This document shows, piece after piece, positions 1 to 64,000 of a stretch of DNA of 64,000 bases. The position numbers and the translations under genes are program-made. Within the stretch, counting starts at the first letter, position 1, and each line of letters opens with the position of its first letter. The notes below the pieces were generated by a model. That model was not told where the DNA came from and did not search any database. It saw only the letters and a list, made by a program, of their open reading frames with translations. The stretch is from Capitulum mitella (taxonomy: Eukaryota; Arthropoda; Thecostraca; Pollicipedomorpha; Pollicipedidae), in the NCBI GenBank assembly GCA_030062745.1, contig CP099844.1:5175481-5239480 (forward strand), written 5' to 3'.

Positions 1-623
1 TGTTTTCTTATCCATTGTTGAAGTCGTTCAAAAAGTGCTGCAGTGGCTAAGGCGCATTCCGGGCATTCGCTTCATCTTGATATTCATTTCCCTCATGCTT
101 TTACTTTATTTCATTATTTAGACCTCGCCATTCTGTTCAAATACATGGTAAACTCCGTTCCTCCAGCATAGGATCAATACATATATTTAGAATAACAATA
201 TATGACGATATATATATATAACATATATGATATATAATGAAACAAACATACCTAATAACGATGTATAATAATATAATAAATGGAACAACAGCAAACAAAA
301 ATAACAAGCAAAATAGGAAAAGCTTGCGCGATTCCTATTTTACGACCCTGGCATATGATTTCAAGCACTAGAGCCTTCAGATGACCACCAGTACTAATGC
401 TTTTCGCTCATAGATAGATCGCGTGGTTGTCAGATGCGTGACCCACAGTTTGTTGCGATATTTCTAAGTAGACACGTCCATGCTTAGTTTAAATTCCGTG
501 AAATTAAGACATGTGTGGGAAAATTTTAATATTGTTTGAGGAATTTGCGAAATCAACGACAGGTAAGGGAAGTTTCGCTGCTGAGGACACGTACCAATAT
601 ATATATATAAGCCCTGCATATTT

Positions 624-665
<42 letters not shown>

Positions 666-1228
666 CTTTTTTGTCAAAAAGTCCTTTTTGCTTGCCCTAC
701 GATCTCGAAAAATTTTCATGCAACGCTTGCGTGGCTGTTATGACGTCATTTGGGCATGAGGTGTAATGACCCTGATACAGATCTTCGTACCATACTGGCG
801 GAATTCATGTCATAACAGGTACTGGAAGCATCATGTCAGTGTCTTTCTTAGTTGTTTTTAAACATCTTGGAAATTTGCCAAGAGATCAGCATTTGTCCCT
901 TGAGTCCATGGCGGGCAAAGACGGTGTCAATAAAAAAAATAAAGATACACAACGGCGTGGCACTGTCTGTCCAGGAGGCAATTTAATATGTGAAAACTAA
1001 CCTTCCTTACATCAGATGAGTACGTTACGTGGGCATTAACAAAAGTTGTTTTCAATGCATTTTGTGTAAATATTACAAAGTAGTGGTGCGTGGTGTAGTT
1101 TATGCTGTTTAGTTCATACGTGAGCAAAGCATTAGAGGATCGTGGGATGAGGCATGATCCTATGCCTATGCCTATCCTATGCCGTCCTATCGAGAAGGTG
1201 TTGCCTTAAGTTAAGTTAAGGTGTTACC
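1..1228. other. Intergenic AT-rich DNA, no gene seen
   Basis: No exon or conserved protein is visible. The stretch holds a compound TA/GT microsatellite at about 600-665. The reading frames overlapping it consist largely of Ile-Tyr runs and are products of that repeat. A short CCTATG-rich run lies near 1150-1190. Confidence 0.6.
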
Positions 1229-2440
1229 TTAACCATATTCCCGGAGGGCTAGACGGTATGGTCGATTCCCGGCAGGGGGGGCGGATTCGGCCCCCCCACT
1301 GAGATCTCGAGAACTACACATCCGATTTCATCGCAAAAAACGGCAATCGATTGGCCATGACGTGAACTACATTTTTATAAAACAAAAATCAGAATTTTGA
1401 AAAGTGTTGATACAGGGCGGCAAAAATGTCAAAATGGGGGCATTTTTGGACCTCTTATAACTCCGTTGTTTATGGGCTGATTTCGATGAAACTGGCATGA
1501 ATCGAGAGATTATGGATAGGACGTTTACCATTGGTACACACATCTGAAATTTTGGGAAAATTCATGGACGTTCACAGGATTTCAAAAATAAGAGGATTAG
1601 TTTTTTAACAACCAAATGAACAAAAAAGGCAAAAACACTTTTTTGGCTTCTTCTAGTCATGTTATGCTAAAGAAATACAAATCGCATTACAATGTTTGTA
1701 TAATGTTAGCACAGGCGGTGCCAAAGACATGAAAAATGGGGAACTGTCATGGTCACACGTTCTTCAGATCAACTTGTGACCTTTGACCTTAAACGGCCTC
1801 CAGTGACCTTGGGGTCACTTGGAATGATCTTGTGTGCATTTAATATTATCTGTAAACGTTTTCAATCATTTGAATTCACTCTATTTCAAAAATTTCATTT
1901 TACGGCTATTGCGATATAGGGTACGTGCACTGACATTTTAGGTCATAGCTCAGTGACCCGACCTGATATCAAGCTGAAACTTGATACGCAAGTAGAGGGC
2001 ACCTTTTTATGTCATATATATTTCGGTTTGGCATTTGAAAAAAACAGCACAAAAACCATTGCAAAAAACAATACTTGACTTTTGGCCTTGACCTGACCTT
2101 GTTAAGTGACCTCAGACGAAGAAAATTATATCTGCACATTGACCAACTATTTAGCTATTCATCCATATAAGGTTTTAGGTTCTATCTTAAAAACTCTGTT
2201 TTTGGCAGACATTTTCCTTTTCCCCTCACCACAGCCAAAATGGCCTGAGAAGCCTCCCAAAAACGTTGCCTGGCTCCGCCCTTGAGCAAAATAGAATTTT
2301 GAAATTTTGTCACGGCACGTAGAAAGAATAGCTAGGAAAAGTCGCTAAATTTAATGAAGCTGCGTCGAAAAGCCTGGAATTGGCAAGCAAAAAACCCGAG
2401 GGGGGGCGAATTCAGGCCCCCCTCCCGGGAATAGGGTTAA
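1229..2440 (+). mobile_element. piggyBac-like non-autonomous element, copy 1
   Basis: A 1.2-kb unit bounded by TTAA at 1229-1232 and 2437-2440. Its ends are inverted repeats of the type TTAACCCTATTCCC. Just inside each end is a G- or C-homopolymer block, and at the left end a GATCTCGAG word follows. The whole unit reappears reverse-complemented at 17658-18871, so the borders are set by comparison. TTAA target duplication with a CCC start is the signature of the piggyBac superfamily (family knowledge). No transposase reading frame remains, so it is a MITE-like passenger. Runs of GGTCA occur inside. Confidence 0.8.
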
Positions 2441-3590
2441 GCCAGTTATGCCATAAAGGCTCAGAGTACGTTTTGGTGTTCACGGTTAGATTACACAAAA
2501 CATTGAAATGGAGCAACATTTGCTACTGAGATGAAGAAAACATATGAAGTCTACGGGTTTAAGAGGTATGTGTTGGACGATCATGACGCATATCCGAATT
2601 TTTGTCGTTAGAAACGGCACACGAGCATGAAGACTGTGTTTCAGTTGTTGGAAGGTTGACATCTATCATTTATTGGCTTTGTACTCAACGTCCTAACAAC
2701 AGTGAAAGAGGTTGCACTGGTAATCAAAGTTGTTTAACTCAGTCACCGTCATGTGAAACGTATCGTAAGGATTTTATAGTTAGCAGTTCTTAGTTCTGAT
2801 TAGTATTGCAGCAAGGCCTCTTTGCCGGACAAAATATTGTAAGAGCGTTTTTGGTTACGGCAGTTTTCATCCTCTGCGCCATTTGTGTCTGGAACCAACT
2901 TAGATCATATAGGAGCTCATCACAGATTTTAATGAATCACACGCAGACTGCTGCCACAAACCGTCCGTGGTCGAGAATTTGAAGTGCTTTCAGCTTAAAT
3001 GCCAGTCCCGAACATTTCATAACAGAGGGCAGGAAATCCATAAAGTTGCACACCTATAAAGCCGAGATATAACGATGAAGGCACTTTCTGTAGAGCACTC
3101 ACATTCATCAGAGCTTGACAGTAATGTCTTTCATTAAATATAGCGGCACTCCGTGTCCGGACAGAACTTTTTACCGCATTTCTTCGCACGCAAAACTTCG
3201 TACCTAAATCTCTTTTCTATAATCTACTCGTCAATCGATAGGCAGAAGTGCCCTTCCATGCCCGTGTGACCAAACTACGTTACATACCATGGTTTCTACA
3301 CTACTTCGAGAATCATTTCGGGTACACCACTCCCCGCTACTCTTTTTTCCTAAATCTACTCCCGCCACCTATGATAGTGATGGACCTCGCGAACCGGGCA
3401 AGCAAGTAGCAAGCTAGTAACGCCTCCCCGTTCGCGAGGAATACCATGTTTGGGTATCAAATGGGGTTAGTTAAAAAGCACATAAATAAACAAATGAAAA
3501 AACAAAGAAAGCAGGACAGAAATGAAAAAGGAAGGACAAAACGAATACACCGACCTTATGATCATATTTATTTATTTTTCAGTTTAAATA
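2441..3590. other. Intergenic, no gene seen
   Basis: Only short unrelated reading frames are present. The region is unremarkable apart from an A-rich stretch at about 3470-3540. Confidence 0.5.
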
Positions 3591-4369
3591 TGATGTGCAA
3601 AGACAAAAATTGTATGATTCAGTTTAACTGGCTTGATCAGCTACTGCTGTTGTTTCTACGACTGATTTTTGTACTTATCCAAGAAAAAATTTTCACGACT
3701 TTTTTGGAGTCTTATTCATTTCTCGGGACACAATACATTCTAGGGAATATCTTACCACTTATTTCATTCCATGTTTTAGGAGCCACTTTTGATACAGAGA
3801 AGAGCTTGTAATTTGTAGGAGAGGAGGGAATATGAAAGTGGGTTGGTTCTCTGATGTTAACTGGTCCTCCATGCAATCGAAAGACTGACGTTATGGGAGG
3901 GGATAGTGTCTGCTTTAAGAATCCTAGCAATATTGACAGTTTTGTTCTCCAACATTGTCGGGAAATTTGAGTAAATAATGTTTCATGAATACATTTTTTG
4001 ACGGATACAAATGAAGTTTGTGGTCAATAATCCTTAACGCCCTCTTTGTAATTTTACAACTTCATCGATTCTGGAAGCATAATTGTTTCCCAAATAACTG
4101 CACAGTAATTCAGAAAAGGTAATACAAGGGTGTTATAAAGTAGCTGTAACTCCCCGCATGATAGTGAATGTTTAATCCTTACCATAACACCGATGGAAGT
4201 GCTGAGGATGATGATGGGACTGCTATATCTGGTTGATATAGCAGGCCCTTTATTCTGAACGCCCTTTCGTAATTTACTTAAGTAAGTTAAATCCTCGTCA
4301 ACTGTGATTCACAAATATTTGGCTTCTTTATTTCGGTCAAGTATGGTGTTTTCCAAGATTATGTGAAAA

Positions 4370-4636
4370 TCATTTTCTACAGGCACACGGGAAAAAAACT
4401 TGACAGACGGTTTTTGGTGCATTAAGAGATAACCTATTTGCGGAGAGCCACTGGTTTGTTTCAGGAATATATTTTTCCCCACACTTTTTCGAGTCACGTA
4501 AAGAATGTTCTTTGAACATTACTAAGGTATCGTCAGCAAAATGGAATGTTTTAAATCGTCTAGAAACAAGAAAAAGATCACTGACGTATATTAAGAATAA
4601 CAATGTCCCCAAAACGGGACCTTGAGGTTTTCGCAT
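4370..4636 (-). pseudogene. Reverse transcriptase fragment of the LINE
   Basis: An 88-codon open segment holds the GPVLGTLLFLIY block, FADDT (two of the catalytic aspartates) and the downstream WLSANRLSLN block of non-LTR reverse transcriptases. It is a remnant of a larger polyprotein interrupted on both sides, so it is not expected to be active. Confidence 0.85.
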
Positions 4637-5932
4637 TTTCTGTTCTATATCATCTGAAACATTGTTATTTGTTCTGGTTCTCTGATACCTATCACGTAAA
4701 AATCATTTCAGTTTGTTAAACAATGGACCAATGACACCAGTCGTTTTCAGTTTTTCCAATAATATACGAATACTTACGGTGTCAAACGCCTTTTCAGGTC
4801 AGGGTATATTGCTGGTGTGATTTGCTTTTCAATGCGCGATCTAGTAATTTCATCAACTACGGGCGAAATAGGCATGTAGATGGAGTGTTACTTCCTACAG
4901 GAATGAATCCAAACTGAAGAGCTGAAAGAATCTGATTTTCTTCAATGTAAAGAGAAAGATACCTATACGCCATCTTTTCTTAGATTTTTGAGAAGACATG
5001 CAGTAACGCAATAGGCCAGCAATTGGTACGTCGATTTTTATCTACGAATCCGAAAATAGGCTTAATGTTAGCAATTTTTAATAATGAGGGGAACACGGAT
5101 GACTAAAGGCAAATATTAAGGCAAAATGTTACATGCTGCAAAGTGGTTTCGTAAGTTAATTATGGCCTCCATTTCTCCAAACGTGGTAGATAAGCCGTTT
5201 CGAAAGGGCTCATAACCTGGCTTGGTAAGATAGTCAGTTGGGTTTTTGTGTGAATGAGGAATTTTACTTTCAAGTTTCTGATCGAGAGAAGAAAAAAATA
5301 AATCCCTTCGCAACATCTTCTCCGCCATGGAATTGAAGGCAGTTTGCCCTGTTTCCCGTCTTTTTATTCATTAATTTATTAATGATTTGGCAAGTTTTCC
5401 TCATATCATTCTTATTCTCTTCCATTTTGCTCTTGAAGTAAAACCTCTTTGCATCTCAGATGCAAATACAGATGATGCTTGTTAATATATTTCTACGTTT
5501 TTTGTAATTGTTTTCATTAATGACGTTCTTTTGCCTTAAGTACTACTTGTAGTTTATTTTTCTCATCCATTGGGCACAATATCGCTGGGCTTACCCATGG
5601 TTTTATTGGACATTTTCTTCTAGAAAGTTTCTTTTCCTTACAAAATAATTAATTCCATCTTGATACGCGCATTCATAGCATGCTCCATTTGGGTCCTCGA
5701 TGCGTCAAATATGTCCCAGTCCGTCATTTAAGTATTTATTTAAGTTAATCATCGTAATGAAGTCAAACATTTTTTTCTTTCAACAGATATCATAAACACT
5801 CAGAGTAAGTAATGCGAATATCGGAAGATGATCAGATAAATCAGATATTATGATTCCCGATGACCGGTGACTTGAGCTGTCGTTAACAAAAATATTATCA
5901 TTTCAAGATGATCTTTGATTTATAACACGGGT

Positions 5933-6217
5933 TTATTTGGTAAATGTGACAAAGAAACCATAAGATTTTAGTATGTTGAAGAATGATAATTTTTCGCGGT
6001 TGCATGTTTCCTGAAAGTCAGTGTTGAAGTCCCCAGAAAGAATAACTGTTTTCTTATTTTGGTCGAGCTGACCCAACAAAGATTTAAGTTTTTCCATGAA
6101 CTGCTTGACAGGATAACACGGTGCCTTGTAATTATTTTTCATAAGTAGATGTTTATTTCCTGCAGTTGTGTTAACTTTTATTTCCAGGAATATACTCTCT
6201 AATTCACCACGAAACAA
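5933..6217 (-). pseudogene. Endonuclease (EEP-type) fragment of the LINE
   Basis: A 94-codon segment contains a GDFN motif (SGDFNTDF), the catalytic aspartate-asparagine signature of the LINE endonuclease. Preceding endonuclease blocks continue in other frames up to about 6500, showing at least one frameshift (near 6220) and one stop (about 6376). Confidence 0.8.
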
Positions 6218-6510
6218 CTCTTTTCTTTCAAGAGCTTCATGCTTTTTCTAACATAAATTGCAGAACCCCCAACTTCAACATTATTCCTGCAGGATGCAAA
6301 GAGGGTGTAGTTCTCCAGATGAAAATGTTCCATGTTGTTTTCCTTCAGGCATGTCTCAGAGATGCAGATGACAGACTAATCAACACCAGGGGATGATAGG
6401 AGCACTCGGAAGTCATCAGATTTGCTTCTTAATGACCTCGCATTTAAATGCAGAACAGCAAACTCATTTTTTATTGGCAGTTTTTGAGGACAAAAGTAAT
6501 TGCAATGTAA

Positions 6511-6795
6511 CTCCCATACGTTGTAGTCAGAAAAATGCATTTAGCCACTATCCAGTGGGCCCATTTGTGAAGAGGTATTATTAGTCATACTGATTTATCA
6601 TGTGTCGCATATCGAGTTGTCGTGGACTGGGTTGAAAAGCCATCCTGCATGTTTGTCATTAACGAATGCAGTGTGAACTACAGAAGCAGTAATAAAATAT
6701 TTCTCCTTTTGTAGGAAAAAAGCAAAGTATATACATATGAACTCAGCATGGCAATGAAACAGCAATATGAATGTGATCCTGAAGACGAAAATGAA
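6511..6795. other. Spacer between LINE and inverted arrays
   Basis: No coding sequence recognised. AT-rich DNA between the retrotransposon and the left inverted array. Confidence 0.4.
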
Positions 6796-7075
6796 AAAAA
6801 CAACAAATCTTCGCATTGCATTTCTTCGTACGCAGACCTTTGTACGGAAATCGTAGAAAGAAAATCTTCGTACCACAAATCCTTGTACGCAAATCTTCGT
6901 ACAGAAATGTTGGCACGCGCAAAACCTCGTATACGAAAAACTTTTTCTACGCATTTTATCGTATCCACAAAACTTCGCGTACGCCTTTCCTCGTATACGG
7001 ATTTCTTCGTATTGCATTTCTGCTTACATGTTAATCTTCGTATCGAATTTCTTCGTGCATGCAGTACTTCGTACT
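6796..7075 (+). repeat. Left arm of a foldback-like inverted array
   Basis: A degenerate tandem array of a 14-17 base unit around CGCAAATCTTCGTA. It is readable in several frames and so gives overlapping spurious reading frames on both strands. The same unit appears reverse-complemented at 8165-8475, so the two arrays are inverted arms around about 1.1 kb. Inverted arms made of short direct repeats are typical of foldback elements. The ends are not precise enough to show a target duplication. Confidence 0.6.
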
Positions 7076-8164
7076 CGTATTTTTTCGGGGGGGGGGGGTG
7101 GCACCTGGAATTTTCCGTCGTGTCAATGGTCATACGAAAGGTTTTAAGCAGAATTTTCTCGCATTGCCGCTCCAAACACTAGATGACTATTCTGATGAAG
7201 CAATGGCACCTGACGGCCGCCATGGGACTCAGCGGCTGAAGCGATATTTCAACGATATCGTCATTTTCTTGCACATTAGCCGGAATGATTACTGCATTTG
7301 TCATGATAAGAAAATCTACATCAAAGCTGGCAGGTGTGCCAACGCGAGCTCTTCTCCCGCGGCCCAGTGAGCTGCTGGTGTTGGATGGTTCTGACCGACA
7401 CTCTGTTCGCCGCCTTGTGTTCTCCAGCGAACCACTCTGTCCCCCCCCCCAGTGTCAGCTCTTTGCCACGTCCCCTGACTGGAGACCCTTTAGGGCCAAG
7501 GATATTTTTTACCCCATCGGGGTCCCATCCGCTTACAGCGCGGAGAGGCCATGGATTCTGGCTGGAGGGGGCCCCTCGGCGCTCCGAACGGAGCGCCTTT
7601 TACTTGTTAACCCGCTTTGTGATTCCGCCATGATCTGGTGGAAGGACGTAGGCGCATCCAGAAAAGTAGAGGGGTAGAGGCGAAGCTATTTTTCTCCATA
7701 CGGCTTATTTAAAAGTTCCCCAAAAAGTGGAGGGGATGGCCTCACCTCCTTGTTTCTACGACCATGGTCTGGTGCATCACGGTCGCAGAATCCAACCTAC
7801 GTACACAAAAAGGTACCCTGCTGACTTGTAAAGCGGGCTCTTGCTGATTTGAAAGGGGATCTCCGTGCAGGCAAACAAATATTAGGATTTGCTTCATTTT
7901 ACACACATTCAGTGTAACAAAGCACGATACCATGATGATGCTTGGCAAAAATGGCCTAAAACGAAATTTGCTCATCCTTCGACATCTGGTGCATTCCTGC
8001 GCCCCTGTGCCTTACATTACCTTACCTGTGCCCACCGAACGAATGCGCTTTCTCCTTTGCAATACACGCATGACCAAGCCAGCAAATATAATTTACCTTG
8101 CTTAAAGGAAGAAAGACACGCATGCGTCGTGTACAAAAGAAGAAATGCAGCAGTCGCGAAGTGC
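7076..8164. other. DNA between the two inverted arrays
   Basis: Starts with a poly-G run at about 7087. It contains a 130-codon open frame on plus (7285-7677) with no recognised domain, and GC-rich sequence at 7340-7640. It could be foldback-element cargo or unrelated DNA. No function is claimed. Confidence 0.4.
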
Positions 8165-8475
8165 ACAAGCACACTAAAATGCGATACGAAGATTTGCGGA
8201 TACAAAGAAATGCGTATATGGAGTTTTGCGGATATGAATAAATGCGCATACGAAGATTTGCGTGTGCGATGTTTTGCGATACGAAGAACTGCGTAAATGA
8301 AGTTTTGCGCTTACGAAGTTTTGCGATACGAGGATATGCGTAGGAAGCAATGTGATAAGAAAATATGCGATACCAAGATTTGCATAAGAAGCAATGCAAT
8401 ACGAAGATATACGATAGGAAGATTTGCATACGAAATTTTGCTTGCAAGGAAATGCGATACAAAGTTCTGTTATGG
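8165..8475 (-). repeat. Right arm of a foldback-like inverted array
   Basis: Degenerate array of the unit TACGAAGATTTGCG, the reverse complement of the unit at 6796-7075. Many copies are altered by point changes, so the array is old. Confidence 0.6.
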
Positions 8476-9909
8476 AACCAGCGGCACCCATAGTGATGTT
8501 TTTCCTTGGAATTTACCAAAACGAGACTATTTGTTATTCAGTGTGAGAAACGCAAGACTGAAAGCCAATCGACGCCTAGATTTGCCTATACTCCTATACT
8601 CACCACGGATTCTCGGGTTACATTTTCTTGCTACCTAAGTTTTTTATGTTTTCTGAGCATTAAACTCATATGTCTAGAGTGACCACAAAAGAGTTGACTC
8701 GTTAATCGATGGCATGCAAAGAGGAGTAAATGTTTCTCGTTTTTGGTGACCCCTTTTCTTGAGTTACACTTACCCCCCATCCTTGTGCCTGCATTTCATC
8801 AGGGTTTGAACTCGCGTAGGTATCTCGAATTATAGGCAGAGTTTACCCACGAACCGATAGTAAGCAAGAAGAGTAAATGTTTACGCTTTTTTATGTCTTG
8901 TTAAGAGATCTGACTCCTTTAAACGCAACGCGCGATTCAGGAGTTGATTCGTGAAATCCAGAGAAAGGCGTAACTTGGAGAAAAGACTTTTAATTTGGGA
9001 GTGCAATAACCCACGATTTGGAGTTGTCCAACCAAACTTTTTGGAGTCAGAATGTCTACTTCAGTAACGCTCCCGCTGATCGCGGGTTAGCTCGCAGTCC
9101 AGGGATGAATTGTTTTCATTTGCATAAAGCTGCATCATCCATTTCGAAGTGCATGCGACACATACAGATTACGTCGAGAAGTTAGACGCATTTAATTTTT
9201 ATGGCTCCTCGAAAAAGCCTTCGAATATGCGAAATAATTATTGGGACCCCAGGTCGGACATCCAGAAATGGCACGGATTTACGACAGATTAAGGAATCAT
9301 TTACTGCGTAAGCTTTCAGTCTCACCGCCGTTCGTTAAACAACATGCTTTAGTTCTATGGTAACGTACTAAACCAGCGAGTTATTCTTTTATCAGCCAGT
9401 GCTTTGGTGGAGTATCCGATTGGACAGATATGGCGGCTGCTGTACCTTTGGATAATTTTTAATATTAGCTCTATGACTTTACATGAAAAAAATATTAAAA
9501 ATGATTCATGCCATACCGTCTTTTTGAAAACGTTTCCACATCGATGAGTCAGCGAACCTACAGATTTCCTGCGCAGTGGTTTGCTTGCTTCCAAGCAGCA
9601 CGAAATAAGCTGCCAAACAATTACCTACTGGGCAATTTGAACTGTTAAGTCATTTACAAACTTCAAAAAAATATTTGCTTAATCTTTGCCGTTCTCGGTG
9701 TCCTCGTTTCATAGCAACAGAGAATAACGTGTTTTAAAGAACTAAAACATTAGTTAAAGAGGTGTCTCAGCAATTACAAACCATCCGAATGGAAATGGAA
9801 TTAAATGCGATCGTTGAATGCTTTTCCAGGTCAAGGGTATTTTCTTCAAGGGGCGATAACTATTAATTTCAACGCTGCACGATTTGCTTTATTGCAAGTA
9901 CGACGCGTG

Positions 9910-9911
<2 letters not shown>
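8476..9911. other. Intergenic, no gene seen
   Basis: No coding sequence recognised. AT-rich, low-information DNA with short unrelated frames only. Confidence 0.5.

Positions 9912-9965
<54 letters not shown>
9912..9965. repeat. (TA)n microsatellite
   Basis: An uninterrupted run of about 25 TA dinucleotides directly before the 33-bp minisatellite. Confidence 0.95.
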
Positions 9966-9968
<3 letters not shown>

Positions 9969-10059
9969 AGTTTACTCTGGTCTTGGGACTACCTCTGTCT
10001 TAATCCGACTGAGTATGAGACATACCCCTGTCTCAGTCGGGCCCAGTGAGTCTCATCCC

Positions 10060-10495
10060 TGTCCCAGGTCGGTCCCGCGTGACACCTGTCCTTTCCTCGG
10101 ATCGGTCCAGCGTGAATTGTCTCTCGGTCTCAGACCGGTCCGGCGTGAGTCGTGTCTCTGTCTCAGTCTGGTCCAGCGCGAATCGTCTCTTTGTCTCAGA
10201 CCGGTCCAGCGTTCGTCGTCTCTTTGTCCCAGACCGGTCCAACATTCGTCGTCTCTTTGTCTCAGACCGGTCCAGCGTGAATCGTCTCTTTGCGTCAGAC
10301 CGGTCCAGTGTTCGTCGTCTCTTTGTCTCAGACCGGTCCGGCGTGATTCGTGTCTCTGTCCCAGTTTGGTCCAGCGTTCGTCGTCTCTTTGTCTCAGACC
10401 GGTCCAGCGTGAATCGTTTCTTTGTCTCAGACCGGTCCAGCGTTCGTCGTGTCTTTGTCTCAGACCGGTCCAGCGTGAGTCGTTCCTCTCTGGCT
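10060..10495. repeat. 33-bp minisatellite
   Basis: About 13 tandem copies of a 33-base unit close to GGTCCAGCGTTCGTCGTCTC plus TTTGTCTCAGACC. Because 33 is a multiple of three, reading frames stay open through the array (two on plus, one on minus) and produce 11-residue repeats such as RSSVRRLFVSD. The three overlapping frames, absence of splice context and tandem origin argue that it is not coding. Confidence 0.85.
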
Positions 10496-10598
10496 GAGAA
10501 TCGCTACGTTCCGGCGTAACGTTCGGAGCCGACGCTGATTGGTCGGCTGTCGAAAGCTCACTCCCGTCCTCCGTTGCTGATTGGTCGGCTGTCGACAG

Positions 10599-10765
10599 TG
10601 CACTCCTGTCCTCCGTTCTTCCCGTTCGCCTTCGACACCACCGAATCCCGGGGCCTGGAGGTGCTCTACGATGAGAGGGACTGGCGGGATGTCGGCGGCA
10701 CCGTCACTCTCACCTGCTCCAACACCAGCTACATTCTGCTCTGGAACCAGGAGCAGGCGGACGCT
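10599..10765 (+). CDS. Exon: CCP domain 1, first half
   Basis: Acceptor after CAG at 10596-10598, donor GTGAGT at 10766. Enters at phase 1 and ends at phase 0. It carries Cys1 (SCPP) and Cys2 (VTLTC) of a CCP domain and ends in WNQEQADA. The second half is 5.3 kb downstream at 16091. This is the first exon of the gene that can be recognised. Confidence 0.75.
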
Positions 10766-13700
10766 GTGAGTACACGCGGCAAGCCGTTGTAGACTGTGTC
10801 AATAAACAGCATGCCTTTTTGTCTACGCATCGTCGACCCAGCGATTGGATCGAAGCAGATAAAGATGCGCTCCCCTCTCAGTCGTGGCAATTCGTTGACA
10901 CTTTTTCAGTTGAGTATATCAGAACGTCACACACACTCACACATCAGTCACGAAATCTCCTTTGAAGGAGACTCGTCATGGAAAACAGTGGTATAATATA
11001 AATTTAAATTGCTCTTGAAACACGAAACTAGCCAAGAAATAAATAAACGTTTAGGAAACGAACAATCCCAACCTATGAAACGTTTTGGATTCATCTTTCA
11101 TTGCACTATTATCTGCCCATTTTAGCATGCGAATTTAGTGTTCCGTAACTTAGCTCGAGCCGGCAGTCGGAGTGAAACATTCCACCAATGATCGAATGTA
11201 GGAATGGAACTTAAAAAATGTCATTGTGAAAATGTCATATTCCACTACTATACTGCCTAGATGAAACTGCATTGCGTGTACTCAGGTGTCAAGCATCCAT
11301 GTATAAGTGAAAAACAAGGAAATGCCAGTGTGGCTAAAACAGTTCTTCTAATACAGAATTTTCGGAACGAAAATGGCGTAGGAAAATGGTTGCTGGCGAG
11401 GTGCCTTCGCTCGCCGGCGCAACGATAACTCCGCGTCGTGGTATGGCAAGCCCGAAAATTGCGAACCAACTCCGGAGGCCATGGCCCAGCGTCATAAAGC
11501 TTCCCAAACCAGGAATGCACGAACTATTCCCAAGTAGCTGCGTTGTCCCAGATTCCAGCTTCATAAAGGTCGGGACTTTTGGAAGCACGCCCGCACGAAT
11601 ACGACGAGCTATGACTTTCCTGACATTCATTCATTTTAGACAATAAAACTTATCTCCAGGAAGTAGAAACCGCAGACTGCATCCAAAATAGTCCTGGTAA
11701 CCTCTAAACGTTATCTTGTGCAATCACACTGCAGCACGCTTGGTCTCGAATCATTTGGCGTGGTTTTGCGTGTCCAATTTCATGTTCCATAAAGGCCGGA
11801 AAGGAAGAATGCAGGAAAATTCGAGGAGGAAGAATCCTAGTGTGATAACGTAGAATGGTTTAGGAAGCAAGGGAAGTTCAGTTTCATATGGGTCAAAAAC
11901 TAGGAGGTTGCTACGTCTCGGGAAATCGCGCCGGAAGACGGTCGTGAAAACGTCTCTTCAGGTGTAGAGTCCGTATTCTGCCACAGACTTGGAACTGTTA
12001 TAACTTTCTCCACACGTGGAGTCCAGCGCCAGATCACAGGAAAACAGGAAACTTATATGTGATGTATTTTTGGCAAATTCTGATGGCTGACTGAATTTGT
12101 AATGGATTTGGAGAAAGGCGATTACCTACTCATTTACTTCTTCCCTGGAATCTTCCCAAAAGGCGGAGGATGCGCCATGCGTTTAGGGGACCGGGGCAAA
12201 TGACATTTTTAAGCAATTTCTTTCCCTGCATCTTTATTCGGATGGTATTAATTTATCCAGGGCTAATGAATAATCTCGAACGCTTCCCCCTCCCCGTGGC
12301 GCCGCCTCTGCCAGGCGGCTGGATACGGGCGGCCCTTTGTCATTCTCTTCCGTTCCTACGCCTGTGACATAGAACATCCACTTTCGGTGTCTGTTGGTGA
12401 TATGACCTCATGTCTTCATTTTGAGCACCTTTGAACCTTTGGAATCTTTCTTGCAATGAATGCAAAAATCAAAAATGGGTTTCTGAGTCCTGCACACAGC
12501 TACTTCAACCAAAAGGCATCTGGCATACAGTATGAGACTTCATTACAAACCACGACGAAGCGATTAGGAAACCGAAGGACCTCAATAAACCTTGGTTGTT
12601 AAGGATCCGTACCTCTGCACAACGTGTTCGCCGTGCAAAAGAACCTGGCCGTAGGGCACACATACACGACTGTGCGCGAGGATGGTCGATAACAAAAATC
12701 AGTCCAAACGCACTACGCCGGCCAGAGACAACGCCGAAGGCAATCGCCTGGACGCGAGGGCCGGGTTGTTTTCCGCCGTGCAGTCACCGCCCGGGCAGAT
12801 GCGCCTCCCCTCTCCGGCGACACAGAACTGAGGCTACAGGAAGGGACGCGGCGCGTGAACGACGCCATTAGACCCTCGGCAGGTTCACTCCGGCCGCCGC
12901 CACCGGATCGCGACGCCACACCGGACGTTCCGGCTTGGTGCCACCGGCGCATCGCGATGCAGCGGATGACGTCATACGCTCCGACGTGTGCATGTACAGA
13001 AAAACCCACGAGCATTGAGGCTGAGACTTGAGTCTCGTTTTCACACGAAGTGTCTCGATAGCATTGGCGATGAGTGGCCGTAGAAGTTTCCCGCTTACGA
13101 TTTTTCGGGTGGAAGGTGGCTACCCTAATTCTCACGGCATACGCAGTTCGCTTAAAACTTTCCTCGCTGTGACCAGGAGCGTCAGGGAGCTGTCCGGAAC
13201 CGGGCGAATGAACCGCGGACGGCTGTAAGACCGAGGCATGGGCCGGCTTGTCGAATGAATGACGATGTAAAACCGGGATGTAAGCCGGCATGTCGAAAAG
13301 ATTCTGGCCGGTAGCCGAAAGTTCCGGAGCAACGACTGGACAGCGACTGCTGAGGCGGCAGTCCAGAAGGGTTGGCGGGCGAGTAACCCCAACGGCCCCG
13401 GGCTGATCGGCAGCCGGGGAGGGGACTTTGGCGGCGCTGAGATGAGGATGTGTCATCCGACGCGTTAAAAAAGACTTTCTTCGAAGTGAAAGTCCGGACA
13501 GCTTCAGACGAACTGTCCGGACCTGGGCGAATGAACCGTAGACGGCTGTAAGACCGGGACACGGGCCGGCATGTCGAAAGGAAGGATGGCTGCAGGAGCG
13601 GGGCACAGGCCGACATGTCGAAAAGGCTTGAACCGAAATTGATCGGTAGCCAGAAGTTGCGGGGCAAGGAACGGGCTGGCCTTTGATTCGGCAGCTCAGA

Positions 13701-16700
13701 CGAGGTCGTGAGCTTGTGACTCTTAGGGCCTCGGGCTTACCGGTAGCCCAGGTTCTCTCGGCAACTAATGAAGTGATGATGAGTCATTCGACAAGGTGCA
13801 AAAGGCCGGCTGATGCTGAATTACATTTTACGAGAGATAAATTTTGGGCTACGGAAAAAGATTCAGTTGCAGACGTTTGCAGCAGGCGTTGACAAAACAC
13901 GCCACTACAGCTCGGGAAAGGGAATCGAGGAGAGGGATGATAGAATTTTCTCATCAGGGAAAGGCATAAGGGTACAAATTAAGGGGGGAGGGTAATTAAG
14001 CACCAGTTTAGAATTAGTCAAGTCCGTCACACAACGATGTGCATTCGCCGCGGAGCATTTTAATTCTGTTACTACATATTAACAATCAGGACACAGCATC
14101 TGTCAGCTTATGCTGAGACAAAAGACTAATAAATGCATTGACTCAATTTTGGGCGTATCGTATGACCCAATTTTGGATTTAGCCGGACGGCGCAGGGTTA
14201 TATGGACGGCCGAGGGAGGGAGGGCACTTGACGGAAGGGCTCCCAAGCATGACGTCACAAAGTCATCCTCCAAAACACGTCCCTCCTTCTCACGCCAGTC
14301 TTTCGTCTCACACCGCGTTACTCACTGTATTTATGCACGACCAGAATTGGCCTCCTCGGCAGTCTACACATAGCTTCCGTAAGCGGTAGACGGGTCGGTG
14401 GGTTTTTCGGCGAAAGCGAGTTGCACGGCATGCAACGAACACCGCAGCCTGTGCACGCGCAGCCGCCCACGCCGAGCGCCGGCCAACGTGCAGCACGTAT
14501 TAAGCCGCACCATCAGATCCCGTCGTTTTGAAAAAAGACCCCGACAGCACCGCAGCCGTGATACAATACCATCTCAGCTTTTCATAACAACACGCGGTCC
14601 TGTCTGACCGATCGCAAAATGGACGCAGCGGATAAGGGGCGCCCTGAACACTGTCATCCAAGGCAGATGCCGTGGTAGCATTGGCGGCAGAACGAGAGGC
14701 TCAGGTGACAGGCCGATGTCTGGACAATCAGTAAGATCTCTCTAGGGGTGAGCACTGTATAAGGGCGAAGAGACGAATTGTAAGAGACGGGTTCCATTTG
14801 TCTGGCGAAAATACGGCAACACAGTGTGCCTTACTGTCGCACATCGTCTTGCGTATATCTTTTTTCACTGGACACCAATTTTCGGATAAACCAATAAATG
14901 CGGAAATGGGGAGAGCATGATGGACAGCAGGGTGGAGTAGGCCGTGGCTTATTTGCCCCACGCTTGATACGAAGCTGGACAACGCGCTTGTCCGAAACCA
15001 TAGAAAGTGCGCTTGTTTTTCATCATCTCTCAAAAAGGATCGAAGGAATTTTGGATAGTATTTTGCTTCAATTCCATTATTACCAGCAACACTATTTCTC
15101 GCAAATATTTTCAAACTTTCATACACAATACTGCTCTAAAATTATTAAAATGTTGGATCATTATACCTTTTTCGTCAGAAAAGACATACTCCAAGAATTT
15201 CCTGAGCCGAGCACGGTTCAGGAAATTCTTGGAGCTAGAGCTGGAAAATTCCTTTTGAAAATGCGCTAACAAAATTCAAGGGGAACAACGCGTTTAGTAC
15301 CGGTAACCACAAAGGCACCGCGGGAAAATATATATTCTTTGAGCCCTGGAGACCAGTTTTTGGATAAATCAACCAATGTAGAAATGGGGAGGGCATGGTG
15401 ATGGACAGTAAAATGAAGTATACCTTAGCTCTCTGCTCCACGATTGATACAGAGCTTGACAACAAGTTTAAGTCCTGGGCCATTGAGAAAGTGCTGGTTT
15501 CTAATCAACTCTCGAAAGGGATTTTCGGCAGAACTTGAGTGCATAAATTAACAGTGCGTTGTTCCAAATGCATTATTTCAACTGTCATTTGAAAATGTAC
15601 AAGATATCCTGCAATTATTTTCAAAGTTGCCGCCACAACGTTGCATTGGAATAGTTAAAATGTCCTCGGATCCTCGGAATTTGTCGCCAGGCAAGACGGT
15701 GATCTCAGGGCGACCACCAGAGCTAAGAAATTCCTGTCCAAAAAGTACCAATAAAATACCGAACTGGACAAAGTGCTTAGTACAGGATGATTATTTCTAC
15801 TTTCAAGAACACAATGGCCCGACCCGCGGCCTAAGGCTCAAAACTGCAATGGCCGACAAGAAATCACAGCACGTTTAGGGCAGCCAGTGTGGTCAGGCAC
15901 CGTGACAGTTCCGCAGCACTGCGAATTCAAGCTATCATCAACATAACGCATGCTGCAATACCGTTACGTCTACAAGTTGCACTCGATGCAAGAAGACTGT
16001 CAGTGGAAACCTCGGAACCCGTGAGGGTGCGTGTGAACCGCCGGTCTGCCAGTCCAGCGCGACCAGTGACGTGACACGGCCGTTTTGCAGCTGAGTTCCG
16101 GCTCTGCGGCGGACGGGCTCGCCTCCCACCAGACGTTCACCTGTCAGAAGACTGGCGAAGTGTTCGGCTGGTCCCCCGGCGGCCAGATGGTGCCGTCCGG
16201 TCCCGTCTGTCTGCGTGAGTCGCCGGCCGCGTCGCCGGACAGCTGCTGGCCAAGGAAGGCTGTGGCCCACAATGTGGCAAAGGACAGCTGGGGGCAGCCG
16301 GCGGTGCTCTCACTGGTGGCTTGAGACAGCCGGGGACGGATGGCCTTGTTCCTCCCTGTGACAGATGGTGATGACGGTTAGCAGTGCTTCTCATTGCGGT
16401 AGAGGGCAGCTGGAGACAAATAGCTGCGTTCCACTTGGTGACAGGATTACTCTGAGAACAGGCGGTGGTATTCCTCGTTTCCAAAGCAGTCTTCAGCAGG
16501 TTCAGAGCGTACATTTTATAGACCCATATTTCTGTACCCATGTTTGAATGTCAGTCTTTGGCTTCTAGATATTCAGTTTTTATGGTGCCATTTCAGAGCC
16601 GTGCAAAACCGGATACGCTAGCAATCTCAATATATCGCACCCTAAATGCCTGAAGTACTATGAGACGGAAGAGGCCGTGGACCTACGCAAAGCCACGGAA

Positions 16701-19700
16701 TTCTGCAGGGAGCAGGACGCTTCTCTGGCCAACCCCTTCAGCGGCAACGACACCCTGCAGACGTTCATCAGGCTGGCTGCTAACAAGACTGTCATCACTG
16801 GCGTCGACCTGCGGTGAGTTTCTGCCGATGGGATGGGGGAAGGGAGGGGGATACGGAGCTCACCATGATGACGATAATATGCTGAATCGTCTAGGTGATG
16901 AAGTAACGTTAATGACACAAATCCGTAAAAGCCATTGATGAATTTTGGGTGCAATACATACATACCTAACCAAACCAGCAAAGGAAGGCTTGGATTGATT
17001 CACGGCCTGATTCTGTCTGCACACGGAAACGAATGGCGCCATGTTGAATCGTCGCGTACAACCAAGCCAATAAATTCGCTGTGTTTTGGTGACCATTATG
17101 GTTGGCGTCATTCGGTATTAAACAGAACTTGGCCAACCCACAAATCAACTCAGAATTCACCAAGACCCGTCGTGGACGCAGCCGATGCGGACCCGAGGGA
17201 CCGACAAAATGACCGAATGACACCACCCAAACTTCGCTGACATATCCCAACGGACTGCACCGAAAGTGCAGTCAGCTGCTTGTGTTCACCTGACCGTTCC
17301 ATCGTCATCCAAAATACCCGATAGTTTTGCATGTTTACTTTTACTTTGAAGTGTCAGGGTTGTAAATATTGCCGATTGTGTTTGCTGGTAAGATTTAATG
17401 TTTTCTTCAACACAGCTTTGCTTGTTTCCTTCGTACAGGATATGTTTAACCCGCCCGTCAGATGTCTCTGCTTCATGGCATGAGTCTTGCGGCATGAAAA
17501 GAGAGATGCGGACTTGAATATTACAGCGATTCATGGGCAAACCGTCCTCGCCCACCGAGAAGAGGTCACGGAGAATTTCCTCGTCTGGCGAGAGATCTGA
17601 GAAATGGCGTTGGACGCCATGTCGGGTATTTTTGGTATGGTATTAATTGGTATGGTATTAACCCTATTCCCGGCAGGGGGGCTGAATCCGCTCCCCTTCG
17701 GGTTTTTTGCTTGCCAATTCCAGGCTTTTTAACGCAGCTTTACGAAACTTGGTGACTTTTCCTAGCTATTTTTTTGTAAGCGCTGTGACAAAATTTCACA
17801 ATTCTACTTTGCTCAGGAACGGAGCCAGGCAACGTTTTTGGGAGGCACCTCATGCCATTTTTGGCCATGTTGAGGGTAAAATGAAAATGTCTGTCAAAAA
17901 CAGAGTTTCAAAGATAGAACTTAAAACTTTATATGGATGTATAGCTAAATAGTTGGGCAATGTGCAGACGTAATTTTGTTTATCTGAGGCCATTTTACAA
18001 GGTCAGGTCAAGGTCAAAAGTCAAAATTTGTTTTTTCGCAATAATTTCGGCGCGATTTTTTCAAATACCAAACCCGGAATATATATTACGTAGAACAGTG
18101 CGTTTTACTTGTGTACGAAGTTTCAGTTTGATATCAGGTCAGGTCACGGAGCTATGACCTAAAATGTCAGTGCGCGTACCCTATATCGCAATAGCCATAA
18201 AATAAAATTTTTGAAATAGAGTGAATTCAAATAATTGAAAACGTTTACAGATAGTCTTAAATGCACACGAGATCATTCCAAATGACCCCAAGGTCACTGG
18301 AGGTCATTTAAGGTCAAAGGTCACAAGTTGATCTGAGAAACGTGTGACCATGACAGTTCCCCCTTTTTCATGTCCCTGGCACCGCCTATGCTAACATTAT
18401 ACAAACATTGTAATGCGATTCGTACTTCTTTAGTATACCATGACTAGCAGAAGCCAAAAATGGGTGTTTGCCTCTTTTGTTCATTCAATTGTTAGAAAAC
18501 TAATCCTCCTATTTTTGAAACCCTGTGAACGCCCATGAACTTTCTCAAAATTTCAAATTTGTGTGCCCATGGTAAAAGCCCTATCCATAATCTCTCGATT
18601 CATGCCGGTTTCATTGAAATCGGTCGATAAACAACGGGGTTATAAGATGTCCAAAAGTACCCTCCATTTTGACATTTTTGCCCCCCTGTATCCACACATT
18701 TCGAAATTTTGCAAGTTTCTTTTCAATAAAAGTGTAGTTCACATCACGGCAAATCGATTTCCGTTTGTTGCGATGAAATCGGACGAGTAGTTCTCGAGAT
18801 CTCACGGGGGCCGAATCCGCCCCCCTGCCGGGAATCGACCATACCGTCTAGCCCTCTGGGAATAGGGTTAATCAGTGGAAACTTTTGAAACCATCCTGAA
18901 TCAAAAGTTACTCATAGTACAATCAGACTTGTCCACAGTATTTCCGAAACGGAAATTGCAACGGGTATCAAGCCACGGTGCCAAATATAATCATTGCCTT
19001 GCAGTTTATAACAAGTGTTTTAATGTTGAGATCAGTGGCGATTCTTCCATTGAGACACATGAGACACTTCCTCACCTGTAATGCTGGGTTTCACCAATAT
19101 TTTTTGCGTTTGATTATTCTTTTAAAAGTTTCCTACCAACAGACAAATTACAATCCTTAATGAAGAAAATTAAAGGACATTCCATTGGCGATCAGCACTA
19201 TTCCTACTTCGAAGGCCATTGGGAAAACTCTTAATAAGGCAGCCTCACATGGCTGCGATATCAATCTGGCGGTGCGCTTTTTGATGGCGATTTTGGCGCG
19301 TCAGACAAATTGGTTTTTGAATGTCATTTCATTGCATGAATTGCGCGTTGGTGAAAGAGGATCTACTCCAGCATAAACAGGCTCCTGCAAATGGCTCATA
19401 TCAAGGACTGATCCTAAAAGGTGTTGCAATTCGAACAAATGTATGCAAATGTTTGACACATTTGACGCATGTTCCCGAATTAGTGCTGAAATGCTAAGCT
19501 ATGTTATACCCTAAATGAGCCTGCCGTATGATTTTGTTTTTCTGATCCCTTGATAATAATAGGCATTAACCCGCGCCTGATTATCAGTCGGCGCCGGTCA
19601 CGTTTGACTGGGGCGGCGGTTGACCGCCTCCCTCTAACCCACGAACTGCTGGTCGCGCGATAAAAATAAGCACACCGTTGGAAAGCTTGTGACACAGAGA

Positions 19701-22700
19701 GCCCGAAACTGATCTGATTTTTAGTTTTGGATAACATGTAAGCCATTTACGCCCTTTACATGTTTTCTCACAGTCGACTGCATGAAACCGAGAAGCGGCC
19801 TGGATCTCAAGAGCTGTGATTAATGAGGCCTAGGTAAAGGCACCAATGGATAGAAGTCCATTGATATCCACCAATGGATAAAAGTCCGCAGATGCCGATA
19901 CACGCCTATTTTTTTTATTTGCTTCATAAATAACCCAAACGTTGAATTAAAGATACGGCGATTTTTGCGCCCACTGCCGGCGGGCGCCGTAGCCGAACGC
20001 CGTATAAAATTGACGGAAATTAATTTCAGCGTTCCTTTATTTTTGCGACATTTCCATGTGATATTTCTTTGTCCTAGTGGTTCTTGTAATGGTTTCTCAT
20101 GCTTAAATTTCGGAGAAATTCGATAGTTATCAATCTACACAACTGGCGGGGCTTTATTTCCAGGATTTCTTTATTTCCAAAATATTCAGTTTTTCCGAAA
20201 CTTTTCGAAATTTGCTACTACTCACTGTGCCAGCCAGTTCTGCCTTTTTCAACCCGTTCTGAGTAACTGATCGCCGATCTTGACGGCAGAGCATTTTGTG
20301 TCATAACGGTTATTCGTGACCTGACCTCAGGTCAATGGCTGGAAGACATTGATACTTTGTCCATTGACGGTAACTGGATGTCTGCATCACCTCATACAGA
20401 AATCTTATGAAAAATTCCGTTAAATTCCGAAAAAAACGACGTCATGTCCTAAAAATCGGGTCAACCTTGGGACAATGACCGGCAAAATTCCGAAAAATCT
20501 AAGATAGCAGATTTCTTGCATTCATCAAGGTCTGTAATCCCTAAAAGTTTTACTGTGAAATCCTGTTCCCGAAAAAGTTGCAGGGCGTTAAGGTGAGGCA
20601 CCTGACTTTGTCGGCTTTGACGAACAAACGACAAAGAAGATCATAAAATGTTGATATGCTCTAACCTTCAACAAGACATGGATTGGCGAGTATATACATA
20701 TGTGTTTATATATATGTATATATATATATGTGTGCGTGTGTGTGTGTGTATGTTCTCTCTGAGTGTGTGTGTGTGTGTGTTTGTTCTGTGTGTGTGTGTA
20801 CATATCAGTCATTTTGAATGCAAGGGCTAACGCGCTTTTATAAACTTCTCTCTTGCTTGTTCGATGTTTCGCATTAGGTTTCGTTCTGCCTTGGTAGAAA
20901 AAATATTAAGTCTCCAGTATTCGTACATAAAAAGGTAGAGGCTTTCATGGGAGAAAACCATGAACGCATCCACAGAAGGCATTAGAAAAGGAGGCATGTA
21001 GCGTCGCACGCGGGTAATGCAAAAAGGATATTTCCTTCAGGACCAAGATTGTCATACAATGTACCTTGCACCAGCCTGGTACTGGCACATATTATATTGG
21101 CATGACATTGGCAAATGGTATTGGCTCGTGGTATGGTATGGTAGGGACATGTTGACTACTCGTGACCTCACACGACATCATCATGGATGAAACTTACGTC
21201 ATTGCAGTCCCGCGAAAGAGTGACATTTTGCGCCATGAAACTAGCGGTGTTTGCCGGTTAAAGATTTTCTTTTGCAAACGAGCATTTACAGGCTTTTGAT
21301 GGAGCCTTATGATGGTTGCGAAATCTTATGCTTTATGTCAGGTTAACTTAAAATAACGGCAATTCGACCTCGTAGTTTCGCATGACCTAGCTTGCCCTGT
21401 GCTACTGTTTTCCTTAGATAAACGTTTGATGCATAAAGCACACGCATTGAGGCCTTAGGTTATCTGTACTCTTCGATTTGCACGAAAAAGGTGGCATTCC
21501 CCAAATCGGTCGAATAGTGAGTTTTGCATGACCTGTTACCCGCGGAATAATCTTGAGGTTTACAGATGTAACATACCTGGGCTGGCATTATCCAGGGCAA
21601 TAAATTATCATTTGGATCAGCTAAGCTGGTCGATTGGTTGCAGAGCTATTGTGTCCGTGTGTGCGTGTGTAGGGGTCTGACGCCCCATCCAGCAACTGGA
21701 AAGTGACAACATTCCCCAGTTACTGCTGGGTTCACGATAAAGTGCACACTGTCGATATAGCTGCGTCCAGGCACTGCCGACACCGGTTTGTTCAATAGCC
21801 GAGCTGCAGCTGAACCGTCAGCTCAACCCACAGGGGCCAAACCATTATCAGCCCGGACTTCGTCAACTCGGATCTGATGCAGCCGGCCGACGCCAGCCTC
21901 GGCATGAAGAACTGCATCTTCTTCGAAAAGGACCATTTCTTGCCTCAGGCCTGCTTTCCTCTTACATCTTCCGGCACCACAGGCGTCGTCTGCCAGACGC
22001 CCGGTAAGGGCCGACAGCTCCGCTGCCGGTACAGGACGTGCGGGATATAGGAGGGTTTTCGTCTGCCCAGGCAGGACCGATATGACCACCGCTGTCCTTA
22101 CATTCCACGTGCGTGTATTTCAAATCGTGCAGCTGGAGTACTGACCTGGTGTGTGAAGCGCATACGAAGACCTTCGCCCTGTCGATAGCAATTGGAGTCC
22201 ACCGTATCACCTTGTCTGATCGAGTCTTTTAGAACACCCGAAAAGCAAATGTGGATAAAAAAACAACCGCCACCTATAGATAAAGACCAGATGAAGGCCA
22301 CCGTCAGGCTAGTACGTTTACTGATAAGGGTCTATCCGAAGCTGTCTGCCCTTAGCTACGCACCAATGAGTTGGTTTCCTACGGATCAATTTATGATATA
22401 AAACAATAATAGGAAGAAAAGTAAAAAGTCCTACCAACAGTTGGAACATCATCTTTGAATGCCTGCAATGATATTGGGACTTGGCAAATGCGCTGACATG
22501 GGCCTAGGGGAGGAACTCAAGGAACACTAACTCTGGGAACATTTGCCAGGTACTCACCCACATCATGGTTGCTTGCGCCAGAATGAGCCGTGTCCAAAAC
22601 ATGAGTATTTCACATATTCACATTCACATCATTTTAAAATATGATTTCATATTTGAATTATATAAATATTTTATCTATATATAATATATATATAATCGCT

Positions 22701-25700
22701 CATATATATATAAAATGTTCATATAATTCAGATATAAAATTATATTCTAAAATGATGTGAATGGACCAGTTATATATATGTATATATGTGTGTGTATATA
22801 CATCATTTATATATATTTTGCAGTAGGAGAAACTCACAGCAGTACCTCATCATCCGACTAGCTGTACAATGCAAGCATCGCCAAAATTCAGAAACTGTGT
22901 TAGATTTCAACCCGACTTGAAAGAACTATGCCTGAAAGGCTTAGCAAAGCATTCTCGTTTTCCTGTCTTCAGGCCTCCTTGTAGCTCTTTACTGCGAAAT
23001 TCTTTGCTGACCTCCGCCATAGTAGAGGACCGACAGCAGAAGGAAGTGCTGCATACTGTCGGGACAGTGTCAGGAATTGGTGTTCTTTCTGGACAGCGCC
23101 GATGGAAAATGTTTCTCTGCGAACCGTGTCAGTAGAGTGCTACCCTCCGACCGTATCAGTATGGAGTGCTACTCTCCGACCCGTGTCAGTAAGGAATGTC
23201 ACTATCCGGATCGTGTCATTGGGAAGTGCCACGCCCGGACCGAGTCAGTACGGAGTGCTAGTCTCCGAACCGTGTCAGTATGGAATGATTCTCTCCGGGC
23301 CATATCATTGGGGATTGCTACTCTCCGGGCCGTGTCAGTAGGGAGTGCTGCCTTCCAGGCCATAAGTGAGTGCTACTCTCCTGACCGAATCAGTGGGTGA
23401 TGCTTTCCTCCGGCCTGTGTCATTGAAAAGTGCTTCTCCCCAGATCGTGTTAGAAGCGACTGCTACTCTCCGGACATTGCCTTTGGGGTGCTACTCTCCG
23501 CAGCGTGTCAGTAGGACGTGCTAATCTCCGGACCGTGTCATCAGGGAGTGCTTCTCCCTGGCCTGTGTCCGGGCCTGAGCTTCAGAGCTGCTTTGTGCTG
23601 CTCCGAATCTGATGTTGTGTGCTGGTCTGAGCTTCAGCAGGTGGCGTCTTTTTCCCTATACGCGATTCATGCTCTCATTCTTTAAGCAGACACGCATACT
23701 CATGAGTCCACATCATTGCAATTTAAGGGGGAACGCAAGGAAATTGGAATACAAAAAAGGTTTTAAAAACACCAGACCATAACCTCGAATATTGTGATTA
23801 TGGAAAAAAACAGTCTTTTTGTGCCAGGAGGGATGGTTCTTACATGTGAAATGCGTATCAACCCAGCACTGACTGAGGTATTTCGTAACTTTCTTCTCAC
23901 GGGCGGACGTTTAACGTCAACCCACCCCCATCTGTCTCGAGAACCAATGGTCCGATTTGGCTGATTCAAACCACAGTCGACAGCGCCGAATCTTGTGGTC
24001 CTGTGGAATATACGTTGTTTTACTCTTGGGTGAGTGATGATGTCACAGACAAGGTCAGACACGAAAAGTGACCATTTCCTCCCTTTTCTCCAGTCGCTAA
24101 ATCATAATGAAAAGCAGACCGAAACTGAAGTTGCCAAGGCAATATATTCCTAGTAGCTCAATATCATATTCAAGGCACCATGTAACCCAAGGTCATGAAA
24201 GGTCAAGTTCACAGTTTGGGTCAAATGTGTCGTCCGTTATAACGTGTTATGCGATGCATGTCTGTTGACTCACTGAACAGAAAGATTTCACCTAATGCAC
24301 AAAAAAAATCTTGAAATGGCTCCAGTCACCGTGCAAATGCAATACTGCAACATTTTGCCGCTTCAAACTCGGAGTACCACGGGCACACTATCGACTTCTA
24401 TCTGTGATCTTTGGATGGCCCTACAATCCAGTTTGTCCCATGTCGCACATCTCCGCTGATTGCTGCACAACATTGCAAAGGCCGACATCTCCACACCGTT
24501 CATTCAAAATGTCGGACAGAACGTGGAACAAAACGACGCCACCAGTTTACTTGCTTAGCCCAGATCTGCATAACACTGCCAAAAGTCAAACCACGAAACA
24601 ATGATGCACTGTTGCAAGAAAATGCCGCGTAAGTTGTACGTGCAGTTTGCTGCGAGAAAATTCGACAGTCCATCTAGCCGTGTTTAAAAATCGGTTTATT
24701 CATTTCCTTTCGTGAACATATTTTCACTTGACCCGGAAATGGAAAATACGTATCTGATCTAGGATGACTTAGCAAGAGGTCAGGGACGCTCCATATTGAA
24801 CTTTTAGACCATGCTGATATTCCGTGCAAGATGCAGTCACCATGCATAGTAATAGTATGCCAGCACGGCGTTGAAGTAAAAATGAACGTCGAATCGCAAA
24901 ATGGTTGTACTCATCACGTCATTTAGATATGATCTAAGATGATCTCGTCTCCAGATTTTTGTCAGGATATGCATAACTGATGTAAGAAAAAAACACTGAA
25001 AGTTTCAGGACGCTGTGTTTATTCGTTTAGGAAATACCTAAAATGCTCCAAGGCGTTTAACGCTTCTCTCCCCTAGTCATTGGCGAGTGAACACTTCACT
25101 CATCGTTTCGGTTCAGGCCATCTTCCCCCTGAATATGACTTAGAACCGAACATTTGTGATAGGCAAGCAGATCGCTGTTTTACTTTAAATGTTTTTTTTT
25201 GGTTCCGTTTCTTTAGGACAGGGATAATTAAAACCTCATTGTCGTGCCAGAAACAGTTGCTTTTTCCGCCATTGCTATGTCTTGATAGTTGTGCTCGGAG
25301 TGTAGTTCAAAAGGGGCTGTGGAAATATACTGATAACCCAGCTGTATTTTCAGGTATAAACCAGAACAGCGGCAGTGAGTGCTAATCGGTGGATCGTGTC
25401 CGGATCTATGCGTCAGTAGTGAGAGATAGTCTCCGCACTATGTCTGAATCTGAGCGTCAGTAGAACATTACTCTGCCGTCCGTGTCCGGTTGTAAAGTCT
25501 TGAGACCGCGTGCGTTCACTGCTGCTTTAGCTGCAGTCAGCTCCAGCTTGACGCCGGTGGCACGCCTGTCCACAGAGACGTGCCCTGAGGGGTACGCCCA
25601 CCACACAAACTGGGGATGTATCAAAAAGTTCCTCATTAGTGACACGCCCATTGCCGCTAACAGCAGATGTTCGACCCATGGCGGCTCTCTACCCCCTATG

Positions 25701-28700
25701 GAGGGCGTCATCCTGGGCAGTGATGGTGCCCACGTCACCAACGTCAACCGACGGTGCGTACCGCTGGAAATGCACGTGCTCAGTGGAGTCAAACCAGTTC
25801 CGGTGTTTGTGTGCGTTTAGTTCGCAAAAACCGTAGTGATGACAGTAGTCCCACGCAGATGTTGTTCATGTCCACGCCTCGTTTGTGTAGATCAGTAAAA
25901 TAAAATATGGCAATATGACTTAAACCCTGCGCCAAATCTGAGATTCGTGTTTTTTTTCGCTTGCATTCCCTGAATTCCTTGAATTCCCTTGCGCTGAAAA
26001 CTTGAAAATGTTCATTTTAGAGAGACATGAATGCACCACTATTCTTTTGGCCAGCTCTATAATTGTAAAAATCGAACCAAACTTACTGAGTCAAACCATT
26101 GTGATTTGGGTAGGAAACCACGCTGTGCTATAGCACGATGTGGTTTTGCTACTCAAATGCCGAACGCCGGGTAGGGCATGACGTTCATGGAAGCATCAAG
26201 TTTCGTGACATCGAGTTTCGTCGCGCAAAGCCGTTGACGTCTCTGTGGCATTATTATAGTCTAGATATAAGAGGTGATATGATGACACAAATATAGTTGT
26301 GTCATCATTTCACCTTTACTTTGACACAAATACATCTGTGTCATCATATCACCTTTTATATCTAGACTATAATAATGCCACAGAGACGTCAACGGCTTTG
26401 CGCGACGAAACTCGATGTCACGAAACTTGATGCTTCCATGACCGTCATCCCCTACCCGGCGTTCGGCATGTAGTCCCTGACAGCGGCGAGGTGGGGGGTC
26501 GCGAGGGGGGCAGGTGGGAGTGGGGGGACGACAGTCTGACGGTCGGTCGGCCGGCTGCGGCTGAGCCGGTCGTCTGTGTGGCGGCAGAGGGGACGGAGTG
26601 ACCTGGAGAGACGCTGACGGCGCGGAGGTGGCCGTCACGACGGCCGCGGACCCCGCGGAGGGCGAGGACTGCCTGCTGATGGTGCCGGGCGCCGCGGGGG
26701 CGCTCAGAGCGTATCCCATCAGATGCGAAGATTCCCCCTCTGGCCTGCTAAGCAGTGTGTTGAGTGGGCTCGGCAACGCTGTTGGAAGCATTTTGGGCGG
26801 CGGGAGCAGCGGCTCGAGCACTGAAGTGATCTGCTTGTATCCGAGACTTACAGGTAAGTGCAGGGGTATCTCCAGGCGGCCATCTGCAGGGGGGAGAGAA
26901 CCGCCTTTAGGGGAGCGGAAGTGTGGGAAACGGGATGTGGATGTTTGCAACATGTCATGACGTATCTGTCATATTTCAGTCGAGATCTTTCGGGGCCCAA
27001 GAGCACCATCATTATAAACTGGCAGTCTGGGTTTTGACTTAATTGGTTAAGTTGTCCGGGATGATTTTTAGAAGTTTGGATTTGGAATGGGACTGACAGT
27101 TGTAGGAAATAGAATATCGTTGGAACACTCATACGCCTGTACAAAATTGTAATGCTAGGGACAGTTTTACCTGTCCCATCTATTCATAATGGCAACAACG
27201 CAATGGGTGGTTATAACAAATTTTGGTTGAGACATATAACTAATTGAAAAGAGCACTACCATCAGCAAAACTTAGAGTGGATGGAACCCGTTGAGGAACA
27301 CACATTTGGGGATGACGAGTTATTCGGTAGCACCTCGGTGCCCCACTGGTCAGTTTCATGGTAAGACGCCCGAAATGTCTGGCACTATAATATCAATATT
27401 TTAATCTTAAATCGGAAAAAATGTCTTGCCCAGCTATGTCTGTCTTTAGAGAGAACATGGCTTCTGATCTCATTTGGATACTCTCCTGGGGAGGAAGCGC
27501 AGAAGCGCGAAGCTGCAGGATCAGCTGCACGACTGGTGAAATTTATCATTAGCTCCATGGCATTTCATCGAAAGACAACCTTGGCCGGGTCGGCCTCCAG
27601 ATCCACGGTCGCCGGTCTATGTGCGACTGGGAACCTCCACTCCCCCAAGAGGTCAATATATGTCCCTCATGTCCCAATAACTCATTTCCTTCCGAGAAAG
27701 TAAAACATGATTGGAAAGCCCTCGGCGAAACGAGAAGAAAACGCGCATGCTTGTCTAGTATAGTCGTCGTCTTCGTCGTGATTGGGGCTTTAGGGCGCTC
27801 CGACCACGTGGTCATGTGGCGCTTGATTGTCCAGTATAGCTAATACTAATGTCATGAGAAGGCATCTTAGGTCAAATTGCCCTGTTGACAGTTTTGACCG
27901 AAAACTTTAAGAACCAAGGCTTGCACGTGCCTCTGACGGAGTTAGCAGTAAAAATACCTGATTTATGTAGGTGGAACAAGCACAAGGACAATCAAAATGC
28001 CTGATTTACGTAGGTGGGAGAGAAAAACCCAATGAGGAGAAACTGGACAACTTCGGGCAAAGGTAAAAATGAAGGACAAAAAACTGTCTACTTGCAAGGG
28101 CAGTAGTCTCGTTTTTCTCAATGTATCAAAAAGTGTTTTGGCTTAAATACGCCGTAAACGTATCTGGCACGCATATAAAATCTGTCAGTATCACATGAAG
28201 TTCAACCTAAGTCAAAGTATTGGCGCCTTTACTTGTGGTGTTACTGATGTCAGTCGTATCATCTGCCGCATTACCATTGATCAGCACGATGCGGCATAAT
28301 ATACTACAATATCTGCTCAAGTAATGTCCCTTTTACGTCATGGAATCCGTGCTCCAAAACATTATTCAGTAAGTCATAGGTATAGGGCGGCGGGCACGGC
28401 TGCGATGTACGCACACAAAAAAATATTCGGTTGGAAATTATTTTTGCGATGGCAGTGGTTTTTATTTGGCGACTAAAAATAAGAGGGCTAGGGTGGTATA
28501 AGCCGTAGTCATGGATGTGGTTCTTGTCATTTGAAGCCATACAAAACTGTTCGCAATGAAAACAAAGGGTGTTTCAAAATGTTAAGTCAGGCTAACCTGG
28601 ATCAAATGGAATAAGGTTACCCTTGACAAACAAATTCGTATCATAAATTATTGCTTCCGAGGCACATATGACTACCCATAAACCTTAAAGACTGTAAGCC

Positions 28701-31700
28701 GACGAATTATATTTGGTTGCAGGTATGAAAATTCGGTACAAAACGTGCCCTGATCGAAGTTCACAGATCAGAGGCACGGTTGCATTTCTTAATGACGTAC
28801 GGACCACCTGGGCGTATATTCAAGCTTCAGACCCGCCGAACCAGACCCACAATCTCAATAAAATTATCTGACCAAAGTTGAGCTGGCCCAAGGTTATTGA
28901 CCTGAACATCTGCGAAAATTGAGGCACCATAATTGCTCCATTTGTCATGTTCCATCGACATCGTAAATTGCATGTCGTTAGGCTTCTTAATTATTTTTTT
29001 TTTTTTTTTGAACATCGCCCTATTTGACCTGTTCACATGACATGACCCTTTATTAAAGAACTGGCAAAAATTATGACGTTATTATGACGTCATATATTAA
29101 TATAATTATAACATAAAATTATATGTAAAAAGTACTCTAATTCTTAAATGCTATTGTACCTTTTGCTTTTTAGCTATCCTCAGAAAAATGGAGAGTGTTC
29201 TCATGAATACTGTCTGGCGAGGGTTAAAAAGATTTGCAGTTGTATTTTGCCTCCCCTCACACACAAATTCTGAAGACCTTCCTTTGCCATCATACGTCCA
29301 TGGGAATCAGGGCCAGGCTTTTCTAGGGAACTTCGTGGTCGCGGACGCACTTGTCATGGGCCATTTCGGCCAAAATTCGCTGCTCCTGGGCCCTACAAAG
29401 CCGCGTTATTTGAGGCGTAGGCCGTAAGGTAACATATACCGAAAGGTTCCCTTGTCGTTTCCAAACTGCCTTTGGGCTATTAGAATGTCTGTGTGTTTTT
29501 CTTTGCACTTTCGCACGTTAAAGAAACGAAAAAATCGTGATCCAGGACCATTCGGCCCTTTGCCTCTGACTCCTTGGCTGCAACTCTGTCATGAGGCAAG
29601 AGGGGACAAGATGACATGGGATAGATAGAAATGTACGATTGTCATGGTTTCAAAACTTGGGCCTAGGTTGATTTTGCGTGACGTTCATGTGGTGGATGTA
29701 TGCCTGATCTGTATGCCAGGCACATTTGTGGGGTGTTTCAGCCAAAAAACATTTCTGCGCGTTCGAAAAAAATGCGGTTGTTGCCCGAACGAAAAGACAG
29801 CATTTCCCTCCATATTTGTTTTGAAATGATCAGTTTTGGCCTGAAGTGCCCCTCTGATGTATCGTATGGCTACGTCAGGCATTCTATGTCCTGCCAGCTC
29901 TTTTGGAGGCGCATACCCGGCTTGATGATTAAAGGTTTCAGACAAAAAAATGTATGTACTTAATTTGGTCTAAGATGTCGATCTGGTTAAAAAACATGTA
30001 CCAGTTTTCTTCTGAAGCTCGACCAGGCCTTTCCAAGATGTCTTTATTCTGCCCAACCTATAGTTTTGATATTGTGGATGAGTGCGGGGGAAGGGCAGTG
30101 TTCTCATGAACCGCCCGAGCGGTCGAAGTCGGATCTGGAGACCGTCTGGTGAGAACCAAAGATTGGACATTTCGTCTAAACAGCCTAGGTACATCAAGAA
30201 CATTTACCGATTCGCGGAAGCGTTAAGCTCGAAACACCCGGGTAAGTCCGATTCCTGATTATGGGATCAAATCCGAAGTGCGGCTCCGCCACGGTAATGA
30301 CGCACAGTTTCCGAGCATTCAGCGCCAAGCAAACAGCCGGCTGCCAGCCTCATGTGTAGCCTTCGCCGGCCGACCTCGTTGGCTGCCAGTGATCATTGTC
30401 CTGACTGTTGAGCAGACTGTTACTCGGCACCGGTCACCCCTTCACCGTCGGACGAGGCGGATCGGTCTCTGGACGCCTCCGTCCCGTCTTCGTGCCCTGC
30501 CGGTCTCAAATTCAACAAATCCGGAGAGAAGACGGTCGATGTGTTCTGCCGCGGAGCGTTGGGAAACTGGGTGCCGAGCGACCTCGGCGACTGTGTGTCC
30601 GGTGAGAGAGCTTCGCCTGCCGATGGCCGGCGCAGGCCGTGCTGACGCCATGTTTGTTGCCAGCTTCGGTTGGCCTGGGAAACTGGCGATGGCTTCAACA
30701 GTCCTTAGCGGAGGGCCAGATGCAGTGTACTGTATATGCTGTACGTTGCGTGTTGTATGCAGGTTTCCTGTGAAAAGATTTCGTCGCTGTGCCAAATCTA
30801 CATCGCTTGAACAATATTTCATTTATTCCTAGCTCCCCTTCGATCTCAAATGTAACATGTTGGGATCAGCCTTAAGTTTTCGTCACCGTGATATCGATTG
30901 CATCTCGCGCTCAGTCGGCTGTAGAACGGTCGTGTGGTTCGCGGCGGTGTGGGCCAGCTGTAGCAGTACTGATTCTGCGCGTTTTTTTCTGCGCCTGGTC
31001 GTGCTCTGGCCGCGGGAAGCGCTATGCCCTCCGTCGCGGCGTTCCGTCGACGCTGCGAGTCGGGGCGGGCGCGGCGTCCTGCTCACCAGAGCCGGCACGT
31101 CCGTCAGTGTGCGGCGACCCGCCCGAGCCCGCCGACGGCAGCAGCCGCACCACGCCGCCGGCGGCCAACCAGACGCACTACGTGTACGCCTGCCGGGAAG
31201 GTCTTCAGACGGAGCAGGGCGCGCTGACGGAGGAGCTGGCCTGTCAGGACAGCGGCCAGTACGAGCCGACGGCGCCGGCGCCCTGCACACGTGAGCTCTG
31301 CGGTCAGGTCCGGTCAGGTCAGGCCTTGCCGACGAGCGGCTGGACCTGACAAAACGCATCTCTGATGCATTTGCACGAATATATTCTTTCAGACGTTGAC
31401 ATGCGCCCAGGTGGAAGGGGGAGGAATAAATATTGTCCACCTTCGTGTTTTTACATAAGTTTGCGGGCAAACGCTAGGCGATGTTTATGTTGTTGGCGAT
31501 GTTTATGCTCCTCGCATATGGATTCATCTGATCGCAAAGAAACTTTGTGAAGAGTTAGTTTAGAAGATGAACGTAACCACCCCGAAGCACAGGTTACCCA
31601 GGTCAGGTCAGCTGAGTTCAATCGGTGTCAGGTATTAAAAATGTAACATTTTGCAAAAGGGCATGCAGGAGTTTGTGTGGTGATTGACGGCATCATGGAT

Positions 31701-34700
31701 GCAGTTACCCGAAGGCATAGCCAAGCTAGGTCAAGTCAGCTGAGGTCACTCAAGGTCAATTACTGAAGACGTATCATTCCTTTTTTCCAAATCTACCTAA
31801 ATGATCTCAGATTGTGTGAGGACAGTGGTGTAACTTTTTGGTTTTCAATGGGGTTTCACTTATAAGATCACTTGATAATCTAATCTAACTCCTTTTTTCC
31901 CCTCGGATTTGGCCCACCTTATTTTGCACCGCAGCGGAAACCTCCGCCTTCAGCCTTCACTTATTGACAGGCTGTGCAGCGGGACGATAGCCTAAAATCA
32001 AGTTCAATGCGTCCGCGCTCCACGCCGACGTTTTGTATGCACCTGAATGAACTGAATGAATAAATACGGAACACATTGGCTGGGGCCATAGCGGACCCAT
32101 GCATGGGCTCTGAAAAAAACAAGATTACAAGCCAGAAAGTCAAGATGTGCACGCTGGCAACACACGCACGCACACAAGATCATCCCAGCAAGACCTCGCC
32201 AAAACTTGTCACGTGTTGCTGACTGGATGAATGTGGCCGGGGAGTCAAGGCCCCTTGAAGTGGGAGGATTTGCATTTATTTATCACGCAAATGGAGATGT
32301 ATGTTTCGTTACCGATGCACAGCTTTCACTAAACTCTCAGATACGTAGAAAACAAACATGCTTTTCAATACGCACTATTTGCCGAACCTCTGCTCCAAAA
32401 GTATAACTTTGAACCTGCCATCATCATCATCATCAATTTTATTAATCGTGTAATATGAAAGAACAACATTGGCGTTCAGCTCAAAAGGTGACAGCACTTT
32501 ATTTATAGTGCCCCTGACGGTTAACAGTTTATACCGGAGTTTATACCCTCACAGCGGTATAAACTCCGGCAGTACGCAGTGATTATGTTCAGGTCCAGGC
32601 ACCAGTTCGACATTTTCTGTGATGGGGCTGCACATGGGCCCACTGGGTTTGCACTTCGAAGGCCTGGGCTGCACTTACATCCCCCTTGATATATGAAGTT
32701 ACATCACCGTGTGAGGATGCACTTTGTTGACCTCGGTTGTCCCTTGATGACCTCAAATGGCTAAAGTATGTCTCTTTGCTTTCAGATGTATAAGGGTGTC
32801 TTTCCCACCAACAACCAACCGGTGATACACTCCATGCTGACAAAATGCAGCATTTTTCAATATTGACCTGGGTTAACCTCCGTTGACCGAATTTAGGCCA
32901 ACATTGCTTTGTGGTGTGTAAGCCCAGCATGCACATCAAGGCTTCACAAAATTTCGTTGCGATTGTTTCGGTAGATCTGGAGGAAGGAAGAGTTGCTGCT
33001 TATTCGACGTTTGACCTAGTCTGACGTGGATGAACTTAACCTACTTCATTCAGTTTCTGGGGTTGTAAGGTTACGATCGGCCAAGCGGTCTACACTAGAT
33101 ATATAGCGATTTCGCACGAATGCGGAATATAAATCGTATATAGATTGCAAAAATAAACATTATACGTTCTCCTGTGGGTTAAATATGATGTCATTTACAT
33201 AAGACTGCCGCTTTTCCTATAAATTTTGTCAATGACAAAATTTAACATTTGTCCCCCCCCCCGGACAATCCTGGTTACGTGCCTGCAGTCAGTCCATGTA
33301 GGTCTCAACAAACCACCAGCGCGGGTGTTAAACAGTTTCAGAATATCAGCGCCGTATGGGAAACGGCAGGGAGGGTTACAGGTGCAGCATTTCAACACGA
33401 TGGGAGTAAAATACCATTCTGATGCTGGTTTTCTCTCACACTCAGACGGCTGCCGGCGACTCCAGGGCAGCCTCGGCAGCGTCTACAGTGAGTGACGCCG
33501 CTGTGCGTGACGGCACCGCCACCTGTGACTGACGCCGCTGTCGGCAGAGTGCCACGGACAGCCGGACGTCGGTGACGACCGGATGACGTCAGAGTGGGAC
33601 GGCACGAGCCGGGCCGTCGGCACCGCGTTCACCGTCCACTGCGGCGCCAACGTGACGCTGGCTGACGGCAGTCGGAACCAGACTGTGTCCTGCGGCGAGG
33701 AGGGCTGGACGCCTCGCCAGCTGCTGCCCTGCGACGGTCAGTGGCACCGCCGCGCCGGCGCCTGCCGGCCACCGGGTCACCCGCCCCTGCCGCCAGCTTG
33801 CAATGGCTGCTGTCTTTTGCGGCGTGGGGTCTCAAGTTGTTTGGAGCTCGCTGACTGAAGCGTGGCAATGCCGCTGGCCCTGGCAGGGAAGCTGGGTGTG
33901 TTTCCTGGTCATACCGAAGCGGCACGCTGTATTTTGAAATTGGATAGTGTTGGTATTGTGTAGAATAATGCACTTATCGTAGACTCACTACTGGTCGCAG
34001 CCCGTGTGCGGGTTACGTGAGCAGTGCATGTTTCTGAACGCAGTAATTTTGGACGTGGTTTCACACTACTAATCCGTGTTTCAGCTGACATCGGCGTAGG
34101 AAAGCCTTTAAAATTGCTAGAGGTGGAACCGTTTGTCGAAATGCCTCGCCGTGTAATACCATACCATGCGGCGATGTTAAAATTTCCCAACTTAGATGAC
34201 AATTTTCCTGTCTGTCTTATGAGCTGCTACACCCAGGATGGCGGAAGTTTTGAAACTCCTCTAGAACCCTATCCTTATTTAAGAGTAGTTTAACCTACAA
34301 TTACAATACTATTTCCATGTCAGGGGTCGATTGCCCCCTCCCTTCCATGATGTTTCCGCCGCTAAATCTAGCTTTTGCGGATTTCAGTGTTCCCACCGAT
34401 CTTTGCTCACGTAATACCAAAATTTTAACGTACTGCACCAAGCGCGGCTCCGGGAAACGTTCCCAGGGTCGTGTCAGACGCATGCTCGTTTGTTTGTTGA
34501 ATCCACTACTACTCCAAAAATTGTATTAAGATATTTGTTAAAGCTTATCAGAGACTACGAAGTAAATGTCAGGCTTAAAGTACACACGTGGAGGACCTTA
34601 TGCCAGAAGAGAAAAATGGCCGTTAACTTTTTTTGCGCTTCCGAATGCGCCATTTGCGTTTCTTTTTGTCCTCTTATACATATCAAAACGTAGTTCAGAT

Positions 34701-37700
34701 CGCAACCTTTCGTTTGAGCTCTGGTTCATCGAAATGGTTTCACTATATGGGCAGACCTCAGGAGACGTTGGGGGAGGCGCGAATCTCCTCTTCGCATGAA
34801 TTAGAAGCGAAATTCAACGTATGAAAATAGGGTTAGGTTGAACGCGCTGAAAAACCTGAACGCGTTTTGATCCAGTGAAGAAACCTGAACACGTGTTCCA
34901 TCCGGGTCTGAGAGACATTAGAAACATTAAGAAGCGACAAATATGGGCGGCCACCCTTGGATATTATAAGTCGTCTTCTTTTATTGTCGGGGGGAGGGGA
35001 AGGGAGTGGTAAGATTCCAACAATCGGTACACACCGTGCTCGGATTTCATCCGGGCCCAAATCGACGAATTTTGAAAAGAATTATTGTGTTCAGTCACGG
35101 TGCTAGTAAGCATGTCTAGAGTAATATCTTTAATATTTTCTTTTTTAAGCGCTTAGACGTGTTGTTTCTATACCAGCCGACGGCTGGTAGGGCTAGGTTG
35201 AGTAGGTAGGTAGTGGTTTATGATAGAGGCCCATGTCCAAGTTTGTCCCCCCCATTGTTGTTTTATAGCAGAGCGGGCACTTCTGAGTGCAGTGGTCTGT
35301 GAGTGACCACGGACGAAACGGCCCTGGATATTACCGTGCTGCTGGTCGCGAAGTCTGGCCGTAAGTGCCTAAGTTGTGCTTTCAGTCTGACAGTACAAAA
35401 TGCCTCTTCGTCGGGGCACTTTGTGATTACGTCGTCGGCAGCCGTATTTTCGCAGAAGTTCTCTGTGAATAATTTGTGGCCAGCGTTCCGGTTTCGACAA
35501 CAAGCGCGTTGCCATGTCATCAAAACGTGTCGTCCGTAGGTTTGAAGCATTCCACTAAAGCAACAGCGAAAACACCGACAGGCCGTATGTAGACATACAA
35601 ATGAGAGGCTGCTAAGTGTATGTCATCATTCCAGATACGCAATCAGCTAGTCAAAGCCCAGATAGATCTCAGTTCTGACCCCGCTGGCATTATTTGTTTC
35701 CTTAGTATTCATGGCATTCATTGAATGGTTGGTTTTGGTGGGGTTTGCGGGTTTCAATGCATTTTTCAGCCTTCTGACCCCGCTCAGTGCACCCGGCTAT
35801 GCCACGCACCATTTGGATCGCATCTGAGCTAGTCCTCACGGAATCAGTAAACGCCACTCAGTTCTTGAACAGTCTAACGTGCTATTGGCAGACGGGCGTT
35901 AGCGCGCATTGTTGTCCTGGCGGTCCCGCTGCTGTTGGCCGTGATTGCGCCTACACGCACAATGCACCTTAAAGAGACCAGCTGAGCGCTGAGTGGTAAC
36001 CGGGGTACAGAAGCGGGTCAGATGGTGTGAAGTCTGTATGATGTGACATAGGGGGTTTACACCCGCACTAAATATATGTCACAACCGTGGAATGTGGCAG
36101 TTAGCCGGTTTTCGCTATTTTTTAACCAATTCTGTAGCAAACCATCAAATTGCCAAACTAGGCAGGCGTAGGACCGTTAATAGGAGGTAAAGTCAACACG
36201 CCATTTGTTTATGTCTGTTAAAGCCGCCGATGACGTCACCGGTCGACTCCGCCCGGATTGGTCAGACCGGACCCAGCGTTGTCAAGGATTCTGAAGCCGC
36301 GTTAACTGACGAATTGACTAGAAGTTTACAATTATGCTATTATTTACGTAGTACGTGTAAAATTATTTGCATGTTGAGAAGCAACGATTGCTGGTAAAAC
36401 AAAAGTACGTTTACCATTTACTTTTGAGACTGATCATTCCCACATGTTTTACTGAAAATGCTTCACACGAAACTCACCGCCGACTCTATCCCGGACTAGC
36501 GGTTGATTTCGTCCACAGCGGCGGCATACTCACAGCGGCGGCCACCCGGCCCCACATGCCAATGTTTCCACGCGACACCCCGGCATCAGCAGTCACAGCG
36601 AAGGCCAGTTGGCCCGACGTTGAGGATTGCGACAAAGGACAAACCTGGACTAGGGAATGGGATATGAATTGTATGCCAATCATAGCCAGGAATGTCGATC
36701 TGTATTGTTTCGAGGGGGCCCTGGCCCACCCAATGTTGATTTGGGCCCACACAATGTTGGTTTGGTCCCCTGCAATATTTTTGCCAGTTTTAAAGGGAAT
36801 TAGGCAAAAATAACAACAAAAAACGGCCGCAGTAGATAAAAGATAGGCAGAAGGTATAGAATAAGAACATCAAGTGACGTATCTGTTTATCTTTCTATCT
36901 TCCAACCTATATGTATGGGATATACGCAGTTTTTATTTCAAACAATAGTAACAAAAAACTCGGAAGTTTCCACTGACCAAAATAAAGTGGGCTAAATCCG
37001 TAGAGAAACCCACATTTGGGGGGGAGGTTAGGTTGTCAGGCCCATGGCTCGGCCCAACCAATCATTTACAGAAATTGACGCCCCTGATCATAACACTACC
37101 AAATGGAAAGCCCCACATTCCCAAGTGTCGGCGAAATTTTTACGAAAACTTTATAGTGCGTGCGTCAGGGCAGTGTATTGCAATTATCTCACCACTTCCC
37201 GCCTGTGTAGTACAAAGCGGATGATGTGTGTGCACGTACACTTACTATTTACCCACCGATCGATAATCAAGACCACTCTGCGGGCCAAACCGGGCCACGT
37301 CATATACTAATCTTGCTAAACAAGTGTCTTGTAGAACACGTAACCCGTAGCATAACTCCTACATAGGCTACCGGAAGTACCTGATCTGACGCGCATTTAT
37401 AGAACTAAACCTTAATCGAATTAGCTGTTGACATGAAAAGCGGCCGTCGCCGCTTCCACGGCGAGAGTAGATTCATCACTATCCACTGGCACAGACGTAC
37501 TCAGACACGTATCACGGTCACGGCACCCACACACCACACAAGAACATCCCCCCTCCCACGCCTGCTTGCAGTCCACCGGCGCAGCCGGGGGTGGCGCCCC
37601 CTCCCTTTTGGCCCGCATTTTTTAGTGAAACCCATTGCACATCGTCTTCCCAGCATGCCGGTTTCGTATAATTTCAGTTCTCACTGAGCTCTGGGCCTCC

Positions 37701-40700
37701 CTCTTAAGGAAATCCTGATCACGCCTCTGTTGCAGTCTCCAGGTTCAGTTGTTGACTTTGATAAGCTGCATTTCCATTCAAAACATTTCCTTCTTTCCTC
37801 AAAATTAATGATGAATGTTCCGCGCCAAACAACAAACGACATATGACATACAACAACGCCCCCAGCGACTTACGCGACGGACGCAACCCGCAACGATGGA
37901 GTGATAGAATGCCCGCGTGAGTCGACGTTTCCATGGCGATCGAAGCCAGTCGACGGCTAACGTCTTATTGGCAGCATTTGGCAGCAATTGGCTTCCCTAT
38001 GACCCGCTACGGTAATGGCCCCCCTTTATCCGGTTAGGCCGATATCTGTCCGGTTAACGCTTCATCGAAACTGCGTCTTCTGATTGATCTTGTAAATATG
38101 CTGTTTTTTGGTTGCGTGATCCTTCGAATTGTCTCTCCAATAGCGTTACGTTCATTGAACTAAGCGCTCACTGCATCCACTGTGACTGCTTAGCCAGGCG
38201 TACGCCAGTGGCATACGGAGTGCATGCGGGTTACGGAGCGCCCGGCGAACAGCTCACCTCACTGCAGCGTAGCCAGGCGCTGACTGCGCGCGCATGCCCC
38301 GTCCCCAGTGTGCGCCAACGAGCCGCAGGTCTCCTCCAACACCAGCCTGGCGGTCACGAGACCGGAGAGCGTCCACCTGGGCAGCCTCATCATCTACAAC
38401 TGCATGGAGGGCAAGGCCTTCAGTCACGGCCACAACATGACCAGCGCCATCTGCATGCCAGACGGCTGGTTTACCTGCGAGGAGCAGCTGGACTGTCTTC
38501 GTGAGTGGCGGCGTTTGTGGCGCAGACCACTCACGCTGGTCAGCTTGTCGGCGTCCGCTGGCCACAGACGTGGCCAGCGGACGCCGACAGCTCTCCGGCG
38601 GCGGCACTGCCGTTGACCGGGTGTTTGTGCTGGGCATCCGGAGTCTGCGCCGGGTGTGTAGTGACGTCAAGCCAAGGGATGACAATGGTGACAACTGATG
38701 CGAATGTCATGCGGCCGAATGTTTAGTTTAGAGAACGAGGTGTACCTGTGATTGCGAAAACTTGTAGCGATGATATGCAAGCATGATGGGGACAGGGCGG
38801 TTCGTCATTCATCCACCAGCCTATCAGACCATTCCACCACGTTCGCCTGGAATGTGGTGGAATCTTATCACGCCAGCTTATCCCGCCATGTCCACGGTCC
38901 CGGGCGCTGGCAGCGCGTGAGCTCTGTAAGCTTTAGCCGGAGCACCCAGGTAATGGACAGTTTACTTCGTTATGTAGGCAGATTCTTGAGCACACTCCTT
39001 TTCTTGCATTAAACGTATGCGTGAACGTCGTCTGCTTCTAGTGTGGACGGCTGTGTGTTTTGGGCGTTTGGGCCGCGGATTCTGTCGCGGTCATGGCCAG
39101 TTGTGAACGCGACTTCGCCGCCGCGCAGTCTGCGTGGCGGAGCCGCCAGCCCCGCTGGACAACATGGAGCGAGCTTGGAACGTCACCGAACAGACGGCCA
39201 ACTACACCTGCATGGGTGCACTGACCTTGGACGGGGCCAACGACACCCAGGAGCTGGCCTGCGGCGACGTCGGCTGGCCGGCGGACCTGCTGCCCTGCGA
39301 CAGTGAGTGGCCGAAACAGCGTCAGCGGGGAGCAGCGTGGAACGCTGTTGAGTTTACAGGACTCGCTGCCTCATTTTCAGACAAAGGGACTCGCAGAAGT
39401 CTGGACGTTTGGAGGGAGGGACGCGAAACAGTGAATCCCTTGCTGACGCGAAGCAGTAATCCCGTGTTGTCTCAACGTTCCGCCGAGTTCGTACTATCAA
39501 TGTGGAACAGCAGACACTCTGGTGACTCGAGGGGAAGGGTGCGCTCTTGAAGTCTAGACTCTCCAAGCTGTACTCCAGACTTACCTCAGAGCTGCATCAG
39601 GCGTGGGAACGAACTAGTCTTTTTCTTTCTGTAACCTAACCCCGCCATCCGCAGATGTTCAGGTTAATAAGTGCAGCCCGGCTGGCCGTCGAGCGCCGGC
39701 TGGCCTTCTCTCAGTTCCCACAGTGTCCATGGTCAAATGTCCTGCCCCGTCCACCGTCCCGCGTCCACAGAGCGTTCACGGCCAAACGTCCTGGCCCGTC
39801 CACCGCCCTGCGTCCACAGAGCGTTCACGACCAAACGTCCTGACCCACCCACCGCCACAGAGAGTTCACAGCCACGTGTTCTGACCCACCCACCGCCTTG
39901 CGTGCACATTGTTCACAGCCTCATGCTCCGACCCGTCCGCTGCCCTGCGTCCGCATAATGTCCACAGCCACATGCTGTAATTCGCCCACCGCCCTGCGTC
40001 CACAGAGTGTCCACAGCCAAACGATACCATGCCGGGCTTCAACGTCAGCTGGGACGGTATCCAGCTGGGCTCCACCCTGCTGCTCACCTGCCCCGAGGGC
40101 AAGGTTCACGTCAACCAGACGGCCGAGCAGACCTTCGACTGCTCCCTGCACGGCTGGGGCAGGAGTCAGCCGCTGCCCTGCGACAGTACGTGTTCCACGC
40201 CGGCAGACCCGGCACAGCAAAGGGATGGGAGGGGGGCGTGATGCTGCCAAGGTCACGCCAAACTAGGGATGTTTTCTGGTGACTGAAAGGACCTCAGTGT
40301 GAAGTTAACAGAAGTCCAGTCGGGCGAACTTTGATAGCAGCGCCGCTTCGACAAAACCTTGCCTGTCATGCGCGCTGAACTCAGCGTTCCACCGCTCAAC
40401 ACAGTCATCCGACAGCAGAAAGGGGCGTAACGCAGCAACACGCGTGTTCGACATTATACTGAGCAGTGGCCGGGGTTTCCCGCCTTCAGGGTGCGCGCCG
40501 CCTCTGCCGCGCCCTGCCGCGCACGCCACGCCGTCAGACGGCTCCGCCGTCGTGCAGGACGGTCAGGAGACGGTGTTCAACTGTTCCGCCGGTCTGACCA
40601 CGGCCGACGGGCAGACGACGTTCACCGAGACCTGCCAGGCTGACGGCTGGACGGTCAGCGGGAACTGTTCCAGTGCGTGCCTGCCGCGCCCGCCGACGCT

Positions 40701-42759
40701 GCTGGCGTGCCGCAGACGGGTGTTGCACTAGTGATCGTAACGTCCTTCACGGGCTCGTGCTCTCCTAAAGATCGCACAGTGCACGAGTCTCATGTATCTC
40801 ATGCAGAGCGGAATGGTGCAATGGGATGTCGTTCGCAGATAGGCTGTTCTCGCTGAACGAAAAACGTACTTTGGAAATCGCCTTAAAGGAAATCCCCTGA
40901 CAAGACTTCTCCTCATAGCATTTTAGCACCGTACCATCCATCGCACAGTCGTGACCATCCACGATCGTGTCCCTGGTGGTTGTGGAAAGTTGGCGTCGGT
41001 GCCGCTGTTGGTGTCACTGGAACTGTCCCGTGGTAAGGCGCGCGCGTGATCACGCCGCAGGTTGTGAGGGGGAGCCGCCGGCCATTGGAAGAGCCCTGTC
41101 ACGAGACTGGAACGGCGGCCGTGAGCTGGGAGCCGTGGCCGTCTACAACTGCACCAACAAGCAGACGCCGAACGTCACGTGCGAAGCCAGCGGCTGGAAC
41201 GCCGAGGAGGACCCGTGCGACGCGCTGCCACGTGAGGAGTAGTTCTTCTGTCGGCCAAGGCAGGCTGTTGAGCTACCTCACGTCACGAGACCCTGTCTTG
41301 ATTACCCACAGCTCATAAGCAATAAGCATTACTAGCCGTCGTTTATGTTTTGACCACGGTTAAACACTTCTGACGCTACCCTACGGGAATTACGACCGCC
41401 GGGTGTTGAGAGCTGAAGCCTAAAATCGGTAAACCAGCACTTTGGCGCGGTTAAACGCACTGATGACGCCAGGAGCGATCGACAGCACATTTTGCCGTGC
41501 TCCCCGGACGCGAATACGCTATTGCTTCATGTCGGCATGCCATACCCGGAGAACATTTCGGCACCACCGTGTGACTCCTGCCGCCCGTATGACGTCAGAA
41601 CACTGTCCGAGCCCACCGGAGGCCACTCAGAACGGCACTCAGATCTCAGACACCGGCGAGGACACAGGAGCGGTCAGGAACGTCACCTACACCTGCCAGA
41701 ACGGCGTCACCACCCGGCTGTACTGCGTCAACGGCAGCTGGATGCCAGCCAACCTGCCGCCCTGCGCCTTCCCGCAGAGTAAGGAGCCTCGTACGCCGCG
41801 CAGGCTCCGAGTCTTGCCCGCGCACCTCTTCGACTGCGCGCACCTGAACCGCGCGCACCGCGGGCTCGCGCACTTTCCGAACCCTGTTTCAGGCCGCGAG
41901 GGGAAATCGTGAGAACTTGCGGCGCTGCGCGGTTGCGTTGCTGACTCGTAAGCGTGTCGCAGACAGGGACGGTTATCAGCGAATACCGGCTGTTGGCAGA
42001 CGCGTGTCCGGAGCCGCCGGACGCTCCAGACGGCGCCACCGTCGCGGACGCGGGTCCGTTTGTCGGCGAACAGCGGAACGTCACCTACACGTGCTCCAAC
42101 GGCGTCATCACCGTGCTGTACTGCCAGAACGCCAGCTGGGCGCCCGGTATCAGCATCTGTGAGGCAGGTACGGACGGGAGCAGAACACAGAGTGTGTGTG
42201 GCGTCCGCCCTTTGCTTCCGTACAGCCATAACGCCTGCTGGTGAGTCGTGCACCGTGTGTTTTACGTCGCCGACGGCCGCAGGCATATCGGAGTCGCCGC
42301 CGCCGCCGCCGCCGGGGGTCACCGCCGTCGACTCTGGCCCTGTGACGTCGCCGGACGGCCAGCAGATCCGCGTGATCACCTACGACTGCGGCGACGGCGT
42401 GACCGACAGGCTGACCTGGCGGGACGGCGGCTGGCGGCCGGAGAACGCCGTGCCCTGCGGCGACGACGCCAGTGAGTCGCCGGTCGGACGGTACTGCAGT
42501 GCCGGCCTGTGGCGGGCAGTCTAACCGCTGCGTGTTCAGGCTCCAGCGCCAGAATCATAAGACATGGCATAGGGCGAAATGGGCAGGGTCCTCAGTTTTT
42601 TTTATGCGCTGTTGCAGTCATCTGAGAGTGTTACGCGTCATTTTGCCGGTGCTTTCGTTAAATAGGTGATGAGAGAGAAAGTCATTCACGCATCGTTCCA
42701 CAGTAAGTGGAAAGCGCTTAAAAACATTTTCGCCGATTTATATATCGGTATAGAAGTAG

Positions 42760-42807
<48 letters not shown>

Positions 42808-45800
42808 ATATATATGTCAAACTTCGTGTTATGTCGGAATCTCTCGTCTGTCCGCAGATGCCTGCCCGGAGCCGCCGCAGCCTCCAGATGGCGCCACCGT
42901 CGTCGACTCAGGACCGTACGCCGAATTCCAGCGGAACGCCACCTACAGCTGCCCAAATGACGTCGTCACGGTGCTGTACTGCCAGAACGCCAGCTGGGTG
43001 CCCGGCATCGAGCTCTGCCAGCCAGGTGCGGGGGGGCCGAGCTCCTTCAGACAGCCTGCTCTGGGGAGTACGAAGCGGCGAGCGCAGGCTGGAAACGGCA
43101 TGGGCCGCGCTGAAATTGGCTGCCGTGGACGCATGTCTCGCACTACAGAGTTGACAGCATTGTGACAGCCATCCTCGAACAGTAATGCCACGAATGACCG
43201 ACGTGCAGCTATTAGCCAGGCCTTACGAAAATACGCACACTATGACGGTTTTCATTGGTCGTGGTCCGCATGCCATTCAGGTGTTCTTTATCAGTTGCCT
43301 GCTGTCGATATCAAACCCCGTGTTCATCAGTTTATCGGTATTGCTTCAGCGATTGTGCACTCTAGGTCATGAGACTGCACGTAGTCATTTCAGCGCAGTC
43401 CCAGTTTTTGGAAAAAGCCTTTGTTCAGAATTGCTGAAAAACTGAGGGTACCTCTTTGAAAATTCATGCTACGTTGGTACAGGCTTTGCGACCGCGATCA
43501 TGTCATACGATGTGTCGCACTAATGACCGGGCAGACACAAGACGGTCGACCACTTTGGCTGCCAGATACATAGGCGGACGCAGACAGAATGGGCCTCAGG
43601 GTCCGGGGCCCTCCTTTAGGTTATCAGCCGGAAATGTGAATGAATGAATGAATGAATGAGTAAAACACTGATGTTGTCAATGTGTACTCGTGGACGCGCC
43701 ACTTCTCGGAGGGGTGAAGGTGGTACCGGTTAGCCGCCAGATATGCGTGTATCTGAATTTGCTGGCCAAGAACACTTCGAGTCTGCGCCATTGTCTTTGA
43801 ATAACGATGTTTCTGGAGAAATTCAGACCAAAGACATCGTACCAGATGCCGTTGGCCATTCTGTATGTCAATTAGCGGGGATCATGAAGGTGGGGAGGGG
43901 GTGGAGGGTAGGGAATGGGACAGTTTTCCGTGTACATGTCTCCGAATTTCCTACCAGTTTCCAACAAAACAGATCGTGCCTTTTACGGATAATTTTGGAC
44001 GTATGGGTGCTCGACATTTTCAGACTGTACTTCTCATCCCTTTTGCTGCTTTCTTAATATTTTGGATCCGTATGTGGTTGGGCTTACGCCCTGTCCGTGA
44101 CCCAGTCAGGGGTGTCGATTTGTATTCTTTTGCGAAGACCCTGCCCCCATGTAGATCTCGGCCCTTCCAAATGTGATCACCCCTTCCATATTTTCTCCTA
44201 GTTTTAGCACTGTTAACATTGTTTGGTGAATGATAACCAAAAAACACAAATGAAAATTGCCGTTCGTCAAATCGTAGAGGGCTACATCCGCCAAGAAGCT
44301 GACAATTAGGGGGAAGCTGGGTTGTTAGGCTGTCGGGCCTTCGGTTGCCCCCCCCCCCCCAATCATCTACACAAAGCGACACCCCTGGGCCCACGACGAA
44401 GCCAGTAACAAGTGCTCGGGACAAGCAGCAGCCTAGGTCCTAATCATCTGCCCGGGTCAGCTTGTTTTTCCCTCCTGTCATTCTGATTTCCTGTGACTTG
44501 ACCGCATTAATCACATTTTCGCTGTCAGAGTTGCTGTTGCCTGGCCCCATGCTGTGGTTCTCCGTAACTGGGCACATGAGGCATGCCATGATGCATCACC
44601 CTTCCTGTTTGGAAGAAGCGATAAGAACGATCTGACGCGCGGTCAACTCAGTACGCTGAGACCAGCGCTGGATGGATGACGTCACAGTTCCGTTGTCAGT
44701 GGCGTAGCCAGAGAAGGGTCAGAGGGGCCAGTTAACCCCCTTATGATCAGAGATATTCAAAAACGTTTTCAGAACCAATATCCGCGTTTGAACAGCACAA
44801 TGGTAGGAATACGCCTGTTTATTTTAGCCCCCCCCGCGGACATCGTGGTTATGCTACTATCCATAGCCTGTATCTGAATTTTTTTCATGGTGATTTATGG
44901 TGATTTATGTAGCAATTAGTGCACTAGCAATGCCCTCGTTTTTCGGCCGATTTTCACCAGATTCTTCTGGGAAGTCGGGCTAAAACTGAATTAGTCACGT
45001 GTAGGGTTTCGTTAGAATTGATTAATAAACGCGTGAGTTATCCCGAAAAATTGGGGAAGGCAGTGCTTGATGTCAGGGGCGCAACCAAGATTTTCTTAAC
45101 GGGGAGGGGCTGAGCTCAGAGTGAACTGAAATCGCACGAAAACCGCCTGCCGGGAAGACGATGTGCAATGGTTTTCACAAAAAATGTGGGCCTAAGGGGG
45201 GCCCCTCCGACCCCTTCCCCTGGCTGCGCTTGTGTTTCACGTCAACAGTAATGGGACGTTGAAACAAAACTCTAGCCACCAGCTGGCTCTGTTCGCCAAA
45301 GCTCTCAAATACCATGAATATGAAATGAGACGTCCATATCTATTCAATTTTCACATCGATATGAAGTTTTTAATTTCATGGCAGACAACGAGCTGGGCAG
45401 GCGTGATCAGCTGCTGTTACATGTCATTTACACTTTTTAAAATTAACATGATCAGTAGGTTAGCGAGAACATCTAACTTAAACAGATAAGAAACAAACGG
45501 TAAGCTTCAATTTTTTAAGATGTTCATTATGAAGCATTTTTTCTGAGCATAAATTTTGTCCAACTCGTAGTGTTTAAATGCCAGCAAGGTACCTCGGCCA
45601 TAGAAATCTCACACTGCGCACTTCAAAAGTTCGCGGTAAAATAAATGCATATCGAATATTTTTGCCAAACACTCGACGTATTACAGTCATGAATGCATCC
45701 GTATTCATGTCATGCCTACGCTTGCCAATATGTTCGGTTAGTGTTAGCCGCCCGGCCGCACCATGTTTGTTTGTTTCTTCGTTTCTTTGTTTGCTTGTTT

Positions 45801-48458
45801 TCTGGTCTCTTTTTCGACGCATCAGTCAGGCTTAACCGTACGCACCGTAGCTGGTAGCCGACTAGTCCTGTGTCTCGTCAGACGTCGGCCGGTAGTCTGG
45901 CCGCACCATGTCTCGCAGAACCGTGGGCTGTAGCGCATGACCTTCTCAAGGTCATGGGCGTCTGAACCTGGCTGTGCCAAGTGCCGGCCATGTTTGGTGA
46001 ACCACAGGACGCAGGACTGGCTCGGATGTTCGGCGACCTTTCGACGTTGGTTCGTAAACTGGTCCGTGCGTTTGATTTAGTTTTTATTTTGGTGTCGGAC
46101 GGAAGACCCCAAGCGGCGGGGTTGAAGAGTTCGGCGAGGCGCGCTGGTGATGGTGAGCCAATGATCTGTGGCCCGTTGGTCCGAGTGCCAGTCTGACCTG
46201 TGAGTTCATTGACGGAGTCAGGTGTGAGTCGGGCAGGGAGTCAATTGTTTCCACTCCTCGCCAACCCCGGCTGTTCTCACAGAAAGACGGCGAGATGTTA
46301 AATGACGGCGAGCTTTTTGGCGGCGCATCAAAGGCGCTCACCATCGCCGCAGGCATATCGGAGGCGCCGCCGCCGCCGCCGCCGGGGGTCACCGCCATCG
46401 ACTCTGGCCCTATGACGTCGCCGGACGGCCAGCAGATCCGCGTGATCACGTACGACTGCGGCGACGGCGTGACCGACACGCTGACCTGGCGGGACGGCGG
46501 CTGGCGGCCGGAGAACGCCGTACCCTGCGGCGACGACGCCAGTGAGTCGCCGGTCGGACGGTGTTCCTGCCGGCGCTAGTGGGGCGCCCCGCCGGGCCTG
46601 TATCCGTCAGACCGCTGGTAACCAGCGACAAACGCCTGCTAGCTGGCTGATGATTGGCTGCCGGGATACAGTTAACCAAAGTTTCGACTTCAGCGCATCT
46701 GTTTTTGTAATCGGTCAGGTGAAGGTCATACTTGCTGCGCGCGTGGGCCTGAAGCACCATGGTCTTCGCTGGAAGGGGACGATGGATGTGCTTGACGCCG
46801 GAACTTCCGCGGAAGTTAGCATTATGCCTACGTTTCAGCGTTCCAACAGGCGCTGTGCGAACAGAAGGGCTGAAAATCTTCACTCTCACTCACACCCGAG
46901 GCGAGCGCAGACGTAACCTTGTCTTCAGCCTGCTGTGGCAAGGGCTCGTGCTGGCGTCCGTGTGCTGGGCTGTCCGTCCCGGCCGACGTTGTCTGACCAC
47001 GCGACGTCCGGCCAGACGCCTGCCCGGCCAGGAACGAGACAGCCGAGGCGACCCTGGTCGACACCGGGCCGTACTCAGCGGGCGTGCGCACGGCCACCTA
47101 CAACTGCAGCAGCGGCGTCGTCAGCGAGTTCCGCTGCGACAACGCCACCTGGATGCCGGATGACCTGGCTCCCTGCGAAGGTATAGGCGGCGCTACCGTC
47201 GGCGGCCGGGCTCAGAGCGTGCTGTTCTGCTGCCGGGCTCGGTTCAGCCCCCATGTCTGCTCGCCCTTCGTCTGGCAATACGAGCATTTGGCGTACCCGC
47301 TTTACGTGCTGGTCCAAAGTATCACTCACTGGCAGGTTACCGTTTTGTCCGGGCGCCAACCAGCTAGTAAGTTGGATGCGTTACAGTCCATCAGTCGATG
47401 GCAAGAATATGTGACAATTGCGTTTCATGTTCTCAGCAGCAGTGTTCTGTGAAATAGTTTCATGGTGCTGCCATCGATCAGTGTGTGTTTGGCTCTTTGA
47501 TGTACCCTGATAAAATCTTTGCCATGCGATTTGTTTGCCCCCAAGCTTTCTCAGCGCTACCCCATCATACTGTCACCTTGTTCTTTCTAGCCCCTTCCAG
47601 ATCATTCCAACATTCCTGGAATGAGTTTGAACGATGGGATGAGTATGAATGTTTATGTGAAGGTGTGGATGCGAATGAACACTGAACACGCACTTTACCG
47701 TGTATATCCACTGGGCATGTCGTGACTTGTTAGGAAGATGACGACCATTGACCACTGATATGATTGCATTGTAGAGTCATGCTGTCGTTGGTTTCAGTAT
47801 GTGACAATATGTGTGTCATAGTGCGGAGCACAGGTGAGAATTGTAATGAAACGGAATTAATCCATTCGGCACTAGATTTTTGTTACGTTTTTCTTACTCA
47901 CTTTCGCGATGGTTTGTAGGTTGTGTGTTGTAATTGAGAACACTTCGAGAGTTATCAACGCTCGCTGTTGAGAACATTGTCGTACTATAACATATACACA
48001 TAAGTTATATGTTGTATTCTTGCTATTCTTGTCTTTTGTGATGGTTTCTAGTTTGTGATTTCCTTTTGGGAATATTTCGAAAGTTACCACCATCTACTGT
48101 TGAGAACAATGCCGTTTGCCGTTTCTTGTATATGGAACCTGTAACGTAACCCCTAGCGCTGCCTGGAAATAATAGCGTCAGTTGTGTTGGTGTGCTCTCT
48201 TTATCCGAGGATCCTACACTTGTGTGGAAGTGTACTGTTTCTTTTTTATCACAGCTGCACTTGCAATGCATTCTGGTGCCTAGCTTATGGTGTCTGACAA
48301 CGTTGTACACCCTCAGGAAAACGGTAAGCTTAAGCGTGCAGCTATATGTTCGTTACACCGTTGCCTATTTTCTTTACTGCATTCCCCGAGTCATTTCAGA
48401 TGATTCTTCAATGACGCTTCACCAAAACTCGAGACTCTCTCCGTACTTCACGCGTTGA
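10599..48458 (+). CDS. Lectin-like/CCP multidomain secreted protein gene (5'-partial)
   Basis: Twenty exons from 10599 to 47180 join with matching intron phases into one open frame of about 1,213 codons. The order is one CCP domain, two CTLDs and fourteen further CCP domains. A terminal exon at 48400-48458 is proposed. Cysteine spacing, N-glycosylation sequons (NVT, NYT, NDT, NAS, NAT) and phase 1-1 boundaries are typical of an extracellular mosaic protein. No signal peptide or first exon was found, so the gene probably starts left of the window or in an unrecognised exon. No transmembrane segment was found either, although the region 47.2-48.4 kb is poorly resolved. Lectin-plus-sushi proteins such as selectins and insect Furrowed act in adhesion or recognition. 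A similar role here is inference. It could also be two genes, but the continuous phase makes one more likely. Confidence 0.75.
10766..13184. other. Intron 1, first part
   Basis: AT-rich intronic DNA. Short frames at 11257-11646 overlap on both strands and resemble no known protein. No exon with CCP or lectin spacing was found. Confidence 0.5.
13185..13660. repeat. GC-rich duplicated repeat block
   Basis: Two related segments, about 13185-13325 and 13512-13660, share GTCCGGA, then a GGCTGTAAGACCG block and GCCGGCATGTCGAAA. Each contains internal roughly 40-base sub-repeats ending in ATGTCGAAA. The 297-codon minus-strand frame over 12713-13606 arises in this GC-rich repeat and shows no recognised domain. 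Confidence 0.65.
13661..14873. other. Intron 1, middle part
   Basis: No exon recognised. Mixed GC content and short overlapping frames on both strands. Confidence 0.45.
14874..15666. repeat. Diverged direct duplication with a hairpin
   Basis: The segment 14874-15156 is repeated in diverged form at 15348-15666: GGATAAA, AAATGGGGAG, GATGGACAG, the CGATTGATAC-like word and TATTTTCAAA occur in the same order about 474-510 bases apart. Between the copies lies a perfect 17-bp hairpin at 15189-15205/15218-15234. No coding potential is evident. Confidence 0.65.
15189..15234. other. Perfect 17-bp hairpin, 12-nt loop
   Basis: Arms at 15189-15205 and 15218-15234 pair without mismatch (CTCCAAGAATTTCCTGA and its complement). 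It lies in an intron just after the first copy of a diverged duplication. Function unknown. Confidence 0.85.
15667..16090. other. Intron 1, last part
   Basis: No exon recognised. Ends at the acceptor TTTTGCAG used by the exon at 16091. Confidence 0.5.
16091..16214 (+). CDS. Exon: CCP domain 1, second half
   Basis: Acceptor TTTTGCAG, donor GTGAGT at 16215. Phase 0 in, phase 1 out, matching the exon at 10599. Encodes TFTCQKTGEVFGW (Cys3) and PSGPVC (Cys4), completing the first CCP domain. Confidence 0.85.
16597..16813 (+). CDS. Exon: C-type-lectin-like domain 1, N-terminal half
   Basis: Acceptor CCATTTCAG, donor GTGAGT at 16814. Enters at phase 1 and ends at phase 2. Encodes CKTGYASN, then KCLKYYETEEAVDLRKATEF, then CREQDASLANP, the usual CTLD pattern of an N-terminal Cys pair, an aromatic strand and A..FC...ASLA. 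It ends at ITGVDLR, where a WIGL-like strand would lie. Confidence 0.85.
16814..17657. other. Intron inside CTLD 1, first part
   Basis: No exon recognised. Overlapping short frames on both strands around 16860-17250 resemble no known family. Confidence 0.5.
17658..18871 (-). mobile_element. piggyBac-like non-autonomous element, copy 2
   Basis: Bounded by TTAA at 17658-17661 and 18868-18871, with CCCTATTCCC inverted ends. Its full length is the reverse complement of copy 1 at 1229-2440, including the segment with TGACCTAAAATGTCAGTG. No transposase frame. It lies in the intron that splits CTLD 1. Confidence 0.85.
18872..21833. other. Intron inside CTLD 1, second part
   Basis: No exon recognised. 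Contains a compound TA and GT microsatellite at about 20690-20805, which explains the His-Thr and Val-Cys runs in translated frames there, and a GC-rich patch at 19560-19650. Confidence 0.5.
20690..20805. repeat. Compound TA/GT microsatellite
   Basis: Alternating TATA and GTGT runs with interruptions. Purely simple sequence. Confidence 0.9.
21834..22003 (+). CDS. Exon: C-type-lectin-like domain 1, C-terminal half
   Basis: Acceptor CAACCCACAG, donor GTAAGG at 22004. Phase 2 in, phase 1 out. Encodes RGQTIISPDFVNSDL, then LGMKNCIFFEKDHF, QACFPL and GVVCQTP, the last three cysteines of a CTLD. The mannose/galactose-type EPN or QPD and WND calcium motifs are absent, so calcium-dependent sugar binding is unlikely by the known rules. 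Confidence 0.85.
22004..23099. other. Intron between CTLD 1 and CTLD 2, first part
   Basis: No exon recognised. AT-rich low-complexity sequence at 22640-22815 with TA and TATG runs. Confidence 0.5.
23100..23575. repeat. 30-bp minisatellite
   Basis: About 16 diverged tandem copies of a 30-base unit near CCGTGTCAGTAGGGAGTGCT plus ACTCTCCGGA. Copies differ at many positions and a few have indels. A related shorter run recurs at about 25385-25490. It is intronic. Confidence 0.85.
23576..25575. other. Intron between CTLD 1 and CTLD 2, remainder
   Basis: No exon recognised. AT-rich DNA, with a short relic of the 30-bp repeat near 25385-25490. Confidence 0.5.
25576..25753 (+). CDS. Exon: C-type-lectin-like domain 2, N-terminal half
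   Basis: Acceptor CTGTCCACAG. The donor at 25754 is GTGCGT, slightly weak. Phase 1 in, phase 2 out, as in CTLD 1. Encodes TCPEGYAHHTNWGCIKKF, then RCSTHGGSLPP, and ends VTNVNRR. The split falls at the same structural point as in CTLD 1, pointing to an internal duplication of a two-exon module. Confidence 0.8.
25754..26156. other. Intron inside CTLD 2
   Basis: No exon. Ends in an imperfect short palindrome at about 26115-26146, directly before the long inverted repeat. Confidence 0.5.
26157..26469. repeat. 313-bp near-perfect palindrome
   Basis: Arms 26157-26289 and 26337-26469 are 133 bases each and differ at only three positions. The 47-base centre contains further GTGTCATCAT motifs. It sits in the intron splitting CTLD 2, about 120 bases before the next exon. 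It may be a snap-back MITE or a recent inverted duplication. No flanking target duplication could be fixed. Confidence 0.95.
26588..26853 (+). CDS. Exon: C-type-lectin-like domain 2, C-terminal half
   Basis: Acceptor GGCGGCAG, donor GTAAGT at 26854. Phase 2 in, phase 1 out. Encodes GDGVTWRDADGAEV, EDCLLMVPG, IRCEDS and EVICLYP. Between the last two cysteines is an unusual Gly/Ser/Leu-rich insertion (SGLLSSVLSGLGNAVG and GGGSSGSS) that is not normal for a CTLD and probably forms an exposed loop. Confidence 0.85.
26854..30415. other. Long intron before the CCP series
   Basis: No exon recognised over 3.5 kb. AT-rich, with a poly-T run at about 28990-29008. The many short overlapping frames match nothing familiar. 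Confidence 0.5.
30416..30601 (+). CDS. Exon: CCP domain 2
   Basis: Acceptor TTGAGCAG, donor GTGAGA at 30602. Phase 1-1, 186 nt. Starts DCYSAPVTP and has SSCPAGLKF, DVFCRGALGNW and GDCV, the four CCP cysteines and the tryptophan before Cys4. The Cys1-Cys2 stretch is longer and acidic/Ser-rich, making it the least typical of the four-cysteine domains. Confidence 0.8.
30602..31107. other. Intron between CCP 2 and CCP 3
   Basis: No exon recognised. GC-rich towards the 3' end. Confidence 0.5.
31108..31290 (+). CDS. Exon: CCP domain 3
   Basis: Acceptor CGTCAG, donor GTGAGC at 31291, phase 1-1, 183 nt. Four cysteines at VCGDPPEPADG, VYACREG, ELACQDS and PAPCT. The sequon NQT precedes Cys2. Confidence 0.85.
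31291..33445. other. Intron between CCP 3 and CCP 4
   Basis: No clear exon. Contains AGGTCA-rich repeat DNA at 31590-31770 and 32640-32900 and a perfect 14-bp hairpin at 32534-32569. Confidence 0.5.
32534..32569. other. Perfect 14-bp hairpin, 8-nt loop
   Basis: CCGGAGTTTATACC at 32534-32547 pairs exactly with 32556-32569. Intronic, function unknown. Confidence 0.85.
33446..33487 (+). CDS. Possible 42-nt micro-exon
   Basis: A strong acceptor (pyrimidine tract then CACTCAG) and a strong donor (GTGAGT at 33488) enclose 42 nt that are phase 1-1 and open, encoding about 14 residues (GCRRLQGSLGSVY). The following intron would be only 60 nt. If used, it adds a short linker before CCP 4. Skipping it keeps frame, so it could be a cassette exon or chance. 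Confidence 0.35.
33548..33736 (+). CDS. Exon: CCP domain 4
   Basis: Acceptor GTCGGCAG, donor GTCAGT at 33737, phase 1-1, 189 nt. Cysteines at ECHGQPD, TVHCGANVT, TVSCGEEGW and LLPCD. Two sequons (NVT, NQT) are present. Confidence 0.85.
33737..38308. other. Long intron between CCP 4 and CCP 5
   Basis: No exon recognised in 4.6 kb. A 78-codon plus frame at 35303-35539 overlaps a 95-codon minus frame and matches no known family. Repeat DNA at 36960-37110 (AATCATTTACA, GACGCCCCTGA) recurs at 44280-44400. Confidence 0.5.
38309..38500 (+). CDS. Exon: CCP domain 5 (five cysteines)
   Basis: Acceptor GTCCCCAG, donor GTGAGT at 38501, phase 1-1, 192 nt. Cysteines at VCANEPQ, IIYNCMEG, SAICMPDGW, FTCEEQ and LDCL, so one more than the CCP norm. 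The odd cysteine could be free or pair with another chain or domain. Carries NTS and NMT sequons. Confidence 0.85.
38501..39128. other. Intron between CCP 5 and CCP 6
   Basis: Holds the 20-bp perfect hairpin at 38546-38589, otherwise nothing recognised. Confidence 0.5.
38546..38589. other. Perfect 20-bp GC-rich hairpin, 4-nt loop
   Basis: Arms 38546-38565 and 38570-38589 are exact complements around an AGAC loop, 46 bases after the donor of the CCP 5 exon. In RNA this would be a very stable stem close to the 5' splice site. Any effect on splicing is inference. Confidence 0.9.
39129..39302 (+). CDS. Exon: CCP domain 6
   Basis: Acceptor CCGCGCAG, donor GTGAGT at 39303, phase 1-1, 174 nt. Cysteines at VCVAEPP, NYTCMGA, ELACGDVGW and LLPCD. 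Three sequons (NVT, NYT, NDT). Confidence 0.85.
39303..39720. other. Intron between CCP 6 and CCP 7, first part
   Basis: No exon recognised. Leads into the minisatellite that ends at the next exon. Confidence 0.5.
39721..40022. repeat. Minisatellite of about 41-49 bp overlapping a splice acceptor
   Basis: About six tandem units of the form CCGCCCTGCGTCCACAG, then AGNGTTCACAGCCAAACG, then CTGACCC. The unit carries its own acceptor-like CCACAG, seen at 39770, 39819 and 39860. The last unit supplies the actual acceptor (ending 40005) and the first bases of the CCP 7 exon. Confidence 0.8.
40006..40185 (+). CDS. Exon: CCP domain 7
   Basis: Acceptor GCGTCCACAG ending 40005, donor GTACGT at 40186, phase 1-1, 180 nt. 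Cysteines at KCPQPNDT, LLLTCPEG, FDCSLHGW and LPCD. Its first codons, including Cys1, lie inside the last unit of the upstream minisatellite. Sequons NDT, NVS and NQT. Confidence 0.85.
40186..40489. other. Intron between CCP 7 and CCP 8
   Basis: A 304-nt intron, nothing recognised. Confidence 0.6.
40490..40672 (+). CDS. Exon: CCP domain 8
   Basis: Acceptor CGCCTTCAG, donor GTGCGT at 40673, phase 1-1, 183 nt. Cysteines at RCAPPLP, VFNCSAGLT, ETCQADGW and GNCS. Confidence 0.85.
40673..41060. other. Intron between CCP 8 and CCP 9
   Basis: A 388-nt intron, nothing recognised. Confidence 0.6.
41061..41231 (+). CDS. Exon: CCP domain 9
   Basis: Acceptor CGCCGCAG, donor GTGAGG at 41232, phase 1-1, 171 nt. 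Cysteines at GCEGEPP, VYNCTNK, NVTCEASGW and DPCDA. One of the shortest modules. Sequon NCT overlaps Cys2. Confidence 0.85.
41232..41598. other. Intron between CCP 9 and CCP 10
   Basis: A 367-nt intron, nothing recognised. Confidence 0.6.
41599..41778 (+). CDS. Exon: CCP domain 10
   Basis: Acceptor GACGTCAG, donor GTAAGG at 41779, phase 1-1, 180 nt. Cysteines at HCPSPPEATQNGT, TYTCQNGV, LYCVNGSW and PPCAF. From this exon on, domains share the wording T.D.G and N.TY.C.NGV..LYC, a distinct CCP subfamily. Confidence 0.85.
42000..42167 (+). CDS. Exon: CCP domain 11
   Basis: Acceptor TGTTGGCAG, donor GTACGG at 42168, phase 1-1, 168 nt. Starts NACPEPPDAPDGATV, with TYTCSNGVITVLYCQNASW and SICEA. 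Strongly similar to the exon at 42858, of the same length. Confidence 0.85.
42283..42471 (+). CDS. Exon: CCP domain 12, two-cysteine form
   Basis: Acceptor CGGCCGCAG, donor GTGAGT at 42472, phase 1-1, 189 nt. Reads GISESPPPPPPGV, then VITYDCGDGV, then RLTWRDGGWRP, then AVPCGDDA. The positions of Cys1 and Cys3 are Ile/Ser and Trp. Since CCP disulfides link 1-3 and 2-4, exactly one bond is lost and the other kept. The start also has a run of six prolines. Near-identical twin at 46353. Confidence 0.85.
42763..42816. repeat. Compound TA/GT microsatellite
   Basis: Simple dinucleotide runs 42 bases before the CCP 13 exon. Confidence 0.95.
42858..43025 (+). CDS. Exon: CCP domain 13
   Basis: Acceptor CTGTCCGCAG, donor GTGCGG at 43026, phase 1-1, 168 nt. 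Starts DACPEPPQPPDGATV, with TYSCPNDVVTVLYCQNASW and ELCQP. Paralogue of the exon at 42000. Confidence 0.85.
43026..44696. other. Intron between CCP 13 and CCP 14, first part
   Basis: No exon recognised. A (GAAT)n run at about 43633-43655, a poly-C run near 44345, and repeat DNA at 44280-44400 related to 36960-37110. Confidence 0.5.
44697..45228. mobile_element. Possible MITE with imperfect inverted ends
   Basis: The left end CAGTGGCGTAGCCAG, followed by GAAGGGTCAGAGGGGCC, is matched at the right end (about 45195-45228) by its imperfect complement, GGCCCCTCCGACCCCTTCCC followed by CTGGCTGCGC. A similar start, CAGGGGCGCAACCAAG, at about 45075 suggests a second nested element. CAGTGGCG-type ends are common for cut-and-paste DNA elements. 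No target duplication was established. Confidence 0.45.
45229..46352. other. Intron between CCP 13 and CCP 14, last part
   Basis: No exon recognised. Contains a short perfect palindrome, CATGACCTT/AAGGTCATG, at about 45937-45957. Confidence 0.5.
46353..46541 (+). CDS. Exon: CCP domain 14, two-cysteine form
   Basis: Acceptor ATCGCCGCAG, donor GTGAGT at 46542, phase 1-1, 189 nt. Identical to the exon at 42283 except six bases, four of which change a residue (S to A, V to I, V to M, R to T) and two are silent. Cys1 and Cys3 are missing in the same way. About 22 intron bases after the donor also match. Confidence 0.85.
46542..47015. other. Intron between CCP 14 and CCP 15
   Basis: A 474-nt intron, nothing recognised. 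Confidence 0.6.
47016..47180 (+). CDS. Exon: CCP domain 15
   Basis: Acceptor TCCGGCCAG, donor GTATAG at 47181, phase 1-1, 165 nt. Cysteines at DACPARNET, TYNCSSGV, EFRCDNATW and APCE. Last recognisable domain of the gene. Confidence 0.85.
47181..48399. other. Intronic or undetected-exon stretch
   Basis: One weak candidate exon: after the excellent acceptor TTGTTCTTTCTAG (ending 47590), 47591-47662 is open and phase 1-1 and encodes FQHSWNEFERWDEYECLCE, but its donor GTGTGG is poor. No transmembrane exon was found. Confidence 0.35.
48400..48458 (+). CDS. Proposed terminal exon
   Basis: A long pyrimidine-rich tract ends in TCATTTCAG at 48399. In the required phase 1 it reads DDSSMTLHQNSRLSPYFTR and stops at 48456-48458. 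AATAAA follows at 48540. This would end the protein with a short hydrophilic tail and no membrane anchor, so it would be secreted. The assignment rests on splice signal, phase and poly(A) signal only. Confidence 0.45.
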
Positions 48459-48539
48459 GACCGCAGGACCTGACGATTGAGATATTTGCACGCGTAAGAG
48501 GTAAGGCTCGATTAGCTTCCTCGTGCGTCTGGTATCTGC

Positions 48540-48545
48540 AATAAA
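48540..48545 (+). terminator. Poly(A) signal AATAAA
   Basis: A canonical hexamer 82 bases after the proposed stop of the lectin/CCP gene. Confidence 0.45.
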
Positions 48546-48729
48546 TGTTACAGCCTCCGTGACACGGTATGAACGTTGACTTTAAAAAACATTGATTTAT
48601 CTGCATGGCTTTGCGCCGTGAGTCTGAATATTTGGGCCAGTGCCGAGTTTAACTCAGCGTCATAGACGAGGATCACAGAAGCACCTGAACTTGCAGTAAC
48701 ATCAAAGGATGACAATATCCCTTTTTGAC

Positions 48730-48768
48730 TTCCATGCTTTCACGAATTCAGTTCATGAAAGCATGGAA
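48730..48768. other. Perfect 13-bp hairpin
   Basis: TTCCATGCTTTCA at 48730-48742 pairs exactly with 48756-48768, in the spacer between the two genes. Confidence 0.8.
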
Positions 48769-49400
48769 CGAGACCAAGCCAAGAAAAATTGGTGTTCGAG
48801 TTGGCTGCTAGACCCTGCCTGACATGCCTGTAACAAATACAGCTGTGACTGTGAGAAAATCGCTATCGACAAAACTGAATCACGAAGCTCATAACTAACA
48901 CTGGTAGCGGTATGAGCCGGTGGTTCTTGAAGTAGTGTAGAAGCTACGCTATTTAACGTAATTGGGTCGCATGGACATGAAAGGGCACTCCTGTCTATTT
49001 AAAAACGGACAGTGGGAATGAAGGAAAAATGTAAAAATGTGTGCCCCAGTCTGCTGATATGATTGAAGCAACTCTCATCTTTTTCACTTCGTTCGTAGAC
49101 AGTATATGAGTAAAGTACTTTTCCATTGTGTCTGTTGCTGGTTATCAAATGGTGACTCATACATGCTAATTCACACCGCGTCGGCGGATGTGAAATTACA
49201 TCAACCCCGGCGGCTTCTGATATTTCCATCACGTAAGGATTCGCTCGCTGTGTCAAATCCGACCTTCTTCCAAGGTTTATGCCCTTCCGTGCATCTCTGT
49301 CCTTTTCCCCACCCCCGGTCCGTTGTAAACCTGAACTCCCTTCACTCGTGTTCATTCTACCACCTTTCTAATGATCTCGCTATAGCATTTTGCCGTCGCC
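48769..49400. other. Intergenic spacer
   Basis: No gene recognised. Short frames on both strands without known domains. Confidence 0.45.
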
Positions 49401-49901
49401 GTGTTTCCTCGTTTCTGCGCAGAGCGCGGGACCAGATGCTGCGTGAGCCGGCTCTGTCTGTGTGGTCCGGCCTCGGGCGCGCGTCGGTCGGTGTTGCTTT
49501 GTGGATCGGCCGCGGTCGGCTGTTGGCCATGTATCAGTGTCGGCCTGGCCCGGCCGGCTGCGGCAGGCACTCCGCGCGGACGCTGCGGCCCGGCGACGTC
49601 CGGTGCTGATAAGAGCCGGCAGCGCGGCCGCGCGCAGCCGCTGCCGCCGCCGCCGCCGCCCAGCCAGCGCAGTCACGAGTGTGCCGGCGCTGGTGTTCTC
49701 TCCCTGACCTCCCGTCAGGCTGCCGCCGCCTCCGGGCTCGCTCCAGAACACCTATCCCCGCCTCCCGGCTCCTACCAGAACACCTGCGCCCTCCTCCCGG
49801 CTCCCACCAGAACATCTCGACCGCCAGCCGGTCCCGTGCCCTCCTTCATTGCTACCGCCAGCCAGTCCTCGTGTTGAACGAACCTCGTGTTGACCGCAGT
49901 G
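49401..49901 (+). promoter_or_regulatory. GC/CpG-rich 5' region of the DOK-like gene
   Basis: An abrupt rise in GC and CpG content directly upstream of the start codon, with a GCCGCC run at about 49635-49660 and about three roughly 33-base repeats containing CTCCCGGCTCC.ACCAGAACA at 49735-49825. It is best read as promoter plus 5' untranslated leader. No TATA box or start site could be fixed. Confidence 0.4.
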
Positions 49902-49982
49902 ATGGCCCGTGATAGCGGCGAGATCAAGTCGGGCATTCTGCACGTGCCGCCCGCCTCCTGGCTACAGCAAGTGTTTCATAAG
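49902..49982 (+). CDS. DOK-like exon 1
   Basis: Starts with ATG at 49902 and encodes 27 residues, MARDSGEIKSGILHVPP and so on. GEIKSGIL is the typical first strand of a PH domain, which supports this start. Donor GTGCGT at 49983, phase 0. Confidence 0.85.
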
Positions 49983-52900
49983 GTGCGTCCAAATGCGGGC
50001 GTGGCGACTTGGTGACTTACCTGCTGACTTCCCTGGTTTCAGGGAAAGGAGACATCTCATCGTTTTTCGTCTCTGCCGTTATGGTGGTATTTTTACAGCA
50101 TTTCCTCTACTAAACCTTGTTTTTGTAGTGACCTGGTTTTAAAACTGGCCGGTCGTTGAACTCAATGATTGTTTTTCCTTTGAGGTCCTGGCGAGGTCAA
50201 TGAAAGGTCAGATACCATTATCATCCTGTGTTACGGTGCTTGTGCTAAAAATGGTCTTGTATTGTCACACTAGAGATCTGATCATTAAGAAAGGCAGAAA
50301 TCATTGTTAATACTGAAAGCACCGACGGTATTATTCTGTAACTAGTTCAAAACCATAGGTGGGCACTGGTCCGTTACTCCGTTACTCCGTTACTAACGAA
50401 GTTACTTTTTTGAGTAACAGAGTAACGGACCCGTTACTTTTATTTTACTGTAACGGACTGAGTAACGGAAGTTACTTTTGTGGTCCGTTACTCCGTTACT
50501 TTTTGGTCCGTTACTCCGTTACTCCGTTACTTTTTAAACTCCTTACAGACACCGCCCGGATTTATTTGCATCGGCACACACCACCGGCTACTTGAATAGC
50601 CAACATCCAATAGCGTGCGGCGATACAAACGCGGCTGGGCGCGCACTCAGCTGACAATCGCGGAGTCGACTTGTCGACAATATTCGTTAGCTGATAAACG
50701 TTGACGGCAAGCTGGCGGCAATGGTTCAGTATAAAGGCCAGCTGACTGGTCTCTTTTGGGACAAAAGTATTGAATTATGCGTAAGTTTGATATGACTTAC
50801 AATTATAAATTAACCAGTCGTCATTTTTCAGGCTAAAAGATATCAAAGTTATTGTCATTCATACTGCAACAGCCATCTGACGGCAGTTTTCAATGTTGTC
50901 TCAAGTCAGTCACGGATTGCTTACCACCGCCACACGGTTCCCCGCCAAGATCACTCAAGGCTGTTGAGCACATGATTACTGCCGCCATGGCCTTGGATCT
51001 GTGATGTCCATGGGGCGATGGAGTGGTGATTGATTCTTGACTGGCCTGAAATTTTAACTACCTGACACTAAAATGTCCCATCAAGGCGTCTCTACGCCGC
51101 CACTGGAGGTCGAAAGCCTTGACTCCGAGTCCGACGGTGCCTCAGCTTCGGAGGCAGAGGACGAGCCCGGTCTGGGTCACCCATGGCCACATCTAGAAAC
51201 GTACTTTGAGTTTAAGGAGGAGGAGAAAAACGTCATTTTTACGTATGTCCTGTGCCGACCGAAAGAGGTTATAATCAAGGGTCACAAGAGTAGCCTTTCA
51301 AACCTAAAGGCACATATCAAGAGGAAGCATTATTTACGGTATTTCCAGGTGAGAACGGATTGTGCACAATAAGTTCTCAGTAGTGAAGCATAATTATGAA
51401 GCTTGTCGACTATTGCTTGGACTATTTGCCTTAACCATATTCTCTGCAGGCAGTGAGATACATTACCCTGGGGGGGGGGCAGATCTGCGGTAATCTACCT
51501 TTCGGCCGACGCTTTCGCGTAATTTTTGGAGACGCGGAAGTGGCAACACAAGTTGTGTGAACAATTTAGTCCATTCAGGTATTTTTCAAAGCACTGGCCC
51601 CTACTGGATGTGTAAACTGACTTGGTTAGGTAACTCTTGAATTTTGATTCAGTTGACACATGTTTGCCTTCAGCCGATACGAGCTAACCAAACCAAAAAA
51701 CAGGCAAATTGAACCTAACAAAAATTAGTTTTACATGCCCATCTAGGGCAGTCCCTGCAACCATACAGTAGGTTTTAGGTTAGGTTAGGTTAAATCATTT
51801 TTAACTTGGAGGACAGGTTACATTGTCCATGCGATTCGAGTTACCACTTCTGCGTTCCCGAAAAAAATATCAACTGGCCGAAACACCTTTCGGCTGACAC
51901 ATTATTTTCTGTAGACGCAGAAGTGAGGACCCAAACTCAAACATGATATGAGCCGTTGCCACTTTTGCACCTTCGAAAAATATGCATTGGCCGAAAGGTG
52001 AAGATTACCAATTCTGCCCCCTCCCCTCCCGCCCTTCCAGAGATCTCGAGATGCATTCGTCCAATGTTGATGGGATGAATGCCATTTAATATGTTTCAAC
52101 GAGATCTCCAATTCCGGACCCCAAAAATTCAAAAATTGCGAAAATAAGGCGTTGGGCAAACAAACTCCAAAATTTGGGGATTTTTGAAAGGTCACTGCGG
52201 CCGTGTTTACCAACCAATTTTCATGGGAATAACACGGTTCAGCTTGGAATGTCCAAGTCTTTTATATAACGAAAGCTGAAATTTAAAATAGAAAACCATA
52301 GGCAGTTCCAGGGAGGGCAAGAAGGGTGGTTTTTGAAATAAGGAATTTCCTTTGTTTTTGTTTGTTTTGGGTGATATAAACATCAGATGTACAACTAGCA
52401 AGCCAGTTTAAGTTTATATGTAGCGCAGAGGTGGATCCAGGTAAACAAAATTGGGAGGGCACCATAAGCACAATAGTGTGCTCCCCCATTTTTTCAGTAC
52501 CTGGGTGTGCGTTCGCCTGAAAATGTGTGTGCATACGCATTGTTTAGGATGTGTATGACTATATAAATGAGTCAGTGATCTTTATTTCTACTCAGAATGT
52601 CACGATAGTGAACCGCACAACTTTGCAGCTCCACGCACAGCACATTACCGTCGAAAACGGGGGCTTGGAACCGCCTCTGCGGGACCGTTTTTTTTTTAAA
52701 TGTTGACAAAACACGTGTGTATGAATTCCATGAAATGCCAGAAAATCTTGTGGCGCTGCGGCAAACAGTGTGGGAGCGACAAGCAAAAAGACACGGGTAG
52801 CACAATCTGCCCCCCTCCACAGGGAATAGGGTTAAATGAAGTGTTTTTAACCCGTATCCGGCCGGGCTCAGAATGCCCTTTGCCCGGCCGGAGGGGGAGC

Positions 52901-55900
52901 GCGGATTTCCGCACCTCCCAGGATCTCGGCTCCCATATATCGCACGGAAAAAGGAAAACACCGGCGGAAAGGTTTTGTCAAACCGAGATGAAAACATTCA
53001 AGAGTTTTGACCTCAGGTCAATTTTGAGGCCACCAGACGCCATGAAAGGTCAAAACACGCCCTTGGAATTAGGTAAATAGACACAATACCTTGTCCCTGA
53101 AAAGCTGAACTTAAGCGACATATACTGAACCGTAAGACAATAGCGAGTTCATTTATATCAATTTTGGCCTTTCACAGGGGTCAGGTCAGGTCACGTCATC
53201 GTTCCAAAATGTTCCACTTGTGAGCGGCTAACATCCTCCGTTACATCTTACTTCTGACCATGTTTTTATAGCTAATTTGTCTTTTCAAGGGTGCTGAAGA
53301 GGTACTAAAGCACCTTTTTTTAGTCTTTTATTTCACAGTAATAAAATCCATATCAGTCATGTTTTTTTGAGTCCTTCGTCGTTTGGTATTAAAAAAACGT
53401 CACGGGTATCAGGAATCTTACCTCCACGCACGCGTACGTACACAAACTAATACACACACATAATTTCAAAACAAAATAAGAAGTTCGCGAGACCGAAACG
53501 AGCTCTGAACGGAGACCATTATGTTCAGGGCGGATACTTCGAGAGGCATTGTTGATCAAACCCAGTCGATAGATGTCCGCTGTTTGTCGCATTTTGCATG
53601 CGTCCGCTCCAGCGCCGGTTGTTCCCGCTCCGTCGGCGCCGCGGGCAATGAACAGGAATTCGTTGGTTTGAACATTGTGGCTAACACAGTGGTAGAATAC
53701 CCGCCGCGGCTGTTGTCCCGGCGCCGCCGACTCTACAACGGCTGGTGAGGGCAGTGGGCAGCTAGCGGAGTGTTTGGGGTAAGCGCTTTTTGTTTCTTTC
53801 CTTTGTATATGGAATGCGTTTTACAACCACAAAGCAGCATAAAAGACTTAAAACCCGCGTTCGCTTGGTTTTCACTGCATTTAAAAAAGTAACGGAATAA
53901 CGGAGTAACGGTAACTTCCGTTACTTTTTAAGGCATAGTAACGGAGTAACGAGTAACGGTTTGGCTTTTTTGAGTAACGTAGTAACGAGTAACGAAGTTA
54001 CATTTTTTAGTAACGATGCCCACCTATGTTCAAAACCATTTTGAGGCCATAAAAGAGCAGTGACTCCATGCGACCTTGGAGAAGTCACTGACCTTTCAAA
54101 CCCGGATGAGTTGTCAGGCATACGTCTAAACACTCTTGTGTGGAAAACTGACCCGTTTCTCGTCAGGCTCCTGAGGAAGAAGCCAAAACGCAGCTGAGAC
54201 CTAGAATAACGGCTTGCAGGCCCTCGAGAATGGCGTATATAAAATATATGAAAAATATATGATATAAATATAAAATATATGACGTATATAAATACATCGG
54301 TCATATGGTACGAACTGGTAATAATCTTTCTTGTTACAGCTGTAGAAAGGATGCAGGGTCAGCTGTGGCAAGTGTCAGGCTCTTGGTGCTGGTTGTTCGC
54401 CTGCAGCCTCAGGAAGGGGCTGTCACTTCCCTTATGGGAAGTGGCAATCACGACCTCGTCCGCCCGCTGCTAAATCTGAAACGATGACGGGCAGGAGTGG
54501 GACCCCTAGTGACTTGATACAATTTGCTGCAGTTATCCGCGTCTGCTTAACCCAATGGTGGGAAAGCATTTGTTGTCAGCCTTTTCGGTTTCGATAGTGA
54601 GCAAAGTCCACAGCGGTACACAAGACGTGAACAGTTTATTCTCCTGATGTCCGGTTTTAGTTGCAGGACAACGTAAGGAATGGGAGTGTTATTACAGCTT
54701 ACATATTTCGGCGACCAGAAATTACTGTTACCTTTTTTGATTAACGGCAGACAAATTATGTAGCCTATCGTTTAAACTGTATAGTACATAAACAAACTGT
54801 TCAGTGTGCAACAGGCTGCACATTTAGCATCTGTTGAAAACCCGCATTAAACACACAGCAATGAACGTACTTCATGTTCATGTCCTTGGTTTGGCACTGG
54901 TGTTGATTTTGGTGCCCCAGACAAAGAGGCGTTGCCAAGTTGGGCCCAGTGCCGAGATGCTGCTGGGATGCTACAGATATGCATTACATTTCAAGATGCA
55001 CTTTGAGTTATCTCTCCTAGTTAATTCATAAGCCTCTGGTATGAGACCTTGAGTAAACCTCTGGCAAGCATGAGTTGTCTTTAAACTGAGCCAAGATTTA
55101 TGTTTTTGCGCTTGGTATGTTAATGCGGCCTGAATTGTTGTTTCAACGTTGCCGTGCCTGATGCGACAACGGGTGAGGGGCAGCACAGCTGAGTTGGTGC
55201 TGATTCCGGAAAATTTTGCCGACATTCCGTTGTCTGCCGGCCTGTATCCCGGTGTTGCTGTGAACGCCAGCCTGGCTCGGCCGGCCGCGCCGGACACCGC
55301 CGAGATGCCTCGGCTCAGCTCGCTCCGGCCCCGGCCGCTGTCGGCGAGCCCGGACGGCGGCGCGGGGGCCGGCCGGCCCGACTGCGCGCCGACCTGACCT
55401 CTGACCCGTGACCGCCGGCAGCCGTGGCCGCGGAAACAGTGCGTGCTGTACCCGGCCAGCCGGCAGGGCGTGCGCCGACTGGAGGTGTTCGACCTGCTGC
55501 CCTCCCTGCGCCGCAAGGAGCCGGCCTCGGCCATCATTCCGCTCAACGATTGTCTCAAGATCGTGCAGGAGCGCCACAAGGAGCAGCATTTCGTGTTCTC
55601 GGTGGGTGCCGCCGGCCGCCGGCGCGGGCTGCTGCGGGCGGGAGCAGGGCTGGCAGGCGGCAGGCCGCAGCCTCACGGCAGACTTGCGCTTGAATCCACT
55701 TCGGGGAACCGACTCCGAATATGACTCGTGGCCTGTTAAATCGATTCTGGTTCTGACCCAGCGCAGTTTCCTGAAACTGAATTGAAACAGATTCCGCCTC
55801 GGAATCACATGCGCGGACCCCGCAATCAGTTCCAGTTTGGATTAAAATCCTAATTCATTGTCCATGAAATTCATTGGTTGGAATTGAGTCATTGCGACCG

Positions 55901-58900
55901 ACTCCGATTCTGATTCCATAGACAACTGTGTGACTCAACTCCGATCCTGATTCCGGCAACTATTATGTGAATCACGACCGTATCTGATACTGGCTGAAAC
56001 ACGATCCATTCCGGAGTCGATTCTGATTCCGATGGAATCGAGCACAAGTCTGCTTACTGGGACTCCTGCAATTGAAAACCCATGGCTTGAACGAAGCCGA
56101 TGTGAGCTCAGATTTAGAGCGATAAGCTGTGCGCAGGGGACACAAAGCAGGAGCGTAGCAGGGGGCTCCGATCACTCAGTCTTGACACGCCCCTTCCGCG
56201 GGAAAAGTGGTATTTTCCGTCTTGTCCGGTCTTTTTGCAGATGTGTTGATTGATATATCTGACGTGTGAATGTTTATCTACAAATATGAAGCCCGTTGTA
56301 AAGACTGCAAAAATATAAAAGGCGCATTTTTATCGGCGCTTCAGGGATCCCATGGTAACGACAATGGGCGGCTTCCGCGGCAAACTCAGCACTGACGTTT
56401 GCTCGTCTCAGCGTACCAGTTCAGAGTTTCAGCTTTTACCTCACTGTGTTACCACCTGCTTACCTTACCACCTGACAAAAGCCAGATGGTAAGGACGTCC
56501 TGAATGACTCAATATGGGTAGCACTGTCTTAAGTAAAACAAAACATTGAGAGGAGTTCGGTGAACATAGGAAGGGTCAGCGTCTCCGAAAACCCCAAAAC
56601 ATCAGCAGGACGGCATCCAGGTGCAGCGAAGGTGCTGATGTGTCCCTGAGTGCACACGATGCTGCACTCGGGCGTCACGAAAGGAGGCAAAGCACCCGCT
56701 GTGCCTGCAGCGGCCCTCCCCTGATACGGCTGATCCCGTCCCGCGTCCTGCGCGACGCAGAGTAGGCATCCAGGGGCATCCCCAGGAGGCAGGATTTCAG
56801 CCCACCCGAAGGGCCCTCTAACCCTCCCCTTGAATATTGGAAATGAAAATCAGCATTGCCATTTGCCAAAGCACAAGAGTACAACCCCACCCCCACCAAC
56901 TCTGAGGGCGTGTGGTGTGATTTTCTGTTAGTGGACCTGCGTGAACACTTGCCCAACGTCCCACTGTCGCTGTCTACCTCCGGCCCGCAAACACTACAGA
57001 CCAGACAGCGCCCCTAACCCAGTCTAGACGGTGAGTGACTGAAGCTCCAGTTCCGCGTTTGCCCGCCAGGTGGTGACACGGAAAGCGTCCTACATATTCG
57101 CGGTCTCGAGTATCCAAGAGCTGCACGAATGGCTGGACGCCCTTCAGCGGATTACCTTCGGCGACGCAGAGGATTCTGAATGCCCGAAAATGATAGAAGC
57201 CAATGCGAAGAAAAACGAAACCATTGACAACGAGTTATACGGTGTCATTACGGAGAGTGAGTAGTTCTGGCCGTTCCTCTTGTTTTGCGCAGCATCCCGC
57301 CCTGAATTTCGTGTTGTTTTGCAGACAGATCTGACATCTCGGTGCCTGTGTTTCGTTTGCTGGACGACCCAAGTCACCATAGTCGGGCGTTCTTAAGAAA
57401 GAATATTTTTAAAATTTTGGTGGATTTCCCTCTTCGAAAAATTCCTTCCCTGTTCACTGTTTAGGGGAGACCGGGGTCAAATGTTACATTTTTTACCTTT
57501 CCGGTCCTGGGATGAAAATATTTCGGGTTGGGGAACATTTTCTCGGGTTGTCACAAACCCTGATATTTTGCCTTTGTAGCGGATATGAAAAGATCCCGAA
57601 ATAACGACTTTAAGGTATCGAAATTACTGTTTCAAAAAGTTACTTCAGCTGTTACAATTAACCCCAGGTACGGGGTAAATTGTAACAACACCTAGGGTCA
57701 AATGTAACATATTAGCGAATGGTGTAGTGGTGCAGTGAAAGACACTTTTGTCGAAAACAGCCTTTATTGAACAACATTGTCTCTTACATCTTGAGCCTTT
57801 CCTGGAATAAAATCACAGCTCCAGTACAAAAAATACGATTTCGCAACGGCGTAAGGCTCAAGTACTCCAGCAGCTTTTCCTGAATTATATAACAGCTCTA
57901 CCTTTCTCAGGCCAAGAACTGACGCCTCATCAAAAGCAGAAGACGTCTTCTTCATCATCACTGCTGCTTTCCCTGCCTGCTGTCTTCCGAGCCCTCTTCC
58001 CATCAGCCTTTGTCTTCTCTTCATGCTTGTCCTTGTCAAGATTGAGTTTCTTCGATGCTTGTTTGCAATCCTTTCGACTCTTTTTTAACTCTATCGCTCT
58101 CTTTTCTAGAGTGTCAGTCAGAATTGCGGCCTTTCGCTTTCGACCCGCGCGGCTGTTTTTTCTTGGACCCGCCATGGGTAGTGGCCGAATCGCTTCAGGG
58201 GTGAGCTGCTTCGAGGCGATCCCCGATAGACGAGACTGTTCGATCCCCGATGGACCAGGCTTGTCGATCCCGAATGTATCAGCCTCTCCAGGAATGATGC
58301 ATGATATACATCATCCATGATGCATGGATATCATAATGTATTTCCAATGTAACATTCAGAGAACGACAAATTAAACTATATACAACTGTCCCATACTTCC
58401 CCCGGAAATATCCAAATGAAGTCAAACTAGAATTATTTAATCACTAAAATAATCAATAAATAAAATAATAAAATATCTTAATAAATCCGCTGTGAAGGTG
58501 AAACATTTACGGTAAGACCGCGGTGACTAGCCGCCAAGAATGTAACAGCGTCTTAAAATTAAAACTGACAAAACAGTACCTAAAAGATAAATCAAGGATT
58601 GGTGACAATAATACCGTAAGTATGATTTTTGAATGATATTGATATTGAATTTGGGAACAAAATTGCATGTTGATTAATTGGACGGGGCATGTTTCCATAG
58701 CCTCCGCCCCCAGTGGTTACATTTATGCCAAGTGCATTGATATTTTACATAAATGTGGGTTTAATGGTCTGGCCATAGGGGTCAGTTGTAATACTGTTAC
58801 ATTTGATCCCAGCAAAAATGTTACAATTGTCCCCGTCACGCCACGCCATCTTTAAGACAAAAATGACGCAAAACAAGGCGGCGTGGGCGGCAACTGATGC

Positions 58901-61062
58901 ACTCATTTTTTGACCAGGTACTCCCACCCACCCCACACAAACTCTTAAATCCGTGTCTAGTACGATACGTGAATGAGCTGATCATATTAAAAGATAAACA
59001 AAGTTACAATACACTCCAGAAAACACAACTGTGAAGACCACAATCGACTCACCCGCCGCACTGGCCTGAAACCCCGTGAGGAAAAAGAACAGTTTACTGC
59101 GCATGTCCAGTAGTGCCTCCAGCGTCATCCATCTGTAAGTTTCGAAGTAAAAGCTTCTGTTACAATTGTCCCGTGTTACATTTGACCCCGGTCTCCCCTA
59201 CTTCAGTTAATGTTGACGAGTGGATCTTTCTTACCCCTCGTGTGTTGTCGTATGTGTTCTTACCTTGTTTTGCGCAGCATCCCGCCCTGAATTTCATGTT
59301 GTTTTGCAGACAGATCTGACATCTCGGTGCCTGTGTTTCGTTTGCTGGACGACCCAAGTCACCATAGTCGGGCGTTCTTAAGAAAGAATATTTTTAAAAT
59401 TTTGGTGGATTTCCCTCTTCGAAAAATTCCTTCCCTGTTCACTGTTTACGTCAGTTAATGTTGACGAGTGGATCTTTCTTACCCCTCGTGTGTTTTGGTT
59501 CGAGCATCCCTGATCAAAACCTGTTACTGTCATTTTCAACCCGAAAATGAGAACGGATGTCCTCGTAATATGTTACATATTGTACGTAATGACGAATTAT
59601 ATTTTTACGCCATTGCGTCGGGAAGCACGTGATAAATCGTAAAGTTTACTATGCGTGACAGGACTAATATCCTGATTCCTTGCTTGCTTGGCTGTTGGCC
59701 AGGCAAGAAAAGTGAATGGACCGGTGGACCGGCAGTCCCTGTCGTTTGCCGGTCCACCGTGGCGTGGCAGCCAGCAACGCTGACGCCGCCTTTGTCTCCA
59801 CATTTTCCCACGGCTCCCTGAAGAGCATCCTGCTTCCCAGCCGTCTCTTCCCTTGCGGTTCACGGTACCCCATTGACCGAACTGTGAAAAGCGGGTTTAA
59901 CCAGCGATCCACAGTCGTGCATTTGGACGGAACACAGAAAAAGTCCGTAACAAGAGGGGGCGCCGTCTGACGCTGGCCCCGAGCCGTCCCGCCGCTGACG
60001 CCACCTGTCCGGCCGCTGCCAGCAGGTCCCGTGTTCGCGGTGACGGTGGTGGAGAACGAGACCTCCCGGCGTCTGGCGCTGCGCGGCGACTACCGGCTCC
60101 GCGTGACGCCCACCGCCGTCCACCTGCTGGCCGCCAACAGGGACCAGCTGGTCCACAGCTGGGTCTTCAACCAGATCCGGCGCCACGGCGAGCGCCACGA
60201 CGGCTTCGTCATGGAGGTGGGCCGCGGCAGCGAGACGGGCGCCGGCCTGCTGCTGTTCCGGACCGCGGCCGTCGCCAAGCTGAACGCGGCGCTGCTGCGC
60301 GCCATCCAGGAGTGTTCGGCGGCGCCGGACGTCTCCGCGGCCTCGCAGACGCTGGGCCGCAGCAGCGGCTCCGGCAGGCCGGCCGGCGTCAAGAAGCCGC
60401 CGCGTTTTCGGAAGCAGGGCGCGCCGGCGGCGCCCGCTGCGGCACCCACTGCGGCGCCGGCGGCTGCCTCCGATCTGCCGAACGTGGTGCCTCTGGCCGA
60501 AAAGCAGTGGCTGTTCACGCAGAGCTGCGAGCTGCCGTCGCCCGGGGCCGCGCCGTCCCACGCCAGCGCGGCCGCCGAGGCCATCTACGTCAACGAGCCG
60601 GGCGGCGAGCGGGCGGCGGCCGAGGAATCGGTCTACCATGCGCTTTACGCCCAGCCGGAGGAGCGGACGGACGCCTGGCGGCAGCTGGCGTCGACTAGCG
60701 GCGGCGAGTACGACGAGGTCAGTCCGGAGTGGCTTAGCGGCGTGGCGGCCGAGCCGGCCTCGGACGTGTACGCCAATCTGCTTCACATGTCGCGTCCCGC
60801 CGAGCCGCCCGGCCATCTGTACGCCCGGCTGACGCCGTTCACGGACTGGGCCGCCTCCGCCGGCCGCCAGGGCGGCGGCAGCCCGTCGCCGCCGCCGTCG
60901 CCCAGCGTGCAGACGCCGGCCAAGTCGCTGCCGCTGCCGCTGCCGGCGCAGGCCGACGGCCAGCTGCGCCAGCGCTCTGTGCAGCACGTCGCCGTCAACT
61001 CGAAGCAGTATGCCGTCGTCGACAAACCGCTGCTGCGCCAAGCCGATTCGCTGCCGCTCTAA
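49902..61062 (+). CDS. DOK-type docking protein (PH + IRS-type PTB), four coding exons
   Basis: Exons 49902-49982, 55422-55601, 57070-57256 and 60026-61062 join at phases 0, 0 and 1 into 494 residues. Residues 1 to about 120 form a PH domain whose core strands are RKQCVLYPAS, RLEVFD and IIPLNDCLKIV, with a C-terminal helix QELHEWLDAL. Residues 151-246 form an IRS-type PTB domain, with WVFNQIRRHG, FVMEVGRG and GAGLLLF. The tail has spaced tyrosines: YVNEP (337), YHAL (353), YAQP (357), YDEV (378), YANL (398), YARL (415) and YAVV (478). The YxN and YxxP forms suit Grb2-type and RasGAP/Crk-type SH2 binding (family knowledge). DOK proteins are cytoplasmic adaptors phosphorylated by receptor and Src-family tyrosine kinases. 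IRS proteins share PH plus PTB, but the size and tail favour DOK. Confidence 0.88.
49983..50345. other. DOK intron 1, before the hAT element
   Basis: No exon or motif recognised. Confidence 0.6.
51073..51372 (+). pseudogene. BED zinc-finger fragment of the hAT transposase
   Basis: A 99-codon frame. Residues after an acidic/Ser-rich start read WPHLETYFEF, then IKGHKSSLSNLKAHIKRKH, the BED-finger pattern of hAT transposases and ZBED proteins. The first zinc-binding cysteine of the CxxC pair is Tyr (YVLC), a single-base change, so the finger is probably dead. The frame stops before the catalytic domain. Confidence 0.75.
51431..52835 (+). mobile_element. piggyBac-like element, copy 4, nested in the hAT element
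   Basis: TTAACCATATTCTCTGCAGG at 51431 and GGGAATAGGGTTAA ending 52835 are the same ends as copies 1-3, with TTAA at both borders. The interior is much diverged and may be composite: another subterminal block with GAGATCTCGAG lies near 52040. It lies wholly inside the hAT element, so it inserted later. Confidence 0.55.
52847..53085 (+). mobile_element. Truncated piggyBac-like end
   Basis: TTAACCCGTATCCGGCCGGG at 52847 resembles the left end of the same family, and the block TTTCCGCACCTCCCAGGATC follows at the expected distance. No matching right end was found, so it is a partial copy. The right limit is arbitrary. Confidence 0.4.
54037..55421. other. DOK intron 1, after the hAT element
   Basis: No exon recognised. 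GC content rises sharply from about 55240 towards exon 2. Confidence 0.5.
55422..55601 (+). CDS. DOK-like exon 2 (PH domain core)
   Basis: Acceptor CGCCGGCAG, donor GTGGGT at 55602, phase 0-0, 60 codons. Encodes PWPRKQCVLYPASRQ, RRLEVFDLLP and IIPLNDCLKIVQ, the middle strands of the PH domain. Confidence 0.88.
55602..57069. other. DOK intron 2
   Basis: No exon. A degenerate repeat of GATTCYGATTCC-like words covers about 55785-56040. Confidence 0.55.
57070..57256 (+). CDS. DOK-like exon 3 (end of PH domain and linker)
   Basis: Acceptor GCCCGCCAG, donor GTGAGT at 57257. Phase 0 in, phase 1 out. VVTRKASYIFAVSSIQEL then HEWLDALQ is the last strand and C-terminal helix of the PH domain. A charged linker follows with NELYGVITE, which contains a possible phosphotyrosine site. 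Confidence 0.88.
57279..57463 (+). repeat. Tandem duplication, copy A1
   Basis: 185 bases also found at 59264-59448 with a single difference noticed (G/A in AATTTCGTG). The pogo-type element is inserted at its right end, at TA. Confidence 0.9.
57464..59198 (-). mobile_element. pogo/Tigger-type element, deletion derivative
   Basis: 1,735 bases with inverted ends GGGGAGACCGGGGTCAAAT, flanked by TA (57462-57463 and 59199-59200), the Tc1/mariner-pogo target duplication. The unfilled site is preserved at 59446-59450 in the tandem copy. Sub-terminal GTTACAATT/GGGGTAAATTGTAAC words repeat inside. On minus, about 58225-57930 reads LTPEAIRPLPMAGPRKN and then KAAILTDTLEK, the tail of a Tigger-like transposase. 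The DNA-binding and DDE parts are absent, so it is non-autonomous. Confidence 0.88.
57930..58225 (-). pseudogene. C-terminal tail of a pogo/Tigger transposase
   Basis: Encodes IRPLPMAGPRKN, RKRKAAILTDTLEKRAIE, a Lys-rich coiled stretch and SSSDDEEDVFC. The order 'PLP...RK...GRKR...LTDTPEK' followed by Lys-rich and acidic-Ser segments is typical behind the DDE domain of this group. The catalytic domain is missing. Confidence 0.75.
59201..59458 (+). repeat. Tandem duplication, copy A2 with its B flanks
   Basis: 59201-59263 is unit B (TCAGTTAATGTTGACGAGTG and on), 59264-59448 is the second copy of A, and B starts again at 59449. Before transposition the locus was therefore A-B-A-B. The junction GTTTACGTCAG at 59443-59453 is the empty site of the pogo insertion. 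Confidence 0.85.
59459..60025. other. DOK intron 3, last part
   Basis: No exon. Contains a perfect 13-bp hairpin (CGGTGGACCGGCA at 59722-59734 with 59747-59759). Ends in a tandem acceptor CCAGCAG. Confidence 0.55.
60026..61062 (+). CDS. DOK-like exon 4 (PTB domain and tyrosine-rich tail)
   Basis: Acceptor TGCCAGCAG, phase 1 in, stop TAA at 61060-61062. Encodes the whole PTB domain and the complete C-terminal tail in one exon. The acceptor is a tandem NAGNAG: use of the upstream AG (exon from 60023) would insert one residue at the linker/PTB border. The tail is Ala/Pro/Ser-rich and GC-rich, with PSPPPSPS-type stretches that could bind SH3 domains. Confidence 0.9.
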
Positions 61063-61928
61063 ACGGGTGATGAGCGCCAGCGCGGTCCGGACGCATTGGC
61101 AGATGTTTAAGTATGCTGCATGTATATTCATGATTTTGTTGTCGCTTCTAAGAGTCGTGCTTAAAGACGGTTTCATAAGCTTGGCAATATATGGGGCGCA
61201 AAAAAAATCAAGTGTGGGATGCCGACGTTTGAATAACCACGAACGTTGGGTTTGGAGTCGCCGATAGAAGGCATGGTTGGGACAACCTTGCACGTCACCA
61301 GAAAAGATGTCTGACCCTGGTAAAAAACGACTGGAATGCAGCAAAACTCTGAACGGCGTGCTTGGCCAATCTGTCATCGGACTTCAGCAACACTAATCTC
61401 TTGGGATTAATGGTTACGGAGCACACGCGATACACGACAAAGTCGTCAACACGCTGAGGTCTTCATGTGGGATAAAGGTGTTTCTAGACTCATCCTGTCT
61501 AGCCACAGTTGCGAGTTGCTTCGAGACAATGTGAAGACCGTTTGTCAGATTTTGGCGAATGACAACGCTTGACCCGTGCATACCCTCTGAAGCCGTTAAA
61601 CCGCATCGCGAAGTATCTTACTCGCAGGTTTCGTGTTTCTTTTTATAGACTCGGCCCGGAAAGGTTTTTTCTCTCAGTTTCCGGTTGTCGGGCTCTCTGT
61701 TCAGGCTGAGAAGCCCTGCGCTGCCGATGCGTCTAAGCACGGTCTGGATGACGAGAAGGAAAAATGTCAAAAACATGGATCAGTTCTGATCATTAGGCTA
61801 ACCATTAACAATACAACAGAACCTTGAATGGTAAGTCCTAAACCAGTGTACAGTTTTACGGACTGGATAATTGTCCATTAATTTAAAACCTTTTGCCACT
61901 GTTTATGAAAAGTATCTAGATGGTGGCG
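61063..61928. other. 3' flank of DOK-like gene
   Basis: Presumably contains the 3' untranslated region. No canonical AATAAA was seen in this stretch. A 505-codon minus frame covering 59860-61377 is antisense to the GC-rich PTB exon. Confidence 0.45.
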
Positions 61929-63138
61929 TTAACCCTATTCCATGATCCTGCCCGCTGCACGCGATTCCGTGCGGGGGGCAAGTTCTGCCCCCCTCCCTGC
62001 GATCTCGAAAGCTGAGTCCGATATTCCAGCGGAAAACAGCGTTCGATAGCTTGTAGCGAGATATGCATTTCTAAAGAACGAAATGTTTAAGATTTCGAAA
62101 TGGGGTGGAAGTGGCGTCAAAATGAGGCATAAATTGGGGTTTGTTTATACGAGCCTTTTGACCATATTTTATGCTTGATTTGGTTCTAATTTATGTCATT
62201 CTACGGACAATTGATAGGTTTGTCACATATGTTAGGAAGAGGTCGATTTTCAAAATTCATTGGCATGTCCAGAGCAAATCAAAGGGATACACGTTTTTGG
62301 GAAATGTCAATTCATACTACGACATATCTTGAGTCTGGCGAACTTGTTCGTGTTCGGAAAAAATTCCAGATGTGTCACGTGCCATATTATATGCATATGA
62401 CGAATGCCTGTTGGTGGATCCAGTTACCAGAAAAAGTGGGACAACTTTACGCATGCTAAATTCGGTCGTAGTTCCACAAGAATGAGAAATAAAGCGTCCT
62501 TTGGCATTGCCCTGAAACCGCTTGTAATCCTTATTTTCACTGAAGTATAAGGCATCGGATGGCAATGTATGTGGAACTATTAAAACCAATCACAAAGATC
62601 CAGATGTCTGTTAGGCCCCCTGATGTGCACCCTAAAACCGACGCCTGGAGACGCCCCTGGAAGCATAAGCAAGTGAATTATATGCGCAAATTATAAAAGA
62701 TGTGTCTGCATCGCACGTCAGCTTTGTTCTATTCCTACTGTAAGTCATACATTCTTAAGAAGGAAACATAAATGCCCCCTTTACATGTCGCTGGATCCGC
62801 CACTGACCATCATTAAAAAAAAAATACTTGAAAGTGTGCAGATTACAAACATTTCGATTATTTCAGCTGTCCGCCACATTATAAAGGACATCAAAAGACT
62901 TCATGGCTACGTCAAAGTGCGGGAAATGCAGGCGATATTTCTCAAACGTGCCTCCCTGAAGCGTGTCCTGCAGCCGTCTCCAGAGGAGGTGAATTCCTGG
63001 AATTTTGTCACAGCATCTGAAAGGAGCCTAGGAAAAATCGTTAACTTCCTTGAAGCAGCTCCCAAAACTCGGGAATGGCGAGCAAAAAACGGGGGGGGCA
63101 GAATCTTTTCGTCCCCTCCCGGCACGGAATAGGGTTAA
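61929..63138 (-). mobile_element. piggyBac-like non-autonomous element, copy 3
   Basis: TTAACCCTATTCC at 61929 and GGAATAGGGTTAA ending 63138, both with TTAA. Reverse-complemented, its right part matches copy 2 in order: GCTCGCCATTCCCGA, then TTTTTCCTAGGCTCC, then GTGACAAAATTCC. The centre is diverged. It belongs to an older or different subfamily and encodes nothing recognisable. Confidence 0.75.
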
Positions 63139-64000
63139 CACGCGAGCTGGTGGCCGGCTCAGAATTGCACGCACTGGGGGGGGGAATACTTCCCTCTTCT
63201 ATCTTCTGCTCTATTCACCCAATTTCGACTACATTCCGTAGGGAGGAAGCCTGCGTGGGGTTCCTACAACTGCCAGAAGCTAAATGAACTTGGTCAAGTT
63301 TATCTAGGTCAAATGAGGTCAAACGGCGATTAAGTAGCACCTTTTTCTTTCTCCAGATGAACTACATCAATCGCAATGAAATTTTCTTGAATGTTGACCC
63401 CTTTGATGGACTTATATACCACAGAGCGCGGCTGGCCTGGATGAAGTCAATCGAGGTCAACCAACGTCAATATTTAAGAACGCGAAATTTTATAACAGTG
63501 GCGCTGAACGCAATCTAATGTAGTGGTAGAAGGCAGGATAACCTTATATTGGTACATGAAGTATTGAACTAGTTCATCTGAGGTCATCCAGGTTTAATGG
63601 GGGTTAACCGTATGTAACGTCACAAAATCCGAGTAAATTTGGAGAAAAATAAAGAAATACTGCACCCTCACTAATTGACTATGGACGACCTCGGTTGACC
63701 TGACCTAGCTGACATATGCTTTTAGGCACAACGGTACCTCGGACGATCGTGAGCACGCTGGATGCCTCCATCTGGAAATTCTGGGTGACCTCAGAAATCG
63801 ATTTGGTCCATGTTCCATATGTATTTTCACAAATTTGGCAAAGCGTTGTAAGGGCTTTCACGAAGAAAAAGCAGCTTAAGGAGCCAGTATTGCAGTGAAG
63901 CAATGTAGTTTGTAAATACAATCGTGCTTATGCAGACTGTAAGTTCCAGTAGGGGAGGGGGAGGTAATACCGGCCATTGGTTAAAATCGACCACTTCTCT
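63139..64000. other. Right-hand flank, repeat-like DNA
   Basis: No gene recognised. Many AGGTCA/TGACCT words (63290-63720), as at 31590-31770 and 32640-32900. A 60-codon plus frame at 63716-63898 has no known domain. Confidence 0.5.

Follow-up and report, generated by a model that had tools for sequence, protein, structure and literature searches.

A candidate mosaic gene of Capitulum mitella that appears to combine FReD, CTLD and CCP modules

Introduction

A row of lectin-like and CCP exons on contig C6 of Capitulum mitella raises the question of whether they form one gene, where such a gene starts and ends, and what kind of protein it would encode. The DNA analysed, referred to below as the window, is a stretch of 64,000 nucleotides (C6:5175481-5239480); the genome of the same animal comprises 477 Mb in 16 contigs. 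A preliminary description had proposed a gene at 10599..48458 in which one CCP, two CTLDs and fourteen CCPs are encoded by strictly phased exons.

Results

Twenty exons in a continuous frame

Twenty exons, all on the plus strand between 10599 and 47180, join to 3657 nt, or 1218 codons, with no stop and with AG/GT at every boundary. In window positions they are:

10599..10765, plus strand, exon 1: N-terminal half of CCP-like domain 0, with C1 and C2, phase 1-0; fold assignment marginal
16091..16214, plus strand, exon 2: C-terminal half of CCP-like domain 0, with C3, Trp and C4, phase 0-1; or acceptor 16133
16597..16813, plus strand, exon 3: N-half of putative CTLD1, phase 1-2
21834..22003, plus strand, exon 4: C-half of putative CTLD1, phase 2-1; without QPD/EPN or WND
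25576..25753, plus strand, exon 5: N-half of putative CTLD2, phase 1-2; acceptor possibly 25537
26588..26853, plus strand, exon 6: C-half of putative CTLD2, phase 2-1; Gly/Ser-rich hydrophobic insertion between C3 and C4
30416..30601, plus strand, exon 7: CCP1, long type; lowest leave-one-out score of the CCPs
31090..31290, plus strand, exon 8: CCP2, long type; exceeds the Pfam Sushi cut-off
33548..33736, plus strand, exon 9: CCP3, long type
38309..38500, plus strand, exon 10: CCP4, long type; five Cys
39129..39302, plus strand, exon 11: CCP5, long type; acceptor 2.8, missed by scan
40006..40185, plus strand, exon 12: CCP6, long type; exceeds the Pfam Sushi cut-off
40490..40672, plus strand, exon 13: CCP7, long type
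41061..41231, plus strand, exon 14: CCP8, with which the short type begins; C2-C3 distance 10
41599..41778, plus strand, exon 15: CCP9, short type
42000..42167, plus strand, exon 16: CCP10, short type; CCP modules align with its AlphaFold model
42283..42471, plus strand, exon 17: CCP11 by sequence, short type lacking C1 and C3
42858..43025, plus strand, exon 18: CCP12, short type; DNA 77% identical to exon 16
46353..46541, plus strand, exon 19: CCP13, short type lacking C1 and C3; DNA 97% identical to exon 17
47016..47180, plus strand, exon 20: CCP14, short type, leaving in phase 1; final exon with support; weak acceptor (1.6)

A scan for codon usage and splice signals, trained on exons 1-20 themselves with an acceptor threshold of 3, returned 17 of the 20 exons in frame; the proposed joining of twenty exons without a frame break stands. 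The scan preferred another boundary for six of the recovered exons (2, 5, 8, 16, 17 and 19) and missed exons 1, 11 and 20, whose acceptors (2.6, 2.8 and 1.6) fall below the threshold; exon 20 surfaced in the wrong frame only. Among the 46 candidates listed, the best unassigned one between 10.6 and 47.2 kb scored 11.5, against 30.2 for the weakest recovered exon. Leave-one-out codon scores were positive for all twenty exons (9.8 to 62.2), and lower in exons 2-7 (9.8-18.7) than in exons 8-20 (42.6-62.2). Minus-strand pieces of the window reach 110, the codon score not being strand-specific in GC-rich DNA; it therefore supports the positions of the exons more than their strand, which rests on domain content. 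The alternative acceptors of exon 2 (16091 and 16133) are indistinguishable, and exon 5 may begin at 25537 or 25576.

Strict phasing holds for the CCP array, where all fourteen exons are of phase 1-1, and fails elsewhere, exon 1 being of phase 1-0 and the CTLD halves of phases 1-2 and 2-1. Phase 1-1 is the general rule for CCP exons, so phase alone is no proof of a single gene.

Several repeats accompany the exons. A 33-nt tandem repeat of 11.8 copies (10096-10483), with several frames open on both strands, ends some 115 nt short of exon 1, whose acceptor is overlapped by a second tandem repeat, of 42 nt (10534-10617). Two large introns contain a dispersed inverted repeat (37603-37729 and 45074-45199, 80% identical). 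Self-complementary foldback elements lie in introns and flank at 26157-26469, 22621-22763, 15189-15234, 38546-38589 and 48730-48768, with self-identities of 82-92%, the longest being 313 nt at 92%.

The CCP array and domain 0

The C1-C4 framework, the conserved Trp, a length of about 60 residues and recovery by profile characterise the products of exons 7-20 as CCP/Sushi modules, exons 17 and 19 being exceptional in their lack of C1 and C3. In leave-one-out profile searches all fourteen exons outranked every non-CCP ORF match, the weakest (exon 7) scoring 9.1 bits against 6.2 for the best decoy, and the array matched factor H at 1.2e-13. Pfam Sushi was found at E<=1 in three of the fourteen exons taken singly; it was not reported for the whole joined protein.

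The spacing between C2 and C3 is two-tiered: seven modules of ordinary spacing are followed by seven shortened ones, two of which (exons 17 and 19) have lost C1 and C3 together. With a profile built from the short CCPs, none of the seven long CCPs rose above the best decoy; one built from the long CCPs missed exons 17 and 19. These two exons share a 217-nt block of 97% identity, which starts 7 nt ahead of the exon and stops 21 nt past it; farther out, the flanks are 26-34% identical without gaps. By the NG86 method dS is 0.04 for exons 17/19 versus 0.45 for 16/18, and by YN00 it is 0.19 versus 1.36. The order A-B-A'-B' of exons 16-19 suggests either an old duplication of two exons in which the B exon (17/19) later underwent gene conversion, or a bare-exon copy, the conversion or copying being recent; we favour conversion, by inference.

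Exons 1 and 2 encode four Cys and a Trp in CCP order. With its two possible acceptors this domain 0 ranked third and fourth by profile among 1917 scored sequences, and its hhalign score was reached by one and two of 100 shuffles, which makes its assignment as a divergent CCP marginal. The order proposed earlier, CCP, two CTLDs and fourteen CCPs, survives in its fourteen CCPs and in two CTLDs of degenerate type, while its first CCP is marginal.

Two probable CTLDs of degenerate type

Exons 3-4 and 5-6 form parallel two-exon units, with phases 1-2 then 2-1 and the phase-2 internal intron in the same place, and their products are 25% identical. Both have the long-form Cys pattern and profile similarity to the CTLD superfamily. 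Against a profile of nine CTLDs, CTLD1 scored 28.8 and CTLD2 22.0, and none of 60 Cys-fixed shuffles per domain reached either score (maxima 20.6 and 17.8). In hmmsearch among 1000 shuffles CTLD1 ranked first and CTLD2 only tenth. Matches of the pair in the PDB were weak, four of the seven being named C-type lectin family members (E 0.44-1.4), and one of the two matches of CTLD1 alone was CD94 (E 0.95). Pfam Lectin_C was not reported for CTLD1, CTLD2 or the whole joined protein. That the two units are degenerate long-form CTLDs is supported but not proved. On direct reading of exons 3-6, the EPN/QPD and WND sugar-binding motifs are absent from both, so that the two domains, lacking these canonical Ca/sugar motifs, probably bind protein or serve as structure. 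The insertion of CTLD2 lies at 26727-26822, shortly before the strongest donor of the gene (12.7).

A predicted signal peptide and a putative shortened FReD upstream

In the 30 kb searched 5' of the window, a predicted signal-peptide exon and five putative FReD exons form a phase-consistent chain with exon 1:

C6:5156852-5156909, signal-peptide exon: ends in MWPVPAVPLLILVCAFLGA; donor 9.8, phase 1
C6:5160824-5160933, first FReD exon: phase 1-0
C6:5164662-5164731 (-10818..-10749), second FReD exon: phase 0-1; codon score -3.9
C6:5168609-5168770, third FReD exon: phase 1-1
C6:5170071-5170147 (-5409..-5333), fourth FReD exon: phase 1-0; codon score 0.2
C6:5173922-5173982, fifth FReD exon: phase 0-1

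The start of the gene seems to lie 18.6 kb 5' of the window; position 10599, given previously as its beginning, is probably internal to it. The top internal-exon candidate of the upstream 30 kb overlaps the signal-peptide exon, which is the only one of four first-exon candidates with a positive codon score. Taken singly, the best three upstream candidates reached 30.7, 28.5 and 23.8, while the opposite strand of this region gave at most 19.8. Three weaker exons from a free chain search (-1067, 7334 and 10431) were dropped.

The joined upstream part matched Pfam Fibrinogen_C with E 9.4e-4 and 19.5 bits, below the cut-off of 22, and resembles FReDs by profile over the domain. In hhalign it scored 42.4 against FReD over residues 5-94 of 155, a value that none of 60 shuffles reached (maximum 21.7). 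Angiopoietin-1/-2, angiopoietin-related 6, ficolin-1/-2 or tenascin-R made up 23 of the 24 PDB matches (E 0.02-0.6). The angiopoietin-2 alignments comprise one main colinear block and two insignificant ones, blocks outside the middle not being significant alone. Since the block GFG..NYWMG..LT spans a predicted splice junction, it was counted as evidence for the splice model. The relatives compared have about 215 residues and carry a DxDND stretch; this one has about 155 residues and lacks that stretch. Unlike in a stand-alone FReD, no stop follows the last FReD exon in the next 80 codons. A shortened FReD behind a signal peptide is a supported, if unproved, reading of the upstream sequence. 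Between the FReD exons and exon 1 lies an intron of 12.1 kb that contains tandem repeats.

The 3' end and its neighbours

Apart from an acceptor (48400) and an A[A/T]TAAA hexamer (48540), nothing marks an end at 48458, and this boundary of the earlier span is unsupported. Downstream of 47.2 kb no TM-like terminal exon over threshold was found as far as 64 kb, in agreement with the previous statement that no membrane segment is in view; weaker hydrophobic last-exon candidates lie at 49423 and 50043. The gene should end before the next recognised plus-strand gene (about 57-60 kb), 8-10 kb separating that gene from 47.2 kb.

This neighbour (57070-61060), which we take to be Dok-like, contains a PH-like exon at 57070-57261 (E 0.01, under the cut-off), a PTB domain of IRS type (about 60046-60309, E 8e-14) and possibly an earlier exon at 55467-55601. 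At the other end of the window a reverse-transcriptase fragment occupies 4370-4702 on the minus strand (Pfam RVT_1, 1.1e-8).

Relatives in the same genome

Searches for paralogues in the genome covered the FReD and exons 13-18. All five FReD matches, and eight of the nine with exons 13-18, fell at the locus itself, the ninth being a weak match on contig C3 (E 6.8e-4); neither query found a close paralogue. The genome has at least 134 Lectin_C matches, many of them on contig 16, and at least 61 Sushi matches. A locus on contig C12 (L010:4559-9368, from C12:18032559) has F5/8-type (24.5 bits, under the cut-off of 27.8), Lectin_C and three Sushi matches in Furrowed order and is likely to be the Furrowed-like gene of this genome; another on C10 (L011) has Lectin_C followed by Sushi.

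Discussion

The architecture appears to be SP-FReD-CCP?-CTLD-CTLD-CCPx14. We think it probable that these exons form one gene, of at least 26 exons and about 66 kb, for a secreted N-glycosylated mosaic (30 predicted sequons) of a signal peptide, a shortened FReD, a divergent CCP, two motif-less CTLDs and 14 CCPs; the linkage of upstream and window exons is supported, short of proof. One gene is favoured because, by the rule used, no signal-peptide-like first-exon candidate lies from -1498 to exon 1, because the five such candidates between window exons (17604, 17960, 20728, 44003 and 46026) are close to background (11 on the plus and 6 on the minus strand over the window), and because no terminal exon of the TM-like type, the one sought, was found in the gaps between window exons. 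It is quite unlikely that two or more neighbouring genes, for a FReD protein, a CTLD protein and a CCP protein, mimic continuity through their phase 1 module borders: such borders are generic, long gaps occur (including 12.1, 3.6, 4.6 and 3.3 kb) and codon scores are lower in exons 2-7, but the same scarcity of first exons and of TM-like terminal exons between the parts argues against it. With its continuous frame and its recovery by the scan, the earlier picture of one mosaic gene with adjacent CTLDs holds as far as tested.

A membrane-anchored adhesion receptor of selectin/Furrowed type, with an overlooked TM exon, a head for binding a partner cell and a CCP stalk for adhesion, is unlikely. 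The succession of CTLD and CCP array is that of Furrowed/CTL15, and the interval before the next gene contains the two weaker hydrophobic candidates; against this, no TM-like terminal exon over threshold follows 47.2 kb, a FReD takes the place of the F-type domain, there are two CTLDs where Furrowed has one, and the separate C12 locus has matches in Furrowed order.

As a secreted mosaic, the whole protein would serve in pattern recognition or adhesion in soluble form, its secretion being predicted from the signal-peptide sequence. The FReD/CTLD head would bind a ligand, perhaps a microbial surface, another animal protein or the animal's own extracellular matrix, and the CCP chain would form a long, flexible stalk that also offers partners a surface on which to dock. 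Loss of the CTLD motifs and of the acidic stretch of the FReD argues against classical calcium-dependent sugar binding.

More tentatively, and with some doubt, the gene may encode a secreted fusion of a ficolin-like FReD, paired CTLDs and a factor H-like CCP chain with a shortened second tier, in which two modules without the C1-C3 disulphide are kept alike by exon-limited gene conversion, a combination with no counterpart in described families. The open-licence literature, as far as its accessible text goes, yielded no described protein with FReD, CTLD and CCP together, and some surveys may contain one. If it is one protein, recognition heads of two lectin-like folds sit on a CCP chain in one animal gene; if real, the array offers a testable case of the paired loss of the C1-C3 disulphide from CCP modules, and one of homogenisation confined to exons within a row of symmetric exons.

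Comparison with known systems

The insect selectin-like proteins Furrowed, CTL-X2 and TcCTL15 are alike in having a CTLD and a CCP array, TcCTL15 combining one F5/8-type domain, one CRD and eleven CCPs (PMC9954269). Neither the F-type domain before the CTLD nor the single CTLD of that group is found here: a FReD replaces the former and there are two CTLD units, a CCP-like domain precedes them, WND is absent and no TM segment was found (to 64 kb). Furrowed and CG9095 are treated in PMC5712786, where the CTLD of Drosophila CG9095, a protein with CCPs, is considered unlikely to bind sugar, its canonical residues being missing; the present gene is alike in its CCPs and motif-less CTLDs, but CG9095 has an F-type domain and the present gene a FReD and two CTLDs. 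CTLD-X with CCPs in mosquitoes (PMC6070988), CTL-X in the ghost moth (PMC7379682), CTLs in bivalves (PMC10140915) and FREPs in crustaceans (PMC11602452) have also been described. Immulectins and nematode group D1 proteins share the two CTLDs without TM, and the passage describing them names no FReD or CCP array (PMC514892). At the EGF position of vertebrate selectins, between exons 6 and 7, no candidate exceeded 7.7 in the codon scan. The likeness to selectin/Furrowed was earlier called loose, and with two CTLDs, a FReD rather than an F5/8-type domain and no TM found it remains so.

Ficolins, FREPs and other FReD proteins resemble the predicted protein in their FReD head behind a signal peptide, but here no collagen or Ig region was seen, the FReD is shortened and without DxDND, and CTLD and CCP modules follow it. 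The long CCP run is closest by profile to chains of the factor H/CR1 type, from which it differs in the shortening of half its modules between C2 and C3 and in its lectin head, factor H/CR1-type chains not being known to have one. The product would be ficolin- or Furrowed-like as a soluble recognition/adhesion protein, minus the collagen region and minus a detected membrane anchor, and with the upstream FReD and signal peptide the resemblance moves from selectin towards a secreted FReD/CTLD recognition protein.
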